From: Halocaridina rubra
Taxonomy: Eukaryota; Arthropoda; Malacostraca; Decapoda; Atyidae
Assembly (NCBI GenBank): GCA_037179515.1
Contig: JAXCGZ010007570.1
Span: 160,001 to 224,000, forward strand
Reading direction: 5' to 3'
Length of the DNA: 64,000 nt
Part shown: positions 1-64,000 of the stretch, one piece after another
Layout: each line of letters opens with the position of its first letter
How positions within the stretch are numbered: the stretch's first letter is position 1
The notes under the pieces: model-generated
What the model saw: only the letters and a program-made list of their open reading frames with translations
Told to the model about the DNA's origin: nothing
Databases searched by the model: none
Translations under genes and position numbers: made by a program

Positions 1-695
1 TGACTACTCGGTGGCTGGAGTACAACTTCAAGAGACAGAAAATGAGAGAGATCTAGGAGTAAATATACTGGCATTTTTGTCTCCAGAAATACATATAAAT
101 GGCATAGTAAGGGCAGCATATGCATTCTTATCAAATGTAAGGGTAGCCCTCAGGCACATGGACAAGGAAATGTTCAGAAATATTTATGTAACCTATGTGA
201 GGCCAAAACTCGAATATGCAGCCCCCTTTTGGAATCCACACTTGAAAAAGCACATAGCTAAGCTTGAAAAAGTTCAAAGACATGCCACGATACTGGTGCC
301 AGAAATACGCAATCTCAGTTATGATGAGAGGCTGAGGGAATTAGACTTACCATCACTCGAAGCTAGAAGATTGAGGGGGATATGGTGACAGTCTTTAAAT
401 TCCTAATGGTTATGATAGAGTGGATAGGGATCTATATTTTGATATGACAGGCTCTAGAACTAGAGGTCATAGTTTGAAGCTTCGTAAGAAAACTTCTTTG
501 CAGGATGTAAGGAAATACTTTTTCAATGTAAGAGTAGTTGATAATTGGAATTGGCTAAGCGAGGAGGTAGTTAATGCTATCTCAATCCATAGTTTTAAGG
601 ACAGGTATGATAAGTATCACTAAGTATAAAATGGAACCGATCAAGAGACGGGAAGATACGAGCTTTGGGCTCTTTCCCGTAAACACAATTAGGTA
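1..695 (+). mobile_element. LINE copy L1: 3' end of CR1-group retrotransposon (broken)
   Basis: This fragment encodes the last ~205 residues of the CR1-group ORF2 protein (numbering from the intact copy at 19985-24893), cut by the window edge on its left. The reading frame is open from 11 to 388, is then lost by a small indel near 365-412, and resumes at 420-623. The C-terminal signature YDERLRELDLPSLEARR and the ending KDRYDKYH are shared with every other copy. After the stop come the short 3' UTR with the hairpin-forming segment (about 643-677) and the tail AATTAGGTAA. It cannot make a functional protein. Confidence 0.9.
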
Positions 696-703
696 AGTAC
701 ACA

Positions 704-2243
704 TACAACCTTACAGCCACAGAGGTATGCAAAGCGCTGATGGATTTAGATGTTTATAAAGCCACACCTCCTGATGACATATCCCCTCATGTACTTATAA
801 AATGTGCAAACTCAATATCAGTGGCACTGGGTATCATATTTAAAAAGTCACTGGAGTCAGGGGAGATTCCAAGATGCTGGAAACAAGCAAATGTGATACC
901 TATCTTCAAAAAGGGAAGGAACTATAGACCAGTTTCCCTGAGCAGCATAGTTTGCAAAGTTATGGAGAAACTACTAAGGAAACATATCTCTCTTCACTTG
1001 GAAGCCTTCAACTTTTTGCCAGTGAGGCAACATGGCTTCAGAGAAGGAAGATCAACAGTAACAAACTTATTAGAATTTTATGATGAGCTAAGCTGAATCT
1101 TACAGGAAAGAGAGGACTTTGCAGATTGCATATTCCTAGACTTCCAGAAAGCATTTGACACTGTTCCACATGGGAGACTTATTAGGAAGCTGCAAGCAAT
1201 GGCTAGAATAGGTGGACTTGTCTTGGAATGGATAAAATCTTACTTAGAAGGAAGGGAACAGAGGGTTAGAGTAAGACACTCATTGTCTGAATGGAGAAGA
1301 GTTAGTAGTGGAGTTCCACATTGTTTAGTTTTAGGGCCACTTTTGTTCCTTGTATATGTAAATGACCTACCAGAGTCTGTAAATTCATTCATGAATATGT
1401 TTGCAGATGATGCAAAGATTGTGAAAAAAGTAAAAAATGAGAACAATGGTAGAGAACTTCAGGAAGATCTAAATAGTCTGCATGAGTGGTCAGAAAAGTG
1501 GCTAATGAAATTCAGTACTTCAGAATGTAAGGTAATGAGAATGGGTACAAGTGCAAGAAGGCCCAAGCTTGACTACTCGGTGTCTGGAGTACAACTTCAA
1601 GAGACAGAAAATGAGAGAGATCTAGGAGTAAACATACTGGCAGATTTGTCTCCAGAAATGCATATAAATGGCATAGTAAGGGCAGTATATGCATTGTTTT
1701 CAAATGTAAGGGTAGCCTTCAGGCACATGGACAAGGAAGTGTTCAGAAATATTTATGTAACCTATGTGAGGCCAAAACTCGAATATTCAGCCCCCTTTTG
1801 GAATCCACACTTGAAAAAGCACATAGCTAAGCTTGAAAAATTCCAAAGACATGCCACGAAACTGGTGCCAGAAATACGCAATCTCAGTTATGATGAGAGG
1901 CTGAGGGAATTAGATTTACCATCACTCGAAGGTAGAAGATTGATGTTGGATATGGTGACAGTCTTTAAATTCCTTCATGGTTATGATAGAGTGGATAGGG
2001 ATCGATATTTTGATATGGCAGGCTCTAGACCTAGAGGTCATAGCTTGAAGCTTCGTAAGAAAACTTCTTTGCAGGATGTAAGAAAATACTTTTTCAGTGT
2101 AAGAGTAGTTGATAATTGGAATTGGCTATCTCAATCCATAGTTTTAAGGACAGGTATGATAAGTATCACTAAGTATAAAATGGAACCGATAAGAGACAGG
2201 AGGATACGAGCTTTGGGCTCTTTCCCGTAAACACAATTAGGTA
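704..2243 (+). mobile_element. LINE copy L2: 5'-truncated, broken ORF2 plus 3' UTR
   Basis: The copy starts at ORF2 residue ~441 (the NLTATEVC region) and runs to the 3' tail. The RT catalytic motif FADD is present near 1400, but the frame is closed by a stop at about 1094-1096, the VPQGS motif is changed to VPHCL, and about 21 bp are missing near 2129, so the usual C-terminus (SEEVVNAIS) is lost. Its left junction with L1 (AATTAGGTAAGTACACATAC) is repeated almost exactly at its right junction with L3, which points to tandem duplication of a ~1548-bp unit and not to two independent insertions. Confidence 0.9.
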
Positions 2244-2253
2244 AGTACACATA

Positions 2254-2512
2254 CAACATTACAGCCACAAAGGTATGCAAAGCGCTGATGGATTTAGATG
2301 TTCATAAAGCTACAGGTCCTGATAACATATCCCCTCATGTACTTACAATATGACCAAACTCAATATCATTGGCACTGGGTATCATATTCAAAAAGTCACT
2401 GGAGTTAGGGGAGATTCCATGATGCTGGAAACAAGCAAATGTGACACCTATCTTCAAAAAGGGAAGGAGGGATACGAGCTTTGGGCTCTTTCCCGTAAAC
2501 ATAATTAGGTAA
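2254..2512 (+). mobile_element. LINE copy L3: internally deleted remnant
   Basis: This begins at the same ORF2 point as L2 (residue ~441) but jumps, after the KKGR codons near 2467, straight into the 3' UTR (ACGAGCTTTGGGCTCTTTCC). About 1.35 kb is missing. The deletion endpoints share GATACG, so it looks like a microhomology-mediated deletion. Noncoding. Confidence 0.85.
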
Positions 2513-2528
2513 TTACACACACACACAG

Positions 2529-2557
<29 letters not shown>
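2513..2557 (+). repeat. (CA)n microsatellite between LINE copies L3 and L4
   Basis: A CA-dinucleotide run continues the 3' tail of L3 (GGTAATTACACACA) and ends exactly where L4 begins. Confidence 0.95.
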
Positions 2558-2559
<2 letters not shown>

Positions 2560-4488
2560 CTGGAAAAGGTATAGGAGGAGAAAAAACATAAATGCCTGGC
2601 AAACCTACAAAAGAGCAAGAAATGACTACCTAAGTAAAAGAAGAGAGGCAGAGAGAGACTATGAGAGGGACATCACCAGGAAGGCTAAAGAAAATCCTAA
2701 GCTTTTCCACAGCTTTATCAGAGGAAAACTGAAGGTAAAAGAACAGGTTTTAAGGCTAAAGAGAGCGGATGGAAGCATCACTGAGACGGATGAAGAGATC
2801 TGCAAAGAATTGAACAAGGAGTTTCAGTCAGTATTTACAGTAGAAAATACCCCACCCCCTCAGATTGCAGTGATAGAAGCTCAAGGGCCGGTATTAGAGA
2901 ACATCAACCTTACAACCACAGAGGTATGCAAAGCGCTGATGGATTTAGATGTTCATAAAGCTACAGGTCCTGATGACATATCCCCTCATGTGCTTAAAAA
3001 ATGCGCAAACACAATATCAGTGGCACTAAGTATCATATTTAAGGAGTCACTGGAGTCGGGGGAGATTCCAAGATGCTGGAAACAAGCAAATGTGATACCT
3101 ATCTTCAAAAAGGGAAGGAGTGATACGGCTCTGAACTATAGACCAGTTTCCTTGACCAGCATAGTTTGCAAAGTTATGGAGAAACTACTAAGGAAACATA
3201 TCTCTCTTCACTTGGAATCCTTCAACTTTTTGTCAGTGAGGCAACATGGCTTCAGAGAAGGTAGATCAACAGTAACAAACTTATTAGAATTTTATGATGA
3301 GGTAAGCCAAATCTTACAGGAAAGAGAGGGCTGGGCAGATTGCATATTCCTAGACTTCCAGAAAGCGTTTGACACTGTTCCACATGGGAGACTTATTAGG
3401 AAGCTGCAATCAATGGCTAGAATAGGTGGAAATGTTTTGGAATGGATAAAAACTTACTTAGAAGGAAGGGAACAGAGGGTTAGAGTAAGACACTCAGTGT
3501 CTGAATGGAGAAGAGTTAGTAGTGGAGTTCCACAGGGTTCAGTTTTAGCGCCACTTTTGTTCCTTGTATATGTAAATGACCTACCAGAGTCTGTAAATTC
3601 ATTCATGAATATGTTTGCAGATGATGCAAAGATTGTGAAGAAAGTAAAAAACGAGAACAATGGTAGAGAACTTCAGGAGGATCTAAATAATCTGCATGAG
3701 TGGTCAGAAAAGTGGCTAATGAAATTCAATACTTCAAAATGTAAGGTAATGAGAATGGGTACAAGTGCAAGAAGGCCCAAGCTTGACTACTCGGTGGCTG
3801 GAGTACAACTTCAAGAGACAGAAAATGAGAGAGATCTAGGAGTAAACATACTGGCAGATTTGTCTCCAGAAATACATATAAATGGCATAGTAAGGGCAGC
3901 ATATGCATTCTTATCAAATGTAAGGGTAGCCTTCAGGCACATGGACAAGGAAATGTTCAGAAATATTTATGTAACCTATGTGAGACCAAAACTGGAATAT
4001 GCAGCCCCCTTTTGGAATCCGCACTTGAAAAAGCACATAGCTAAGCTTGAAAAAGTTCAAAGACATGCCACGAAACTGGTGCCAGAAATACGGAATCTCA
4101 GTTATGATGAGAGGCTGAGGGAATTAGACTTCCCATCACTCGAAGCTAGAAGAGTGAGGGGGGATATGGTGACAGTCTTTAAATTCCTTCATGGTTATGA
4201 TAGAGTGGATAGGGATGGATATTTTGATATGGCTGGCACTAGAGCTAGAGGTCATAGTTTGAAGCTTCGTAAGAAAACTTCTTCGCAGGATGTAAGGAAA
4301 TACTTTTTCAGTGTAAGATTAGTTGATAATTGGAATTGGCTAAGCGAGGAGGTAGTTAATGCTATCTCAATCCATAGTTTTAAGGACAGGTATGATAAGT
4401 ATCACTAAGTCTAAAATGGAACCGATCAGGAGACGGGAAGATACGAGCTTTGGGCTCTTTCCCGTAAACACAATTAGGTAACCAATTA
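2558..4488 (+). mobile_element. LINE copy L4: 5'-truncated but with an open ORF2
   Basis: This copy begins at ORF2 residue ~326 (CWKRYRRRKN) directly after the (CA)n run and is open without a stop to 4408 (TAA). It retains the linker after the endonuclease, the complete reverse transcriptase (FLDFQKAFD, SGVPQGSVL, FADDAKIV) and the C-terminal domain, then the 3' UTR hairpin and tail. The endonuclease is missing, so the protein could not act autonomously. Few substitutions separate it from L12 (for example GPLL to APLL), which suggests a young insertion. Confidence 0.92.
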
Positions 4489-4496
4489 GGTAATCA

Positions 4497-4810
4497 CAGT
4501 CTTTAAATTCCTTCATGGTTATGATAGAGTGGATAGGGATCGATATTTTGCTATGGCTGGCTCTAGAACTAGAGGTCATAGTTTGAAGCTTCGTAAGAAA
4601 ACTTCTTTGCAGGATGTAAGAAAATACTTTTTCAGTGTAAGAGTAGTTGATAATTGGAATTCGCTAAGCGAGGAGGTAGTTAATGCTCTCTCAGTCCATA
4701 GTTTTAAGGACAGGTATGATAAGTATCACTAAGTATAAAATGGAACCGATGAGGAGACGGGAAGATACGAGCTTTGGGCTCTTTCCCGTAAACACAATTA
4801 GGTAATCACA
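4497..4810 (+). mobile_element. LINE copy L5: short 3' fragment
   Basis: It covers ORF2 from residue ~862 (TVFKFLHGYDR) to the stop at 4730-4732, the 3' UTR hairpin, and two units of the tail AATTAGGTAATCAC. It begins immediately after the tail of L4 (ATTAGGTAATCACAG), giving another head-to-tail junction. Confidence 0.9.
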
Positions 4811-5735
4811 ATTAGGTAATTACACCCGGACGGAAGGTTTACGCAACTGCTTCTCTTAAAGTTTTACTTGTGTTTTTGAGTGACTAAGTGCTTAGTGGAA
4901 AACTTTACCATAATTTCCCTAATTCTGAAATCCTGCGGAGTATTGTGAGTGCAAAACTTATATTTGTTGTATGACGAGACTGTCCAAAATATTAAAGGAA
5001 AAAAAATTGAGAACATTTTCGTGAGGGGAGAGAGAAGCTGCTGTCCTGTTTTGCCTTGAAGGAAATTTAGAAGAGTTGCCAGAGGTGAAGCCATCACATC
5101 ACATTACCTAATTTTTTGTGTAAACTGGGGAAAGCTCTTAAGCCGTTTACCTGATCCTGTGGTTCCATATATTGTTAAAATCAGTATCCTTCCCATTTAT
5201 ATTAACATGTTAGTTAGTTTGATACACGAAATAATTGAATAATTAAATAAATACCAAATATCCATCTGTCAACAGTACTGAGTTAAGTTGCCAAGTAGTA
5301 CAGCTGTCTTATTTTCTTCATTTTTTTTGCTTTTCTTTTAGCTTTCTTTTTTACTATTTTTTTTATTTGTGTATATATATTGAGTTAAATGTAAAGTCTA
5401 ATCCTGTGATAACATATCTTGGTTAGTTATTGAGTTTATCAGTTAGGAAGAATATATAGCAGAAACAGGTGGGTGCCTCCTCAGACACAAATTCGAATTT
5501 TCCTTCAGGTTTGACTTTTGTTTTGTTGCATTTTTTCTCTTTATTTTTATCCTTAAATTACCATGGTCAAGTTTTTAAGTTAAGATGTGTGTTACCAGAA
5601 AAGAGATAAATTGAATCACTAAATAGCACTTATATGGAGATATAAAAATTCTGTGTGAACCTTAAATAAAAGTTTTTCTTTTTTTTTTCTCTTTCTCTTC
5701 TTCTTTCTATATTCTGTGAGAGGGAGAACATAAAA

Positions 5736-6817
5736 ATGAGGCCATCTCTGTCCCAAACCTCTCCCATCCATGGGTCGGTAGGAAGGGTAGCCATTAGGAG
5801 ACTTAAACAGAAAATCAAGAAATTTAGAGGCAATGGTTATAAGCCTTGATGAAAAAATTCGGAATATGGATGGAGAAATGAAAGAGAATGAAACACTCAG
5901 AGAGCAAATAAGATCTTTGGAGGAAGCAAATAAAGCACAAGGGCAGGAGAGAAAGGAACTAGAAAAAAGAATAAAGAAGCTGGAAGGGGAAAAGAGTCAA
6001 CTAGAATCTAGAATTTCTAAACAAGAAGATAAAAACAAACAGCTGAATGACAACCTAAAGGAATTAGATGTTAGTTCACTGCTCTCTTCTGAGAGAGACG
6101 AGATTGCTGCTTGGAATGTCCAGATTAAGGAAAACATTGAAGAGTTCAGAAAAGAGTTCCAGGGGCTGAATATGGAAAATGATGCCATGAAAACTTCCTT
6201 TGCTGATGCACTAAAGGGGAATGTGGCAGTAAAAGAGGCTGTAAAGGTGGTGGCACTGGAAAACATACAAACAGTTGACTATAAAGAGACAGTAATCGAA
6301 AAAATGAAAGACGTTGTGATGGAAAGGGCAAACCCACTCATCAGACAGGCACTTGATAAGGAGAAGACAGTGGTAATCTCAGGCATAAGTGAATCCCAGG
6401 AGCCAATATGGCAGGGGAGACTTGAAGAAAATAAAGCTAGGGTTGTAGACCTGATAAGAAAGCTTGGAGTAGTTTGTGGTCCTGAGGATATTGTAAACAT
6501 ACACCAACTAGGTAAATATTTGAGGGAAGGAAAGCCGAGACCAACAAAAGTAACCTTTGAGAGAGGGGAAACATGTAGGGAAATATTGTTGAGAAAAAAA
6601 AAGTATAAAAGACCTTCAAGAATTCAAAGAAGTGTTCATTAGACGATACAGAACACAGGAAGAGATGGGAAAGATCAAAAACTTGTTGCAAGAGGCAAGA
6701 AGGTTAAATGAGGAAAGAAATGAAGAACAGAAGAAAAATTTTCATTTCAGAGTTCTTCCAGACAAAGGGGAGATAAAGAAGATAATGACAGAAGATCAGG
6801 GGATGGGGCCTCATTAA
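5736..6817 (+). pseudogene. Frameshifted LINE ORF1 (coiled-coil/RRM-like RNA-binding protein) of L6
   Basis: This matches the 359-residue ORF1 of L12 almost throughout. A base change series near 5818-5830 destroys the frame after the first ~28 codons; the main body is open 5833-6642, and one or two extra A residues in the poly-A run near 6595-6601 shift the frame again, with the last part open at 6632-6817. The coiled-coil heptads and the VVISGISESQ strand of the RRM-like domain remain readable. The heptamer AAATTTT proposed as a frameshift site in L12 is kept at 6736-6742 in the same phase. Confidence 0.85.
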
Positions 6818-9604
6818 GATTGTTATACACAAATACTGATGGATTAGCTGGTAAGGCAGTAGAATTAAAAGATAGGATTCACAACAGTAAGGCAGATATA
6901 GTAGCAATTACAGAGACTAAGTTAAGTGAGGACATAAACAGTGTCACAGTTTTTCATAAGGGCTTCAGAATACTAAGGGTTGAAAGATCTGAGAGGACTG
7001 GTGGAGGGATAGCACTGCTCATAAGTGAAAGGATTCAAGTTGAAGAAATAAGCTTGGCTATAGAAAGTGAGTTCAAGGAATTTCTTGTTGCTCGCATAAA
7101 TACTGGGTCAAAGAGCATTATAATAGCCGTTGTATACAACCCACCAAGGAACCAAAATAGGCTTGAAGTTTATGAGGAAAGTCATATAGGTACTATTGAA
7201 GTCATAAACTCAGTTGTTAACATGGCACGGGAAAAAAAATGTAGGATTTTGATTATGGGAGACTTTAATCATAAAGAGATAGATTGGAAATCTTGACCCA
7301 CACAGTGGTGAGGACTCATTCGGGGAAAAATTCCTAGATTGCGTACAAGGAAATTTCCTACACCAACATGTAATGGAACCAACAAGGGCAAGGGGTGGGG
7401 ATGAGCCATCACTACTTGATCTAGTGTTCACAAATAATGTGTTGGATATTGAAAAAATTGAGTATGAACCACCAATTGGAAAGAGTGACCACTGTGTGTT
7501 GTTGATGGAGTATATCATTGAAGATATTCTTCCTGAGAGTAGAGGCACTGAGGACATGAGGAGGAACTATCCGAAAGGAGATTACATCAAAATGAATGAG
7601 CTTTTTACAGTTATTGACAAGGAGAACCTTATTTTACAACAAATCTGTACAAGAAATGTATGACATCTTTTGTGAGAAATATGGGAAGATAGTAGATTGC
7701 TGCATACCTGTCACCAAAGTAGGTGTAATTCATGCCAGAGAGAAATGGTTCGATAATGGGTGTAAAAGAGCTAAGGAGTGGAGAGACAAATGCTGGAAAA
7801 GGTATAGGAGGAGAAAAAACATAAATGCCTGGCAAACCTACTAAAGAGCAAGAAATGACTACGTAAGTAAAAGGAGAGAGGCAGAGAGAGACTATGAGAG
7901 GGACATCACCAGGAAGGCTAAAGAAAATCCCAAGCTTTTCCACAGCTTTATCAGAGGAAAACTGAAGGTAAAAGAACAGGTTTTAAGGCTAAAGAGAGCG
8001 GATGGAAGCATCACTGAGACGGATGAAGAGATCTGCAAAGAATTGAACAAGGAGTTTCAGTCTGTATTTACAGTAGAAAATACCCCCACCCCCTCAGATT
8101 GCAGTGATAGAAGCTCAAGGGCCGGTATTAGAGAACATCAACCTTACAACCACAGAGGTATGCAAAGCACTGATGGATTTAGATGTTCATAAAGCTACAG
8201 GTCCTGATGACATATCCCCTCATGTGCTTAAAAAATGCGCAAACTCAATACCAGTGGCACTAAGTATCATATTTAAAAAGTCACTGGAGTCAGGGGAGAT
8301 TCCAAGATGCTGGAAACAAGCAAATGTGATACCTATCTTCAAAAAGGGAAGGAGGGATACGGCTCTGAACTATAGACCAGTTTCCTTGACCAGCATAGTT
8401 TTCAAAGTTATGGAGAATCTACTAAGGAAACATATCTCTCTTCACTTGGAATCCTTCAACTTTTTGTCAGTGAGGCAACATGGCTTCAGAGAAGGTAGAT
8501 CAACAGTAACAAACATATTAGAATTTTATGATGAGGTAAGCCGAATCTTACAGGAAAGAGAGGGCTGGGAAGATTGCATATTCCTAGACTTCCAGAAAGT
8601 GTTTGACACTGTTCCACATGGGAGACTTATTAGGAAGCTGCAATCAATGGCTAGAATAGGTGGAAATGTTTTGGAATGGATAAAAACTTACTTAGAAGGA
8701 AGGGAACAGAGGGTTAGAGTAAGACACTCAGTGGTTCAGTTTTAGCGCCACTTTTATTCCTTGTATATGTAAATGACCTACCAGAGTCTGTAAATTCATT
8801 CATGAATATGTTTGCAGATGATGCAAAGATTGTGAAGAAAGTAAAAAACGAGAACAATGGTAGAGAACTTCAGGAGGATCTAAATAATCTGCATGAGTGG
8901 TCAGAAAAGTGGCTAATGAAATTCAATACTTCAAAATATAAGGTAATGAGAATGGGTACAAGTGCAAGAAGGCCCAAGCTTGACTACTCGGTGGCTGGAG
9001 TACAACTTCAAGAGACAGAAAATGAGACAGATCTAGACGTAAACATACTGGCAGATTTGTCTCCAGAAATACATATAAATGGCATAGTAAGGGCAGCATA
9101 TGCATTCTTATCAAATGTAAGGGTAGCCTTCAGGCACTTGGACAAGGAAATGTTCAGAAATATTTATGTAACCTATGTGAGACCAAAACTGGAATATGCA
9201 GCCTCCTTTTGGAATCCGCACTTGAAAAAGCACATAGCTAAGCTTGAAAAAGTTCAAAGACATGCCACGAAACTGGTGCCAGAAATACGCAATCTCAGTT
9301 ATGATGAGAGGCTGAGGGAATTAGACTTACCATCACTCGAAGCTAGAAGAGTGAGAGGGGGATAAGGTGACAGTCTTTAAATTCCTTCATGGTTATGATA
9401 GAGTGGATAGGGATCGATATTTTGATATGGCAGGCTCTAGAACTAGAGGTCAAAGTTTGAAGCTTCGTAAGTAAACTTATTTGCAGGATGTAAGGAAATA
9501 CTTTTTCAGTGTAAGAGTAGTTGATAATTGGAATTGGCTAAGCGAGGAGGTAGTTAATGCTATCTCAATCCATAGTTTTAAGGACAGGTATGATAAGTAT
9601 CACT
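6818..9604 (+). pseudogene. Multiply disrupted LINE ORF2 (endonuclease-reverse transcriptase) of L6
   Basis: Readable pieces are the endonuclease (6820-7296, with YTNTDGL, ITETKL and GDFNHKEIDW), endonuclease C-terminus (7373-7663, GKSDHCVL), linker (7596-7844), RT palm (8104-8745, FLDFQK) and RT thumb/C-terminus (8802-9365, FADD). They lie in different frames because of the indels listed for L6. No functional product is expected. Confidence 0.88.
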
Positions 9605-9699
9605 AAGTATAAAATGGAACCGATGAGGAGACGGGAAGATACGAGCTTTGGGCTCTTTCCCGTAAACACAATTAGGTAATCACAATGAGGTAATCACAC

Positions 9700-9702
<3 letters not shown>

Positions 9703-9786
<84 letters not shown>
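9703..9786. repeat. (TA)n tract between oppositely oriented LINEs L6 and L7
   Basis: About 84 bp of uninterrupted TA. It separates the tail of L6 (+) from the tail of L7 (-), so two LINE 3' ends face each other across it. Confidence 0.95.
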
Positions 9787-9789
<3 letters not shown>

Positions 9790-9790
<1 letters not shown>

Positions 9791-11502
9791 GTGTGTGTGT
9801 GATTACCTAATTGTGATTACGGGAAAGACCCCAAAGCTCGTATCTTCCTGTCTCCTGATCGGTTCCATTTTATACTTGGTGATACTTATCATACCTGTCC
9901 TTAAAACTATGGATTGAGATAGCATTAACTACCTCCTCGCTTAGCCAATTCCAATTATCAACTACTCTTACACTGAAAAAGTATTTCCTTACATCCTGCA
10001 AAGAAGTTTTCTTTCGAAGCTTCAAACTATGACCTCTAGTTCTAGAGCCAGCCATATCAAAATATCGTTCCCTATCCACTCTATCATAACCATGAAGGAA
10101 TTTAAAGACTGTCACCATATCCCCCCTCACTCTTCTAGCTTCGAGTGATGGTAAGTCTAATTCCCTCAGCCTCTCATCATAACTGAGATTGCGTATTTCT
10201 GGCACCAGTTTCGTGGCAAGTCTTTGAACTTTTTTAAGCTTAGCTATGTGCTTTTTCAAGTGCGGATTCCAAAAGGGGGCTGCATATTCGAGTTTTGGCC
10301 TCACATAGGTTACATAAATATTTCTGAACATTTCCTTGTCCATGTGCCTGAAGGCTACCCTTACATTTGATAAGAATGCATATGCTGCCCTTACTATGCC
10401 ACTTATATGTATTTCTGGAGACAAATCTGCCAGTATGTTTACTCCTAGATCTCTGTCATTTTCTGTCTCTTGAAGTTGTACTCCAGCCACCGAGTAGTCA
10501 AGCTTGGGCCTTCTTGCACTTGTACCCATTCTCACTACCTTACATTTTGAAGTATTGAATTTCATTAGCCACTTTTCTGACCACTCATGCAGATTATTTA
10601 GATCCTTCTGAAGTTCTCTACCATTGTTCTCGTTTTTTACATTCTTCACAATCTTTGCATCATCTGCAAACATATTCATGAATGAATTTACAGACTCTGG
10701 TAGGACATTTACATATACAAGGAACAAGAGTGGCCCTAAAACTGAACCCTGTGGAACTCCACTACTAACTCTTCTCCATTCAGACACTGAGTGTCTTACT
10801 CTAACCCTCTGTTCCCTTCCTTCTAAGTAAGTTTTTATCCATTCCAAGACATTTCCACCTATTCTAGCCATTGATTGCAGCTTCCTAATAAGTCTCCCAT
10901 GTGGAACAGTGTCAAATGCTTTCTGGAAGTCTAGGAATATGCAATCTGCCCAGCCCTCTCTTTCCTGTAAGATTTGGCTTACCTCATCATAAAATTCTAA
11001 TAAGTTTGTTACTGTTGATCTACCTTCTCTGAAGCCATGTTGCCTCACTGACAAAAAGTTGAAGGATTCCAAGTGAAGAGAGATATGTTTCCTTAGTAGT
11101 TTCTCCATAACTTTGCAAACTATGCTGGTCAAGGAAACTGGTCTATAGTTCAGAGCCGTATCCCTCCTTCCCTTTTTGAAGATAGGTATCACATTTGCTT
11201 GTTTCCAGCATCTTGGAATCTCCCCCGACTCCAGTGACTCCTTAAATATGATACTTAGTGCCACTGATATTGTGTTTGCACATTTTTTAAGCAGATGAGG
11301 GGATATGTCATCAGGACCTGTAGCTTTATGAACATCTAAATCCATCAGCGCTTTGCATACCTCTGTGGCTGTAAGGTTGATGTTCTCTAATACCGGCCCT
11401 TGAGGTTCTATCACTGCAATCTGAGGGGGTGGGGTATCTTCTACTGTAAATACTGACTGAAACTCCTTGTTCAATTCTTTGCAGATCTCTTCATCCATCT
11501 CA
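9790..11502 (-). mobile_element. LINE copy L7: 5'-truncated, ORF2 remainder open
   Basis: On the minus strand this runs from ORF2 residue ~401 (DEEICKELNKEF) to the 3' tail at 9790. The 542-codon ORF (9870-11498) has no interruption and includes the RT core with FADDAKIV and the full C-terminal domain; one conserved position in VYVNDLP is changed to VYVNVLP. The endonuclease is absent. Its 5' end on the minus strand abuts a (CA)n run (TG on plus, 11503-11525), which is the tail of L8. Confidence 0.92.
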
Positions 11503-11526
11503 GTGTGTGTGTGTGAGAGTGTGTGA
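11503..11526 (-). repeat. (CA)n run (minus strand) between LINE copies L8 and L7
   Basis: A short TG/AG-containing run on the plus strand equals the extended 3' tail of L8 on the minus strand; L7 begins directly after it. Confidence 0.85.
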
Positions 11527-11775
11527 TTACCTAATTGTGTTTACTTATCATACCTGTCCTTAAAACTGTGGATTCAGATAGTATTAACTACCTCCTCGCT
11601 TAGCGAATTCCAATTATCAACTACGCTTACACTGTAAAAGTATTTCCTTACATCCTGCAGAGATGTTTTATTACGAAGCTTCAAACTATGACATCCAGTT
11701 CTAGAGCCAGCCATATCAAAATACCGACCCCTATCCACTCTATCATAACCATTTAGGAATTTGAAAACTGGATAT
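11523..11775 (-). mobile_element. LINE copy L8: short 3' fragment lacking most of the 3' UTR
   Basis: A minus-strand piece covering the ORF2 end from about residue 866 to the last codons. The sequence jumps from the GATAAG codons into GTAAACACAATTAGGTAATC, so the hairpin part of the 3' UTR is deleted. It carries TAATAAAACATCTC in place of the usual AAGAAAACTTCTT, marking a subfamily also seen in L11. Confidence 0.85.
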
Positions 11776-11788
11776 TTACCGCATTGTG

Positions 11789-14644
11789 ATTACCTAATTG
11801 TGTTTACGGGAAAGAGCCCAAAGCTCGTATCTTCCTGTCTCCTCATTGGTTCCATTTTGTACTTAGTGATACTTATCATACCTGTCCTTAAAGCTATGGA
11901 TTGAGATAGCATTAACTACCTCCTCGCTTATCCAATTCCAATTATCAACTAGTCTTACACTGAAAAAGTATTTCCTTACATCTTGGAAAGAAGTTTTCTT
12001 ACAAAGCTTCAAACTATGACCACTAATTCTAGAGTTAGCCATATCAAAATATCGATCCCTATCCACTCTATCATAACCATGAAGGAATTTAAAGACTGTC
12101 ACCATATCCCTCCTCAATCCTCTAGCTTCGAGTAATGGTAAGTCCAATTCCCTCAGCCTCTCATCATAACTGAGATTGCGTATTTTTGGCACCAGTTTCG
12201 TGGCATGACTTTGAACTTTTTGAAGCTTAGCTATGTGTTTTTTCAAGTGCGGATTCCAAAAGGGGGCTGCATATTCAAGTTTTGGCATTACATAGGTTAC
12301 ATACATATTTTTGAACAATTCCTTGTCCATGTGCCTGAAAGCTACCCTTACATTTGCCATTTATATGTATTTCTGGAGACAAATCTGCCAGTATGTTTAC
12401 TCCTAGATCTCTCTCATTTTCTGTCTCTTGAAGTTGTACTCCAGCCACCGAGTAGTCAAGCTTGGGCCTTCTTGCACTTGTAACCATTCTCATTACATTA
12501 CATTTTGAAGTATTGAATTTTATTAGCCACTTTTCTGACCACTCATGCAGACTTTTTAGATCTTCCTGAAGTTTTGTACTATTGTTCTCGTTTCCTACTT
12601 TCTTCACAATCTTTGCATCATTTGCAAATATATTTATGAATGAATTTACAGACTCTGGTAGGTCATTTACATTTACAAGGAACAAAAGTGGCCCTAAAAC
12701 TGAACCCTATGGAACTCCACTTCTAACTCTTCTCCATTCAGACAATGAGTGTCTTACTCTAACCCTCTGTTCCCTTCCTTCTAATTAAGTTTTTATCCAT
12801 TCCAAGACAAGTCGACGTATTCTAGCCATTGCTTGCAGCTTCCTAATAAGTCTCCCATGTGGAACAGTGTCAAATGCTTTCTGGAAATCTAGGAATATGC
12901 AATCTGCCCAGCCCTCTCTTTCCTGTAAGATTCGGCTTACCTCATCTTAAAATTCTAATAAGTTTGTTACTGTTGATCTACCTTCTCTGAAGCAATGTTG
13001 CCTCACTGACAAAGAGTTGAAGGATTCCAAGTGAAGAGAGATATGTTTCCTTAATAGTTTCTCTATAACTTGGCAAAGTATGCTTGTCAAGGAAACTGGT
13101 CTATATTTTAGAGCCGTATCCCTCCTTCCCTTTTTGAAGATAGGTATCACATTTGCTTGTTTCCAGCATCTTGGAATATCCCCTGACTCCAGTGACTTTT
13201 CAAATATGATACTTAGTGCCGCTGATATTGAGTTCGTGAATTTTTTAAGTACATGATTGGATATATCATCAGGACCTGTAGCTTTATGAACATCTAACTC
13301 CATCAGCGATTTGCATACCTCTGTGGCTGTAAGGTTGATGTTCTCTAATACCGGCCCTTGACCTTCTATCTCTGCAATTTGAGGGGGTGGGGTATTTTCT
13401 GCTGTAAATACTGACTGAAACTCCTTGTTCAATTCTTTGCAGATCTCTTCATCCATCTCAGTGATGCTTCCATCCGCTCTCTTAAGCCTTAAAACCTGCT
13501 CATTTACCTTTAGTTTTCCTCTGATAAAGCTGTGGAAAAGCTTGGGATTTTCTTTAGCCTTCCTGATGATGTCCCTCTCATAGTCTCTCTCTTCCTCTCT
13601 TCTTTTACTTAGGTAATAATTTCTTGCTCTTTTTTAGGTTTGCCAGGCATGTATGTTTTTTCTCCTCATGTACGTTTTCCAGCATTTGTCTTGCCACTCC
13701 TTAGCTCCTTTACACTCATTATCGAACCATTTCTCTCTGGCATGAATTACACCTACTTTGGTGACAGGTATGCAGTAATCTACTATCTTCCCATATTTCT
13801 CACAAAAAATGTCATGCATTTCTTGTACAGATTTGTTGTAAAATAAGGTTCTCCAGTCAATAACTGCAAAAAGCCTATTCATTTTGATGTAATCTCCTTT
13901 TGGATAGTTCCTCCTCATGTCCTCAGTGCCTCTACTCTCAGGCAGAATATCATCAATGATATAGTCCATCAACAACACACAGTGGTCACTCTTTCCAATT
14001 GATGGATCATACTCAAGTTTTTTAATATCCAACACGTTATCTGTGAATACTAGATCAAGTAGTGATGGCCCATTCCAACCCCTGGCCCTCGTTGGTTTCA
14101 TTACATGTTGGTGTAGGAAATTCAATTGTACACAATCTAGGAATCTTGCCTTGAATGATTCCTCACCACGGTGTGGGTCAAGATTTATCCAATCTGTCTC
14201 TTTATGATTAAAATCTTCTATAATCAAAATCCTACATTTTCTCTCCCGTGCCTTGCTAACAACTGAGTTTATGACTTCAATAGTACCTATATGACTTTCC
14301 TCATAAACTTCTAGCCTATTTTATTTCTTTGGTGGGTTATGTACAATAGTTATTATAATGCTCTCTGACCCAGTATTTATGCGAGCAACAAAAAATTTCT
14401 TGAACTCACTTTCTATAGCCAATTTAATTTCTTCAACTTGAATCCTTTCAGTTTTAAGCAGTGCTATCTCTCCACCAGTCTTCTCAAATCTTTCAAACCT
14501 TAATATTCTGAGGCCTTTAGGAAAAACTGTGATACTGTTTATGTCGTCACTCAACTTAGTCTTTGTAATTGCTGCTATATCTGCCTTACTGTTGTGAATC
14601 CTATCTTTTAATTCTACTGCCTTACCAGCTAATCCATCAGAATT

Positions 14645-14646
<2 letters not shown>
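11789..14646 (-). mobile_element. LINE copy L9: almost complete ORF2, broken
   Basis: On the minus strand this starts at about the fifth codon of ORF2 (ACAAATTCTGATGGATTAGC) and reaches the 3' tail at 11789. Readable blocks are endonuclease (14321-14554 and 13634-14227, with KSDHCVL), linker and RT N-terminus (12947-13456), RT palm/thumb (12275-12685, FANDAKIV in place of FADDAKIV, a changed catalytic residue) and C-terminus (11863-12360). About 27 bp is missing near 12358. Inactive. Its 5' end abuts a (CA)n/(CT)n run at 14648-14691. Confidence 0.9.
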
Positions 14647-14647
<1 letters not shown>

Positions 14648-14690
<43 letters not shown>

Positions 14691-14691
14691 T
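14648..14691 (-). repeat. (CA)n(CT)n run (minus strand) between LINE copies L10 and L9
   Basis: TG then AG repeats on plus. Read on minus, the tail of L10 (GGTAATCACTCTCT) leads into CACACA and then into the 5' end of L9. Confidence 0.92.
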
Positions 14692-15290
14692 GATTACCTA
14701 ATCGTGCTTACGGGAAAGAGCCCCTAGCTCGTAACTTCCCGTCTCCTGATCGGTTCCAATTTATACTTAGTGATACTTATCATATTTGTCCTTAAAGCTA
14801 TGGATTAAGTTATTATTAACTACCTCCTCGCTTAGCGAACTCCAATTATCAACTACTCTTACACTAAAAAAAAGTGCTTCCTCATATCCTGCAAAAAAGT
14901 TTACTTACGAAGTGTCAAACTATTACCTCTTGTTCTAGAGCCAGCCATATCAAAATATCGATCCCTATATCCACTCTGGCATAACCATGAAGGTATTCAA
15001 AAACCATCACCATATCCCCCCTCAATTTTCTATTTTCGAGTGATGGGAAGTCTAATTCCCTCAGCTTCTCATCATAGCTGAAATTGCGTATTTCTGACAC
15101 CAGTTTCGTGGCATGTCTTTGAACTTTTCCCAGCTTAACTATGTGTTTTTTACGTGCCTCGCATAGGTTACATATAATTCTGAACATTTCCTTGTCCATG
15201 TGCCTGAAGGCTACCGTATCAATTGCTAAGAAAGCTTATTCTGCCCTTACTATGCCATTTATATGCATTTCTGGAGACAAATCGGCCTGT
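14692..15290 (-). mobile_element. LINE copy L10: diverged 3' fragment
   Basis: A minus-strand fragment from ORF2 residue ~755 (LSPEMHINGI) to the tail, with several indels; only 14915-15199 is open. The 3' UTR hairpin stem (ACGGGAA with TTCCCGT) is kept although the loop has changed (TAGGG for TTTGG). Its 5' end abuts a short (CA)n. Part of it is included in the 115-bp duplication described for 15249-15661. Confidence 0.85.
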
Positions 15291-15661
15291 GTGTGTGTAT
15301 ATAAAATCGTATTCACATTCTTGATTATAATTTTACTAACTGGATAATGCTTTGTTGTTTAAAAGGCGACTAAAAGTGGACGGAGCGGGGGGGACTAGGA
15401 ATCCCCCCCCTTGTACCATCCTCCTGTGAGGCATCAAAGAAGAGGGAGAGTAGAGGGGAGTATAACTGCTCCCCAAACTGTTTCTTTTTTTATGTCGGCT
15501 ACCCCCATTTTTAAAGGGGAAACAGCCACGGTATATGTATGTATGTACTATGCCATTAATATGCATTTCTGGAGACAAATCGGCCTGTGTGTGTGTATAT
15601 AAAATCGCATTCACATTCTTGATTATAATTTTACTAACTGGATAATGCTTTGTTGTTTAAA
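15249..15661. repeat. 115-bp direct repeats flanking a small non-autonomous element
   Basis: Positions 15249-15363 and 15547-15661 are near-identical (offset 298 bp; starting ACTATGCCATT and ending near TTTGTTGTTTAAA). They enclose the 183-bp element at 15364-15546. They contain the truncated LINE L10 end, a (TG)n run and flanking unique DNA, so the duplication happened after L10 inserted. Confidence 0.9.
15362..15546 (+). mobile_element. Mini RTE-like element made of 5' and 3' terminal pieces
   Basis: The left part (AGGCGACTAAAAGTGGACGG) resembles the 5' UTR of the RTE-like LINE at 44830; the right part has the 3'-end signature with a CCCC...GGGG hairpin (GGCTACCCCCATTTTTAAAG) followed by ACAGCCACGG and a TATG-rich tail. 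No coding part lies between. I infer an internally deleted, non-autonomous derivative. Confidence 0.5.
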
Positions 15662-16640
15662 CTGATAATGAACTAATCTACTGAATGTTCTGATAGTATT
15701 TTAGTAGAGAAAGAACCTTTGGCTGAAAGCAGGAATTAAAAAGACATCATGATATATTTTTCTTTAATCATTAAATATTTGAGATCTTATATTTTAAAAC
15801 TTTTACGTTCCTCTTGTCATTGTTTTTATTTGGAATGGAAGTCCAGGTACTAACATTTCGCTCCTCAGCGGTACATAGTTTTTATTTTACGTGCTTCATG
15901 CACTCAATAAGGTTTTCTCTAGCGCAAATTAGGGAGTGTGAAAAAGAGGTTCGATTCAGGTCGTTTGGACAACTTTTAGAGCTATTTGGAAATGAAACGG
16001 TTTACGGTAATGTTACTATATTTTTTTAAAAGTTTTGTCGGAATATTGTTTTACACCTAATAAAAAAATGCATTAATTAAAAGTTTCTTACGATTGCAGT
16101 TTTTTAAATGCTATTGGAGGATATTTAATTCATCTATATCGTTTATTTTTTTTCAATCATACATAAATGATAGGTGATTCTTCGTATCACTGCTCTTCCA
16201 TAACATTTTATTTCTTTATATATATGTTTGTTTTTTCATGTGATAATATATGTCAGATACATTTAGCACATGTATTTTCCCAGCTTTTATTAGCCGGAAT
16301 ATAACCTGGAACTTTGTCGACATTTTTTCCTGCATAGGTAGGAGTCTCAAGAACTGTATAATGGAAATCATTTATCCCGAAAACTCTACAAATAGAGGCA
16401 CGGCAACATGATTTATAATATATAATATGGGTTGATAATAATACATTTATTGTGCTCAAGAATACGACGAAATAGTGTCATTTTATGCATCGGAAAATTT
16501 ATTGTTTAAAAGAAATAATAATTAAAAAAAAAAAAAAAATTCCTTATATTCTTGTATAATACAATGAGTACTTTAAGAGTAAGAATAATACAGTTTTCAT
16601 TTCCATTGTTACTCGAGAAATTTTGGTTGAAAATAACGTT
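15662..16640. other. AT-rich unassigned stretch
   Basis: No gene, RNA or repeat family was recognised. Small ORFs here (for example 15814-16029 and 16253-16459) have no recognisable domain and AT-rich, non-coding-like composition. It could be unique intergenic or intronic DNA. Confidence 0.5.
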
Positions 16641-16649
16641 TGGGACTGC

Positions 16650-17060
16650 AGCGACGATCTTCTTTGTCAGTTTTATTAGCCTGTCTTTATATGGGTTCGC
16701 TGTTTTTGTCTCCTGTCATGTTGGTATCCAGGCCTTTCTCTATCATATCGGCTGCTATGCAGTCTTTCCACCTTTTCTTGGGTATTCCTCTCCTCATACC
16801 CTCCACTTCTATATCCATTGCTCTTTTGTCGGCAGTTTCTTCATCACACCTCGTGATGTGCCCATGCCATCAAAGTCTTTCCTTATCTTCGAAACCTCCG
16901 CTACTTTCACTGTTCCTTTGATCCATGCATTGCTAATCCTATCCTCCCTTGTCATGCCACACATCCATCACAACATCCTCATTTCAGCAACTTCCATCCT
17001 ACTCTTGTTTACTGGTCTAACCACAGTGTTGTATACTTTCCCTTTTAATTTTACTTGACA
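16650..17060 (-). pseudogene. C-terminal remnant of another non-LTR retrotransposon reverse transcriptase
   Basis: Read on the minus strand the sequence gives MEVAEMRML, then WMCGMTREDRISNAWIKG, TVKVAEVSK and, after frameshifts, a KRWKDCI-like stretch. This is the typical region C-terminal to the RT (the segment with 'M-R-W-CG-TR-D-I-N--I-G' and 'VQE-RL-WYGH') found in endonuclease-reverse transcriptases of arthropod LINEs. It is not related at sequence level to the CR1-group copies. At least three frame breaks; inactive. The plus-strand ORF over the same bases is a shadow. Confidence 0.7.
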
Positions 17061-17214
17061 TTTTCCTGTCGAACAAAGTACAGCAACGATATTATTCGCA
17101 AATATTCGTAAAAACAATAGCTTTATGATAACAGTTGAAGATGTAATGTTAGAGTGCTAAAATTCTTACCTTGGTTTAGATTAACTCTGCCAAATCTGTA
17201 ATTATAGATTTAAT

Positions 17215-19875
17215 CTGCAAGGTTATAATAACTGTTGTATATAACCCACCAAGGAACCAGAATTGGCTAGAAGTTTATGAGGAAAGTCATATAGGTACTA
17301 TTGAAGTCATAACCTCTGTTGTTAACATGGCACGGGAAAGAATATGTAGGATTTTGATTATGGGAAATTTTAATCATAAGGAGATAGATAGGATAAATCT
17401 TGACCCACACAGTGGTGAGGACTCATTTTGGGCAAGATTCCTATATTGCGTACAAGGGAATTTCCTACACCAACATGTAATGAAACCAACGAGGGCCAAG
17501 GGTGGGGATGAGCCATCACTACTTTATCTAGTATTCCTAGATACTGTGTTGGATATTGAAAAAACTGAGTATGAACCTTCACTTGGAAAGAGTGACCTCT
17601 GTGTGTTGTTGATGGAGTATATCATTGAAGATATTCTGCCTGAGAGTAGAGGCACTGAGGACATGCGGAGGAACTATCCGAAAGGAGATTACATCAAAAT
17701 AAATGAGCTTTTTGCAGTTATTGACTGGAGAACCTTATTTTACAACAAATCTGTACAAGAAATGTATGACATCTTTTGTGAGAAATATGGGAAGATAGTA
17801 GATTGCTGCATACCTTTCACCAAAGTAGGTGTAATTCATGCCAGAGAGAAATGGTTCAATAATGAGTGTAAAAGAGCTAAGGAGTGGAGAGACAAATGCT
17901 GGAAAAGGTATAGGAGGAGAAAAAACATAAATGTCTGGCAAACCTACAAAAGAGCAAGAAATGACTACCTAAGTAAAAGAAGAGAGGCAGAGAGAGACTA
18001 TGAGAGGAACATCACCAGGAAGGCTAAAGAAAACCCCAAGCTTTTCCACAGCTTTATCAGAGGAAAATTGAAGGTAAAAGAACAGGTTTTAAGGCTAAAG
18101 AGAGAGGATGGAAGCATCACTGAGACGGATGAAGAGATCTGCAAAGAATTGAATAAGGAGTTTCAGTCAGTATTTACAGTAGAAATACCCCACCCCCTCA
18201 GATTGCAGAGATAGAGCTCAAGAGCCGGTATTAGAGAACATTAACCTTACAACCACAGAGGTATGCAAAGCGCTGATGGAGTTAGATGTTCATAAAGCTA
18301 CAGGTCCTGATGACATATCCCATCATGTACTTAAAAAGTGCGCAAACTCAATATCAGTGGCACTAAGTATCGTATTTAAAAGGTCACTGGAGTCAGAGGA
18401 GATACCAAGATGCTGGAAACAAGCAAACGTGATACCTATCTTCAAAAAGGGAAGGAGGGATACGGCTCTGAACTATAGACCAGTTTCCTTGACCAGCATA
18501 GTTTGCAAAGTTATGGAGAAACTACTAAGGAAACATATCTCTCTTCACTCGGAATCCTTCAACATTTTGTCAGTGAGGCAACATGGCTTCAGAGAAGGTA
18601 GATCAACAGTAACAAACTTATTAGAATTTTATGATGAGGTAAGCCGAATCTTACAGGAAAGAGAGGCTGGGCAGATTGGATATTCCTAGACTTCCAGAAA
18701 GCATTTGACACTGTTCCACATGGGAGACTTATTAGGAAGCTGCAAGCAATGGCTAGAATAGGTGGGAATGTCTTGGAATTGATAAGGAAACAGAGGGTTA
18801 GAGTAAGACACTCAGTGTCTGAATGGAGAAGAGTTAGTAGTGGAGTTCCACAGGGCTCAGTTTTAGGGCCACTTTTATTCCTTGTATATGCAAATGACCT
18901 ACCAGAGTCTGTAAATTTATTCATGAATATGTCTGCAGATAATGCAAAGATTGTGAAGAAAGTAGGAAACGAGAACATTGGTAGTGAACTTAAGGAAGAT
19001 CTAAATAGTCTGCATGAATGGTCAGAAAAGTGGCTAATGAAATTCAATACTTAAAAATGTAAGGTAATTAGAATGGGTACAAGTGCAAGAAGGCCCAAGC
19101 TTGACTACTTGGTGGCTGGAGTACAACTTCAAGAGACAGAAAATGAGAGAGATCTAGGAGTAAATATACTGGCATTTTTATCTCCAGAAATACATATAAA
19201 TGGCATAGTGAGGGCAGCATATGCCTTCTTATCAAATGTAAGGGTAGCCTTTAGGCACATGGACAAGGAAATCTTCAGAAATATTTATGTAACCTACGTG
19301 AGGCCAAAACTTGAATATGCAGCCCCCTTTTGGAATCCACACTTGGTAAAGCACATAGCTAAGCTTGAAAAAGTTCAAAGACATGCCACGAAACTGGTGC
19401 CAGAAATACGCAATCTCAGTTATGGTGAGAGGCTGAGGGAATTAGACTTACCATCACTCGAAGCTAGAAGATTGAGGGGGATATAGTGACAGTCTTTAAA
19501 TTCCAAAATGGTTATGATAGAGTGGATAGCGATCGATATTTTGATATGGCAGGCTCTAGAACTAGAGGTCATAGTTTGAAGCTTCGTAATAAAACATCTG
19601 CAAAGATGTTTTATTACGAAGCTTCAAACTATGACCTCTAGTTCTAGAGCCAGCCATATCAAAATAGCAGATATCTTTGCAGGATGTAAGGAAATACTTT
19701 TTCAGTGTAAGAGTAGTTGATAATTGGAATTCGCTAAGCGAGGAGGTAGTTAATGATATCTGAATCCATAGTTGTAAGGACAGGTATGATAAGTATCACT
19801 AAGTACAAAATGGAACCAATGGGGAAACGGGAAGATACGAGCTTTGGGCTCTTTACCGTAAACACAATTAGGCAA
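17215..19875 (+). mobile_element. LINE copy L11: 5'-truncated, broken, with internal palindrome
   Basis: This starts at ORF2 residue ~100 (ITVVYNPPRN) and runs to the 3' tail. The endonuclease C-terminus and linker are open at 17327-18214; a lost base near 18186 shifts the frame. RT parts are at 18276-18689 and 18749-19054, with an 18-bp deletion near 18785 and MSADNAKIV in place of MFADDAKIV, and a stop at 19052. The thumb/C-terminus is open at 19073-19486. A 128-bp palindrome is inserted at 19538-19665. Inactive. Confidence 0.9.
19538..19665. repeat. 128-bp near-perfect palindrome inside LINE L11
   Basis: The left arm 19538-19599 (ATTTTGATATGGC...) is the reverse complement of the right arm 19604-19665 with one mismatch (GGCAGG/CCAGCC) and a 4-nt GCAA loop. 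The left arm is normal LINE sequence in sense orientation; the right arm is the same LINE segment inverted. It could form a very stable cruciform or RNA hairpin. Confidence 0.95.
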
Positions 19876-19876
19876 T

Positions 19877-19878
19877 CA

Positions 19879-19962
<84 letters not shown>
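19877..19962 (+). repeat. (CA)n microsatellite between LINE copies L11 and L12
   Basis: About 80 bp of CA follows the tail of L11 (GGCAATCACTCACACA) and lies just before the 5' end of L12, separated from it by TGCATACATACATACA. Confidence 0.95.
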
Positions 19963-19964
<2 letters not shown>

Positions 19965-19984
19965 CATACATACATACACCGCGC

Positions 19985-20899
19985 GTTCAGTGACACACGG
20001 AATTGCTCCTCTTAAATTTCAAAGTTTCGAGTGACTAAAGTGCTTAGTGGAAAACTTTACCATAATTTCCAAAAAAATGAAATCGTGCAGAGTATTGTGA
20101 GTACAAAAACTAATATTTGTTGTAAGGCGAGACTGTTCATATTAAAGGAAAAAAAATTGAGAACTTTTTCGTGAGAAGAGAGAGAAGCTGCCGTCCAGTT
20201 TCTGCCTTGAGGGAAATCTAGAAGAGTTGCCAGACGTGGAGCCTCACACCACATTACCTAATTTTTTGTGTAAACTGGGGAAAGCTCTTGAGCCGTTTTA
20301 CCTGATCCTGTGGTTCTATATATTGTTAAAAACAGTATCCTTCCCATTTATATTAACTAGTTAGTTAGTTTGATACACGAAAAAATTGAATAATAAAAGA
20401 AAAAAAAAATTACCAAATACCCACCCGTCAACAGTACTGAGTTAAGTTGCCAAGTAGTACAGCAGTCCTATTTTCTTCATTTTTTTTTTTTGCTTTTCTT
20501 TTAGCTTTCTCGTTTGCTATTTTGTTATTTTGTATATATATTGAGTTAAATGTAAAGTCTAAATCCCGTGATAACATATCTTGGTTAGCAAGTCAGTTAA
20601 TCAGTTAGGAAGAATATATAACAGAAACAGGTGGGTGCCACCTCGAACACAAATTCGAATTTTCCTTCAGGTTTGACTTTTGTTTTTCTTTTTCTTTTTA
20701 TACGTAAATTACCATGGTCAAGTTTTTAAGTTAAGATGTGTGTTACCAGAAAGGAGACAAACTGAGTCACTAAATAGCACTTATATGGAGATATAAAAAT
20801 TCTGTGTGAAGGTAAATTAGAAGTTTTTCTCTTTTCTTTTCTTTTTTTTTTCCTCTTTCTCGTCTTCTTTCTATATTCTGTGAGAGGGAGAACATAAAA
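19985..20899 (+). promoter_or_regulatory. 5' UTR of LINE L12 (presumed internal promoter region)
   Basis: About 0.9 kb of AT-rich DNA shared with L6 (4826-5735) and containing no long ORF. Full-length LINEs are normally transcribed from a promoter in this region; that role is inferred from family knowledge. I see no obvious TATA box or named element to assign. Confidence 0.45.
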
Positions 20900-21979
20900 A
20901 TGAAGCCATCTCTGTCCCAAACCTCTCCCACCCATGGGTCGGGAGAAGGGGTAGTCATCAGAGGACTTAAACAGAGAATCAAGAAGTTAGAGGAAATGGT
21001 TACAAGCCTTGATGATAAAATTCGGAATATGGATGGAGAAATGAAAGAGAATGAAACACTCAGAGAACAAATAAGATCTTTGGAGGAAGCAAATAAAGCA
21101 CAAGGGCAGGAGAGAAAGGAACTAGAAAAAAGAATAAAGAAGCTGGAAGGGGAAAAGAGTCAACTAGAATCTAGAATTTCTAATCAAGAAGATAAAAACA
21201 AACAGCTAAATGACAACCTAAAGGAATTAGATGTTAGTTCACTGCTATCTTCTGAGAGAGACGAGATTGCTGCTTGGAATGTTCAGATTAAAGAAAACAT
21301 TGAACAGTTCAGAAAAGAGTTCCAGGAGCTGAATATGGAAAATGATGCCATGAAAACGTCCTTTGCTGATGCACTAAAGGGGAATGTGGCAGTAAAAGAG
21401 GCTGTAAAGGTGGTGGCACTGGAAAACATACAAACAGTTGACTATAAAGAGACAGTAATCGAAAAAATGAAAGACGTTGTGATGGAAAGGGCAAACCCAC
21501 TCATCAGACAGGCACTTGATAAGGAGAAGACAGTGGTAATCTCAGGCATAAGTGAATCCCAGGAGCCAACATGGCAGGGGAGACTTGAAGAAAATAAAGC
21601 TAGGGTTGTAGACCTGATAAGAAAGCTTGGAGTAGTATGTGGTCCTGAGGATATTGTAAACATACACCAACTAGGTAAATATTCGAGGGAAGGAAAGCCG
21701 AGACCAACAAAAGTAACCTTTGAGAGAGGGGAGACATGTAGGGAAATATTGTTGAGAAAAAAAAGTCTAAAAGACCTTCAAGAATGCAAAGAAGTGTTCA
21801 TTAGACGATACAGAACACAGGAAGAGATGGGAAAGATCAAAAACTTGTTGCAAGAGGCAAGAAGGTTAAATGATGAAAGAAATGAAGAAGAGAAGAAAAA
21901 TTTTCGTTACGGAATACTTCCAGACAAAGGGGAGATAAAGAAGATAATGACAGAAGATCAGGGGATGGGGCCTCATTAA
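20900..21979 (+). CDS. LINE ORF1 protein: coiled coil plus RRM-like RNA-binding chaperone
   Basis: A 359-residue protein starting at a real ATG. Residues ~20-150 are rich in E/K/L heptads (LEEMVTSLDDKIRNMDGEM, KELEKRIKKLEGEKSQLES) and should form a long coiled coil. Residues ~210-295 look RRM-like: a TVVISGISES strand, a helix with ENKARVVDLIRKLGV, IHQLGK, PRPTKVTFE and REILLRKKSLKD. Residues ~296-345 form a basic C-terminal segment (RRYRTQEEMGKIKNLLQEARRL). That order is the architecture of L1-type ORF1p (trimeric RNA chaperone). No CCHC zinc knuckle or PHD finger is visible. The stop TAA (21977-21979) overlaps the ORF2 frame, which continues one base back. Confidence 0.88.
   Translation: MKPSLSQTSPTHGSGEGVVIRGLKQRIKKLEEMVTSLDDKIRNMDGEMKENETLREQIRSLEEANKAQGQERKELEKRIKKLEGEKSQLESRISNQEDKNKQLNDNLKELDVSSLLSSERDEIAAWNVQIKENIEQFRKEFQELNMENDAMKTSFADALKGNVAVKEAVKVVALENIQTVDYKETVIEKMKDVVMERANPLIRQALDKEKTVVISGISESQEPTWQGRLEENKARVVDLIRKLGVVCGPEDIVNIHQLGKYSREGKPRPTKVTFERGETCREILLRKKSLKDLQECKEVFIRRYRTQEEMGKIKNLLQEARRLNDERNEEEKKNFRYGILPDKGEIKKIMTEDQGMGPH
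21898..21904 (+). promoter_or_regulatory. Candidate -1 ribosomal frameshift heptamer joining ORF1 to ORF2
   Basis: The sequence A AAT TTT, split in the ORF1 frame, fits the X XXY YYZ rule. A -1 slip here enters the ORF2 frame, which is closed upstream by TGA at 21883-21885 and then open all the way to 24804. The same heptamer in the same phase is kept in L6 (6736-6742), although the following bases differ. No ATG occurs in the ORF2 frame between 21886 and the endonuclease. Function is inferred. Confidence 0.45.
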
Positions 21980-21981
21980 GA

Positions 21982-24804
21982 TTGTTATACACAAATGCTG
22001 ATGGATTAGCTGGTAAGGCAGTAGAATTAAAAGATAGGATTCACAACAGTAAGGCAGATATAGTAGCAATTACAGAGACTAAGTTGAGTGAGGACATAAA
22101 CAGTGTCACAGTTTTTCCTAAGGGCTTCAGAATACTAAGGGTCGAAAGATCTGAGAGGACTGGTGGAGGGATAGCACTGCTCATAAGTGAGAGGATTCAA
22201 GTTGAAGAGATAAACTTGGCTATAGAAAGTGAGTTCAGGGAATTTCTTGTTGCTCGCATAAATACTGGGTCAGAGAGCATTATAATAACTGTTGTATACA
22301 ACCCACCAAGGAACCAAAATAGGCTTGAAATTTATGAGGAAAGTCATATAGGTACGATTGAAGTCATAAACTCAGTTGTTAACATGGCGCGGGAGAAAAA
22401 ATGTAGGATTTTGATTATGGGAGACTTTAATCATAAAGAGATAGATTGGATAAATCTTGACCCACACAGTGGTGAGGACTCCTTTGGGGCAAGATTCCTA
22501 GATTGCGTACAAGGGAATTTCCTACACCAACATGTAATGGAACCAACAAGAGCCAGGGGTGGGGATGAGCCATCACTACTTGATCTGGTGTTCACAGATA
22601 ATGTGTTGGATATTGAAAATATTGAGTATGAACCACCAATTGGAAAGAGTGACCACTGTGTGTTGTTGATGGAGTATATCATTGAAGACATTCTTCCTGA
22701 GAGTAGAGGCACTGAGGACATGAGGAGGAACTATCAGAAAGGAGATTACATCAAAATGAATGAGCTTTTTGCAGTTATTGACTGGAGAACCTTATTTTAC
22801 AACAAATCTGTACAAGAAATGTATGACATCTTTTGTGAGAAATATGGGAAGATTGTAGATTGCTGCATACCTGTCACCAAAGTAGGTGTAATTCATGCCA
22901 GAGAGAAATGGTTCGATAATGGGTGTAAAAGAGCTAAGGAGTGGAGAGACAAATGCTGGAAAAGGTATAGGAGGAGAAAAAACATAAATGCCTGGCAAAC
23001 CTACAAAAGAGCAAGAAATGACTACCTAAGTAAAAGGAGAGAGGCAGAGAAAGATTATGAGAGGGACATCACCAGGAAGGCGAAAGAAAATCCCAAGCTT
23101 TTCCACAGCTTTATCAGAGGAAAACTGAAGGTAAAAGAACAGGTTTTAAGGCTAAAGAGAGCGGATGGAAGCATCACTGAGACGGACGAAGAGATCTGCA
23201 AAGAATTGAACAAGGAGTTTCAGTCAGTATTTACAGTAGAAAATACCCCACCCCCTCAGATTGCAGTGATAGAAGCTCAAGGGCCGGTATTAGAGAACAT
23301 CAACCTTACAGCCACAGAGGTATGCAAAGCGCTGATGGATTTAGATGTTCATAAAGCTACAGGTCCTGATGACATATCCCCTCATGTGCTTAAAAAATGC
23401 GCAAACACAATATCAGTGGCACTAAGTATCATATTTAAGGAGTCATTGGAGTCGGGGGAGATTCCAAGATGCTGGAAACAAGCAAATGTGATACCTATCT
23501 TCAAAAAGGGAAGGAGGGATACGGCTCTGAACTATAGACCAGTTTCCTTGACCAGCATAGTTTGCAAAGTTATGGAGAAACTACTAAGGAAACATATCTC
23601 TCTTCACTTGGAATCCTTCAACTTTTTGTCAGTGAGGCAACATGGCTTCAGAGAAGGAAGATCAACAGTAACAAACTTATTAGAATTTTATGATGAGGTA
23701 AGCCAAATCTTACAGGAAAGAGAGGGCTGGGCAGATTGCATATTCCTAGACTTCCAGAAAGCGTTTGACACTGTTCCACATGGGAGACTTATTAGGAAGC
23801 TGCAATCAATGGCTAGAATAGGTGGAAATGTCTTGGAATGGATAAAAACTTACTTAGAAGGAAGGGAACAGAGGGTTAGAGTAAGACACTCAGTGTCTGA
23901 ATGGAGAAGAGTTAGTAGTGGAGTTCCACAGGGTTCAGTTTTAGGGCCACTTTTGTTCCTTGTATATGTAAATGACCTACCAGAGTCTGTAAATTCATTC
24001 ATGAATATGTTTGCAGATGATGCAAAGATTGTGAAGAAAGTAAAAAACGAGAACAATGGTAGAGAACTTCAGGAGGATCTAAATAATCTGCATGAGTGGT
24101 CAGAAAAGTGGCTAATGAAATTCAATACCTCAAAATGTAAGGTAATGAGAATGGGTACAAGTGCAAGAAGGCCCAAGCTTGACTACTCGGTGGCTGGAGT
24201 ACAACTTCAGGAGACAGAAAATGAGAGAGATCTAGGAGTAAACATATTGGCAGATTTGTCTCCAGAAATACATATAAATGGCGTAGTAAGGGCAGCATAT
24301 GCATTCTTATCAAATGTAAGGGTAGCCTTCAGGCACATGGACAAGGAAATGTTCAGAAATATTTATGTAACCTATGTGAGGCCAAAACTCGAATATGCAG
24401 CCCCCTTTTGGAATCCGCACTTGAAAAAGCACATAGCTAAGCTTGAAAAAGTTCAAAGACATGCCACGAAACTGGTGCCAGAAATACGCAATCTCGGTTA
24501 TGATGAGAGGCTGAGGGAATTAGACTTGCCATCACTCGAAGCTAGAAGAGTAAGGGGGGATATGGTGACAGTCTTTAAATTCCTTCATGGTTATGATAGA
24601 GTGGATAGGGATCGATATTTCGATATGGGTGGCTCTAGAACTAGAGGTCATAGTTTGAAGCTTCGGAAGAAAACTTGTTTGCAGGATGTAAGGAAATACT
24701 TTTTCAGTGTAAGAGTAGTTGATAATTGGAATTCGCTAAGCGAGGAGGTAGTTAATGCTACCTCAATCCATAGTTTTAAGGACAGGTATGATAAGTATCA
24801 CTAA
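21982..24804 (+). CDS. LINE ORF2: APE-type endonuclease plus reverse transcriptase (intact)
   Basis: A 940-residue frame counted from the TTG at 21982; there is no ATG start (the first ATG lies inside the endonuclease at residue 135), and the frame is open back to 21886. Endonuclease (1-230): YTNADGL with N5, ITETKL with E32, RTGGGIALL, VVYNPP, MGDFNHKEIDW with D148/N150, LVFT and GKSDHCVL with S223-D224-H225. Basic linker 300-400. RT (490-720): VIPIFKKG, NYRPVSLTS, RQHGFREGRST, FLDFQKAFD with D590, SGVPQGSVLGPLLF, FADD with D679/D680, WLMKFNTSKC. The C-terminal domain 735-940 is typical of the CR1 group. It nicks target DNA and reverse-transcribes the element RNA. No RNase H domain is present. 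Confidence 0.93.
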   Translation: MLYTNADGLAGKAVELKDRIHNSKADIVAITETKLSEDINSVTVFPKGFRILRVERSERTGGGIALLISERIQVEEINLAIESEFREFLVARINTGSESIIITVVYNPPRNQNRLEIYEESHIGTIEVINSVVNMAREKKCRILIMGDFNHKEIDWINLDPHSGEDSFGARFLDCVQGNFLHQHVMEPTRARGGDEPSLLDLVFTDNVLDIENIEYEPPIGKSDHCVLLMEYIIEDILPESRGTEDMRRNYQKGDYIKMNELFAVIDWRTLFYNKSVQEMYDIFCEKYGKIVDCCIPVTKVGVIHAREKWFDNGCKRAKEWRDKCWKRYRRRKNINAWQTYKRARNDYLSKRREAEKDYERDITRKAKENPKLFHSFIRGKLKVKEQVLRLKRADGSITETDEEICKELNKEFQSVFTVENTPPPQIAVIEAQGPVLENINLTATEVCKALMDLDVHKATGPDDISPHVLKKCANTISVALSIIFKESLESGEIPRCWKQANVIPIFKKGRRDTALNYRPVSLTSIVCKVMEKLLRKHISLHLESFNFLSVRQHGFREGRSTVTNLLEFYDEVSQILQEREGWADCIFLDFQKAFDTVPHGRLIRKLQSMARIGGNVLEWIKTYLEGREQRVRVRHSVSEWRRVSSGVPQGSVLGPLLFLVYVNDLPESVNSFMNMFADDAKIVKKVKNENNGRELQEDLNNLHEWSEKWLMKFNTSKCKVMRMGTSARRPKLDYSVAGVQLQETENERDLGVNILADLSPEIHINGVVRAAYAFLSNVRVAFRHMDKEMFRNIYVTYVRPKLEYAAPFWNPHLKKHIAKLEKVQRHATKLVPEIRNLGYDERLRELDLPSLEARRVRGDMVTVFKFLHGYDRVDRDRYFDMGGSRTRGHSLKLRKKTCLQDVRKYFFSVRVVDNWNSLSEEVVNATSIHSFKDRYDKYH

Positions 24805-24829
24805 GTCTAAAAATGGAACCGATCAGGAG

Positions 24830-24862
24830 ACGGGAAGATACGAGCTTTGGGCTCTTTCCCGT
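24830..24862 (+). promoter_or_regulatory. Conserved hairpin in the LINE 3' UTR (likely RT recognition element)
   Basis: The outer stem ACGGGAA (24830-24836) pairs with TTCCCGT (24856-24862), and the inner stem GAGC (24842-24845) pairs with GCTC (24851-24854) around the loop TTTGG. Nearly every copy in the window ends with this structure about 35 bp before the tail. By analogy with other LINEs, it probably marks the RNA for its own reverse transcriptase. Confidence 0.65.
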
Positions 24863-24892
24863 AAACACAATTAGGTAATCACAATTAGGTAA

Positions 24893-24914
24893 TCACACAC
24901 ACACACACACACAC
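24893..24914 (+). repeat. (CA)n run between LINE copies L12 and L13
   Basis: CA repeat continuing the tail of L12 (GGTAATCACACACA); L13 begins directly after it. Confidence 0.95.
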
Positions 24915-25307
24915 AGCCCCCTTTTCGAATCCACACTTGAGAAAGCACATAAATAAGTTGGAAAAAGTTCAGAGGCATGCCACAAAACTGGTGCTAAAAA
25001 TACGAAATCTCAGTTATGAGGAGAGGCTGAGTGAATTTAGATTTGCCATCACACGAAGCTAAACTAATGAGGGGGGATATGGTTACGGTTTTTGAATTCC
25101 TTCATGGTTTTAACCGTGTGGGTAGGGATCGATATTTTCGATATGGCTGGCTCTAGAACTAGAGGTCATAGTTTGGAGCTTCGGAAGAAAACTTCTTTGC
25201 AGGATGTAAGGAAGTACATTTTTAGTGTAAGAGTAGTTGATAATTAGAATTTGCTAAGTGAGGAGGTAGTTAATGCTAATTCAATTCAAAGTTTTAAGAA
25301 AAAGTAT
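24915..25307 (+). mobile_element. LINE copy L13: old 3' fragment of ORF2
   Basis: This starts at ORF2 residue ~807 (APFSNPHL-like) and stops near residue 935 (SFKKKYG) where it is fused to the tandem array at 25308. Several indels and a stop (GATAATTAGAATTTG) show age. No 3' UTR or tail is present, so its 3' end was lost at the array junction. Confidence 0.85.
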
Positions 25308-27712
25308 GGTTGGGGAATCTGTAATATGAACATAGTGGCATTCAGATTGAATGCGTTCATTCCTAAGTATAGCAGATATAAGCTATAAGGTCTGATTCCT
25401 TTTAACCTTTTGTGGTGTATTGGTAGCGCCTTGACTTAGTAATTATAAGTCCTAGGTTCAAGTCCCGGTCGGGGTAAAAAATGATATATGTTTTCACATA
25501 TGTAATGTGCATATTCAGTTATTGTTGGGCCCGCATGAGATTGGGAGTTGAATTTAATGTGATTATGAAGCAACGTGTGAGGTTGGGGACTCTGTAATAT
25601 GAACATAGTGGCATTCAGATAGAATGTGTTCATTCCTAAGTATAGCAGATTTAAGCTGTAAGGTCTGATTCCTTTTAACCTTCTGTGGTGTAGTTGGTAG
25701 CACCTTGACTTAATAATGATAATGTCCTGGGTTTAAGTCCCGGTCGGGGTAAAAAATTATTCATGTTTTCACATATGTAATGTGCTTATTTGTTTATTGT
25801 TTGGCCCGCATGAGATTGGGAGTTGAATTAAATGCGAAAATGAAGCAGCGAGTGAAGCTGCGGAATCTGTAATATGAACGTAGTGGCATTCAATAAAATG
25901 CGTTCTTTCCTAAGTATAGCAGATATGAGCTATAAGGTCTGATTCCTTTTAACCTTCTGTGGTGTAGTTGGTAGCGTTTTGACTTAGGATTTATAAATCC
26001 TAGGTTCAAGTCCTGGTTGGGGTAAAAAATGATGCATATATTCACATATGTAATGTGCTTATTTGGTTATTGTTGGGCCTGAATGAGATTGGGAGTTGAA
26101 TTAAATGCGAAAATGAAGCCACGAGTGAGGTTGGGAAATCTGTAATATGAACATAGTGGCATTCAGAGAAAATGTGTTCATTCCTAAGTATAGCAGATAT
26201 GAGCTATAAGGTCTGATTCCTTTTAAGCTTCTGTGGTGTAGTTGGTAGCGCCTTGACTTAGTAATTATAAGTCCTAGGTTCAAATCCTGGCCAGGGTAAA
26301 AAATGATTCATGTTTTCACATATGTAATGTGTTTATTGGGTTATTGTTGGGCCCGACTGAGATTGGAAGTTGAATTAAATGCGAATATGAAGCCACGAGA
26401 AATGTTGGGAAATCTGTAATATGAACTTAGTAGCATTCATATAGAATGCATTCATTCCTTAGTATAGCAGATATAAGCTATATGGTCTGATTCCTTTTAA
26501 CTTTCTGTGGTATAGTTGGTAGTGCCTTGACTTAGTAATTTAAGTCCTAGGTTCAAGTCCCAGTCGGGGTAAAAAATGATTCATGTTTTCACATTTATAA
26601 TGTGCTTATTTGGTTATTGTTGAGCCCGAATGAGATTGGGAGTTGAATTAAATGCGAAAATGAAGCCACAAGTGAGGTTGGGGAATCTATAATATGAACA
26701 TAGAGGCATTCAGATAGAATGTGTTCATTCCTAAGTATAGCAGATATAAGCTATAAGGTCTGATTCCTTTTAACCTTCTGTGGTGTAAGTGGTAGCGCCT
26801 TGACTTAGTATTTTTAGGTCCTAGGTTCAAGTCCCGGTTGACGTAAAAATTATTCATGTTTTCACCTATGTTATGTGCTTATTTGGTTATTGTTGGGCCC
26901 GCATGAGATTGGGAGTTGAATTAAATGCGAAAATTAAGTCATGAGTGAGGTTGGGAAATCTGTAATATGAATATAGCGGCATTCAGATAAAATGCGTTCT
27001 TTTCTAAGTATAGCAGATATAAGCTATAAGGTCTGAGTCCTTTTAATCTTCTGTGGTGTGGTTGGTAGCGCTTTGACTTAGTAATTTTAAGTCCTAGGTT
27101 CAAGTCCCGGTCGGGGTAAAAAATGATTCATGTTTTCAATTATGTAATGTGCTTATTTGGTTATTGTTGAGCCCGAATGAGATTGGGAGTTGAATTAAAT
27201 GCGAAAATGAAGCCACGAGTGAGGTTGGGGAATCTATAATATGAACATAGTGGCATTCAGATAGAATGTGTTCATTCCTAAGTATAGCAGATATAAGCTA
27301 TAAGCTCTGATTCCTTTTAACCTTCTGTGGTGTAGGTGGTAGCGCCTTGACTTAGTATTTTTAAGTCTTAGGTTCAAGTCCCGGTTGATGTAAAAAATTA
27401 TTCATGTTTTCACATATGTAATGTGCTTATTTGGTTATTGTTGGGCCCGAATGAGATTGGGAGTTGAATTAAATGCGAAAATGAAGTCACAAGTGAGGTT
27501 GGGGAATCTGTAATATGAATATTGCGGCATTCAGATAAAATGCGTTTATTTCTAAGTATAGCAGATATAAGCTGTAAGGTCTGATTCCTTTTAACCTTCT
27601 GTGGTGTAACTGGTAGCGCCTTGACTTAGTACTTATAAGTCCTAGTTTCAAATCCTGGCAGGGGTAAAAGGTGATTCATGTTTTCACATATGTAATGTGC
27701 TTATTTGCTTAT
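25308..27712 (+). repeat. Tandem array of ~274-bp units, each with a tRNA-like head (9 units)
   Basis: The landmark GGTAG of the tRNA-like box A occurs at 25422, 25696, 25970, 26244, 26518, 26791, 27064, 27338 and 27612, a spacing of 273-274 bp. Each unit has TGGTGTAGTTGGTAGCG (A-box-like), an anticodon-like arm ACTTA-GTAATTA-TAAGT and GGTTCAAGTCC (B-box-like), then a common body (GTTTTCACATATGTAATGTG, GAGATTGGGAGTTGAATTAA, GTATAGCAGATATAAGC). Units differ by roughly 5-10% by eye. The array looks like a tRNA-derived SINE that became a satellite. Whether any head is transcribed is unknown; they are not clean tRNA genes. Confidence 0.9.
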
Positions 27713-27726
27713 ACATATAAATATGT

Positions 27727-27928
27727 AGTCACCGTGGCTCAAGCGGTAGCATACACAACTCTGAGGCGTCAGGTCGACTGTCTGTGCCCGTCACGGTCTG
27801 AGGTTAGCAAGGGCATGCACTCAGGGTAATGATTACATCTGCCAAATCAAGTCCTTCGTAAGAAGGCAGCCGTCCTAGCCCTTGGTAGAAAAGGGAGTCC
27901 ATGACGTAAAACCGGAACAAACAAACAC

Positions 27929-27931
<3 letters not shown>
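27727..27931 (+). mobile_element. tRNA-like SINE copy a
   Basis: The head GTCACCGTGGCTCAAGCGG resembles a tRNA 5' half (A box GGCTCAAGCGGTAGC), with CTCTGAGGCGTCAGGTCGAC as degraded B-box region. The body (CACTCAGGGTAA, CATCTGCCAAATCAAGTCC, GAAAAGGGAGTCCATGACGT) is shared with copies at 28012 and 30185. It ends in ACAAACACACA and then (TA)n. No ORF. Confidence 0.75.

Positions 27932-28010
<79 letters not shown>
27932..28010. repeat. (TA)n tract between two SINE copies
   Basis: About 79 bp of TA at the 3' end of SINE copy a and the 5' end of copy b. Confidence 0.95.
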
Positions 28011-28313
<303 letters not shown>

Positions 28314-29498
28314 CTGTGTGTGTAATTGCCTTATTGTAATTACCTCAGTGAGCTTACAGGAGAGAGCCCAGTGCTCTTAACTCCTCGTTTCATGGTCTGT
28401 TCCATTTTTGTACTCACTGATTCTTATCATATTTGTCCTTAAAACGTTAATTGAGTTAGCATTAACTACCTCCTCGCTTATCAAAATCCAATCACTAACT
28501 ATTCTTACACTAAAAAAAGCACTTCCTTTCATCCTGCAAAGAAGTTTCCATACGAAGCTTCAAAGTATGACACCTAGTTCTAGTCCCAGCCATATCAAAA
28601 TATCGATCAATATCCACTCTGTCATAACCATTGAAGGAATTTCAAAGCCATCACCATATCCCTTGTCATTCCTCTAGCTGCAAATGCTGGTAAGTCTAAT
28701 TCCTTCAGCCTCTCCTCATAACTAAGATTGCGTATTTCTGGCACCAGTTTTGTAGCATGTCTTTGAACTTTTTCCAGCTTATTTTAATGCTTTTTCAAGT
28801 GTGTCTTCCAAAGGGGCTGCATATTTAAGCTTTGGCCTTACATAAGTTACATAATTATTTCGGAACAGTTCCTTGTCCGTGTGTCTGTAGGCTATCCTTA
28901 CATTTGCTAAGAAAGCATATGCAGTCTGTACTGTGTCATTTATTACTCATATATCTCTCTCATTCTCCATCTCTTGTAGTTCTGCACTTGTGTTTGAGTA
29001 TCCAAAATTGGGCCTTCTTGCACTTGTACCCATTCTCATTACCTTTCATTTTGAAGTTTTGACCAGTCATGCAGACTATTTAGGTCTTCTTGAACTTCTC
29101 TACCATTGTTTTCGTATCTTTGTTCACAATCTTTGCATCATCTGTAATCATATTCCAAAATGAATTTACAGATTATGTTAGGCTGTTTACGTATACAGGG
29201 AACAAAAGTGGCCCAAAAACTGAACCTTGTGGAACTCCAATACTAACCTTTTTCCATTCAGACACTGAGTGTCTTGCTGTAACCCTCTGTTCCTTTCCTT
29301 CTAAGTAAGGTTTTATCCATTGTAAGACATTCCCACCTATTCTTTCTATTACTTGCAGCATCTTAATAAGTCTCCTACGAGGGACTGCATGAAATGCCTT
29401 CTGAATATCTAAGAATATGCAATCTGCCTATCCCTCTACTTTCATGTAAGATCCAGCTTACCTCATCATAAACTTCATAATATAACTGTTGATCTGCG
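28314..29498 (-). mobile_element. LINE copy L14: diverged, 5'-truncated CR1-group element
   Basis: A minus-strand copy with many substitutions. Readable: RIGGNVLQWIKPYLEGKEQR and SIGVPQGSVFGPLLFPVYVN (29173-29361), and C-terminal parts near 28440-28740. The hairpin region has drifted, but an AGGAG/CTCCT stem and the GAGC/GCTC inner stem can still pair. Its 5' end on the minus strand abuts (CA)n (TG on plus, 29500-29537). Inactive. Confidence 0.85.
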
Positions 29499-29537
29499 TG
29501 GTGTGTGTGTGTGTGTGTGTGTGTGCGTGTGTGTGTG
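29499..29537 (-). repeat. (CA)n (minus strand) upstream of LINE copy L14
   Basis: TG repeat on plus, directly at the truncated 5' end of L14. Confidence 0.92.
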
Positions 29538-29699
29538 GTATTTTCATTAAAGATTGATATTTTGCAGATTAATAGGATTCATAAGAATAATGGTGCATAA
29601 CTGAATAGATGGGATACTATGTAATGAACTGCAAAAATGATTAATAATTTTTTTTCTCATTTATACCAGCTATGTAATTTGTATGACCCTCCCAACCGC

Positions 29700-30113
29700 T
29701 GATTATTTTATTTTATTCTTGCATAATGACCAACGTGACCTCACCTCACAGGCACTGTGCGGAGATTTGTAGCTCGAGGATTGGTCGGTGGAGCGACTGC
29801 TTCTTCCCATCTACCTCTAGACTTTGGAGCTCTCTTCCTCCTTCTGTCATTCCTAATTATTGTGACCTTTCATCCTTCAAAAAGCGGATCAAACGTCATC
29901 TCAGGGCCTAATCCTCCATATCTCTAGATCCTCAGTACTTTGACTATTTTTTTCATTTCGTCCTCTTTGTGTATCATTACCTCATCTCTGCTTTGTCCAT
30001 AACCTTTTTCTTTTCCTTCATCTTAATGTTCTCGTGCCCGGGCCTTTATTGATTAGGGCATTTTTTTTTTGGGGGGGGCCTGTCCCGGTGCCACACTTAT
30101 TAAAAAAAAAAAT

Positions 30114-30116
<3 letters not shown>
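29700..30116 (+). mobile_element. 3' end of a third LINE family (C-terminal ORF2 piece plus 3' UTR)
   Basis: Positions 29726-29911 encode RHCAEICSSRIGRWSDCF, FPSTSRLWSSLPPSVI and FKKRIKRHLRA, the characteristic end of Jockey/CR1-type ORF2 proteins ('R-S-R----SFFP-T--LWN-LP---F----FK-----L'). After the stop come a T/C-rich 3' UTR, a stretch with GGGGGGGGCCTGTCCCGGTG and an A-rich tail into (TA)n. It differs clearly from the L1-L17 family. A similar 3' tail (CCCATCCTGGTGTCACAATA) occurs near 40050. Confidence 0.7.

Positions 30117-30184
<68 letters not shown>
30117..30184. repeat. (TA)n tract
   Basis: About 68 bp of TA following the LINE 3' end at 29700-30116. Confidence 0.95.
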
Positions 30185-30187
<3 letters not shown>

Positions 30188-30373
30188 TCGGTATTACGTC
30201 ACGAACTCCCTTTTCAACTAAGGGCTAGGACAGTTGCCTTCTTGCGAAGGACTTGTTTTGGCAGATGTAATCGTTACCCTGAGTGTATGCCCTTACTAAC
30301 CTCAGTCCGTGACGGGGTGCGAACCCTCGACCTGCCACCTCAGAGTCGCGGACGCTACCGTTTTGCCACGGAG

Positions 30374-30377
<4 letters not shown>
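30185..30377 (-). mobile_element. tRNA-like SINE copy c (best-preserved tRNA head)
   Basis: On the minus strand this starts GTCTCCGTGGCAAAACGG, followed by TAGCGTCCGCGACTCTGAGG and GTCGAGGGTTCGCACCCCG, in which the B box GGGTTCGCACCC is intact. TCCGT at the 5' end can pair with ACGGA after the B box, as in an acceptor stem. The body is shared with copies a and b. It is flanked by (TA)n on both sides. Confidence 0.78.

Positions 30378-30440
<63 letters not shown>
30378..30440. repeat. (TA)n tract
   Basis: About 63 bp of TA between SINE copy c and a solitary array unit. Confidence 0.95.
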
Positions 30441-33282
<2,842 letters not shown>

Positions 33283-36043
33283 GTGTGTAATTACCAAATT
33301 GTGCTCACAGGAAAGAGCCCCAAGTTCGAAACTTCCCGTCTCTTGGTCAGTTCCATTTTGTACTTAGTGATACTTATCATACTTGTCCTTAAAACTATGG
33401 ATTGAGTTAGCATTAACTACCTCCTCGCTTAGCGAATTCCAATTATCAACTACTTTTACACTAAAAAAGTACTTCCTTACATCCTACAAAGAAGTCTTTT
33501 TACGAAGCTTCTAACTATGACTTCTAGTTCTAGTGCCAGCCATATCTAAGTATCGATCCCTATACATTCTGTAATAACCAAGAAGGAATTTAAAACCCGT
33601 CACCATATCCCCCTCAATCTTCTAGCTTCAAGTGATGGTAAGTCTAATTCCCTCAGCCTCTCAACATACCTGAGATTGCATATTTCTGGCACCAGTTTCG
33701 TGGCATGTCTGAACTTTTTCCAGCTTAACTACGTGCTTTTTCAAGTGCGGATTCCAAATGTGGGTGGCATATTCAAGCTTTGGCCTCACATAGGTTACAT
33801 AAATATATCTAAACATTTCCTTGTCCATGTGCCTGAAGGTTATCCTTGCATTTGTTAAGAAAGCATATGCTGCCCATACTATGCCATTATATGCATTTCT
33901 GGAGACATATCTGCCGGTATGTTTAATCCTAGATCTCTCTCATTCTCTGTCTCTTGAAGTTGTACTTCTGCCACAGAGTAGTCAAGCTTGGGCCTTCTTG
34001 TACTTGTACCCGTTCTCATTACCTTACATTTTGAAGTATTGAATTTCATTAGCCACTTTTCTGACCACTCATGCAGACTATTTAGATCTTACTGAAGTTC
34101 TCTTCCATTGTTTTCGTTTCTTACTTTCTTCACAATCTTTGCATCATCTGCAAACATATTCATGAATGAATTTACAGACTCTGGTAGGTCATTTACACAT
34201 ACAAGGAACAAAAGTGGACCTAAACTGAACCCTGTGGAACTCCACTACTAACTCTTCTCCATTCAGACACTGAGTGTCTTACTCTAATCCTCTGTTCCCT
34301 TCCTTCTAAGTAAGTTTTTATCCATTTCAAGACATTTCCACCTATTCTAGCCATTGCTTACCGCTTCTTATTAAGTCTCCCATGTGGGACAGTGTCAAAT
34401 GCTTTCTGGAAGTCTAGAAATATCCAATCTGCTCAGCCCTCTCTTTCCTGTAAGATTCGGTTTACCTCGTCATAAAATTCTATTAAGTTTGTTACTGTTG
34501 ACATACCTTCTCTGAAGCGATGTTGTCTCACTGACAAAAAATTGAAGGATTCCAAGTGAAGAGAGATATGTTTCCTTAGTAGTTTCTACATAATTTTACA
34601 AACTATGCTGGTCAAGGAAACTGGTCTATAGTTTAGAGCAGTATCCCTCCTTCCCTTTTTGAAGATAGGTATCACGTTCGCTTGTTTCCAGCATCTTGGA
34701 ATCTTCCCTGACTCCAGTAACTTTTTAAATATGATACTAGTACCACTGATATTTTTTAAGTATATGAGGTGATATATCATCCGGACCTGTAGCTTTATGG
34801 ACATCTAACTCCATCTGCGCTTTGCATACCTCTGTGGCTGAAAGGATGATGTTCTCTAATAATGGCCCATGAGCTTCTATCTCTGCAATCTGAGGGGGTG
34901 GGGTATTTTGTACTGTAAATACTGACTGAAACTCCTTGTTCAATTCTTTGAAGATCTCTTCATCTGTCTCAGTGATGCTTCCATCTGCTCTCTTAAGCCT
35001 TAAAACCTGTTCTTTTACCTTCAGTTTTCCTCTGATAAAACCGTGGAAAAGCTTGGGATTTTCTTTAGCCTTCCTGGTGATTTCTTCTAAATAGTCTCTC
35101 TCTGCCTCTCTTCTTTTACTTCGGTAATCATTTCTTGCTCTTTTGTAGGTTTGCCAGGCATTTATGATTTTTCTCCTATATCTTTTCTAGCATATGTCTC
35201 TCCACTCCTTAGGTGTTTTACACTCATTATCGAACCATTTCTCTCTGGCATGAATTACACCTACTTTGGTGACAGGTATACAGCAATCTACTTTTTCTCA
35301 TATTTCTCACAGAAGATGTCGTAAATTTCTTGTACAGATTTGTTGTAAAATAAGGTCCTCCAGTCAATAACTGCAAAAAGCTCATTCATTTTGATGTAAT
35401 CTCCTTTTGGATAGTTCCTCCTCATGTCCTCAGTGCCTCTACTCTCAGACAGAACATCTTCAATGATATACTTCATCAACAACACATTGGTCACTCTTTC
35501 CAATTGGTGGTTCATACTCAATTTTTTCAATATCCAACACGTTATCTGTGAATACTAGATCAAGTACTGATGGCTCATCCCCACCCCTGGCCCTCGTTGG
35601 TTCCAGTACATGTTGGTGTAGGAAATTCCTTTATAAGCAATCAAGGAATCTTCCCCCGAATGAGTCCTCACCACTGTGTGGGTCAAAATTAATCCAATCT
35701 ATCTCTTTATGATTAAAATCTCCCATAATGAAAATCCTACATTTTCTCTCCCATGTCATGTTAACAACTGAGTTTATGACTTTAGTAGTACCCATATGAC
35801 TTTCCTCATAAACCTCTAGTCTATGTTGGTTCCTTGGTGGGTTATATACAACAGTTATTATAATGCTCTCTGACCAAGTATTTATGCGAGCAACAAGAAA
35901 GTCCTTGAACTCACTTTCTATAGCCAAGTGTATTTCTTCGACTTGAATCCTTTCACTTATTAGCAGTGCAATCCCTTGACCAGTCCCCTCAGATCTTTCA
36001 ACCCTTAATATTCTGAAGCCCTTAGGAAAAACTGTGACACTGT
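33283..36043 (-). mobile_element. LINE copy L16: near-complete ORF2, broken
   Basis: On minus it starts at ORF2 residue ~40 (NSVTVFPKGFRIL) and runs to the 3' tail. Open pieces are 35631-36071 (endonuclease, MGDFNHKEIDW kept), 35288-35530, 34737-34943 and 34586-34804, with breaks between them (for example a shift in KKYQWY near 34750). Its 5' end abuts (CA)n on minus (TG on plus, 36043-36082). Inactive. Confidence 0.9.
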
Positions 36044-36082
36044 TTGTGTTTGTGTATGTGTGTGCATGCATGTGTGTGTGCT
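36044..36082 (-). repeat. (CA)n-rich run (minus strand) upstream of LINE copy L16
   Basis: Imperfect TG repeat on plus with a TGCATGCATG interruption, directly at the truncated 5' end of L16. Confidence 0.85.
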
Positions 36083-36619
36083 CTTCTTTTTTTACATGTG
36101 TTTAGAATACACGAAATTTGAATAACACATGTCTCCAGTAATAATAAAAAATTCAAATTACAAGAATAGCGTGGGAAAAAACGTGGTGCGTGTGGTTATC
36201 TTCAAGTACACCTGGTGTTGTGTGCTTGTTCAAGTGCCTCGCATCCACATTCCCACCAACAAAATGAGGGGAATTGCATAGCAGGCAACTCTTCATGCCT
36301 ACTTCTCATCAAAGGCTAGTGATTCTGATGACCCTCAGCTCAGCACATCTAAAAAGCATGCACCCCATCCATAACCACAGGCCAGCTCTCCCACTCCCTC
36401 GTCTCTTGCTCCTCCCTCTCGTACCACTAAAGTCAACTGCTTGCCATTACCACACACCTGCCTCAGTATGTCTGTTGTCCACCGTCTATAGAATGATTAA
36501 TTTGTTTATTTATTTGTTTATCTGTATATCTCTAATATTTGTTTATTTTTAGCTTACATAAGTATTTCAGCTTCTTTCATTGTAGATCTCCAGATTTTTT
36601 TTCTTTTTACCTTAAGATA
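36083..36619. other. Unassigned stretch upstream of a decayed transposase
   Basis: No recognisable gene. It may be the 5' flank or non-coding part of the Tigger1-like element that follows; I could not identify a terminal inverted repeat here. Confidence 0.4.
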
Positions 36620-38440
36620 GCTCTCATTATTGCTCCTATGAGAGTGAAACGTGTTAGTGATAGTGGCGTTAAAAAGCCTAAACATGATAGTGGAAATGAA
36701 AGAAGAAATAATATCGAAACATGAGAATGATGTTCGTGTTTCTGATCTCGTCATGCAGTATGACATGGTAAAATCGACCATCTGTACTATTTTAAAGAAT
36801 AAAGAGGTCTTAAAGGTGACTGACATGGCTAAAAGAGTGACTGTTTTAATGAAGCACAGGTCTCGGATTATAGAAGAGGTAGAAATATTATTGTTAGTTT
36901 GGATAAATGTAAAAGAGATTGCTGGAGATAGTGTTAGTGAGGCGATAATATGTGCGAAGGCTCTATAGTTACACCATGATTTGGTAACGAACACTCTGAG
37001 TGCTAGTGGCCCTAAAATTGACGAATTTAAAACAAGTTGGTTTGAAAAATCTTGTCTGTGAACTAGAATTCATAGTGTTGTTAGGGATGAAGAGGCGGCT
37101 AGTTCGAACAAAAAGGCAACGGATGCCTATGTGCTAGAATTAGCTAAATTTATCAAAAGTGAAGGTTATATCTCACAGCAAGTTTTTAATAGTGATGAAA
37201 CAGGGCTATTTTAGAAATAAAAATGCCAAGAAGACCTACATAACTCAAAAGGACAAGTCAATACCTGGCCACAAACCAATGAAGGACAGGCTCACACTTT
37301 TAATGTGTGCCAATGAAAGTGGGGATTGCAAGATTAAGCCACTTTTAGACTACCACTTTGAGATCTGCACATTTTTAAGTGCCATAATGTGGAGGACAAA
37401 TAGCAAGGCTTGGGTAACACATATCCTATTCGTAGAGTGGTTGACTGGAGTTTTTGCGTCAGCTATCAAGGAATATCTTGAGAAAAAGGTTTGCCCCTTA
37501 AGTGTCTTCTCTTTAGGGACAATTCTCCTGCCCATCATCCAGGTGTTGAAAAAGACCTTGCTATCAAATATGACTTCATAAACGTCAAATTTCTGCCTCC
37601 AAACACCACTCTTCTCCTCCATCCCATGGACCAGCAAGTCATTTCTAATTTAAAAAAAACTGTATACGAAGGGTCTTTTAGCCAGGTGTTTCCAGGTCAC
37701 CAACAACACGGATTTAACCCTGTTTCGAATTATGGAAAGACTACTTCAATAAACTTCACTGCGGCCTGTTTGACAAGGCATGGAAGGATGTCTCACCGTA
37801 CGTTGCAGTACGCCTCAAGGAAACTTTGGCCAGGTTGTGTGGTTGGTAGAGACCTCAAGGGTTTCAAGGAGGAGACAGCTGTTAATATAGTGAAAGAGAT
37901 TGTGGCCACAGGCAAAAGTTTGGGCATGGAGGTCAACGAGGAGGATGTGGAGGAGCTGATATAGAACCACAAACAAGAACTCCCCGCCAAAGAATTGATC
38001 GAGTTGCAATGTGAGTAGGTGAAGACTATCCAAGAGGAGCAATCAGTGGGGGAGGGGGATAAAAGGGTAAAGGTTTTAAGTGAAAAGTTTAAAGAAATTT
38101 TTAGTAAGTGATGTGCAGGCTTTCACTGAGACTCATCACCCGGACAAAACTGTGAGCAATAGAGCAGTGAACATTTTAAATGACAATGTGATGTCTCATT
38201 TCAGAAAACTATATCAACAAAGAAAAAGACAAATTTCTCTGGATTGTTTTCTTATGTCAATATCAGCCAAAGAACCACCTCCCAAGAGTAAATATACAAG
38301 TAGAGAGTAAACACCAAAAATACAGCCTGTACCTGAACAGTTGCCCGACGTTTTTATGGAAGGGAAATCTCCTTTGAAGGAGTAGTCCTCCTCCTCCTCA
38401 CTAATGGGGTTAAGGAACGGATTAAGTTCGTGACTAGAGG
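36620..38440 (+). pseudogene. Decayed Tigger1-like (pogo/TIGD1-type) DDE transposase
   Basis: From ATG 36638 the gene is readable only through many frame changes. In order: a basic N-terminus (KRVSDSGVKKPKHDSG), an HTH region (EIISKHENDVRVSDLVMQY, STICTILKNKE), then QVFNSDETGLF (first catalytic D), PGHKPMKDRLTLLMCAN, RTNSKAWVTHILFVEWL, KCLLFRDNSPAHHPG (second D), VKFLPPNTTLLLHPMDQQVI (third D) and the C-terminal DVEELI and SHFRKLYQQRKRQISLDCF. This is the cut-and-paste transposase family that duplicates TA targets. At least six stops or frameshifts make it dead. The nearest named relative by motif is the TIGD1/Tigger1 group. Confidence 0.88.
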
Positions 38441-38604
38441 TACCGTTGTACTTGTAAAATGTTTAACTAGCATATTTCTTTGGTATTGTGTGTTTATACA
38501 CACTTGTGGAACATTACCATTCCTCTAAACATTACTCCTTATGAAAATATACAATTTGAATTACATGTGCCTTCTGTGAACCTTTCCTCACGTAAAAAAA
38601 GAAA

Positions 38605-38763
<159 letters not shown>

Positions 38764-38922
38764 TAATCCCTCGTTTATCGTGGGGGTTCGGTTCCGGGAC
38801 CGGCTGCGATAGGTGAATTTCCGCAATGTAGGAACACCTTAAAAAAAAAACTATTTTTTTTTATTTTTACACTTCTTCCACGAGTACAAACAGGATTACA
38901 GTAAGAAAAGATCGTCATCATC

Positions 38923-39081
<159 letters not shown>

Positions 39082-39089
39082 CATTTATT

Positions 39090-39245
39090 ATCCTACTAGG
39101 AATCCTGTTACATGCATCAGCTACTCTATGGTATTACCAAGCCAATTTTCAACAATTTCCCTTCTGAACCTAAATTTATCAAGCTTAAATCCATTACCCA
39201 TTACGGGTTCTGGTTTGATCATGAATTTTTAAGACTTTATTAATT
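39090..39245 (-). pseudogene. Possible remnant of another LINE C-terminus
   Basis: On minus the bases read GNGFKLDKFRFRREIVENWL, which loosely fits the '-GH-LKL-K-R-R---R--FF---V---WN' end of CR1-type ORF2 proteins. This is weak, short, with a stop soon after. Confidence 0.25.
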
Positions 39246-39254
39246 ATCACCCTT

Positions 39255-39378
39255 GTAATGACCTGTCAGATGTGAAGGGATTATAAAAGATGTGTAATGA
39301 ATATCCAGCTCTCTGCTGGGTTTTAATATACCTCTGCATTACTTTCATGATGTCTGTTCCAAAAATTCTCCTTAGATC

Positions 39379-39470
<92 letters not shown>

Positions 39471-39989
39471 TTTAACAATAATTTTCCTTTGATGATGATT
39501 GTGGAGATTATTATTATTATTATTATAATTATTATTATTATTATTATTATTATTGTTATCATTACGAATTTGTAATTAAACCATTATTTTTACAATAAAT
39601 AATGTAGTTTTGGTTGAATGAACAAGAGTTAATTAAAGATGTCTCTCTCTCTCTCTCCAACATTTTATTCTACCCAAACCCCCACACTCTCTTTGTCCCA
39701 GCCAACTAGGGAGGGGCACTGTACACAGTTATTAAAGTAAATAAACCAACAGATGTACAAACCATGATGAGCCCTTAATAATAATAACAATAATAATGAT
39801 GATAATAATCTCCACAATCATCATCAAAGGAAAATCATTGTTCCCAATAATAATAATAATAATAAGATCTAAGGAGAATTATTGGAATAGACATCATGAA
39901 AGTAATGCAGAGGTATATTAAAACCCAGCAGAGAGCTGGATATTCATTACACATCTTTTATAATCCCTTCACATCTGACAGGTCATTAC
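39255..39989. repeat. Long foldback (inverted repeat) with ~300- and ~210-bp arms
   Basis: The left arm 39255-39562 (starting GTAATGACCTGTCAGATGTG) is matched in reverse complement by the right arm 39780-39989 (ending CACATCTGACAGGTCATTAC). Shared arm content includes the CTCTCTGCTGGGTTTTAATA stretch, TTCATGATGTCTGTTCC and GATGATGATTGTGGAGATTA. Length differences come mainly from (TTA)n runs that are longer in the left arm. The central ~217 bp is unique and holds a (TC)n run. Confidence 0.9.
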
Positions 39990-40149
39990 ACTCTCCATCT
40001 CTGTTTCTCTTTACAGCCTGATAAAGGCTGTTTTATTTTATAATTTTTTGACCCATCCTGGTGTCACAATAATCTTAAAGAAAAAAAAGAAAAAAAAAAT
40101 CCCCTCAAAAAAATCCGCGATAGGTGAATCGCAATATAGCGAGGGATTG

Positions 40150-41347
<1,198 letters not shown>

Positions 41348-41790
41348 TGATCCTTCGTTTATCGCGAGAGTTTGGTTCTGGGACCCGTCGCGGTAGGTGA
41401 ATTTTCGCGAAGTAGGATCACCCTTTATGTACATAGGTATTTTACATTTATTTTTACGTTTACTGTATAAACCCTCCCTGTACTGTTAACAAGCCACCCT
41501 TTAATTTCTAAATAACAGCATGCAAGCGTAAATTTATATGTAAGTGATAGATAAACTTACTGTGAATGAGGTGGTAAAAACATGACATACTCATGTACAT
41601 AGGTATTTTACAATTATTCTTACGTTTATTGTATAAACCCTCCCTGCACTGTTAAAAAACCACCCTTTACTTTATAAATAACAGCATGCAACGTAAATTT
41701 ATATGTACATGATAGGTAAACTTACCATGAATGAGGTGGTAATGACGTTTGTAGACTCCAGAGGAAATTATTCCGCAGCCAAGAACAGCT

Positions 41791-43896
41791 TTACGGCTGC
41801 CTTTTGGGGGCGAAGAACATGGTAATGGAGAGTTGCTGTCGCTGTTTCTTCTTTTGTTGGAAGATGGTCTGGTAAGGAATCATGGCATCATCGAGAAGAT
41901 TACAGAAGGTCACCGAACGAACCATATTATCGTCATGTACCTGTGAGAGTTGTTGGACTGCTTTCACATATTCATACATGGCTGCCAAACGTTCGAGTGT
42001 AAGGCCAGGTTCTTCACTTTCTTCGTGCGTTTCCTGAAGTTCTTCTTCCTCTTCTTCGCTCGCTGATTTTGTCATTTCTTCCAAGTCTTCATCAGTCCAA
42101 GGCTGCGAGTGGCAGTCAATCAGTTCATTCACATCTTCGGGAGTCATATCTTTAAAGCCTTCTCCTCCTAGCAATGCAGCCAACTTCACAGCTTTTGCAA
42201 CTGCCGAGTTATGGACTTTGTCAGGAGCAAATCCCTTGTAGTCGTGGATGACTTCGGGCCACAATTTCTTCCAGCTGGCATTGATTGTGGCTGGCTTCAT
42301 GTCTTTAATTGCATTCTGAATATTTTGAAGGCATGTGGCAATCGTGTAATTACGCCAGTATGTCTTCATTGAGAATTCTTTGTCCGAATCCATAGATTCA
42401 ACCAGGTTCGCCAGGGCATTTCGTGTGTAGAGGGCCTTGAACGCACGAATAACACCTTGATCCATATTCGAGATTAGTTGTGTGGCCACCAGCATTATCC
42501 ATCAAAAGAAGGACTTTAAATTTGAGGCCTTTTTCTGCAAGATAAAGTTTGACCTGAGGGATAAAGCATTGGTAAAACCAGTCCAATGTGAGGCTTTTCA
42601 TGATCCAGGCCTTAGGGTTATGCATCCAATACACTGGCAGCAGATTCTTGTTTTTATTCTTCAAAGCGCTAGGGTTCTTTGACTTGTAGATAAGCCCGGG
42701 CTTTAACATGAAGCCCACAGCATTCCCCCACATGATGAGGGTAACGCGATCTTTGTGCGCTTTAAATCCCAGGGCTTTAGCTTCATCCTTGAAGAGAAAA
42801 GTGCGAGATGGCATTCTCTTCCAAAATAACCCAGTCTCATCCATGTTGAAGACTTGCTCAGGAGCATATTCCCCTTCGGCAATAATTTTCTTGAAGTCTT
42901 TGTTCACATAATTTTCTGCGGCAGCTGTATCTGCAGAGGCAGCTTCTTCATAAACTGAAACACTGAACCAGTCCGATGTGAGGCTTTTCATGATCCAGGC
43001 CTTAGGGTTTTGCATCCAATACACTGGCAGCATATTCTTGTTGTTATTCTTCAAAGCCCTAGGGTTCTTTGGCTTGTAGATAAGCCCAGGCTTTAACATG
43101 AAGCCCGCAGCATTCCCCACATGATGAAGGTAACGCAATCTTTGTGCGCTTTAAATCCCGGGGCTTTAGCTTCTTCCTTGAAGAGAAAAGTGCGAGATGG
43201 CATTCTCTTCCAAAATAACCCAGTCTCATCCATGTTGAAGACTTGCTCAGGAGCATATTCCCCTTCGGCGATAATTTTCTTGAAGTCATTGTTCACATAA
43301 TCTTCTGCGGCAGCTGTATCTGCAGAGGCAGCTTCTCCATAAACTGAAACACTTTTTAGGCCATAGCGTTTTTGAAATTTGGCGAACCATCCCTTGCTTG
43401 CCATGAACGATTGTATCCTCGGTGGAGAATCGCTTGAGGTTCCTGGTTGTGGGTCGTCGATATCTTCTCTCCCCTCCTCCTCTCCACGGTCGCCACTGTC
43501 GTCGTCGGGTTCGTTTGTAGCGAATGTCTCGTACAGCTTCTTCGCCTTTGTTTGTATGATATTGCTGTCTATGCTGATGTTTTTCTTTCTGCAATCAGCA
43601 ATCTAAAGGGCCAAAGCAGCTTCCATCCGCACTATTATCTTATTGCGGGATGTTACGACCCTCTTCGCTGATTTATTAAAAGAAATAGTCGCTGTTTTCC
43701 TGATATTTGCCTCGTCCATTTTGATGTAGCGAACAGTAGATTCATTGAGGCCAAAATAGCGGCCGACATCCGTAAACCTATTTCCTTCTTTCAGCATATC
43801 TAAGAGTTTCACCTTACCTGTTATGGTTAACATCTTCCTTTGCCGCTTAGGCTCACTACCAGAAGCCTTAGAAGATGAAGGATGCATGGGAGGCAT
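41791..43896 (-). pseudogene. Degenerate Tigger/pogo-type transposase with in-frame tandem duplication
   Basis: From the ATG at 43894-43896 (MPPMHPSSSKASGSEPKRQR) it reads an HTH domain (KVKLLDMLKEG, FGLNESTVRYIK), a second HTH/CENP-B-like part (GWFAKFQKRYGLKSVS), then AEGEYAPEQVFNMDETGLFW (first D), SRTFLFKEEAKAPGF. A 390-bp (130-codon) segment is duplicated in tandem, so the MDETGLFWKR block appears twice. It continues KVLLLMDNAGGH (second D) and SNMDQGVIRAFKALYTRN (third D), followed by TPEDVNELIDC, an acidic run and an end in MFFAPKRQP. A lost C near 43117, frame changes near 43600 and 42480 and loss of ~25 residues between the second and third D make it non-functional. Confidence 0.88.
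42576..43353 (-). repeat. 390-bp tandem duplication inside the element C transposase
   Basis: Copy 1 (42576-42964) and copy 2 (42966-43353) align at an offset of 390 bp, dropping to 389 after a 1-bp deletion near 43117. Both encode YGEAASADTAAAE- and MDETGLFWKRMPSRTFLF-like stretches. Confidence 0.93.
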
Positions 43897-44132
43897 TGCA
43901 GAGGTTGAAATACGCGAGTAAAAAACCACAAGCAAAACGTATCAATAAGCACAACGTGAACGGCGCACACGTGAGTTAGACTGAACGAGTGAGGTGAGAC
44001 AATGGAAGATGGTGGGAGAACCAAACTTCAGTGAAAAAGCCAATCAGACCCCATGATAGAGAACATACAGAAAAACATTTCTGTGATTCCTCGTCTCTTG
44101 CTTTTTTAGCCAATAGCATTCCATGAACTATC

Positions 44133-44690
44133 TCACGTAGGTGCGAGCCTTTGCGTTTTCCAAGACGCCAATACATTGTACGCTATCGGACAGTATTTCA
44201 CATGATGCAATACTGTGAGTTATATATCTAAATTTATGTTTTTTACTATTTTATTACTCTTAGGCCAGGAAATACTTGTTTTATCAATAAACTAATGAAA
44301 ATTTCAATATGTACTAGGTCACATAGGTGCGACCCTTTTCGTTTTCCGAAACGCTGATACCAGTATCGTATTTTACATGGTGCAATACTGTTAGTATTTA
44401 TGTTTTTTACTATTTTTTACTGTTTTATTATTTTTTTAGGCTAAGAAATACATTTTTTATCAATAAAATCATGAAACTACTGGAAATTTTAATATATGCT
44501 AGCTCACGTAGGTGCGACTCTTTGCGTTTTCCGAAACGCTGATACCGGTATCGTACTTTCTATGGTGCAGAGTTACATGTTCAAAATTGTTTTTTTTACT
44601 ATTTCTTACTGTTTTATTATTCGTAGGCTGGGAAATAAATTTTTTTTATCAATAAAATAATGAAATTTTTTTTTCAATAAAAAAATGAAA
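44133..44690. repeat. Three ~185-bp subterminal repeats in TIR element C
   Basis: The landmark TCACGTAGGTGCGA (or a one-base variant) starts at 44133, 44319 and 44504. Units include TTTGCGTTTTCC, GCTGATACC-GTATCGTA, ATGGTGCAATACTG and TTTTTATCAATAAAAT. Two related units occur in element D (62.65-62.99 kb). Confidence 0.88.
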
Positions 44691-44806
44691 ATACTGAAAA
44701 TTTTTATTTTTTTAATATTTTAATATTTTTGCATATACCCAGAAAAAAAAAATTGCGATACAGTGAATTCGCGAGAGAAGTATCGCGATAGAGCGAGGGA
44801 TCGCTG

Positions 44807-44829
44807 TATATATATATATATATATATAT
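44807..44829. repeat. Short (TA)n at the right end of TIR element C
   Basis: About 23 bp of TA; the RTE-like LINE 5' UTR begins right after it. Confidence 0.9.
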
Positions 44830-47800
44830 GGAGGGTGGTTAAGAATACTTCCTCCCTCTTCCCCTGCATGTCGTAAAAGTTGACCAAATGGGGCAAAGCA
44901 GGGGTACTGGAAATCCCTTCCTCTGTATTTTTCCATCTTATGAGTGGTCAAGAAATGCGGGGATATTTTGGCAGGAGAGATCCAGCCAGTAATTGGATCT
45001 CTGAATGTGTATGGTTGTCGTGTAAATGAAAGTAAGAGGGATGTGATAGGGAGTATGTTTGTGGAGAAAAAGATGGATATATTTGCTCAGAGAGAAACTA
45101 AGATAAAAGGGAATGTGAGGTGACATTTGGGAGTGTGGTAGGTAGGGTGTCTGGAGTTGAGAGAGGGAGTGGCATATGTTAGTAAGTGAAGAGATAAATA
45201 AATGTCTGGTGGAATGGAAGGATGTATCATCTCGAATAATAGTTGCTAAAATGAGGCTGGGATGTGAGGTTCGGGCGTTTGTTAGTGCATATGGCCCTGG
45301 CAGTGAAAGAAGTGTTGAAGAAAGAGAAGAATTTTAGATGAAATTGATTGAGTGTGTGGAAGACTTGGAAATGAATCTGAATGTGGTGTTGATGGGTAAT
45401 TTGAATGCTAGAGTAGGGAATGAGCCAGTGGATGGTGTAATTGGGAAGTATGGAGTACTTGGTTGAAATGAGAGTCGAGAGAAAATTATAGAAATGTGTA
45501 TTAAGAGAGAGATGTTGATTGCTAATACTGTATTTAAAAAGGAGGTGCACAAGTATTCATGGGTCAGAGTTGTTAATGGGAGAGTTGTGACAGAACATTA
45601 AAGGATTAACTTGTGGTGGACAGGAGGGTAATTTATAATAATAATAATAAGGGAACAAGATAAGAGGATTAGATGTGAATGTACTGAGAGGGGCTAGTGG
45701 TGGAATATCAGATCATTATTTAATGGAAAGTAGAGTGAGAGTAGGAGAAAAGTAGAGAAAGGGGAGAAGGAAGAGAGGTGCTAAAAGTGAATGAATTGTA
45801 TAATTATGAAAAAGACTGAGTATGAGGCTAGTCTGAGGAATGTGTGGAATGTAGTGAAAGAGAAAGTGAAGGAGGGAGTGGAAGAAGATTGGGGCTGTTT
45901 TAAGAAGGAAGTTATGGATTGTGCCAAGGCAGTGTACAGGAGACTAACTTGTAGAAGTAAAAGGAAAGGTAGTGAATGGTGGAATTAACAGGTGAGTGCA
46001 GTAGTAGCTGATTAGAAGCAGGCATTTGAGGTATGGTTGCAGATAGGTAAAGTAGAGGCATCCAACATGTATTGTGCAAAGAGGAGGTTAGCAAAGAGAG
46101 AACCGGATGTAAGGTGGAGTAGATGCTTTTCTTAAAAATTGTAAGGAATAAAAAGATGTGTTGGAAGGAAGTGAAAAGAGTGAGGAAAGGTGAGTCTGGT
46201 AGGGAGGAGAGGGTGAAATCAGCAGAAAGGAAATTGCTGGTAGATGGAATAGAGGTGAGAGAGACATGGGCTGAATATTTCAAGGACTTGCTAAATGAGG
46301 AAGATGATAGAAAGGAAAAGAATGTGGCATTGGGAAACGAATAGAGAATGCTAATATTAGGTGATGAGAATGATAGAGAAATAGCAAAAGAGGAGGTATT
46401 TATCATTGAGAGCAATGAAAGCAGGTAAAGCACCAGGGATAGATGGATGTCATATTGAATGCTTGTCATATTGAATGGTCAGGTTGTTAAATGTATGTTT
46501 CAGGAAAGTGAGGGTACCATTTGATTGGAGGAGTACATGTGTAGTTCCACTTTACAAAGGGAAACAAGATAAGTATGAGTGTAGTAGTTTAAGAAGAATT
46601 AGTTTGTTGAGTGTAGTTAGTAACTTATATGGAGGAGTGTTAATTGAGAGAATTAGGAAATATACTGAAAAACTGACTGGAGAAGAACAGTATGCATTCA
46701 GGAGAAGATAAGGATATTAATCAGGTGTTTGTAGTTAGACAGGTCTGTGAGAAGTTCTCGGAGAAGGATAGGACACTTTTTGGGCTTTTATGGACTGTAT
46801 GGAATAAGTGGAAGCTTGTTGAATGCAGTGAAGAGTTTTTACTTGAGTAGTAGAGCATGTGTGAGAGTTGGGAATGGTATGAGTGATTGTTTTGAGGTGA
46901 ATGTTGGGTTACGTCAAGGTTGTGTAATGTCGCCATGGTTGTTTAATGTGTATATGGATGAAGTGGTAAGGGAAGTAAATGAAAGATTATTAGACAGAGG
47001 CTTGGAACTAGTTGGTGAGGATGGAAGGTTGTGGAAATTGAATCAGTTCCTATCTGCGGATGATACTCTACTGGTGGCTGATACCGAGTACGAAGTGAAT
47101 CATTTAGTGACTGAGTTTGTTAGGGTGTGTGAGAGATAATAATAATAAATAATAAACTTTATTTCCATTTTACAATGGGTATTCGTCAGCCAGGACAAGC
47201 CCCCAACCCCCCACTGTGATGTCCACCCACAGCAGTTCCTGCCAGTAAACAGCTTAAACTCTCGGTCTTGGACGGGGACCGATCTTTCGACCTCGTGAAT
47301 GCGAAGCCAGCGCGTTACCACTGTACTAGCCAGCAGATGGAAGTTGTGGGTGAATATTGGTAAAAGTAAAGTAATGAGATGCACGCAAAGTGTTAATGAT
47401 GGTAGATTGAATGGGGAGTTGCTTGAGGAACTTGAGAGCTTTAAGTATTTGGGGTCGCATGTATCAAGGAGTGGACGAGTGGATGTAGAGGTAAGTCACA
47501 GAGTGAGGGAAGCTTGTAAATGTCGAGGTGGATTGAAAAGTATAATAGGTATATGGTATATCTCAATAGGTATATGGGAATTAATGCAAATAGAAGGATA
47601 TATGAAGGTGTGATTGTGCCAACAGCATTGTATGGAGCAGACTTGGAATGCAAAAGAGGATGAAAGGAACAAGTTGAATGTAATGGAGATGAGGTGTTTG
47701 AGAAGTATGATTGGTGCATCTAAAATAGATAGAGTAAGAAATGAGGATGTCAGGCAGAGAGAAGGTGTTCAAAGGAAGCTATCGGATAGGTTATATCAGA

Positions 47801-48325
47801 GAGTGTTGAGTTGGTTTGGACACATGGAAAGGATTAGTGATGAACGAATAATGAAGAGTGTGGAGTGCAGAAGTGACTGAAGTTAGGTCAAGAGGGAGAC
47901 CTAGAATGAGATGGATGGATGGCGTGAAAGGGGCATTGAATGCACGTGGAATGTCAGTGTAGTAGGGAAGAGTGTGCGCTAGAGATAGGAATGAGTGGAG
48001 GAAGATTGTGCATAGATGACGCAGGCCAAAGGGATTTCTCGCACCTGCTAGATCAGTGAACTGTGATGGACGGGGGTGAGGGGAGTTGCCATGTGATGAA
48101 GTGGGGGGGTAAACCAGCTGTGGCTGTTGGGTCTCAACGTAGTATATCCTTGCCCTCCTAATTTGTTGGTGACCCAAGCAGGGTGGAAGAGGGAGAAACG
48201 TGGGAACCCTTTATCCCCAAGGAACTAAGAGGAGTGGTTTAGATATATATGGATCATGGAGAATGCATGTTTCTTGTCTCGGCCACCTCCCTTACAAGGG
48301 GGAATGAGGTCATGTGTATATGCAT
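44830..48325 (+). mobile_element. RTE-like LINE copy R1 (broken, with a SINE inserted)
   Basis: The 5' UTR (44830-45000, CTGCATGTCGTAAAAG, ACTGGAAATCCCTTCC) is followed by an endonuclease region on plus (about 45000-45780: VSEEINKCLVEWKDVSSR, VSAYGPGSERS, VVLMGNLNARVGNE, SDHYLME-like), a linker (45791-46344), RT (46475-47139 with YGLYGISGSLLNAVKSFYL, GLRQGCVMSPWLFNVYMD, SADDTLLVAD), then after an inserted SINE NIGKSKVMRC, ESFKYLGSHVSRSG, and after further shifts RWFGHMERISDERIM-like and GRPRMRWMDGV. The 3' end has a CTCCCTTACAAGGGGGA hairpin. This is the endonuclease-RT type often labelled craniofacial-development-protein-2-like in arthropods. Many stops; inactive. RTE-like affiliation is by motif memory only. 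Confidence 0.75.
47137..47334 (-). mobile_element. tRNA-derived SINE inserted in the RT region of R1
   Basis: On minus it begins GCTGGCTAGTACAGTGGTAA (A-box-like), continues CGCGCTGGCTTCGCATTCAC and GGTCGAAAGATCGGTCCCC (degraded B box), and ends with TTTATTATTTATTATTATTA. The LINE reads straight through when it is removed (VCER to KLWVNIGKSK), so the boundaries are clear; AGAT may be the target duplication. It is a different family from the SINEs at 27727-30377. Confidence 0.75.
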
Positions 48326-48329
48326 AAGT

Positions 48330-50381
<2,052 letters not shown>

Positions 50382-51330
50382 GTGTGCCAGTCAGGCAGTC
50401 CAGAGGATGTCGACTAATGGACCACAGTTGACGAGCTTGGTGACGGAGATAGTGCCTCCGCTTACTTATGCTGCTCACAAAGGACAGGCTGGTCGAATCG
50501 GTATTATGGGAGGCTCATTAGAGTACACCGGTGCCCCATATTTTGCTGCCATGACTGCCTTACGTATTGGTGCTGATTTAACGCACATTTTCTGCCATCG
50601 AGATGCTGCAGTTCCCCTCAAATCTTACTCCCCAGAACTAATTGTACATCCTCTACTTGATGCTAATGATCCTATGTCAGAAATTGAAGAATGGTTACCA
50701 CGTCTTCACACATTAGTATTAGGGCCTGGTCTTGGCAGACGACCTCAGACATTTGCAACTTTAGGTCATGTCATAGAAGCAGCGAAGGATCGTCAGCTAC
50801 TGTTGGTCATTGATGCTGATGCTCTTTTCTACCTAAATGAAAACTATGATACCTTACAAGGCTACACCAATGCCATTCTGACACCTAATAAGGTGGAATT
50901 TGCTCGCTTATACCGTGCTGTTATGAAAGGAGAGATGAAAGCTGAACAAGTAACATCAGAGCATATTCAGCAAGTTGCCAAAAAGCTGGGTGTTACAATT
51001 TGCTGTAAAGGGAATGCAGATATCATTGCCTCAGGAGACACACTTATTACCTGTGAAGTTCCTGGATCACCCAGGCGATGTGGTGGACAAGGAGATATTT
51101 TGAGTGGAGCTGCAGCTATATTTTTATATTGGGCATATGGGACTGCTGCTGCTTCACAGGAAAAACCCCTTTACCCTCCTGCCGTCATTGCTGCTTGGGG
51201 AGCTTGCGCACTCACGAGACGTGCTTCAGGGCTGGCTTTTACGCAACGTGGCCGTAGTGTTATCACCTCTGATATGATTTTATTTGTAAATCAGGCTTTT
51301 TCAACCCTATTCCAGAGTAAAAACAAGTGA
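50382..51330 (+). CDS. NAXD: ATP-dependent (S)-NAD(P)H-hydrate dehydratase, exon with whole catalytic domain
   Basis: The enzyme repairs hydrated NADH and NADPH using ATP. From the ATG at 50407 the exon encodes 307 residues ending TLFQSKNK (TGA 51328-51330). Key motifs: HKGQAGRIGIMGG (24-36), EYTGAPYFAA (39-48), YSPELIVHP (74-82), the phosphate-loop-like GPGLGR (106-111), VIDADAL (134-140), TPNKVEF (159-165), CCKGNADII (199-207) and RRCGGQGDILSG (223-234) with the catalytic Asp at 230. A splice acceptor lies at 50380-50381; the frame is open through it (CASQAVQR before the Met), so an upstream exon can add an N-terminus, possibly a targeting peptide. The length fits the core of animal NAXD. 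It is not a retrocopy by appearance: no poly(A) tract follows. Neighbouring sequence is transposon-rich, but this frame is undamaged. Confidence 0.95.
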
Positions 51331-51471
51331 ATAATTTTAAAAATATTTTACATAATTTTCATATCATTCCCTGATGAGACTGCCATTAATCCATTCCTTT
51401 TTATCCGTAAATTTACTATGTATTGATATCTTGAGTCATTATTGGCCTCTTCTTTAATCCCCATTTTCATA

Positions 51472-51477
51472 AATAAA
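51472..51477 (+). promoter_or_regulatory. Polyadenylation signal of NAXD
   Basis: AATAAA 142 bp after the stop codon, the first canonical hexamer downstream in a short AT-rich 3' UTR. Confidence 0.6.
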
Positions 51478-52740
51478 GGCTGCCTCCATTAACCTGAATT
51501 TCTTTTTTATATACAATATAAATATTTCACCAAAAATATATCATTACTAAGCATTTCTTTTGTATAACTTGGGATGTAAGTTTTTAGTAATTATATAGTT
51601 AGTTACACTCATTTTGTCTCACTCCTTGGTTAGTGTTACTAGGAATAAGAGACTGAAGACTTTAACGTCGATATTCAGTCTTCTCTTTACTTACAAATAT
51701 GATTTGAACTATTTTGTTTTATTATAAGCATTATAGTCACAATGGTTTGTATCTCATATACTATTTCCTTGTCTGTTTTGTTTGTGAAATTTTATTATTT
51801 CAAATATTATGCTTATGTTATTGCATATTTCTCTATATAATTTGAAAGAGGATTGTTGGGTTAAAGAATAGAAGCTCTTATTAATATAATTAATATACCA
51901 CTGCTGTCGTGTTATTTTCACTAAGCTAATTAATAAGTTTGTTTCACATTTTAAAAATATGTATATGCCATCGTTGCTACAAATTCAATACAAACTTGTG
52001 TTTTCATAATGTTTGCTTAGAAAAGATAGGCTCATGATAAAAGAATTAAACTAGCCAGAGAAGAGGCTAATGATAAAATAGTTAAACTAGCCAGAGAAGA
52101 GCATTCCTTTTCTGTCTAATACATATTTCACTGCTCCCAATTTCAGACAGTTAGTATATGTGCTGGTTACAATTGAAACTCAAAGTCTTAGATGCATTAT
52201 GGAGAGACAGCTTCAAGATTTAAGAGACTTATTCTACTATATCCACAATTCAATATGATTTCCTGTAGATATCATCTAATAATATTAAATACTTACCTTT
52301 ATGGTGTTTTTGTTGAGTTGTAGCATATAGAATGAGGCAGAGGACTATGACAGCAATAGTTTTGGAAGTTAGGATTTGTTATTGTATAAAAATGCCTGTA
52401 AAAGCAGTGTAATATTCTCGATTTTCCTTCAATATGAAGACTAGTAGATTAGAATTCAAGCTGTTAAATGGCATTTTTAGAAGCTACGAGATATGGAATT
52501 TCATAAATATATCTAATGATTTCAATGAAAAAAGTAGTGTGAGTTAACCTTGTGAATTCGACAAAAAGAATTAAAGGATGGCATGCAAGGACTGGCAGAG
52601 CTCTGAAAAGACACTGTAACCAAAATGAATTCTTCCATATCTTCATTAAAGATATTGATTAAAAATTCTTTTAAGAAACAGTATTATTTAATCATTATGT
52701 TTTATATCACATATTCTTCAAACGACGCATGACCAGTATT
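51478..52740. other. Unassigned AT-rich region
   Basis: No gene recognised. A short imperfect tandem duplication lies near 52028-52106 (ATTAAACTAGCCAGAGAAGA / GTTAAACTAGCCAGAGAAGA, about 40 bp apart). Confidence 0.5.
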
Positions 52741-53279
52741 CCTCAACAAGGTTGGGTATATCACTATATGGGCTGTCAAAATAAGAGTGACTCTCTCTGG
52801 ATAAGTGCAGTATAGCTACTTAGTCAGATGACAATTCGTATAGCCTAGGGCATGAGAGAGTTCTTGTGGTAAATGACTGGGCCACTGATTCAGAAAGAGA
52901 ACTGGAAGTTGTACGAAGCACTAATCATTCTCCAGCTACTGTTGGCAGAGTGGCATTATCTAGATTATGAAGTCTTTATCTATATAGCTCCATATTAACA
53001 TGTGGTGCCTTGAGGGGTTTCTCTTTCATAAGAGTTTTAGAGTCTAAAGCAAGTAATAACGTCTATCTCTTTAAAAAAAAAAAAACCTATCCAATCAGGA
53101 GTGTATGTGGTTGTATTTACTCACTAGGTTGATCAAACGGCCACTAATTACATTTAAATGGTTGAATTCAAGGATTTAAAGAAATTGATGTAGAAAAGAA
53201 GGGCATTGATGGGCTCCATCCCTGGCTGTCTGAAAAGGAGAAAACTGAACTGTGACCATTGTTTCCCAGAAAGAGAAAG

Positions 53280-53935
53280 CCTTTTTATCCACATTTTCAT
53301 ATATCTATCCAAATATGCTTACCAGACACTTTCATTTCGTAGTTGAACTAAGAGGGGCAGATTTCCAAATAAAAAAAGTAGGCCTTCATCACTGGCTTCT
53401 GCATACCAATTTTGATTAAAAAGGTACTGTGGCATCCTTCTACCAAGGTATTGTGGAATCCTTCTATACGATTCTTCTCCAGTGTCAATATGTTTCCTTC
53501 AAAGGCTGGGATGTTCATACCTTACCTGGACAGACTGTAAAAGACTGGCCTCAAATTTCAAAAACATTCATGGAGCTAACTGCGATCTTAATAGCTTTAA
53601 TAAAAGATGAAAAGGTATTTGTATATTCATGTGTTTTGGACAACTCAACAGCAGTTCATAGTACACCAAAGATCTGGCAGGTCTTCTTGATTGTATATCT
53701 GGGTTTCATTAATTATGTAACCCTTAAGAGATATCTTTTCATCTCAATCTTGCATATCAAGGGTATAGACAACAGCTAAGAAAGTGCCTTATCAATAATA
53801 AAGCCCTTGGCTCTTCAATGGTTCTAGATCAGGACAAATTTCAAGAATTTGCCGATCCTATAAGTTCAACTTGTCATGGAAAAAAATATCAAACTCATTT
53901 ATTCTTTACATTGATAGATTTGAAGAAATCATATG
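53280..53935 (+). pseudogene. Decayed RNase H-like retroelement fragment (DIRS/Gypsy-like)
   Basis: 53429-53779 reads FKGWDVHTLPGQTVKDW, then MELTAILIAL and CVLDNSTAVH, then LHIKGIDNS and, after a shift, LALQWFLDQDKFQEF. This order (GWG-H...W, an ELxAI-LAL helix, DNSTAV, the H--G--N motif and a WxLD--xF tail) fits the RNase H region of DIRS or Ty3-type elements. The catalytic residues are only partly kept and the frame is broken. It is interrupted at about 53940 by LINE L17; a weak LLLASQPWLSNFL reading near 56788-56830 could be its continuation. Confidence 0.4.
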
Positions 53936-56603
53936 GTCCTCAGCACATAGTGAGAGGACTGGTGGAGGGATAGCACTGCTCATAAGTGAGAGGATTCAAG
54001 TTGAAGAAATAAACTTGGCTATAGAAAGTGAGTTCAGGGAATTTCTTGTTGCTCGCATAAATACTGGGTCAGAGAGCATTATAATAACTGTTGTATACAA
54101 CCCACCAAGGAACCAAAATAGGCTTGAAATTTATGAGGAAAGTCATATAGGTACTATTGAAGTCATAAACTCAGTTGTTAACATGGCACGGGAGAAAAAA
54201 TGTAGGATTTTGATTATGGGAGACTTTAATCATAAAGAGATAGATTGGATAAATCTTGACCCACACAGTGGTGAGGACTCATTTGGGGCAAGATTCCTAG
54301 ATTGCGTACAAGGGAATTTCCTACACCAACAAGTAATGGAACCAACAAGAGCCAGGGGTGGGGATGAGCCATCACTACTTGATCTAGTGTTCACAGATAA
54401 TGTGTTGGATATTGAAAATATTGAGTATGAACCACCAATTGGAAAGAGTGACCACTGTGTGTTGTTGATGGAGTATATCATTGAAGATATTCTTCCTGAC
54501 AGTAGAGGCACTGAGGACATGAGGAGGAACTATCGGAAAGGAGATTACATCAAAATGAATGAGCTTTTAGCAGTTATTGACTGGAGAACCTTATTTTACA
54601 ACAAATCTGTACAAGAAATGTATGACATCTTTTGTGAGAAATATGGGAAGATAGTAGATTGCTGCATACCTGTCACCAAAGTAGGTGTAATTCATGCCAG
54701 AGAGAAATGGTTCGATAATGGGTGTAAAAGAGCTAAGGAGTGGAGAGACAAATGCTGGAAAAGGTATAGGAGGAGAAAAAACATAAATGCCTGGCAAACC
54801 TACAAAAGAGCAAGAAATGACTACCTAAGTAAAAGGAGAGAGGCAGAGAGAGATTATGAGAGGGACATCACCAGGAAGGCTAAAGAAAATCCCAAGCTTT
54901 TCCACAGCTTTATCAGAGGAAAACTGAAGGTAAAAGAACAGGTTTTAAGGCTAAAGAGAGCGGATGGAAGCATCACTGAGACGGACGAAGAGATCTGCAA
55001 AGAATTGAACAAGGAGTTCCAGTCAGTATTTACAGTAGAAAATACCCCACCCCCTCAGATTGCAGTGATAGAAGCTCAAGGGCCGGTATTAGAGAACATC
55101 AACCTTACAGCCACAGAGGTATGCAAAGTGCTGATGGATTTAGATGTTCATAAAGTTACAGGTCCTGATGACATATCCCCTCATGTGCTTAAAAAATGCG
55201 CAAACACAATATCAGTGGCACTAAGTATCATATTTAAGGAGTCACTGGAGTCGGGGGAGATTTCAAGATGCTGGAAACAAGCAAATGTGATACCTATCTT
55301 CAAAAAGGGAAGGAGGGATACGGCTCTGAACTATAGACCAGTTTCCTTGACCAGCATAGTTTGCAAAGTTATGGAGAAACTACTAAGGAAACATATCTCT
55401 CTTCACTTGGAATCCTTCAACTTTTTGTCAGTGAGGCAACATGGCTTCAGAGAAGGTAGATCAACAGTAACAAACTTATTAGAATTTTATGATGAGGTAA
55501 GCCAAATCTTACAGGAAAGAGAGGGCTGGGCAGATTGCATATTCCTAGACTTCCAGAAAGCGTTTGACACTGTTCCACATGGGAGACTTATTAGGAAGCT
55601 GCAATCAATGGCTAGAATAGGTGGAAATGTCTTGGAATGGATAAAAACTTACTTAGAAGGAAGGGAACAGAGGGTTAGAGTAAGACACTCAGTGTCTGAA
55701 TGGAGAAGAGTTAGTAGTGGAGTTCCACAGGGTTCAGTTTTAGGGCCACTTTTGTTCCTTGTATATGTAAATGACCTACCAGAGTCTGTAAATTCATTCA
55801 TGAATATGTTTGCAGATGATGCAAAGATTGTGAAGAAAGTAAAAAACGAGAACAATGGTAGAGAACTTCAGGAGGATCTAAATAATCTGCATGAGTGGTC
55901 AGAAAAGTGGCTAATGAAATTCAATACCTCAAAATGTAAGGTAATGAGAATGGGTACAAGTGCAAGAAGGCCCAAGCTTGACTACTCGGTGGCTGGAGTA
56001 CAACTTCAAGAGACAGAAAATGAGAGAGATCTAGGAGTAAACATACTGGCAGATTTGTCTCCAGAAATACATATAAATGGCGTAGTAAGGGCAGCATATG
56101 CATTCTTATCAAATGTAAGGGTAGCCTTCAGGCACATGGACAAGGAAATGTTCAGAAATATTTATGTAACCTATGTGAGGCCAAAACTCGAATATGCAGC
56201 CCCCTTTTGGAATCCGCACTTGAAAAAGCACATAGCTAAGCTTGAAAAAGTTCAAAGACATGCCACGAAACTGGTGCCAGAAATACGCAATCTCGGTTAT
56301 GATGAGAGGCTGAGGGAATTAAACTTGCCATCACTCGAAGCTATAAGAGTAAGGGGGGATATGGTGACAGTCTTTAAATTCCTTCATGGTTATGATAGAG
56401 TGGATAGGGATCGATATTTCGATATGGCTGGCTCTAGAACTAGAGGTCATAGTTTGAAGCTTCGTAAGAAAACTTGTTTGCAGGATGTAAGGAAATACTT
56501 TTTCAGTGTAAGAGTAGTTGATAATTGGAATTTGCTAAGCGAGGAGGTAGTTAATGCTATCTCAATCCATAGTTTTAAGGACAGGTACGATAAGTATCAC
56601 TAA
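53871..56603 (+). CDS. Truncated LINE ORF2 with a host-derived N-terminal extension
   Basis: A 910-codon open frame. Its first ~25 codons (MSWKKISNSFILYIDRFEEI...) come from the flanking sequence, then it joins ORF2 at residue ~57. The endonuclease lacks its first two catalytic residues (N5, E32), but D148-equivalent, SDH, the entire RT (FLDFQKAFD, FADD) and C-terminal domain are intact. It could not nick DNA normally. Whether it is expressed is unknown; the leading ORF portion is probably accidental. Confidence 0.75.
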   Translation: MSWKKISNSFILYIDRFEEIIWSSAHSERTGGGIALLISERIQVEEINLAIESEFREFLVARINTGSESIIITVVYNPPRNQNRLEIYEESHIGTIEVINSVVNMAREKKCRILIMGDFNHKEIDWINLDPHSGEDSFGARFLDCVQGNFLHQQVMEPTRARGGDEPSLLDLVFTDNVLDIENIEYEPPIGKSDHCVLLMEYIIEDILPDSRGTEDMRRNYRKGDYIKMNELLAVIDWRTLFYNKSVQEMYDIFCEKYGKIVDCCIPVTKVGVIHAREKWFDNGCKRAKEWRDKCWKRYRRRKNINAWQTYKRARNDYLSKRREAERDYERDITRKAKENPKLFHSFIRGKLKVKEQVLRLKRADGSITETDEEICKELNKEFQSVFTVENTPPPQIAVIEAQGPVLENINLTATEVCKVLMDLDVHKVTGPDDISPHVLKKCANTISVALSIIFKESLESGEISRCWKQANVIPIFKKGRRDTALNYRPVSLTSIVCKVMEKLLRKHISLHLESFNFLSVRQHGFREGRSTVTNLLEFYDEVSQILQEREGWADCIFLDFQKAFDTVPHGRLIRKLQSMARIGGNVLEWIKTYLEGREQRVRVRHSVSEWRRVSSGVPQGSVLGPLLFLVYVNDLPESVNSFMNMFADDAKIVKKVKNENNGRELQEDLNNLHEWSEKWLMKFNTSKCKVMRMGTSARRPKLDYSVAGVQLQETENERDLGVNILADLSPEIHINGVVRAAYAFLSNVRVAFRHMDKEMFRNIYVTYVRPKLEYAAPFWNPHLKKHIAKLEKVQRHATKLVPEIRNLGYDERLRELNLPSLEAIRVRGDMVTVFKFLHGYDRVDRDRYFDMAGSRTRGHSLKLRKKTCLQDVRKYFFSVRVVDNWNLLSEEVVNAISIHSFKDRYDKYH

Positions 56604-56680
56604 GTCTAAAATGGAACCGATGAGGAGACGGGAAGATACGAGCTTTGGGCTCTTTCCCGTAAACACAATTAGGTAATCAC
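53945..56680 (+). mobile_element. LINE copy L17: young 5'-truncated insertion with open ORF2
   Basis: This starts at ORF2 residue ~57 (SERTGGGIAL) and runs to the 3' tail (AATTAGGTAATCAC) at 56680. It shares L12's private changes (RNLGYDER, KTCLQ, HINGVVR), so it is recent. Unlike most copies it is not next to (CA)n; its flanks are ATAGATTTGAAGAAATC... on the left and ATCTTGTACATATGAG on the right, with only ACATA in common. Confidence 0.92.
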
Positions 56681-56689
56681 ATCTTGTAC

Positions 56690-58120
56690 ATATGAGTTGC
56701 CATTTACTATATTTCTTTGTATAATCTTGGATAGATTTAACTCCATCTCTGCAGAATTAAAGGAAAATAAATAGTCGCCATCTCTTACTGGCAAGTCAGC
56801 CTTGGTTATCTAATTTCCTCATATGATGATCCCAATCCTTTTGCACATAGTTTCTGATTAGCTGTGCTAGAAATGTAATTTCATCCAAAGTCTCTGAAGC
56901 ATAAAGAAACTTTTGCTTCATCACCTGTATAATGTGACTCTGTGTTTATATGAAATGGTTTGGCCAGCCATATTCTTCATTCTTAGATTACCCTACCATT
57001 TTGTAATGAGTTTTTGTTCAATAAAAAGAACTTTCAAGTGGTCTTTGATCATGGTTTATAGATAAACTTAGCTAGACTACTGAATTTCATCTAGTTCAGA
57101 TTCTGCAGCAGGTTTTGTTAACTTTGGATAGATATAATTTTCTTATTACATACACATGGTGGGGTTAAGAGATTTTATAAAAAAAACGATTCAGGTAGCT
57201 TTTAAAATTTTTTTTTTTTGTGTCCCTGCCTCCACTTTTCGGGTACTCGCTCCTCCCATTTCCGGCCTAATTCCTTAATGCTTTGGCCTTTATGATAATG
57301 ATAATGAGCATTATGGTCTTGAATATAAAAAATAGGAGACAATAGTTTACTCAGCCAGTAACGAGGTAGTACAATGGTGCACCATGCAAGCTGTTACTCT
57401 TGATTCAGACCAAATGAACTAGCTATCATCCAACAATGGAACTTTAAAAAAAAAGAATCAATAAGAAACATCTGGAGTGTATCAATTCTGTACTCACTTA
57501 CCTGTCAGATAACAGAACCTCATCTTTTATTCTTGCCCTCTCTCTTTAAAGCATAATGTTGACACACTTTGCTATCCTCGAAAATACTTGTCAATTGTTT
57601 CATTAAATTTTTCTTAAATTATTTAGTAACCACTAACATTGCTTAACCACTCAGTACCAAACAGGCACAATTATGGCCTCCATCCTTAAGAAAGAATATT
57701 CGAATTTCAGTATTCTTTTTATTTTTTCAATCTGGCCTGTATCACATTTCTCTCTACTGTTTCAATATATATTCCTTACTAGCATACATCACATTTCTTT
57801 TGTTGTCTATACTGTATCATCATTTTAGTATTCAGACACCATCTTCAATTCCTTTTTTGTAACACAGGTATGAAGGACAGTCATGTCTAAGTTACACAAA
57901 TTCACAATATTTTCTCGAATTTTTTCTTCTTACCTTTCTAACCAACCAGGCACAGAGCACGATCAAGAGTAGTGTTTATGAAATATTCTTCATTACATTT
58001 TTCAAATTGGTAAAGTCAGTCTTTAGTTTGCTTAACATCACAAATATATCATTAAAAGGTGGTAAGACTGTGCTTATAATCCATTAGTATGTTAATATAT
58101 GATTAAATAAATACATTAAT
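56690..58120. other. Unassigned AT-rich region
   Basis: No clear gene. The stretch near 56780-56840 may continue the RNase H-like retroelement split by L17 (weak). The rest shows nothing recognisable. Confidence 0.4.
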
Positions 58121-58129
58121 GTATGTGAA

Positions 58130-58600
58130 AACATGAAACAGAATTGAACTTAAAACCCATAATATGTGCACCAAAGCACTACCAACTACCACTGAAGGTA
58201 TAAATGAAGAGAGAATCCTCTCAACTAACTGCTAAGCTAGGAATGAATGCACTCTACTGAATGTCTATTTATTTTATTCTCTCTACCAAACCTCACTAGT
58301 GGCTCCCTTTTGCATTTAATTCAAATCCCTGCTATATTGGCACCTATAAACCAACAAAACATTATTTTACGTGAAAACGTGATACATGCCACAAATGAGG
58401 TTGGGAGAGGGAGTAAAATGAACAAAAACATTCAGGAGAGTGTATTCATTCCCAAACTTAAAACTTACTTGAGAGGCTCTTCTTTTTTTCATACTTTTGG
58501 TGGTATAGTTGCAAGTACTTTGGCACATGGATTATATATCCTAGGTTCGAATCCCAGTCAAGGGCAAAATATGTATCATGTTAAAATATCTATAATACAT
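58130..58600. repeat. Inverted pair of tRNA-like repeats related to the 274-bp family
   Basis: The left half on minus reads TTCAGTGGTAGTTGGTAGTG and then TTTAAGTTCAATTCTG and ATGTTTTCACATACATT; the right half on plus reads TTTTGGTGGTATAGTTGCAA, CCTAGGTTCGAATCCCAG (a good B box) and CATGTTAAAATATC. Both are preceded by TTCATTCC...A and GAGAGG. They are diverged members of the family forming the array at 25308-27712, in head-to-head orientation. Confidence 0.65.
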
Positions 58601-58637
58601 TAACAATGAAAGTTTAGATTGGTAATCACTGTATAAA

Positions 58638-58643
58638 TTTATT
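58638..58643 (-). promoter_or_regulatory. Polyadenylation signal of the ABC-transporter gene (candidate)
   Basis: AATAAA on minus, 158 bp after the stop codon of the last exon (58801). Confidence 0.45.
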
Positions 58644-58800
58644 TGAAATTATACAGTATTCAGTACAAATATACATATAATTTAAAATACTCTCTAGCAT
58701 ATATACATTTGTTCCTTCCAAAGTACCCTTCTAAAATAAAACTGAAATCCTATGGATTAACAGGCAACAAAACCATAAGAGACTATCACTACTTCTTCCA

Positions 58801-58927
58801 CTAATTAGTAATCATCTGCCTTTCTACAAGCTTTCTAAATATACCATTGGTAAGTGCCATAAGTTCTTGATACGTTCCTAATTCTGCAAGACTTCCATCT
58901 TGAAGAACAGCTATTTTGTTGGCATTT
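58801..58927 (-). CDS. Last coding exon of an ABCB-type half transporter (ABCB10-like)
   Basis: On minus, after TTTTTACAG, the exon completes a split Arg codon and reads NANKIAVLQDGSLAELG, TYQELMALTNGIFRKLVERQ and MITN, ending TAG at 58801-58803. This is the end of an ABC nucleotide-binding domain after the H-loop: the strand 'A--I-VL--G---E-GT--ELM', then the final helix. The phrase NGIFRKLVERQ at the very end resembles ABCB10 (mitochondrial inner-membrane exporter linked to haem synthesis) more than ABCB7 or ABCB8. Its phase fits the exon at 60253-60354 exactly (AG|A = Arg). Only 41 residues, so the subfamily name is tentative. Confidence 0.85.
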
Positions 58928-60252
<1,325 letters not shown>

Positions 60253-60354
60253 CTAATTGTAGAGAGCCTGTGGGCAATAGTTATTACAGTCCTTCCGAGC
60301 ATTAGCCTCTCTAATGCCTCCTGCACAAGACTTTCACTTTCAGCATCTAGAGCA
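60253..60354 (-). CDS. Penultimate exon of an ABCB-type half transporter (D-loop to H-loop)
   Basis: A 102-bp exon on minus. After an AG acceptor (60355-60356) it reads (S)[17 protein letters not shown], then [17 protein letters not shown], and is followed by the donor GTATGTGC. SALD is the D-loop and the His of AHRLST is the switch (H-loop) residue, both needed for ATP hydrolysis. The codon for Ser is split at the acceptor and the final Arg is split at the donor, matching the next exon. The exon with Walker A, signature LSGGQ and Walker B must lie to the right, beyond 60355; I did not find it in the window, so that intron is at least 3.6 kb and includes TIR element D. Confidence 0.9.
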
Positions 60355-61560
60355 CTTCATAAGGAAATAAGGATATAGTCAGCATATGGCCATTATATTC
60401 CTACGAATTACCAAGTTTCTATTTTAGTCTGTGAATGTGTTATTAATACATACTCTTACAATAGCCCTCATCAATACTCAGATTGCGAATATGGACATGG
60501 AAGTTTTGAGAGCTTGAGAAAAAGACTGGTGTCCAATGCAAAAGAAGAGTTCAATCCTACTTTGTGCCGTGGTTAAGAAGTAAAACTTGCTTTAATCAAG
60601 AAAAGGTTATGGACAAGCCACTTGCGATATCTGTTATCTCCTCTTGACAACTCAACAGGTATAATATGTATATTAATAAAAACGGCAGGCCATTGGTTGA
60701 TTGTGTTAAGATGTCAAACAAGAGAGTAGGCATATGCATGCTTGTCTTGCAGCTCTACAGCTTTTAGATCATTACAAAAAACTGAGACAAACCAAAAATC
60801 AGCATGAACTGTATTCTTTTAAACTGCAAGCATAAAAACAAAAAGCAAGAAAAATGCACTAGATAACTGTTTCTTTATCTTTGAAAGAGACATTCTGAAT
60901 TCTATTTTTTTTTTTTTAATTCAAGGTGGGGATATCAATGCTATCTAGAACCTATGCTTAAAGCATTGACTGTGTTACGAATGATCTGTCATTTCAAATT
61001 TTGCTAGCATAATGCCTGCTAAGTTGATAGAAGCTAGGAGACAGCAATACCACTGCTGTCCCTTTCCACTGCCTGGTCATGGCAAAAGAGAAAGTTTCAC
61101 TTTTTCATCTAGGAACTAGGCAGCTTGGAATTTAGGAGCGAAGATATGGAAGACCAGTATTTAATTTATTCTGACCCAGAAGCTTTTAACTGGCTTTTAT
61201 ATCAGAAAGGTTCCATTCGTGAAATAAAATACTGTAGCAAAATTCAAAAGAACATTCTGTAAGTAATGTAAATAATGGCAACAATGAATCTTTAGGTGCT
61301 ATCTTGCAGTTGCAAACTGGAAAGCTATACCAGATCTCAGCTCCCAAAATAAGCAGAGCCAACAGAAATATTAAAATTGCATGATGTATGATTAGAAGTG
61401 ACTTGCACTTCGTTTTGACCCATTACCATTATATTTTTAATACTTGTCCTCGCCTCCAAAACTTCTTTTCATTTACCCCTCTATCATTCAGCTTTTTGGA
61501 GAGAGAGAATACCTAACAACACACTTAAAAAGTAAGAATGAAATGGCATATTTCATTATA
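60355..61560. other. Intronic region (inferred) without recognised features
   Basis: It lies upstream of the penultimate ABC exon on minus. No further exon or repeat family was recognised. Confidence 0.45.
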
Positions 61561-61566
61561 ATATAC

Positions 61567-61825
61567 ACTCAACCCTCGATTTAATGGACTAATATGGAGG
61601 GACCATGGTCCCTTAAATCTGATTGTCCATTGTTTTGAATTGGGGTCTGCAGTGGCAACAATTATATTATGAAAAGAAGAGGACTAATACACATACATCT
61701 TGATATAATGGACAAAAGCTAGAGAATCAATTTAGTATATTTTAGTTGTGGTACCACTGCTTCAAGAGAGCGAGAGAAATGGAAATCACTTTGGGCTACA
61801 ATCAGCTCAATGTATCCTTTGTGTC
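61567..61825. mobile_element. Possible end of another mariner/Tigger-like TIR element
   Basis: It begins after TATA with CACTCAACCCTCGATTTAAT and contains GGACTAATATGGAGGGACC, in the style of a TA-flanked TIR. A second end was not located, so this is weak. Confidence 0.3.
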
Positions 61826-61828
61826 ATA

Positions 61829-61871
61829 TAATAATAATAATAATAATGATAATAATAATAATAAAAATAAA

Positions 61872-61915
<44 letters not shown>

Positions 61916-61922
61916 CAATAAA
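61829..61922. repeat. (AAT)n microsatellite
   Basis: An AAT run with AAAAT interruptions. It leads into the (TA)n tract at 61929. Confidence 0.93.
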
Positions 61923-61925
61923 GGC

Positions 61926-63145
<1,220 letters not shown>

Positions 63146-63158
63146 TATATATATATAC

Positions 63159-64000
63159 ACCTAGTTCTTTGAATAACGCGAAGATATGTTCTCAGAAATG
63201 CCGCATATTGTAATTTTCGCGTAATATAACGAGTCATTTTCCATAAGAAACAATGATAATAGGCACAGATACATTCCACAACCGTCCATAGACACACTAT
63301 ACCAAAGATATAAGATAAGTTAAACATATTTTATAAGTACATACCAAAGCAGAACGACCTGTAGTTATTTATATTAACATGCAAATAGTGTACAGCATAA
63401 AAGATATACAGACTTACTGTACAGTAAACAAATTAATGCACTCTATTAAGAGGTGGGCAACAGGCATACACTGGCACGTGCATGGTGGCGGTGAGCACGA
63501 GGATGCAAACATTTTGGCGCCTCCGTATCAGCTGATGCACCCTCGCACGTTATTTCCCTGATGATATTATATCGCAAGTTTGTTTGCTGTTTGTTCTTAA
63601 TGCTTTTTTTCAATTTTCTTCATAATATTCGATCGCATTAGGTAGTAGAAGAGGAGGAGGACGTGGGAGAACGAACCTCTATCCGCAAACATTTTGCCGC
63701 TTCCGTATCAGCTAATGCTTATCACTATTCAGGCACAATATCTTACTCATAAAATATTTATTTAGTCACTCTATTTGGGGTGTATCTAATTTTCAAGATT
63801 ATAGTATTAGTAATATTCCTTGGCTCTAAACATTATTCTATCTTCTTTACACATCGACCATGCTGCACGAAATCTTAATGTAAACAAATTCATCTGAGAA
63901 AAAAAAGACAACTATACAATTCGCTACAAAGGAAACGTATATCGTACTGTACATGGGAAACTTAAATGAGATATATATATTCTCTACACACTATTTCCCT
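63159..64000. other. Unassigned, possible start of another TIR element with a 180-bp repeat
   Basis: After a short (TA)n it begins CACCTAGTTCTTTGAATAAC and holds CGCGAAGATATG-like motifs reminiscent of TA-flanked elements; the other end is not visible. Two near-identical 34-bp segments (GCAAACATTTTGSCGCYTCC...) start at 63505 and 63685, exactly 180 bp apart. No gene recognised. Confidence 0.4.

What the first reader, a model, noticed from the sequence alone, without database searches (positions are those of the whole stretch)
2513..24915. CR1-group LINE forms head-to-tail arrays anchored in (CA)n, with fixed strand
In at least eight copies (L4, L7, L9, L10, L12, L13, L14, L16) the 5'-truncated end lies directly at, or within ~20 bp of, a (CA)n run on the element's own sense strand, and most 3' tails (AATTAGGTAATCACA) also run into CA. 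Ten junctions join the tail of one copy to the 5' end of the next (L1-L2-L3-L4-L5-L6 on plus; L10-L9-L8-L7 on minus; L11-L12-L13 on plus). Microsatellite-targeting LINEs are known (Waldo/Mino into AC repeats, Dong into TAA), as are telomeric head-to-tail LINEs. For a CR1-group element whose own tail resembles its target, this would be self-targeting: each insertion creates the site for the next. L17 is an exception (no CA flank).
Basis: partly seen in the sequence, partly recalled or inferred. Interest (0 to 1): 0.8.

Follow-up and report, generated by a model that had tools for sequence, protein, structure and literature searches.

The report
CA-repeat-seeking LINE builds self-made arrays
In a Hawaiian shrimp genome, a copy-and-paste jumping element lands far more often than chance in CA repeats, facing the same way, and because its own tail ends in CA its copies pile up head to tail and some piles seem to have grown into satellite DNA.

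Summary
In the window 7 of 16 readable 5' ends have a pure sense CA run of 8 bp or more within 20 bp, none has TG; 0 of 9115 shifts match this. All ten head-to-tail junctions exist, but two are copies of one event. In 87 other loci of the assembly, 44 of 121 distinct 5' ends have sense CA, 0 antisense; background 0.39%. With no LINE within 800 bp upstream: 9 of 28. For one element word the assembly holds 850+195 matches with CA upstream, none with TG, and 174 matches joining a tail to it. Array neighbours are mostly separate insertions; some arrays have become satellites. CA is a preference, not a fixed target: 36 of 51 isolated copies lack it. Best reading: an APE-type LINE whose tail (AATCACA) primes on TG strands, so insertions recreate their own target. 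The mechanism is inferred, the CR1-group label untested, and reads were not available.

The parts
1..696 (+). copy c1, 3' part, cut by window edge
   Evidence: BLAST
701..2244 (+). copy c2, 5'-truncated; junction with c1 duplicated at c2/c3
2249..2517 (+). copy c3, 5'-truncated at the same point as c2 and internally deleted
2515..2557 (+). (CA)n between c3 tail and c4
4496..4824 (+). copy c5, joined directly to the c4 tail
4825..9698 (+). copy c6, full-length with broken frames, joined directly to the c5 tail
9695..9801 (.). compound (CA)n(AT)n(TG)n between the tails of c6 and c7, tail to tail
11522..11770 (-). copy c8
14650..14678 (-). (CA)n on the minus strand between the c10 tail and c9
17223..19879 (+). 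copy c11 with an inverted repeat of itself at 19594-19666; no CA at 5' end
19881..19962 (+). (CA)41 between c11 tail and c14
20900..21979 (+). ORF1 of c14, 359 aa; no Pfam family above its cut-off, weak matches to coiled-coil families, no CCHC pattern
21982..24804 (+). ORF2 of c14, 940 aa: APE-type endonuclease and reverse transcriptase; no ATG near its start
24830..24862 (+). 3' stem-loop just before the tail (predicted)
   Evidence: z only -1.1 on c14, no compensatory pairs
24861..24897 (+). tail: 14-bp unit repeated, ending AATCACA
24894..24915 (+). (CA)11 between c14 tail and c15

Best explanation
An APE-type LINE, probably still active (one full-length copy with both frames open), inserts preferentially into (CA)n lying on its own sense strand. 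Likely mechanism: the endonuclease nicks the TG strand. The RNA tail, repeats of a 14-base unit ending AATCACA, pairs with the TG-ended primer and reverse transcription starts there. The 5' end of the usually incomplete copy is then joined to CA on the other side, often at a CA already present in the element. CA (or the tail's own CACA) is left on one or both sides, so the site is regenerated and the next copy enters in the same direction, giving head-to-tail arrays of different ages. Unequal exchange later turns some arrays into satellites. Shown: the CA excess, its strand, the head-to-tail rule, independence and different ages of most neighbours tested. Suggested: breaks recurring at CA. Inferred: the nick, the tail-target pairing, how the 5' end is joined, and exchange as the satellite maker.
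For: Window: 7 of 16 5' ends sense CA, 0 antisense, 0 of 9115 shifts equal it. Genome: 44 of 121 against 0 of 121, background 0.39%, positive in each of three query sets. No LINE within 800 bp upstream: 9 of 28 against 0; two of the nine (L055, L097) sit in CA tracts of roughly 100 bp or more with interruptions, which look older than the insert. Whole-assembly patterns: 850 forward + 195 reverse matches with CA upstream of one element word, 0 + 0 with TG, although CA is about equally common on both strands (445357 and 432390 placements). CA tracts of 12 bp or more next to copies agree with the strand rule 79 times, disagree twice. 65 of 71 distinct junctions within 150 bp are same-strand, 57 tail to 5' end, in 38 of 87 loci. 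Private substitutions fall 6.1, 3.2, 3.1, 1.0% along c10-c9-c8-c7, and c14 (0.3%) sits between c11 (2.4%) and c15 (6.6%). Of 28 neighbour pairs with different truncation only 1 are closest relatives; 1 of 17 if I drop by hand the contigs held by overlapping loci. Hand count of the 100 listed places: 34 of 68 contigs break exactly at one of three CA dinucleotides; 5 of 33 positions there would qualify.
Against: 36 of 51 isolated copies have no CA run of 8 bp or more at the 5' end. Of 43 isolated copies with both ends readable, 25 have CA on neither side, 13 on one side only and 5 on both, whereas insertion in the middle of a tract should leave both. Target-site duplications outside repeats are hardly above chance (4 of 24 with 5 bp or more, shuffled mean 2.3), except one clear case of 15 bp at a site without CA (L080). 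One of the nine CA-flanked copies without a LINE upstream (L065) has a run of N about 100 bp upstream. The assembly could not be checked against reads.
Confidence: 0.77

Rival explanations
1. CA tracts are made by the element (tail slippage), insertion is otherwise near random, and arrays arise because new copies enter CA tails.
For: Tails run straight into CA: 35 of 117 distinct 3' ends with CA of 8 bp or more within 30 bp, 1 with TG. RTE elements are reported to generate microsatellites by slippage at the 3' end (PMC2887409, abstract). Penaeid TEs are reported as SSR carriers (PMC7878876, abstract and passages).
Against: It does not explain CA at the 5' end of copies with no LINE within 800 bp upstream (9 of 28).
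Confidence: 0.1
2. The arrays are segmental duplications or products of recombination between CA tracts, not repeated insertion.
For: c1/c2 and c2/c3 share a junction. True tandem arrays exist: a 493-bp unit on C8955, a two-LINE unit on C1722, a CA-LINE junction listed 30 times on C638.
Against: 27 of 28 neighbour pairs with different truncation points are not closest relatives (16 of 17 without contigs held by overlapping loci). Only 6 of 57 distinct head-to-tail junctions repeat the upstream copy's truncation point (these counts are after merging identical junctions). The CA excess at isolated copies remains unexplained.
Confidence: 0.06
3. Template jumping: several RNAs are copied end to end in one event.
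For: 13 of 57 distinct head-to-tail junctions have a gap of 5 bp or less; full-length c6 follows the c5 tail with no extra base. End-to-end jumping by the R2 enzyme is cited in PMC6740152 and PMC2718515 (passages).
Against: Neighbours differ strongly in private substitutions in two of the window's arrays; 28 of 57 junctions hold a CA run of 8 bp or more; the strand rule at isolated copies is unexplained.
Confidence: 0.04
4. Assembly artefact: contigs misjoined at CA tracts or LINE copies.
For: CA tracts and a LINE with thousands of candidates (2991) are hard to assemble; reads were not available.
Against: Direct tail-to-element junctions without CA exist (13 of 57 with a gap of 5 bp or less). 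Copies with no LINE within 800 bp show the same strand rule.
Confidence: 0.03

Closest known systems
Waldo and Mino (R1-clade LINEs inserting into AC repeats)
   Same: APE-type LINE with AC/CA microsatellites as target; Mino into AC repeats is stated in PMC3124438 (passages); Waldo recalled
   Different: Here a preference of about 30% at isolated copies, and neither ORF carries the CCHC motifs recalled for R1-clade proteins
Togen (NeSL clade, (TG)n-specific in fish)
   Same: Microsatellite of the same composition (PMC4640811, passages)
   Different: That clade has a restriction-like endonuclease (same paper, introduction read); this element has an APE-type one
Tandem R1 arrays in Drosophila rDNA
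   Same: Head-to-tail LINE arrays explained by insertion into the target duplication at the 5' end of a resident copy (PMC2718515, passages)
   Different: One fixed 28S site there; here CA tracts and the element's own tail on many contigs
Telomeric LINEs (HeT-A/TART, SART/TRAS)
   Same: Head-to-tail stacking (recalled; PMC10088271 seen only in the listing)
   Different: CA at the junctions, not a telomere repeat; no (TTAGG)3 in the window and one in 87 loci
RTE elements that seed microsatellites in Lepidoptera
   Same: LINE 3' ends tied to microsatellites (PMC2887409, abstract)
   Different: There the repeat is made at the 3' end by slippage; here CA is also at the 5' end of isolated copies

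Membership tests
APE-type non-LTR retrotransposon (LINE) | APE-like endonuclease plus reverse transcriptase in one frame | tested here: met
   PF14529, PF03372 and PF00078 on ORF2 of c14
APE-type non-LTR retrotransposon (LINE) | frequent 5' truncation with a constant 3' end | tested here: met
   Distinct 5' ends spread over element positions 1-4851 with the same tail in 13 aligned window copies
CR1 group | reverse transcriptase falls in the CR1 group of a tree with named references | not testable with these tools
   Homologues found bear no clade names; the label rests on recalled C-terminal motifs and tail type
CR1 group | 3' end of short tandem units instead of poly(A) (recalled) | tested here: met
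   14-bp unit repeats at tails; not exclusive to the group
R1 clade (Waldo/Mino) | CCHC motifs in ORF1 and at the ORF2 C-terminus (recalled) | tested here: not met
   No such pattern in either ORF of c14
R1 clade (Waldo/Mino) | near-exclusive insertion into the target repeat (recalled) | tested here: not met
   15 of 51 isolated copies
NeSL clade (Togen) | restriction-like endonuclease | tested here: not met
   APE-type domains found, no other nuclease family in the Pfam scan at E 0.001
Telomeric LINE | insertion into telomere repeats | tested here: not met
   CA at junctions; no (TTAGG)3 in the window, one in 87 loci
Microsatellite-targeting LINE (works like) | excess of the repeat at both ends, on a fixed strand, over background | tested here: met
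   (background measured for the 5' side)
Microsatellite-targeting LINE (works like) | nicking of the repeat by the element's endonuclease | not testable with these tools
   needs a biochemical assay

The most novel reading that the evidence does not exclude
An APE-type LINE outside the R1 and Tx1 clades whose RNA tail doubles as its address: tail and target share CACA, so every insertion makes a new site beside itself. One family thereby multiplies CA tracts, builds one-way arrays throughout a 1.2-Gb genome and feeds them into new satellite DNA.
Probability: 0.4. Interest if true: 0.75.

Novelty: new variant of a known kind. Interest (0 to 1): 0.66.

Why it matters
[quoted passage not shown] Here tail and target do match, with thousands of candidate copies to test on. 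It also offers a stepwise route, visible at different stages in one genome, from a mobile element to satellite DNA, and may link LINE activity to the microsatellite load of shrimp genomes. In the listings of my ten paper searches I saw no report of this element or of a CR1-group LINE with a CA target; the listings are capped, and subscription papers and Repbase were not searched.

Tried and rejected
Other collections gave no usable relatives: tail patterns in viral contigs, 0. ORF2 in viral contigs, 0, and with the alignment none confirmed of 16 stretches. Prokaryote genome contigs first none, then ten distant relatives at 23-31% identity, not used. Phages none, plasmids one distant hit. Reading CA flanks from translated homologues: no TH or CV runs of three units in 256 proteins. 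Tail strings in papers: none. A genome search with the 3' end of c14 returned 0 matches although the window itself holds it; the tool skips very common words.

The 3' stem-loop is not strong evidence: z -1.1 on one copy and no compensatory pairs in 13 copies. Target duplications outside repeats were not clearly above chance, except L080. A general microsatellite preference was considered and not favoured: (AT)-type flanks at isolated 5' ends are 5 of 52, near the background share of period-2 repeats of 9.9%; by that looser rule pure C+A flanks are also only 5 of 52, and repeats of any kind 14 of 52 against a background of 12.7%.

Dropped rows: L011, L041 and L071 are the window itself and were left out of genome counts. 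Duplicate junctions were merged by truncation point and 15 bases of flank. Flanks of N were dropped; still counts one (7 of 27; 7 of 26). The forward count holds several starts per tract; its reverse count includes at least 30 places on the C638 satellite. One search counts some junctions twice where the tail unit is doubled, and its listed places include satellites (C8094, C834). My hand count uses the 100 listed of 174 matches, one vote per contig and type; relatedness between contigs was not removed. In one search, 11 of the 28 pairs lie on contigs held by overlapping loci, which makes a foreign copy look close; without them it is 1 of 17. Loci were the top-scoring matches of three queries, not a random sample. 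The mirror test for opposite-strand neighbours did not complete.

Full report
What it is. The window holds at least 17 copies of one LINE and its older relatives. Copy c14 (19990-24897) is full-length with both frames open: ORF1 of 359 aa without a Pfam family above cut-off, ORF2 of 940 aa with APE-type endonuclease and reverse transcriptase. All 16 ORF1 homologues found are from Halocaridina rubra, up to 100% identical over the matched parts, so the window is from that atyid shrimp or one very close; the assembly searched has 1.18 Gb in 21031 contigs. The element ends in a predicted hairpin, weakly supported, and a 14-bp unit present once or twice and ending AATCACA.

The observation. With a strict rule, 7 of 16 5' ends have a sense CA run of 8 bp or more within 20 bp, none has antisense TG; sliding the whole set of copies along the window never reaches 7 (0 of 9115 shifts, maximum 3). 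Among copies without a LINE just upstream it is 3 of 6, again never matched by shifts (maximum 2). Controls: GA/TC runs lie near copy ends once in 28, AT runs 4 in 27, CA/TG runs 14 in 17.

Test beyond the window. Three queries brought 87 loci besides the window. Of 121 distinct 5' ends 44 have sense CA, none antisense; by set 12 of 29, 16 of 42 and 16 of 51, the last set, from a query on an older copy, being fetched after the rule was fixed. Isolated 5' ends: 15 of 51 against a background of 0.39% per strand. With no LINE within 800 bp upstream: 9 of 28; two of the nine lie in interrupted CA tracts of roughly 100 bp or more. Two exact patterns over the whole assembly settle the strand for one element word near the 3' end: CA within 30 bp upstream matches 850 + 195 times, TG upstream 0 + 0 times, although both strands carry CA about equally. 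The forward number counts one tract several times, and the reverse number includes at least 30 places on one satellite contig, so neither is a count of insertions.

Arrays. 71 distinct junctions within 150 bp: 65 same-strand, 57 of them tail to 5' end, in 38 of 87 loci; 13 have a gap of at most 5 bp, 28 hold a CA run of 8 bp or more. At the one stretch tested by pattern there are 174 tail-to-element matches in the assembly, some counted twice and some in satellites. Most neighbours tested are separate insertions: in the window private substitutions order c10, c9, c8, c7 from old to young (c9 and c8 about equal) and place young c14 between older c11 and c15, and c4's nearest relatives are c17 and c14, not its neighbour c5. 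Across loci 27 of 28 pairs with different truncation are not closest relatives, 16 of 17 when contigs held by overlapping loci are dropped. Duplication also happens: the c1-c2-c3 junction, a 493-bp satellite on C8955, a two-LINE unit repeated on C1722, and 30 listed near-identical CA-LINE junctions on C638.

How it works, most likely. Target-primed reverse transcription (established for LINEs) with the RNA tail pairing to a TG-ended primer puts the element in CA with sense CA on its strand and leaves CA behind. The base-resolved junctions suggest that the 5' end is joined through CA as well: by hand count 34 of 68 contigs in the 100 listed places break at one of three CA dinucleotides, where 5 of 33 positions would do so by chance. 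Relatedness between contigs was not removed, so this is suggestive. The nick and the pairing are inference. CA is not required: 36 of 51 isolated copies lack a run, only 5 of 43 have CA on both sides, and L080 has a 15-bp duplication and no CA.

Known or new. CA/TG microsatellites are targets of Mino (R1; PMC3124438) and Togen (NeSL; PMC4640811). R1 arrays in Drosophila grow by insertion into the duplicated target (PMC2718515), the nearest precedent for the array mechanism. This element has an APE-type nuclease and lacks the CCHC motifs recalled for R1 proteins. New here, as far as my capped searches show, are the match between tail and target, the one-way arrays over many contigs and their passage into satellites. 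I call it a new variant of a known kind. CR1-group membership stays untested.

Noticed in passing
25308-27712: A 274-bp tandem repeat of about 9 units begins where old copy c15 is cut off; by eye its unit has a relative near 30450.
   Followed up: no
37491-43138, 61928-63150: DDE_1 transposase fragments at 37491-37961, 41794-42495 and 42401-43138, Tigger/pogo-like by recall, with long (TA)n tracts beside element ends, as if inserted into TA repeats; similar ends near 62020 by eye.
   Followed up: partly
50407-51327: Host gene: NAD(P)H-hydrate dehydratase (Carb_kinase) open frame on plus.
   Followed up: partly
20900-21979: Halocaridina rubra gene models carry pieces of this LINE's ORF1 cut at the same places (after ...KEAVK in four, after ...NLKELD in three of the ten read), as if splice sites inside ORF1 were used; probably annotation, possibly exonisation.
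   Followed up: no
21886-21990: ORF2 has no ATG near its start; its frame is open upstream and overlaps the end of ORF1, so its translation start is unclear.
   Followed up: no
G000:C638:24306-45676: Thirty listed near-identical CA-LINE junctions, apparently a LINE-derived satellite, with two junctions on opposite strands at 45573-45676.
   Followed up: no
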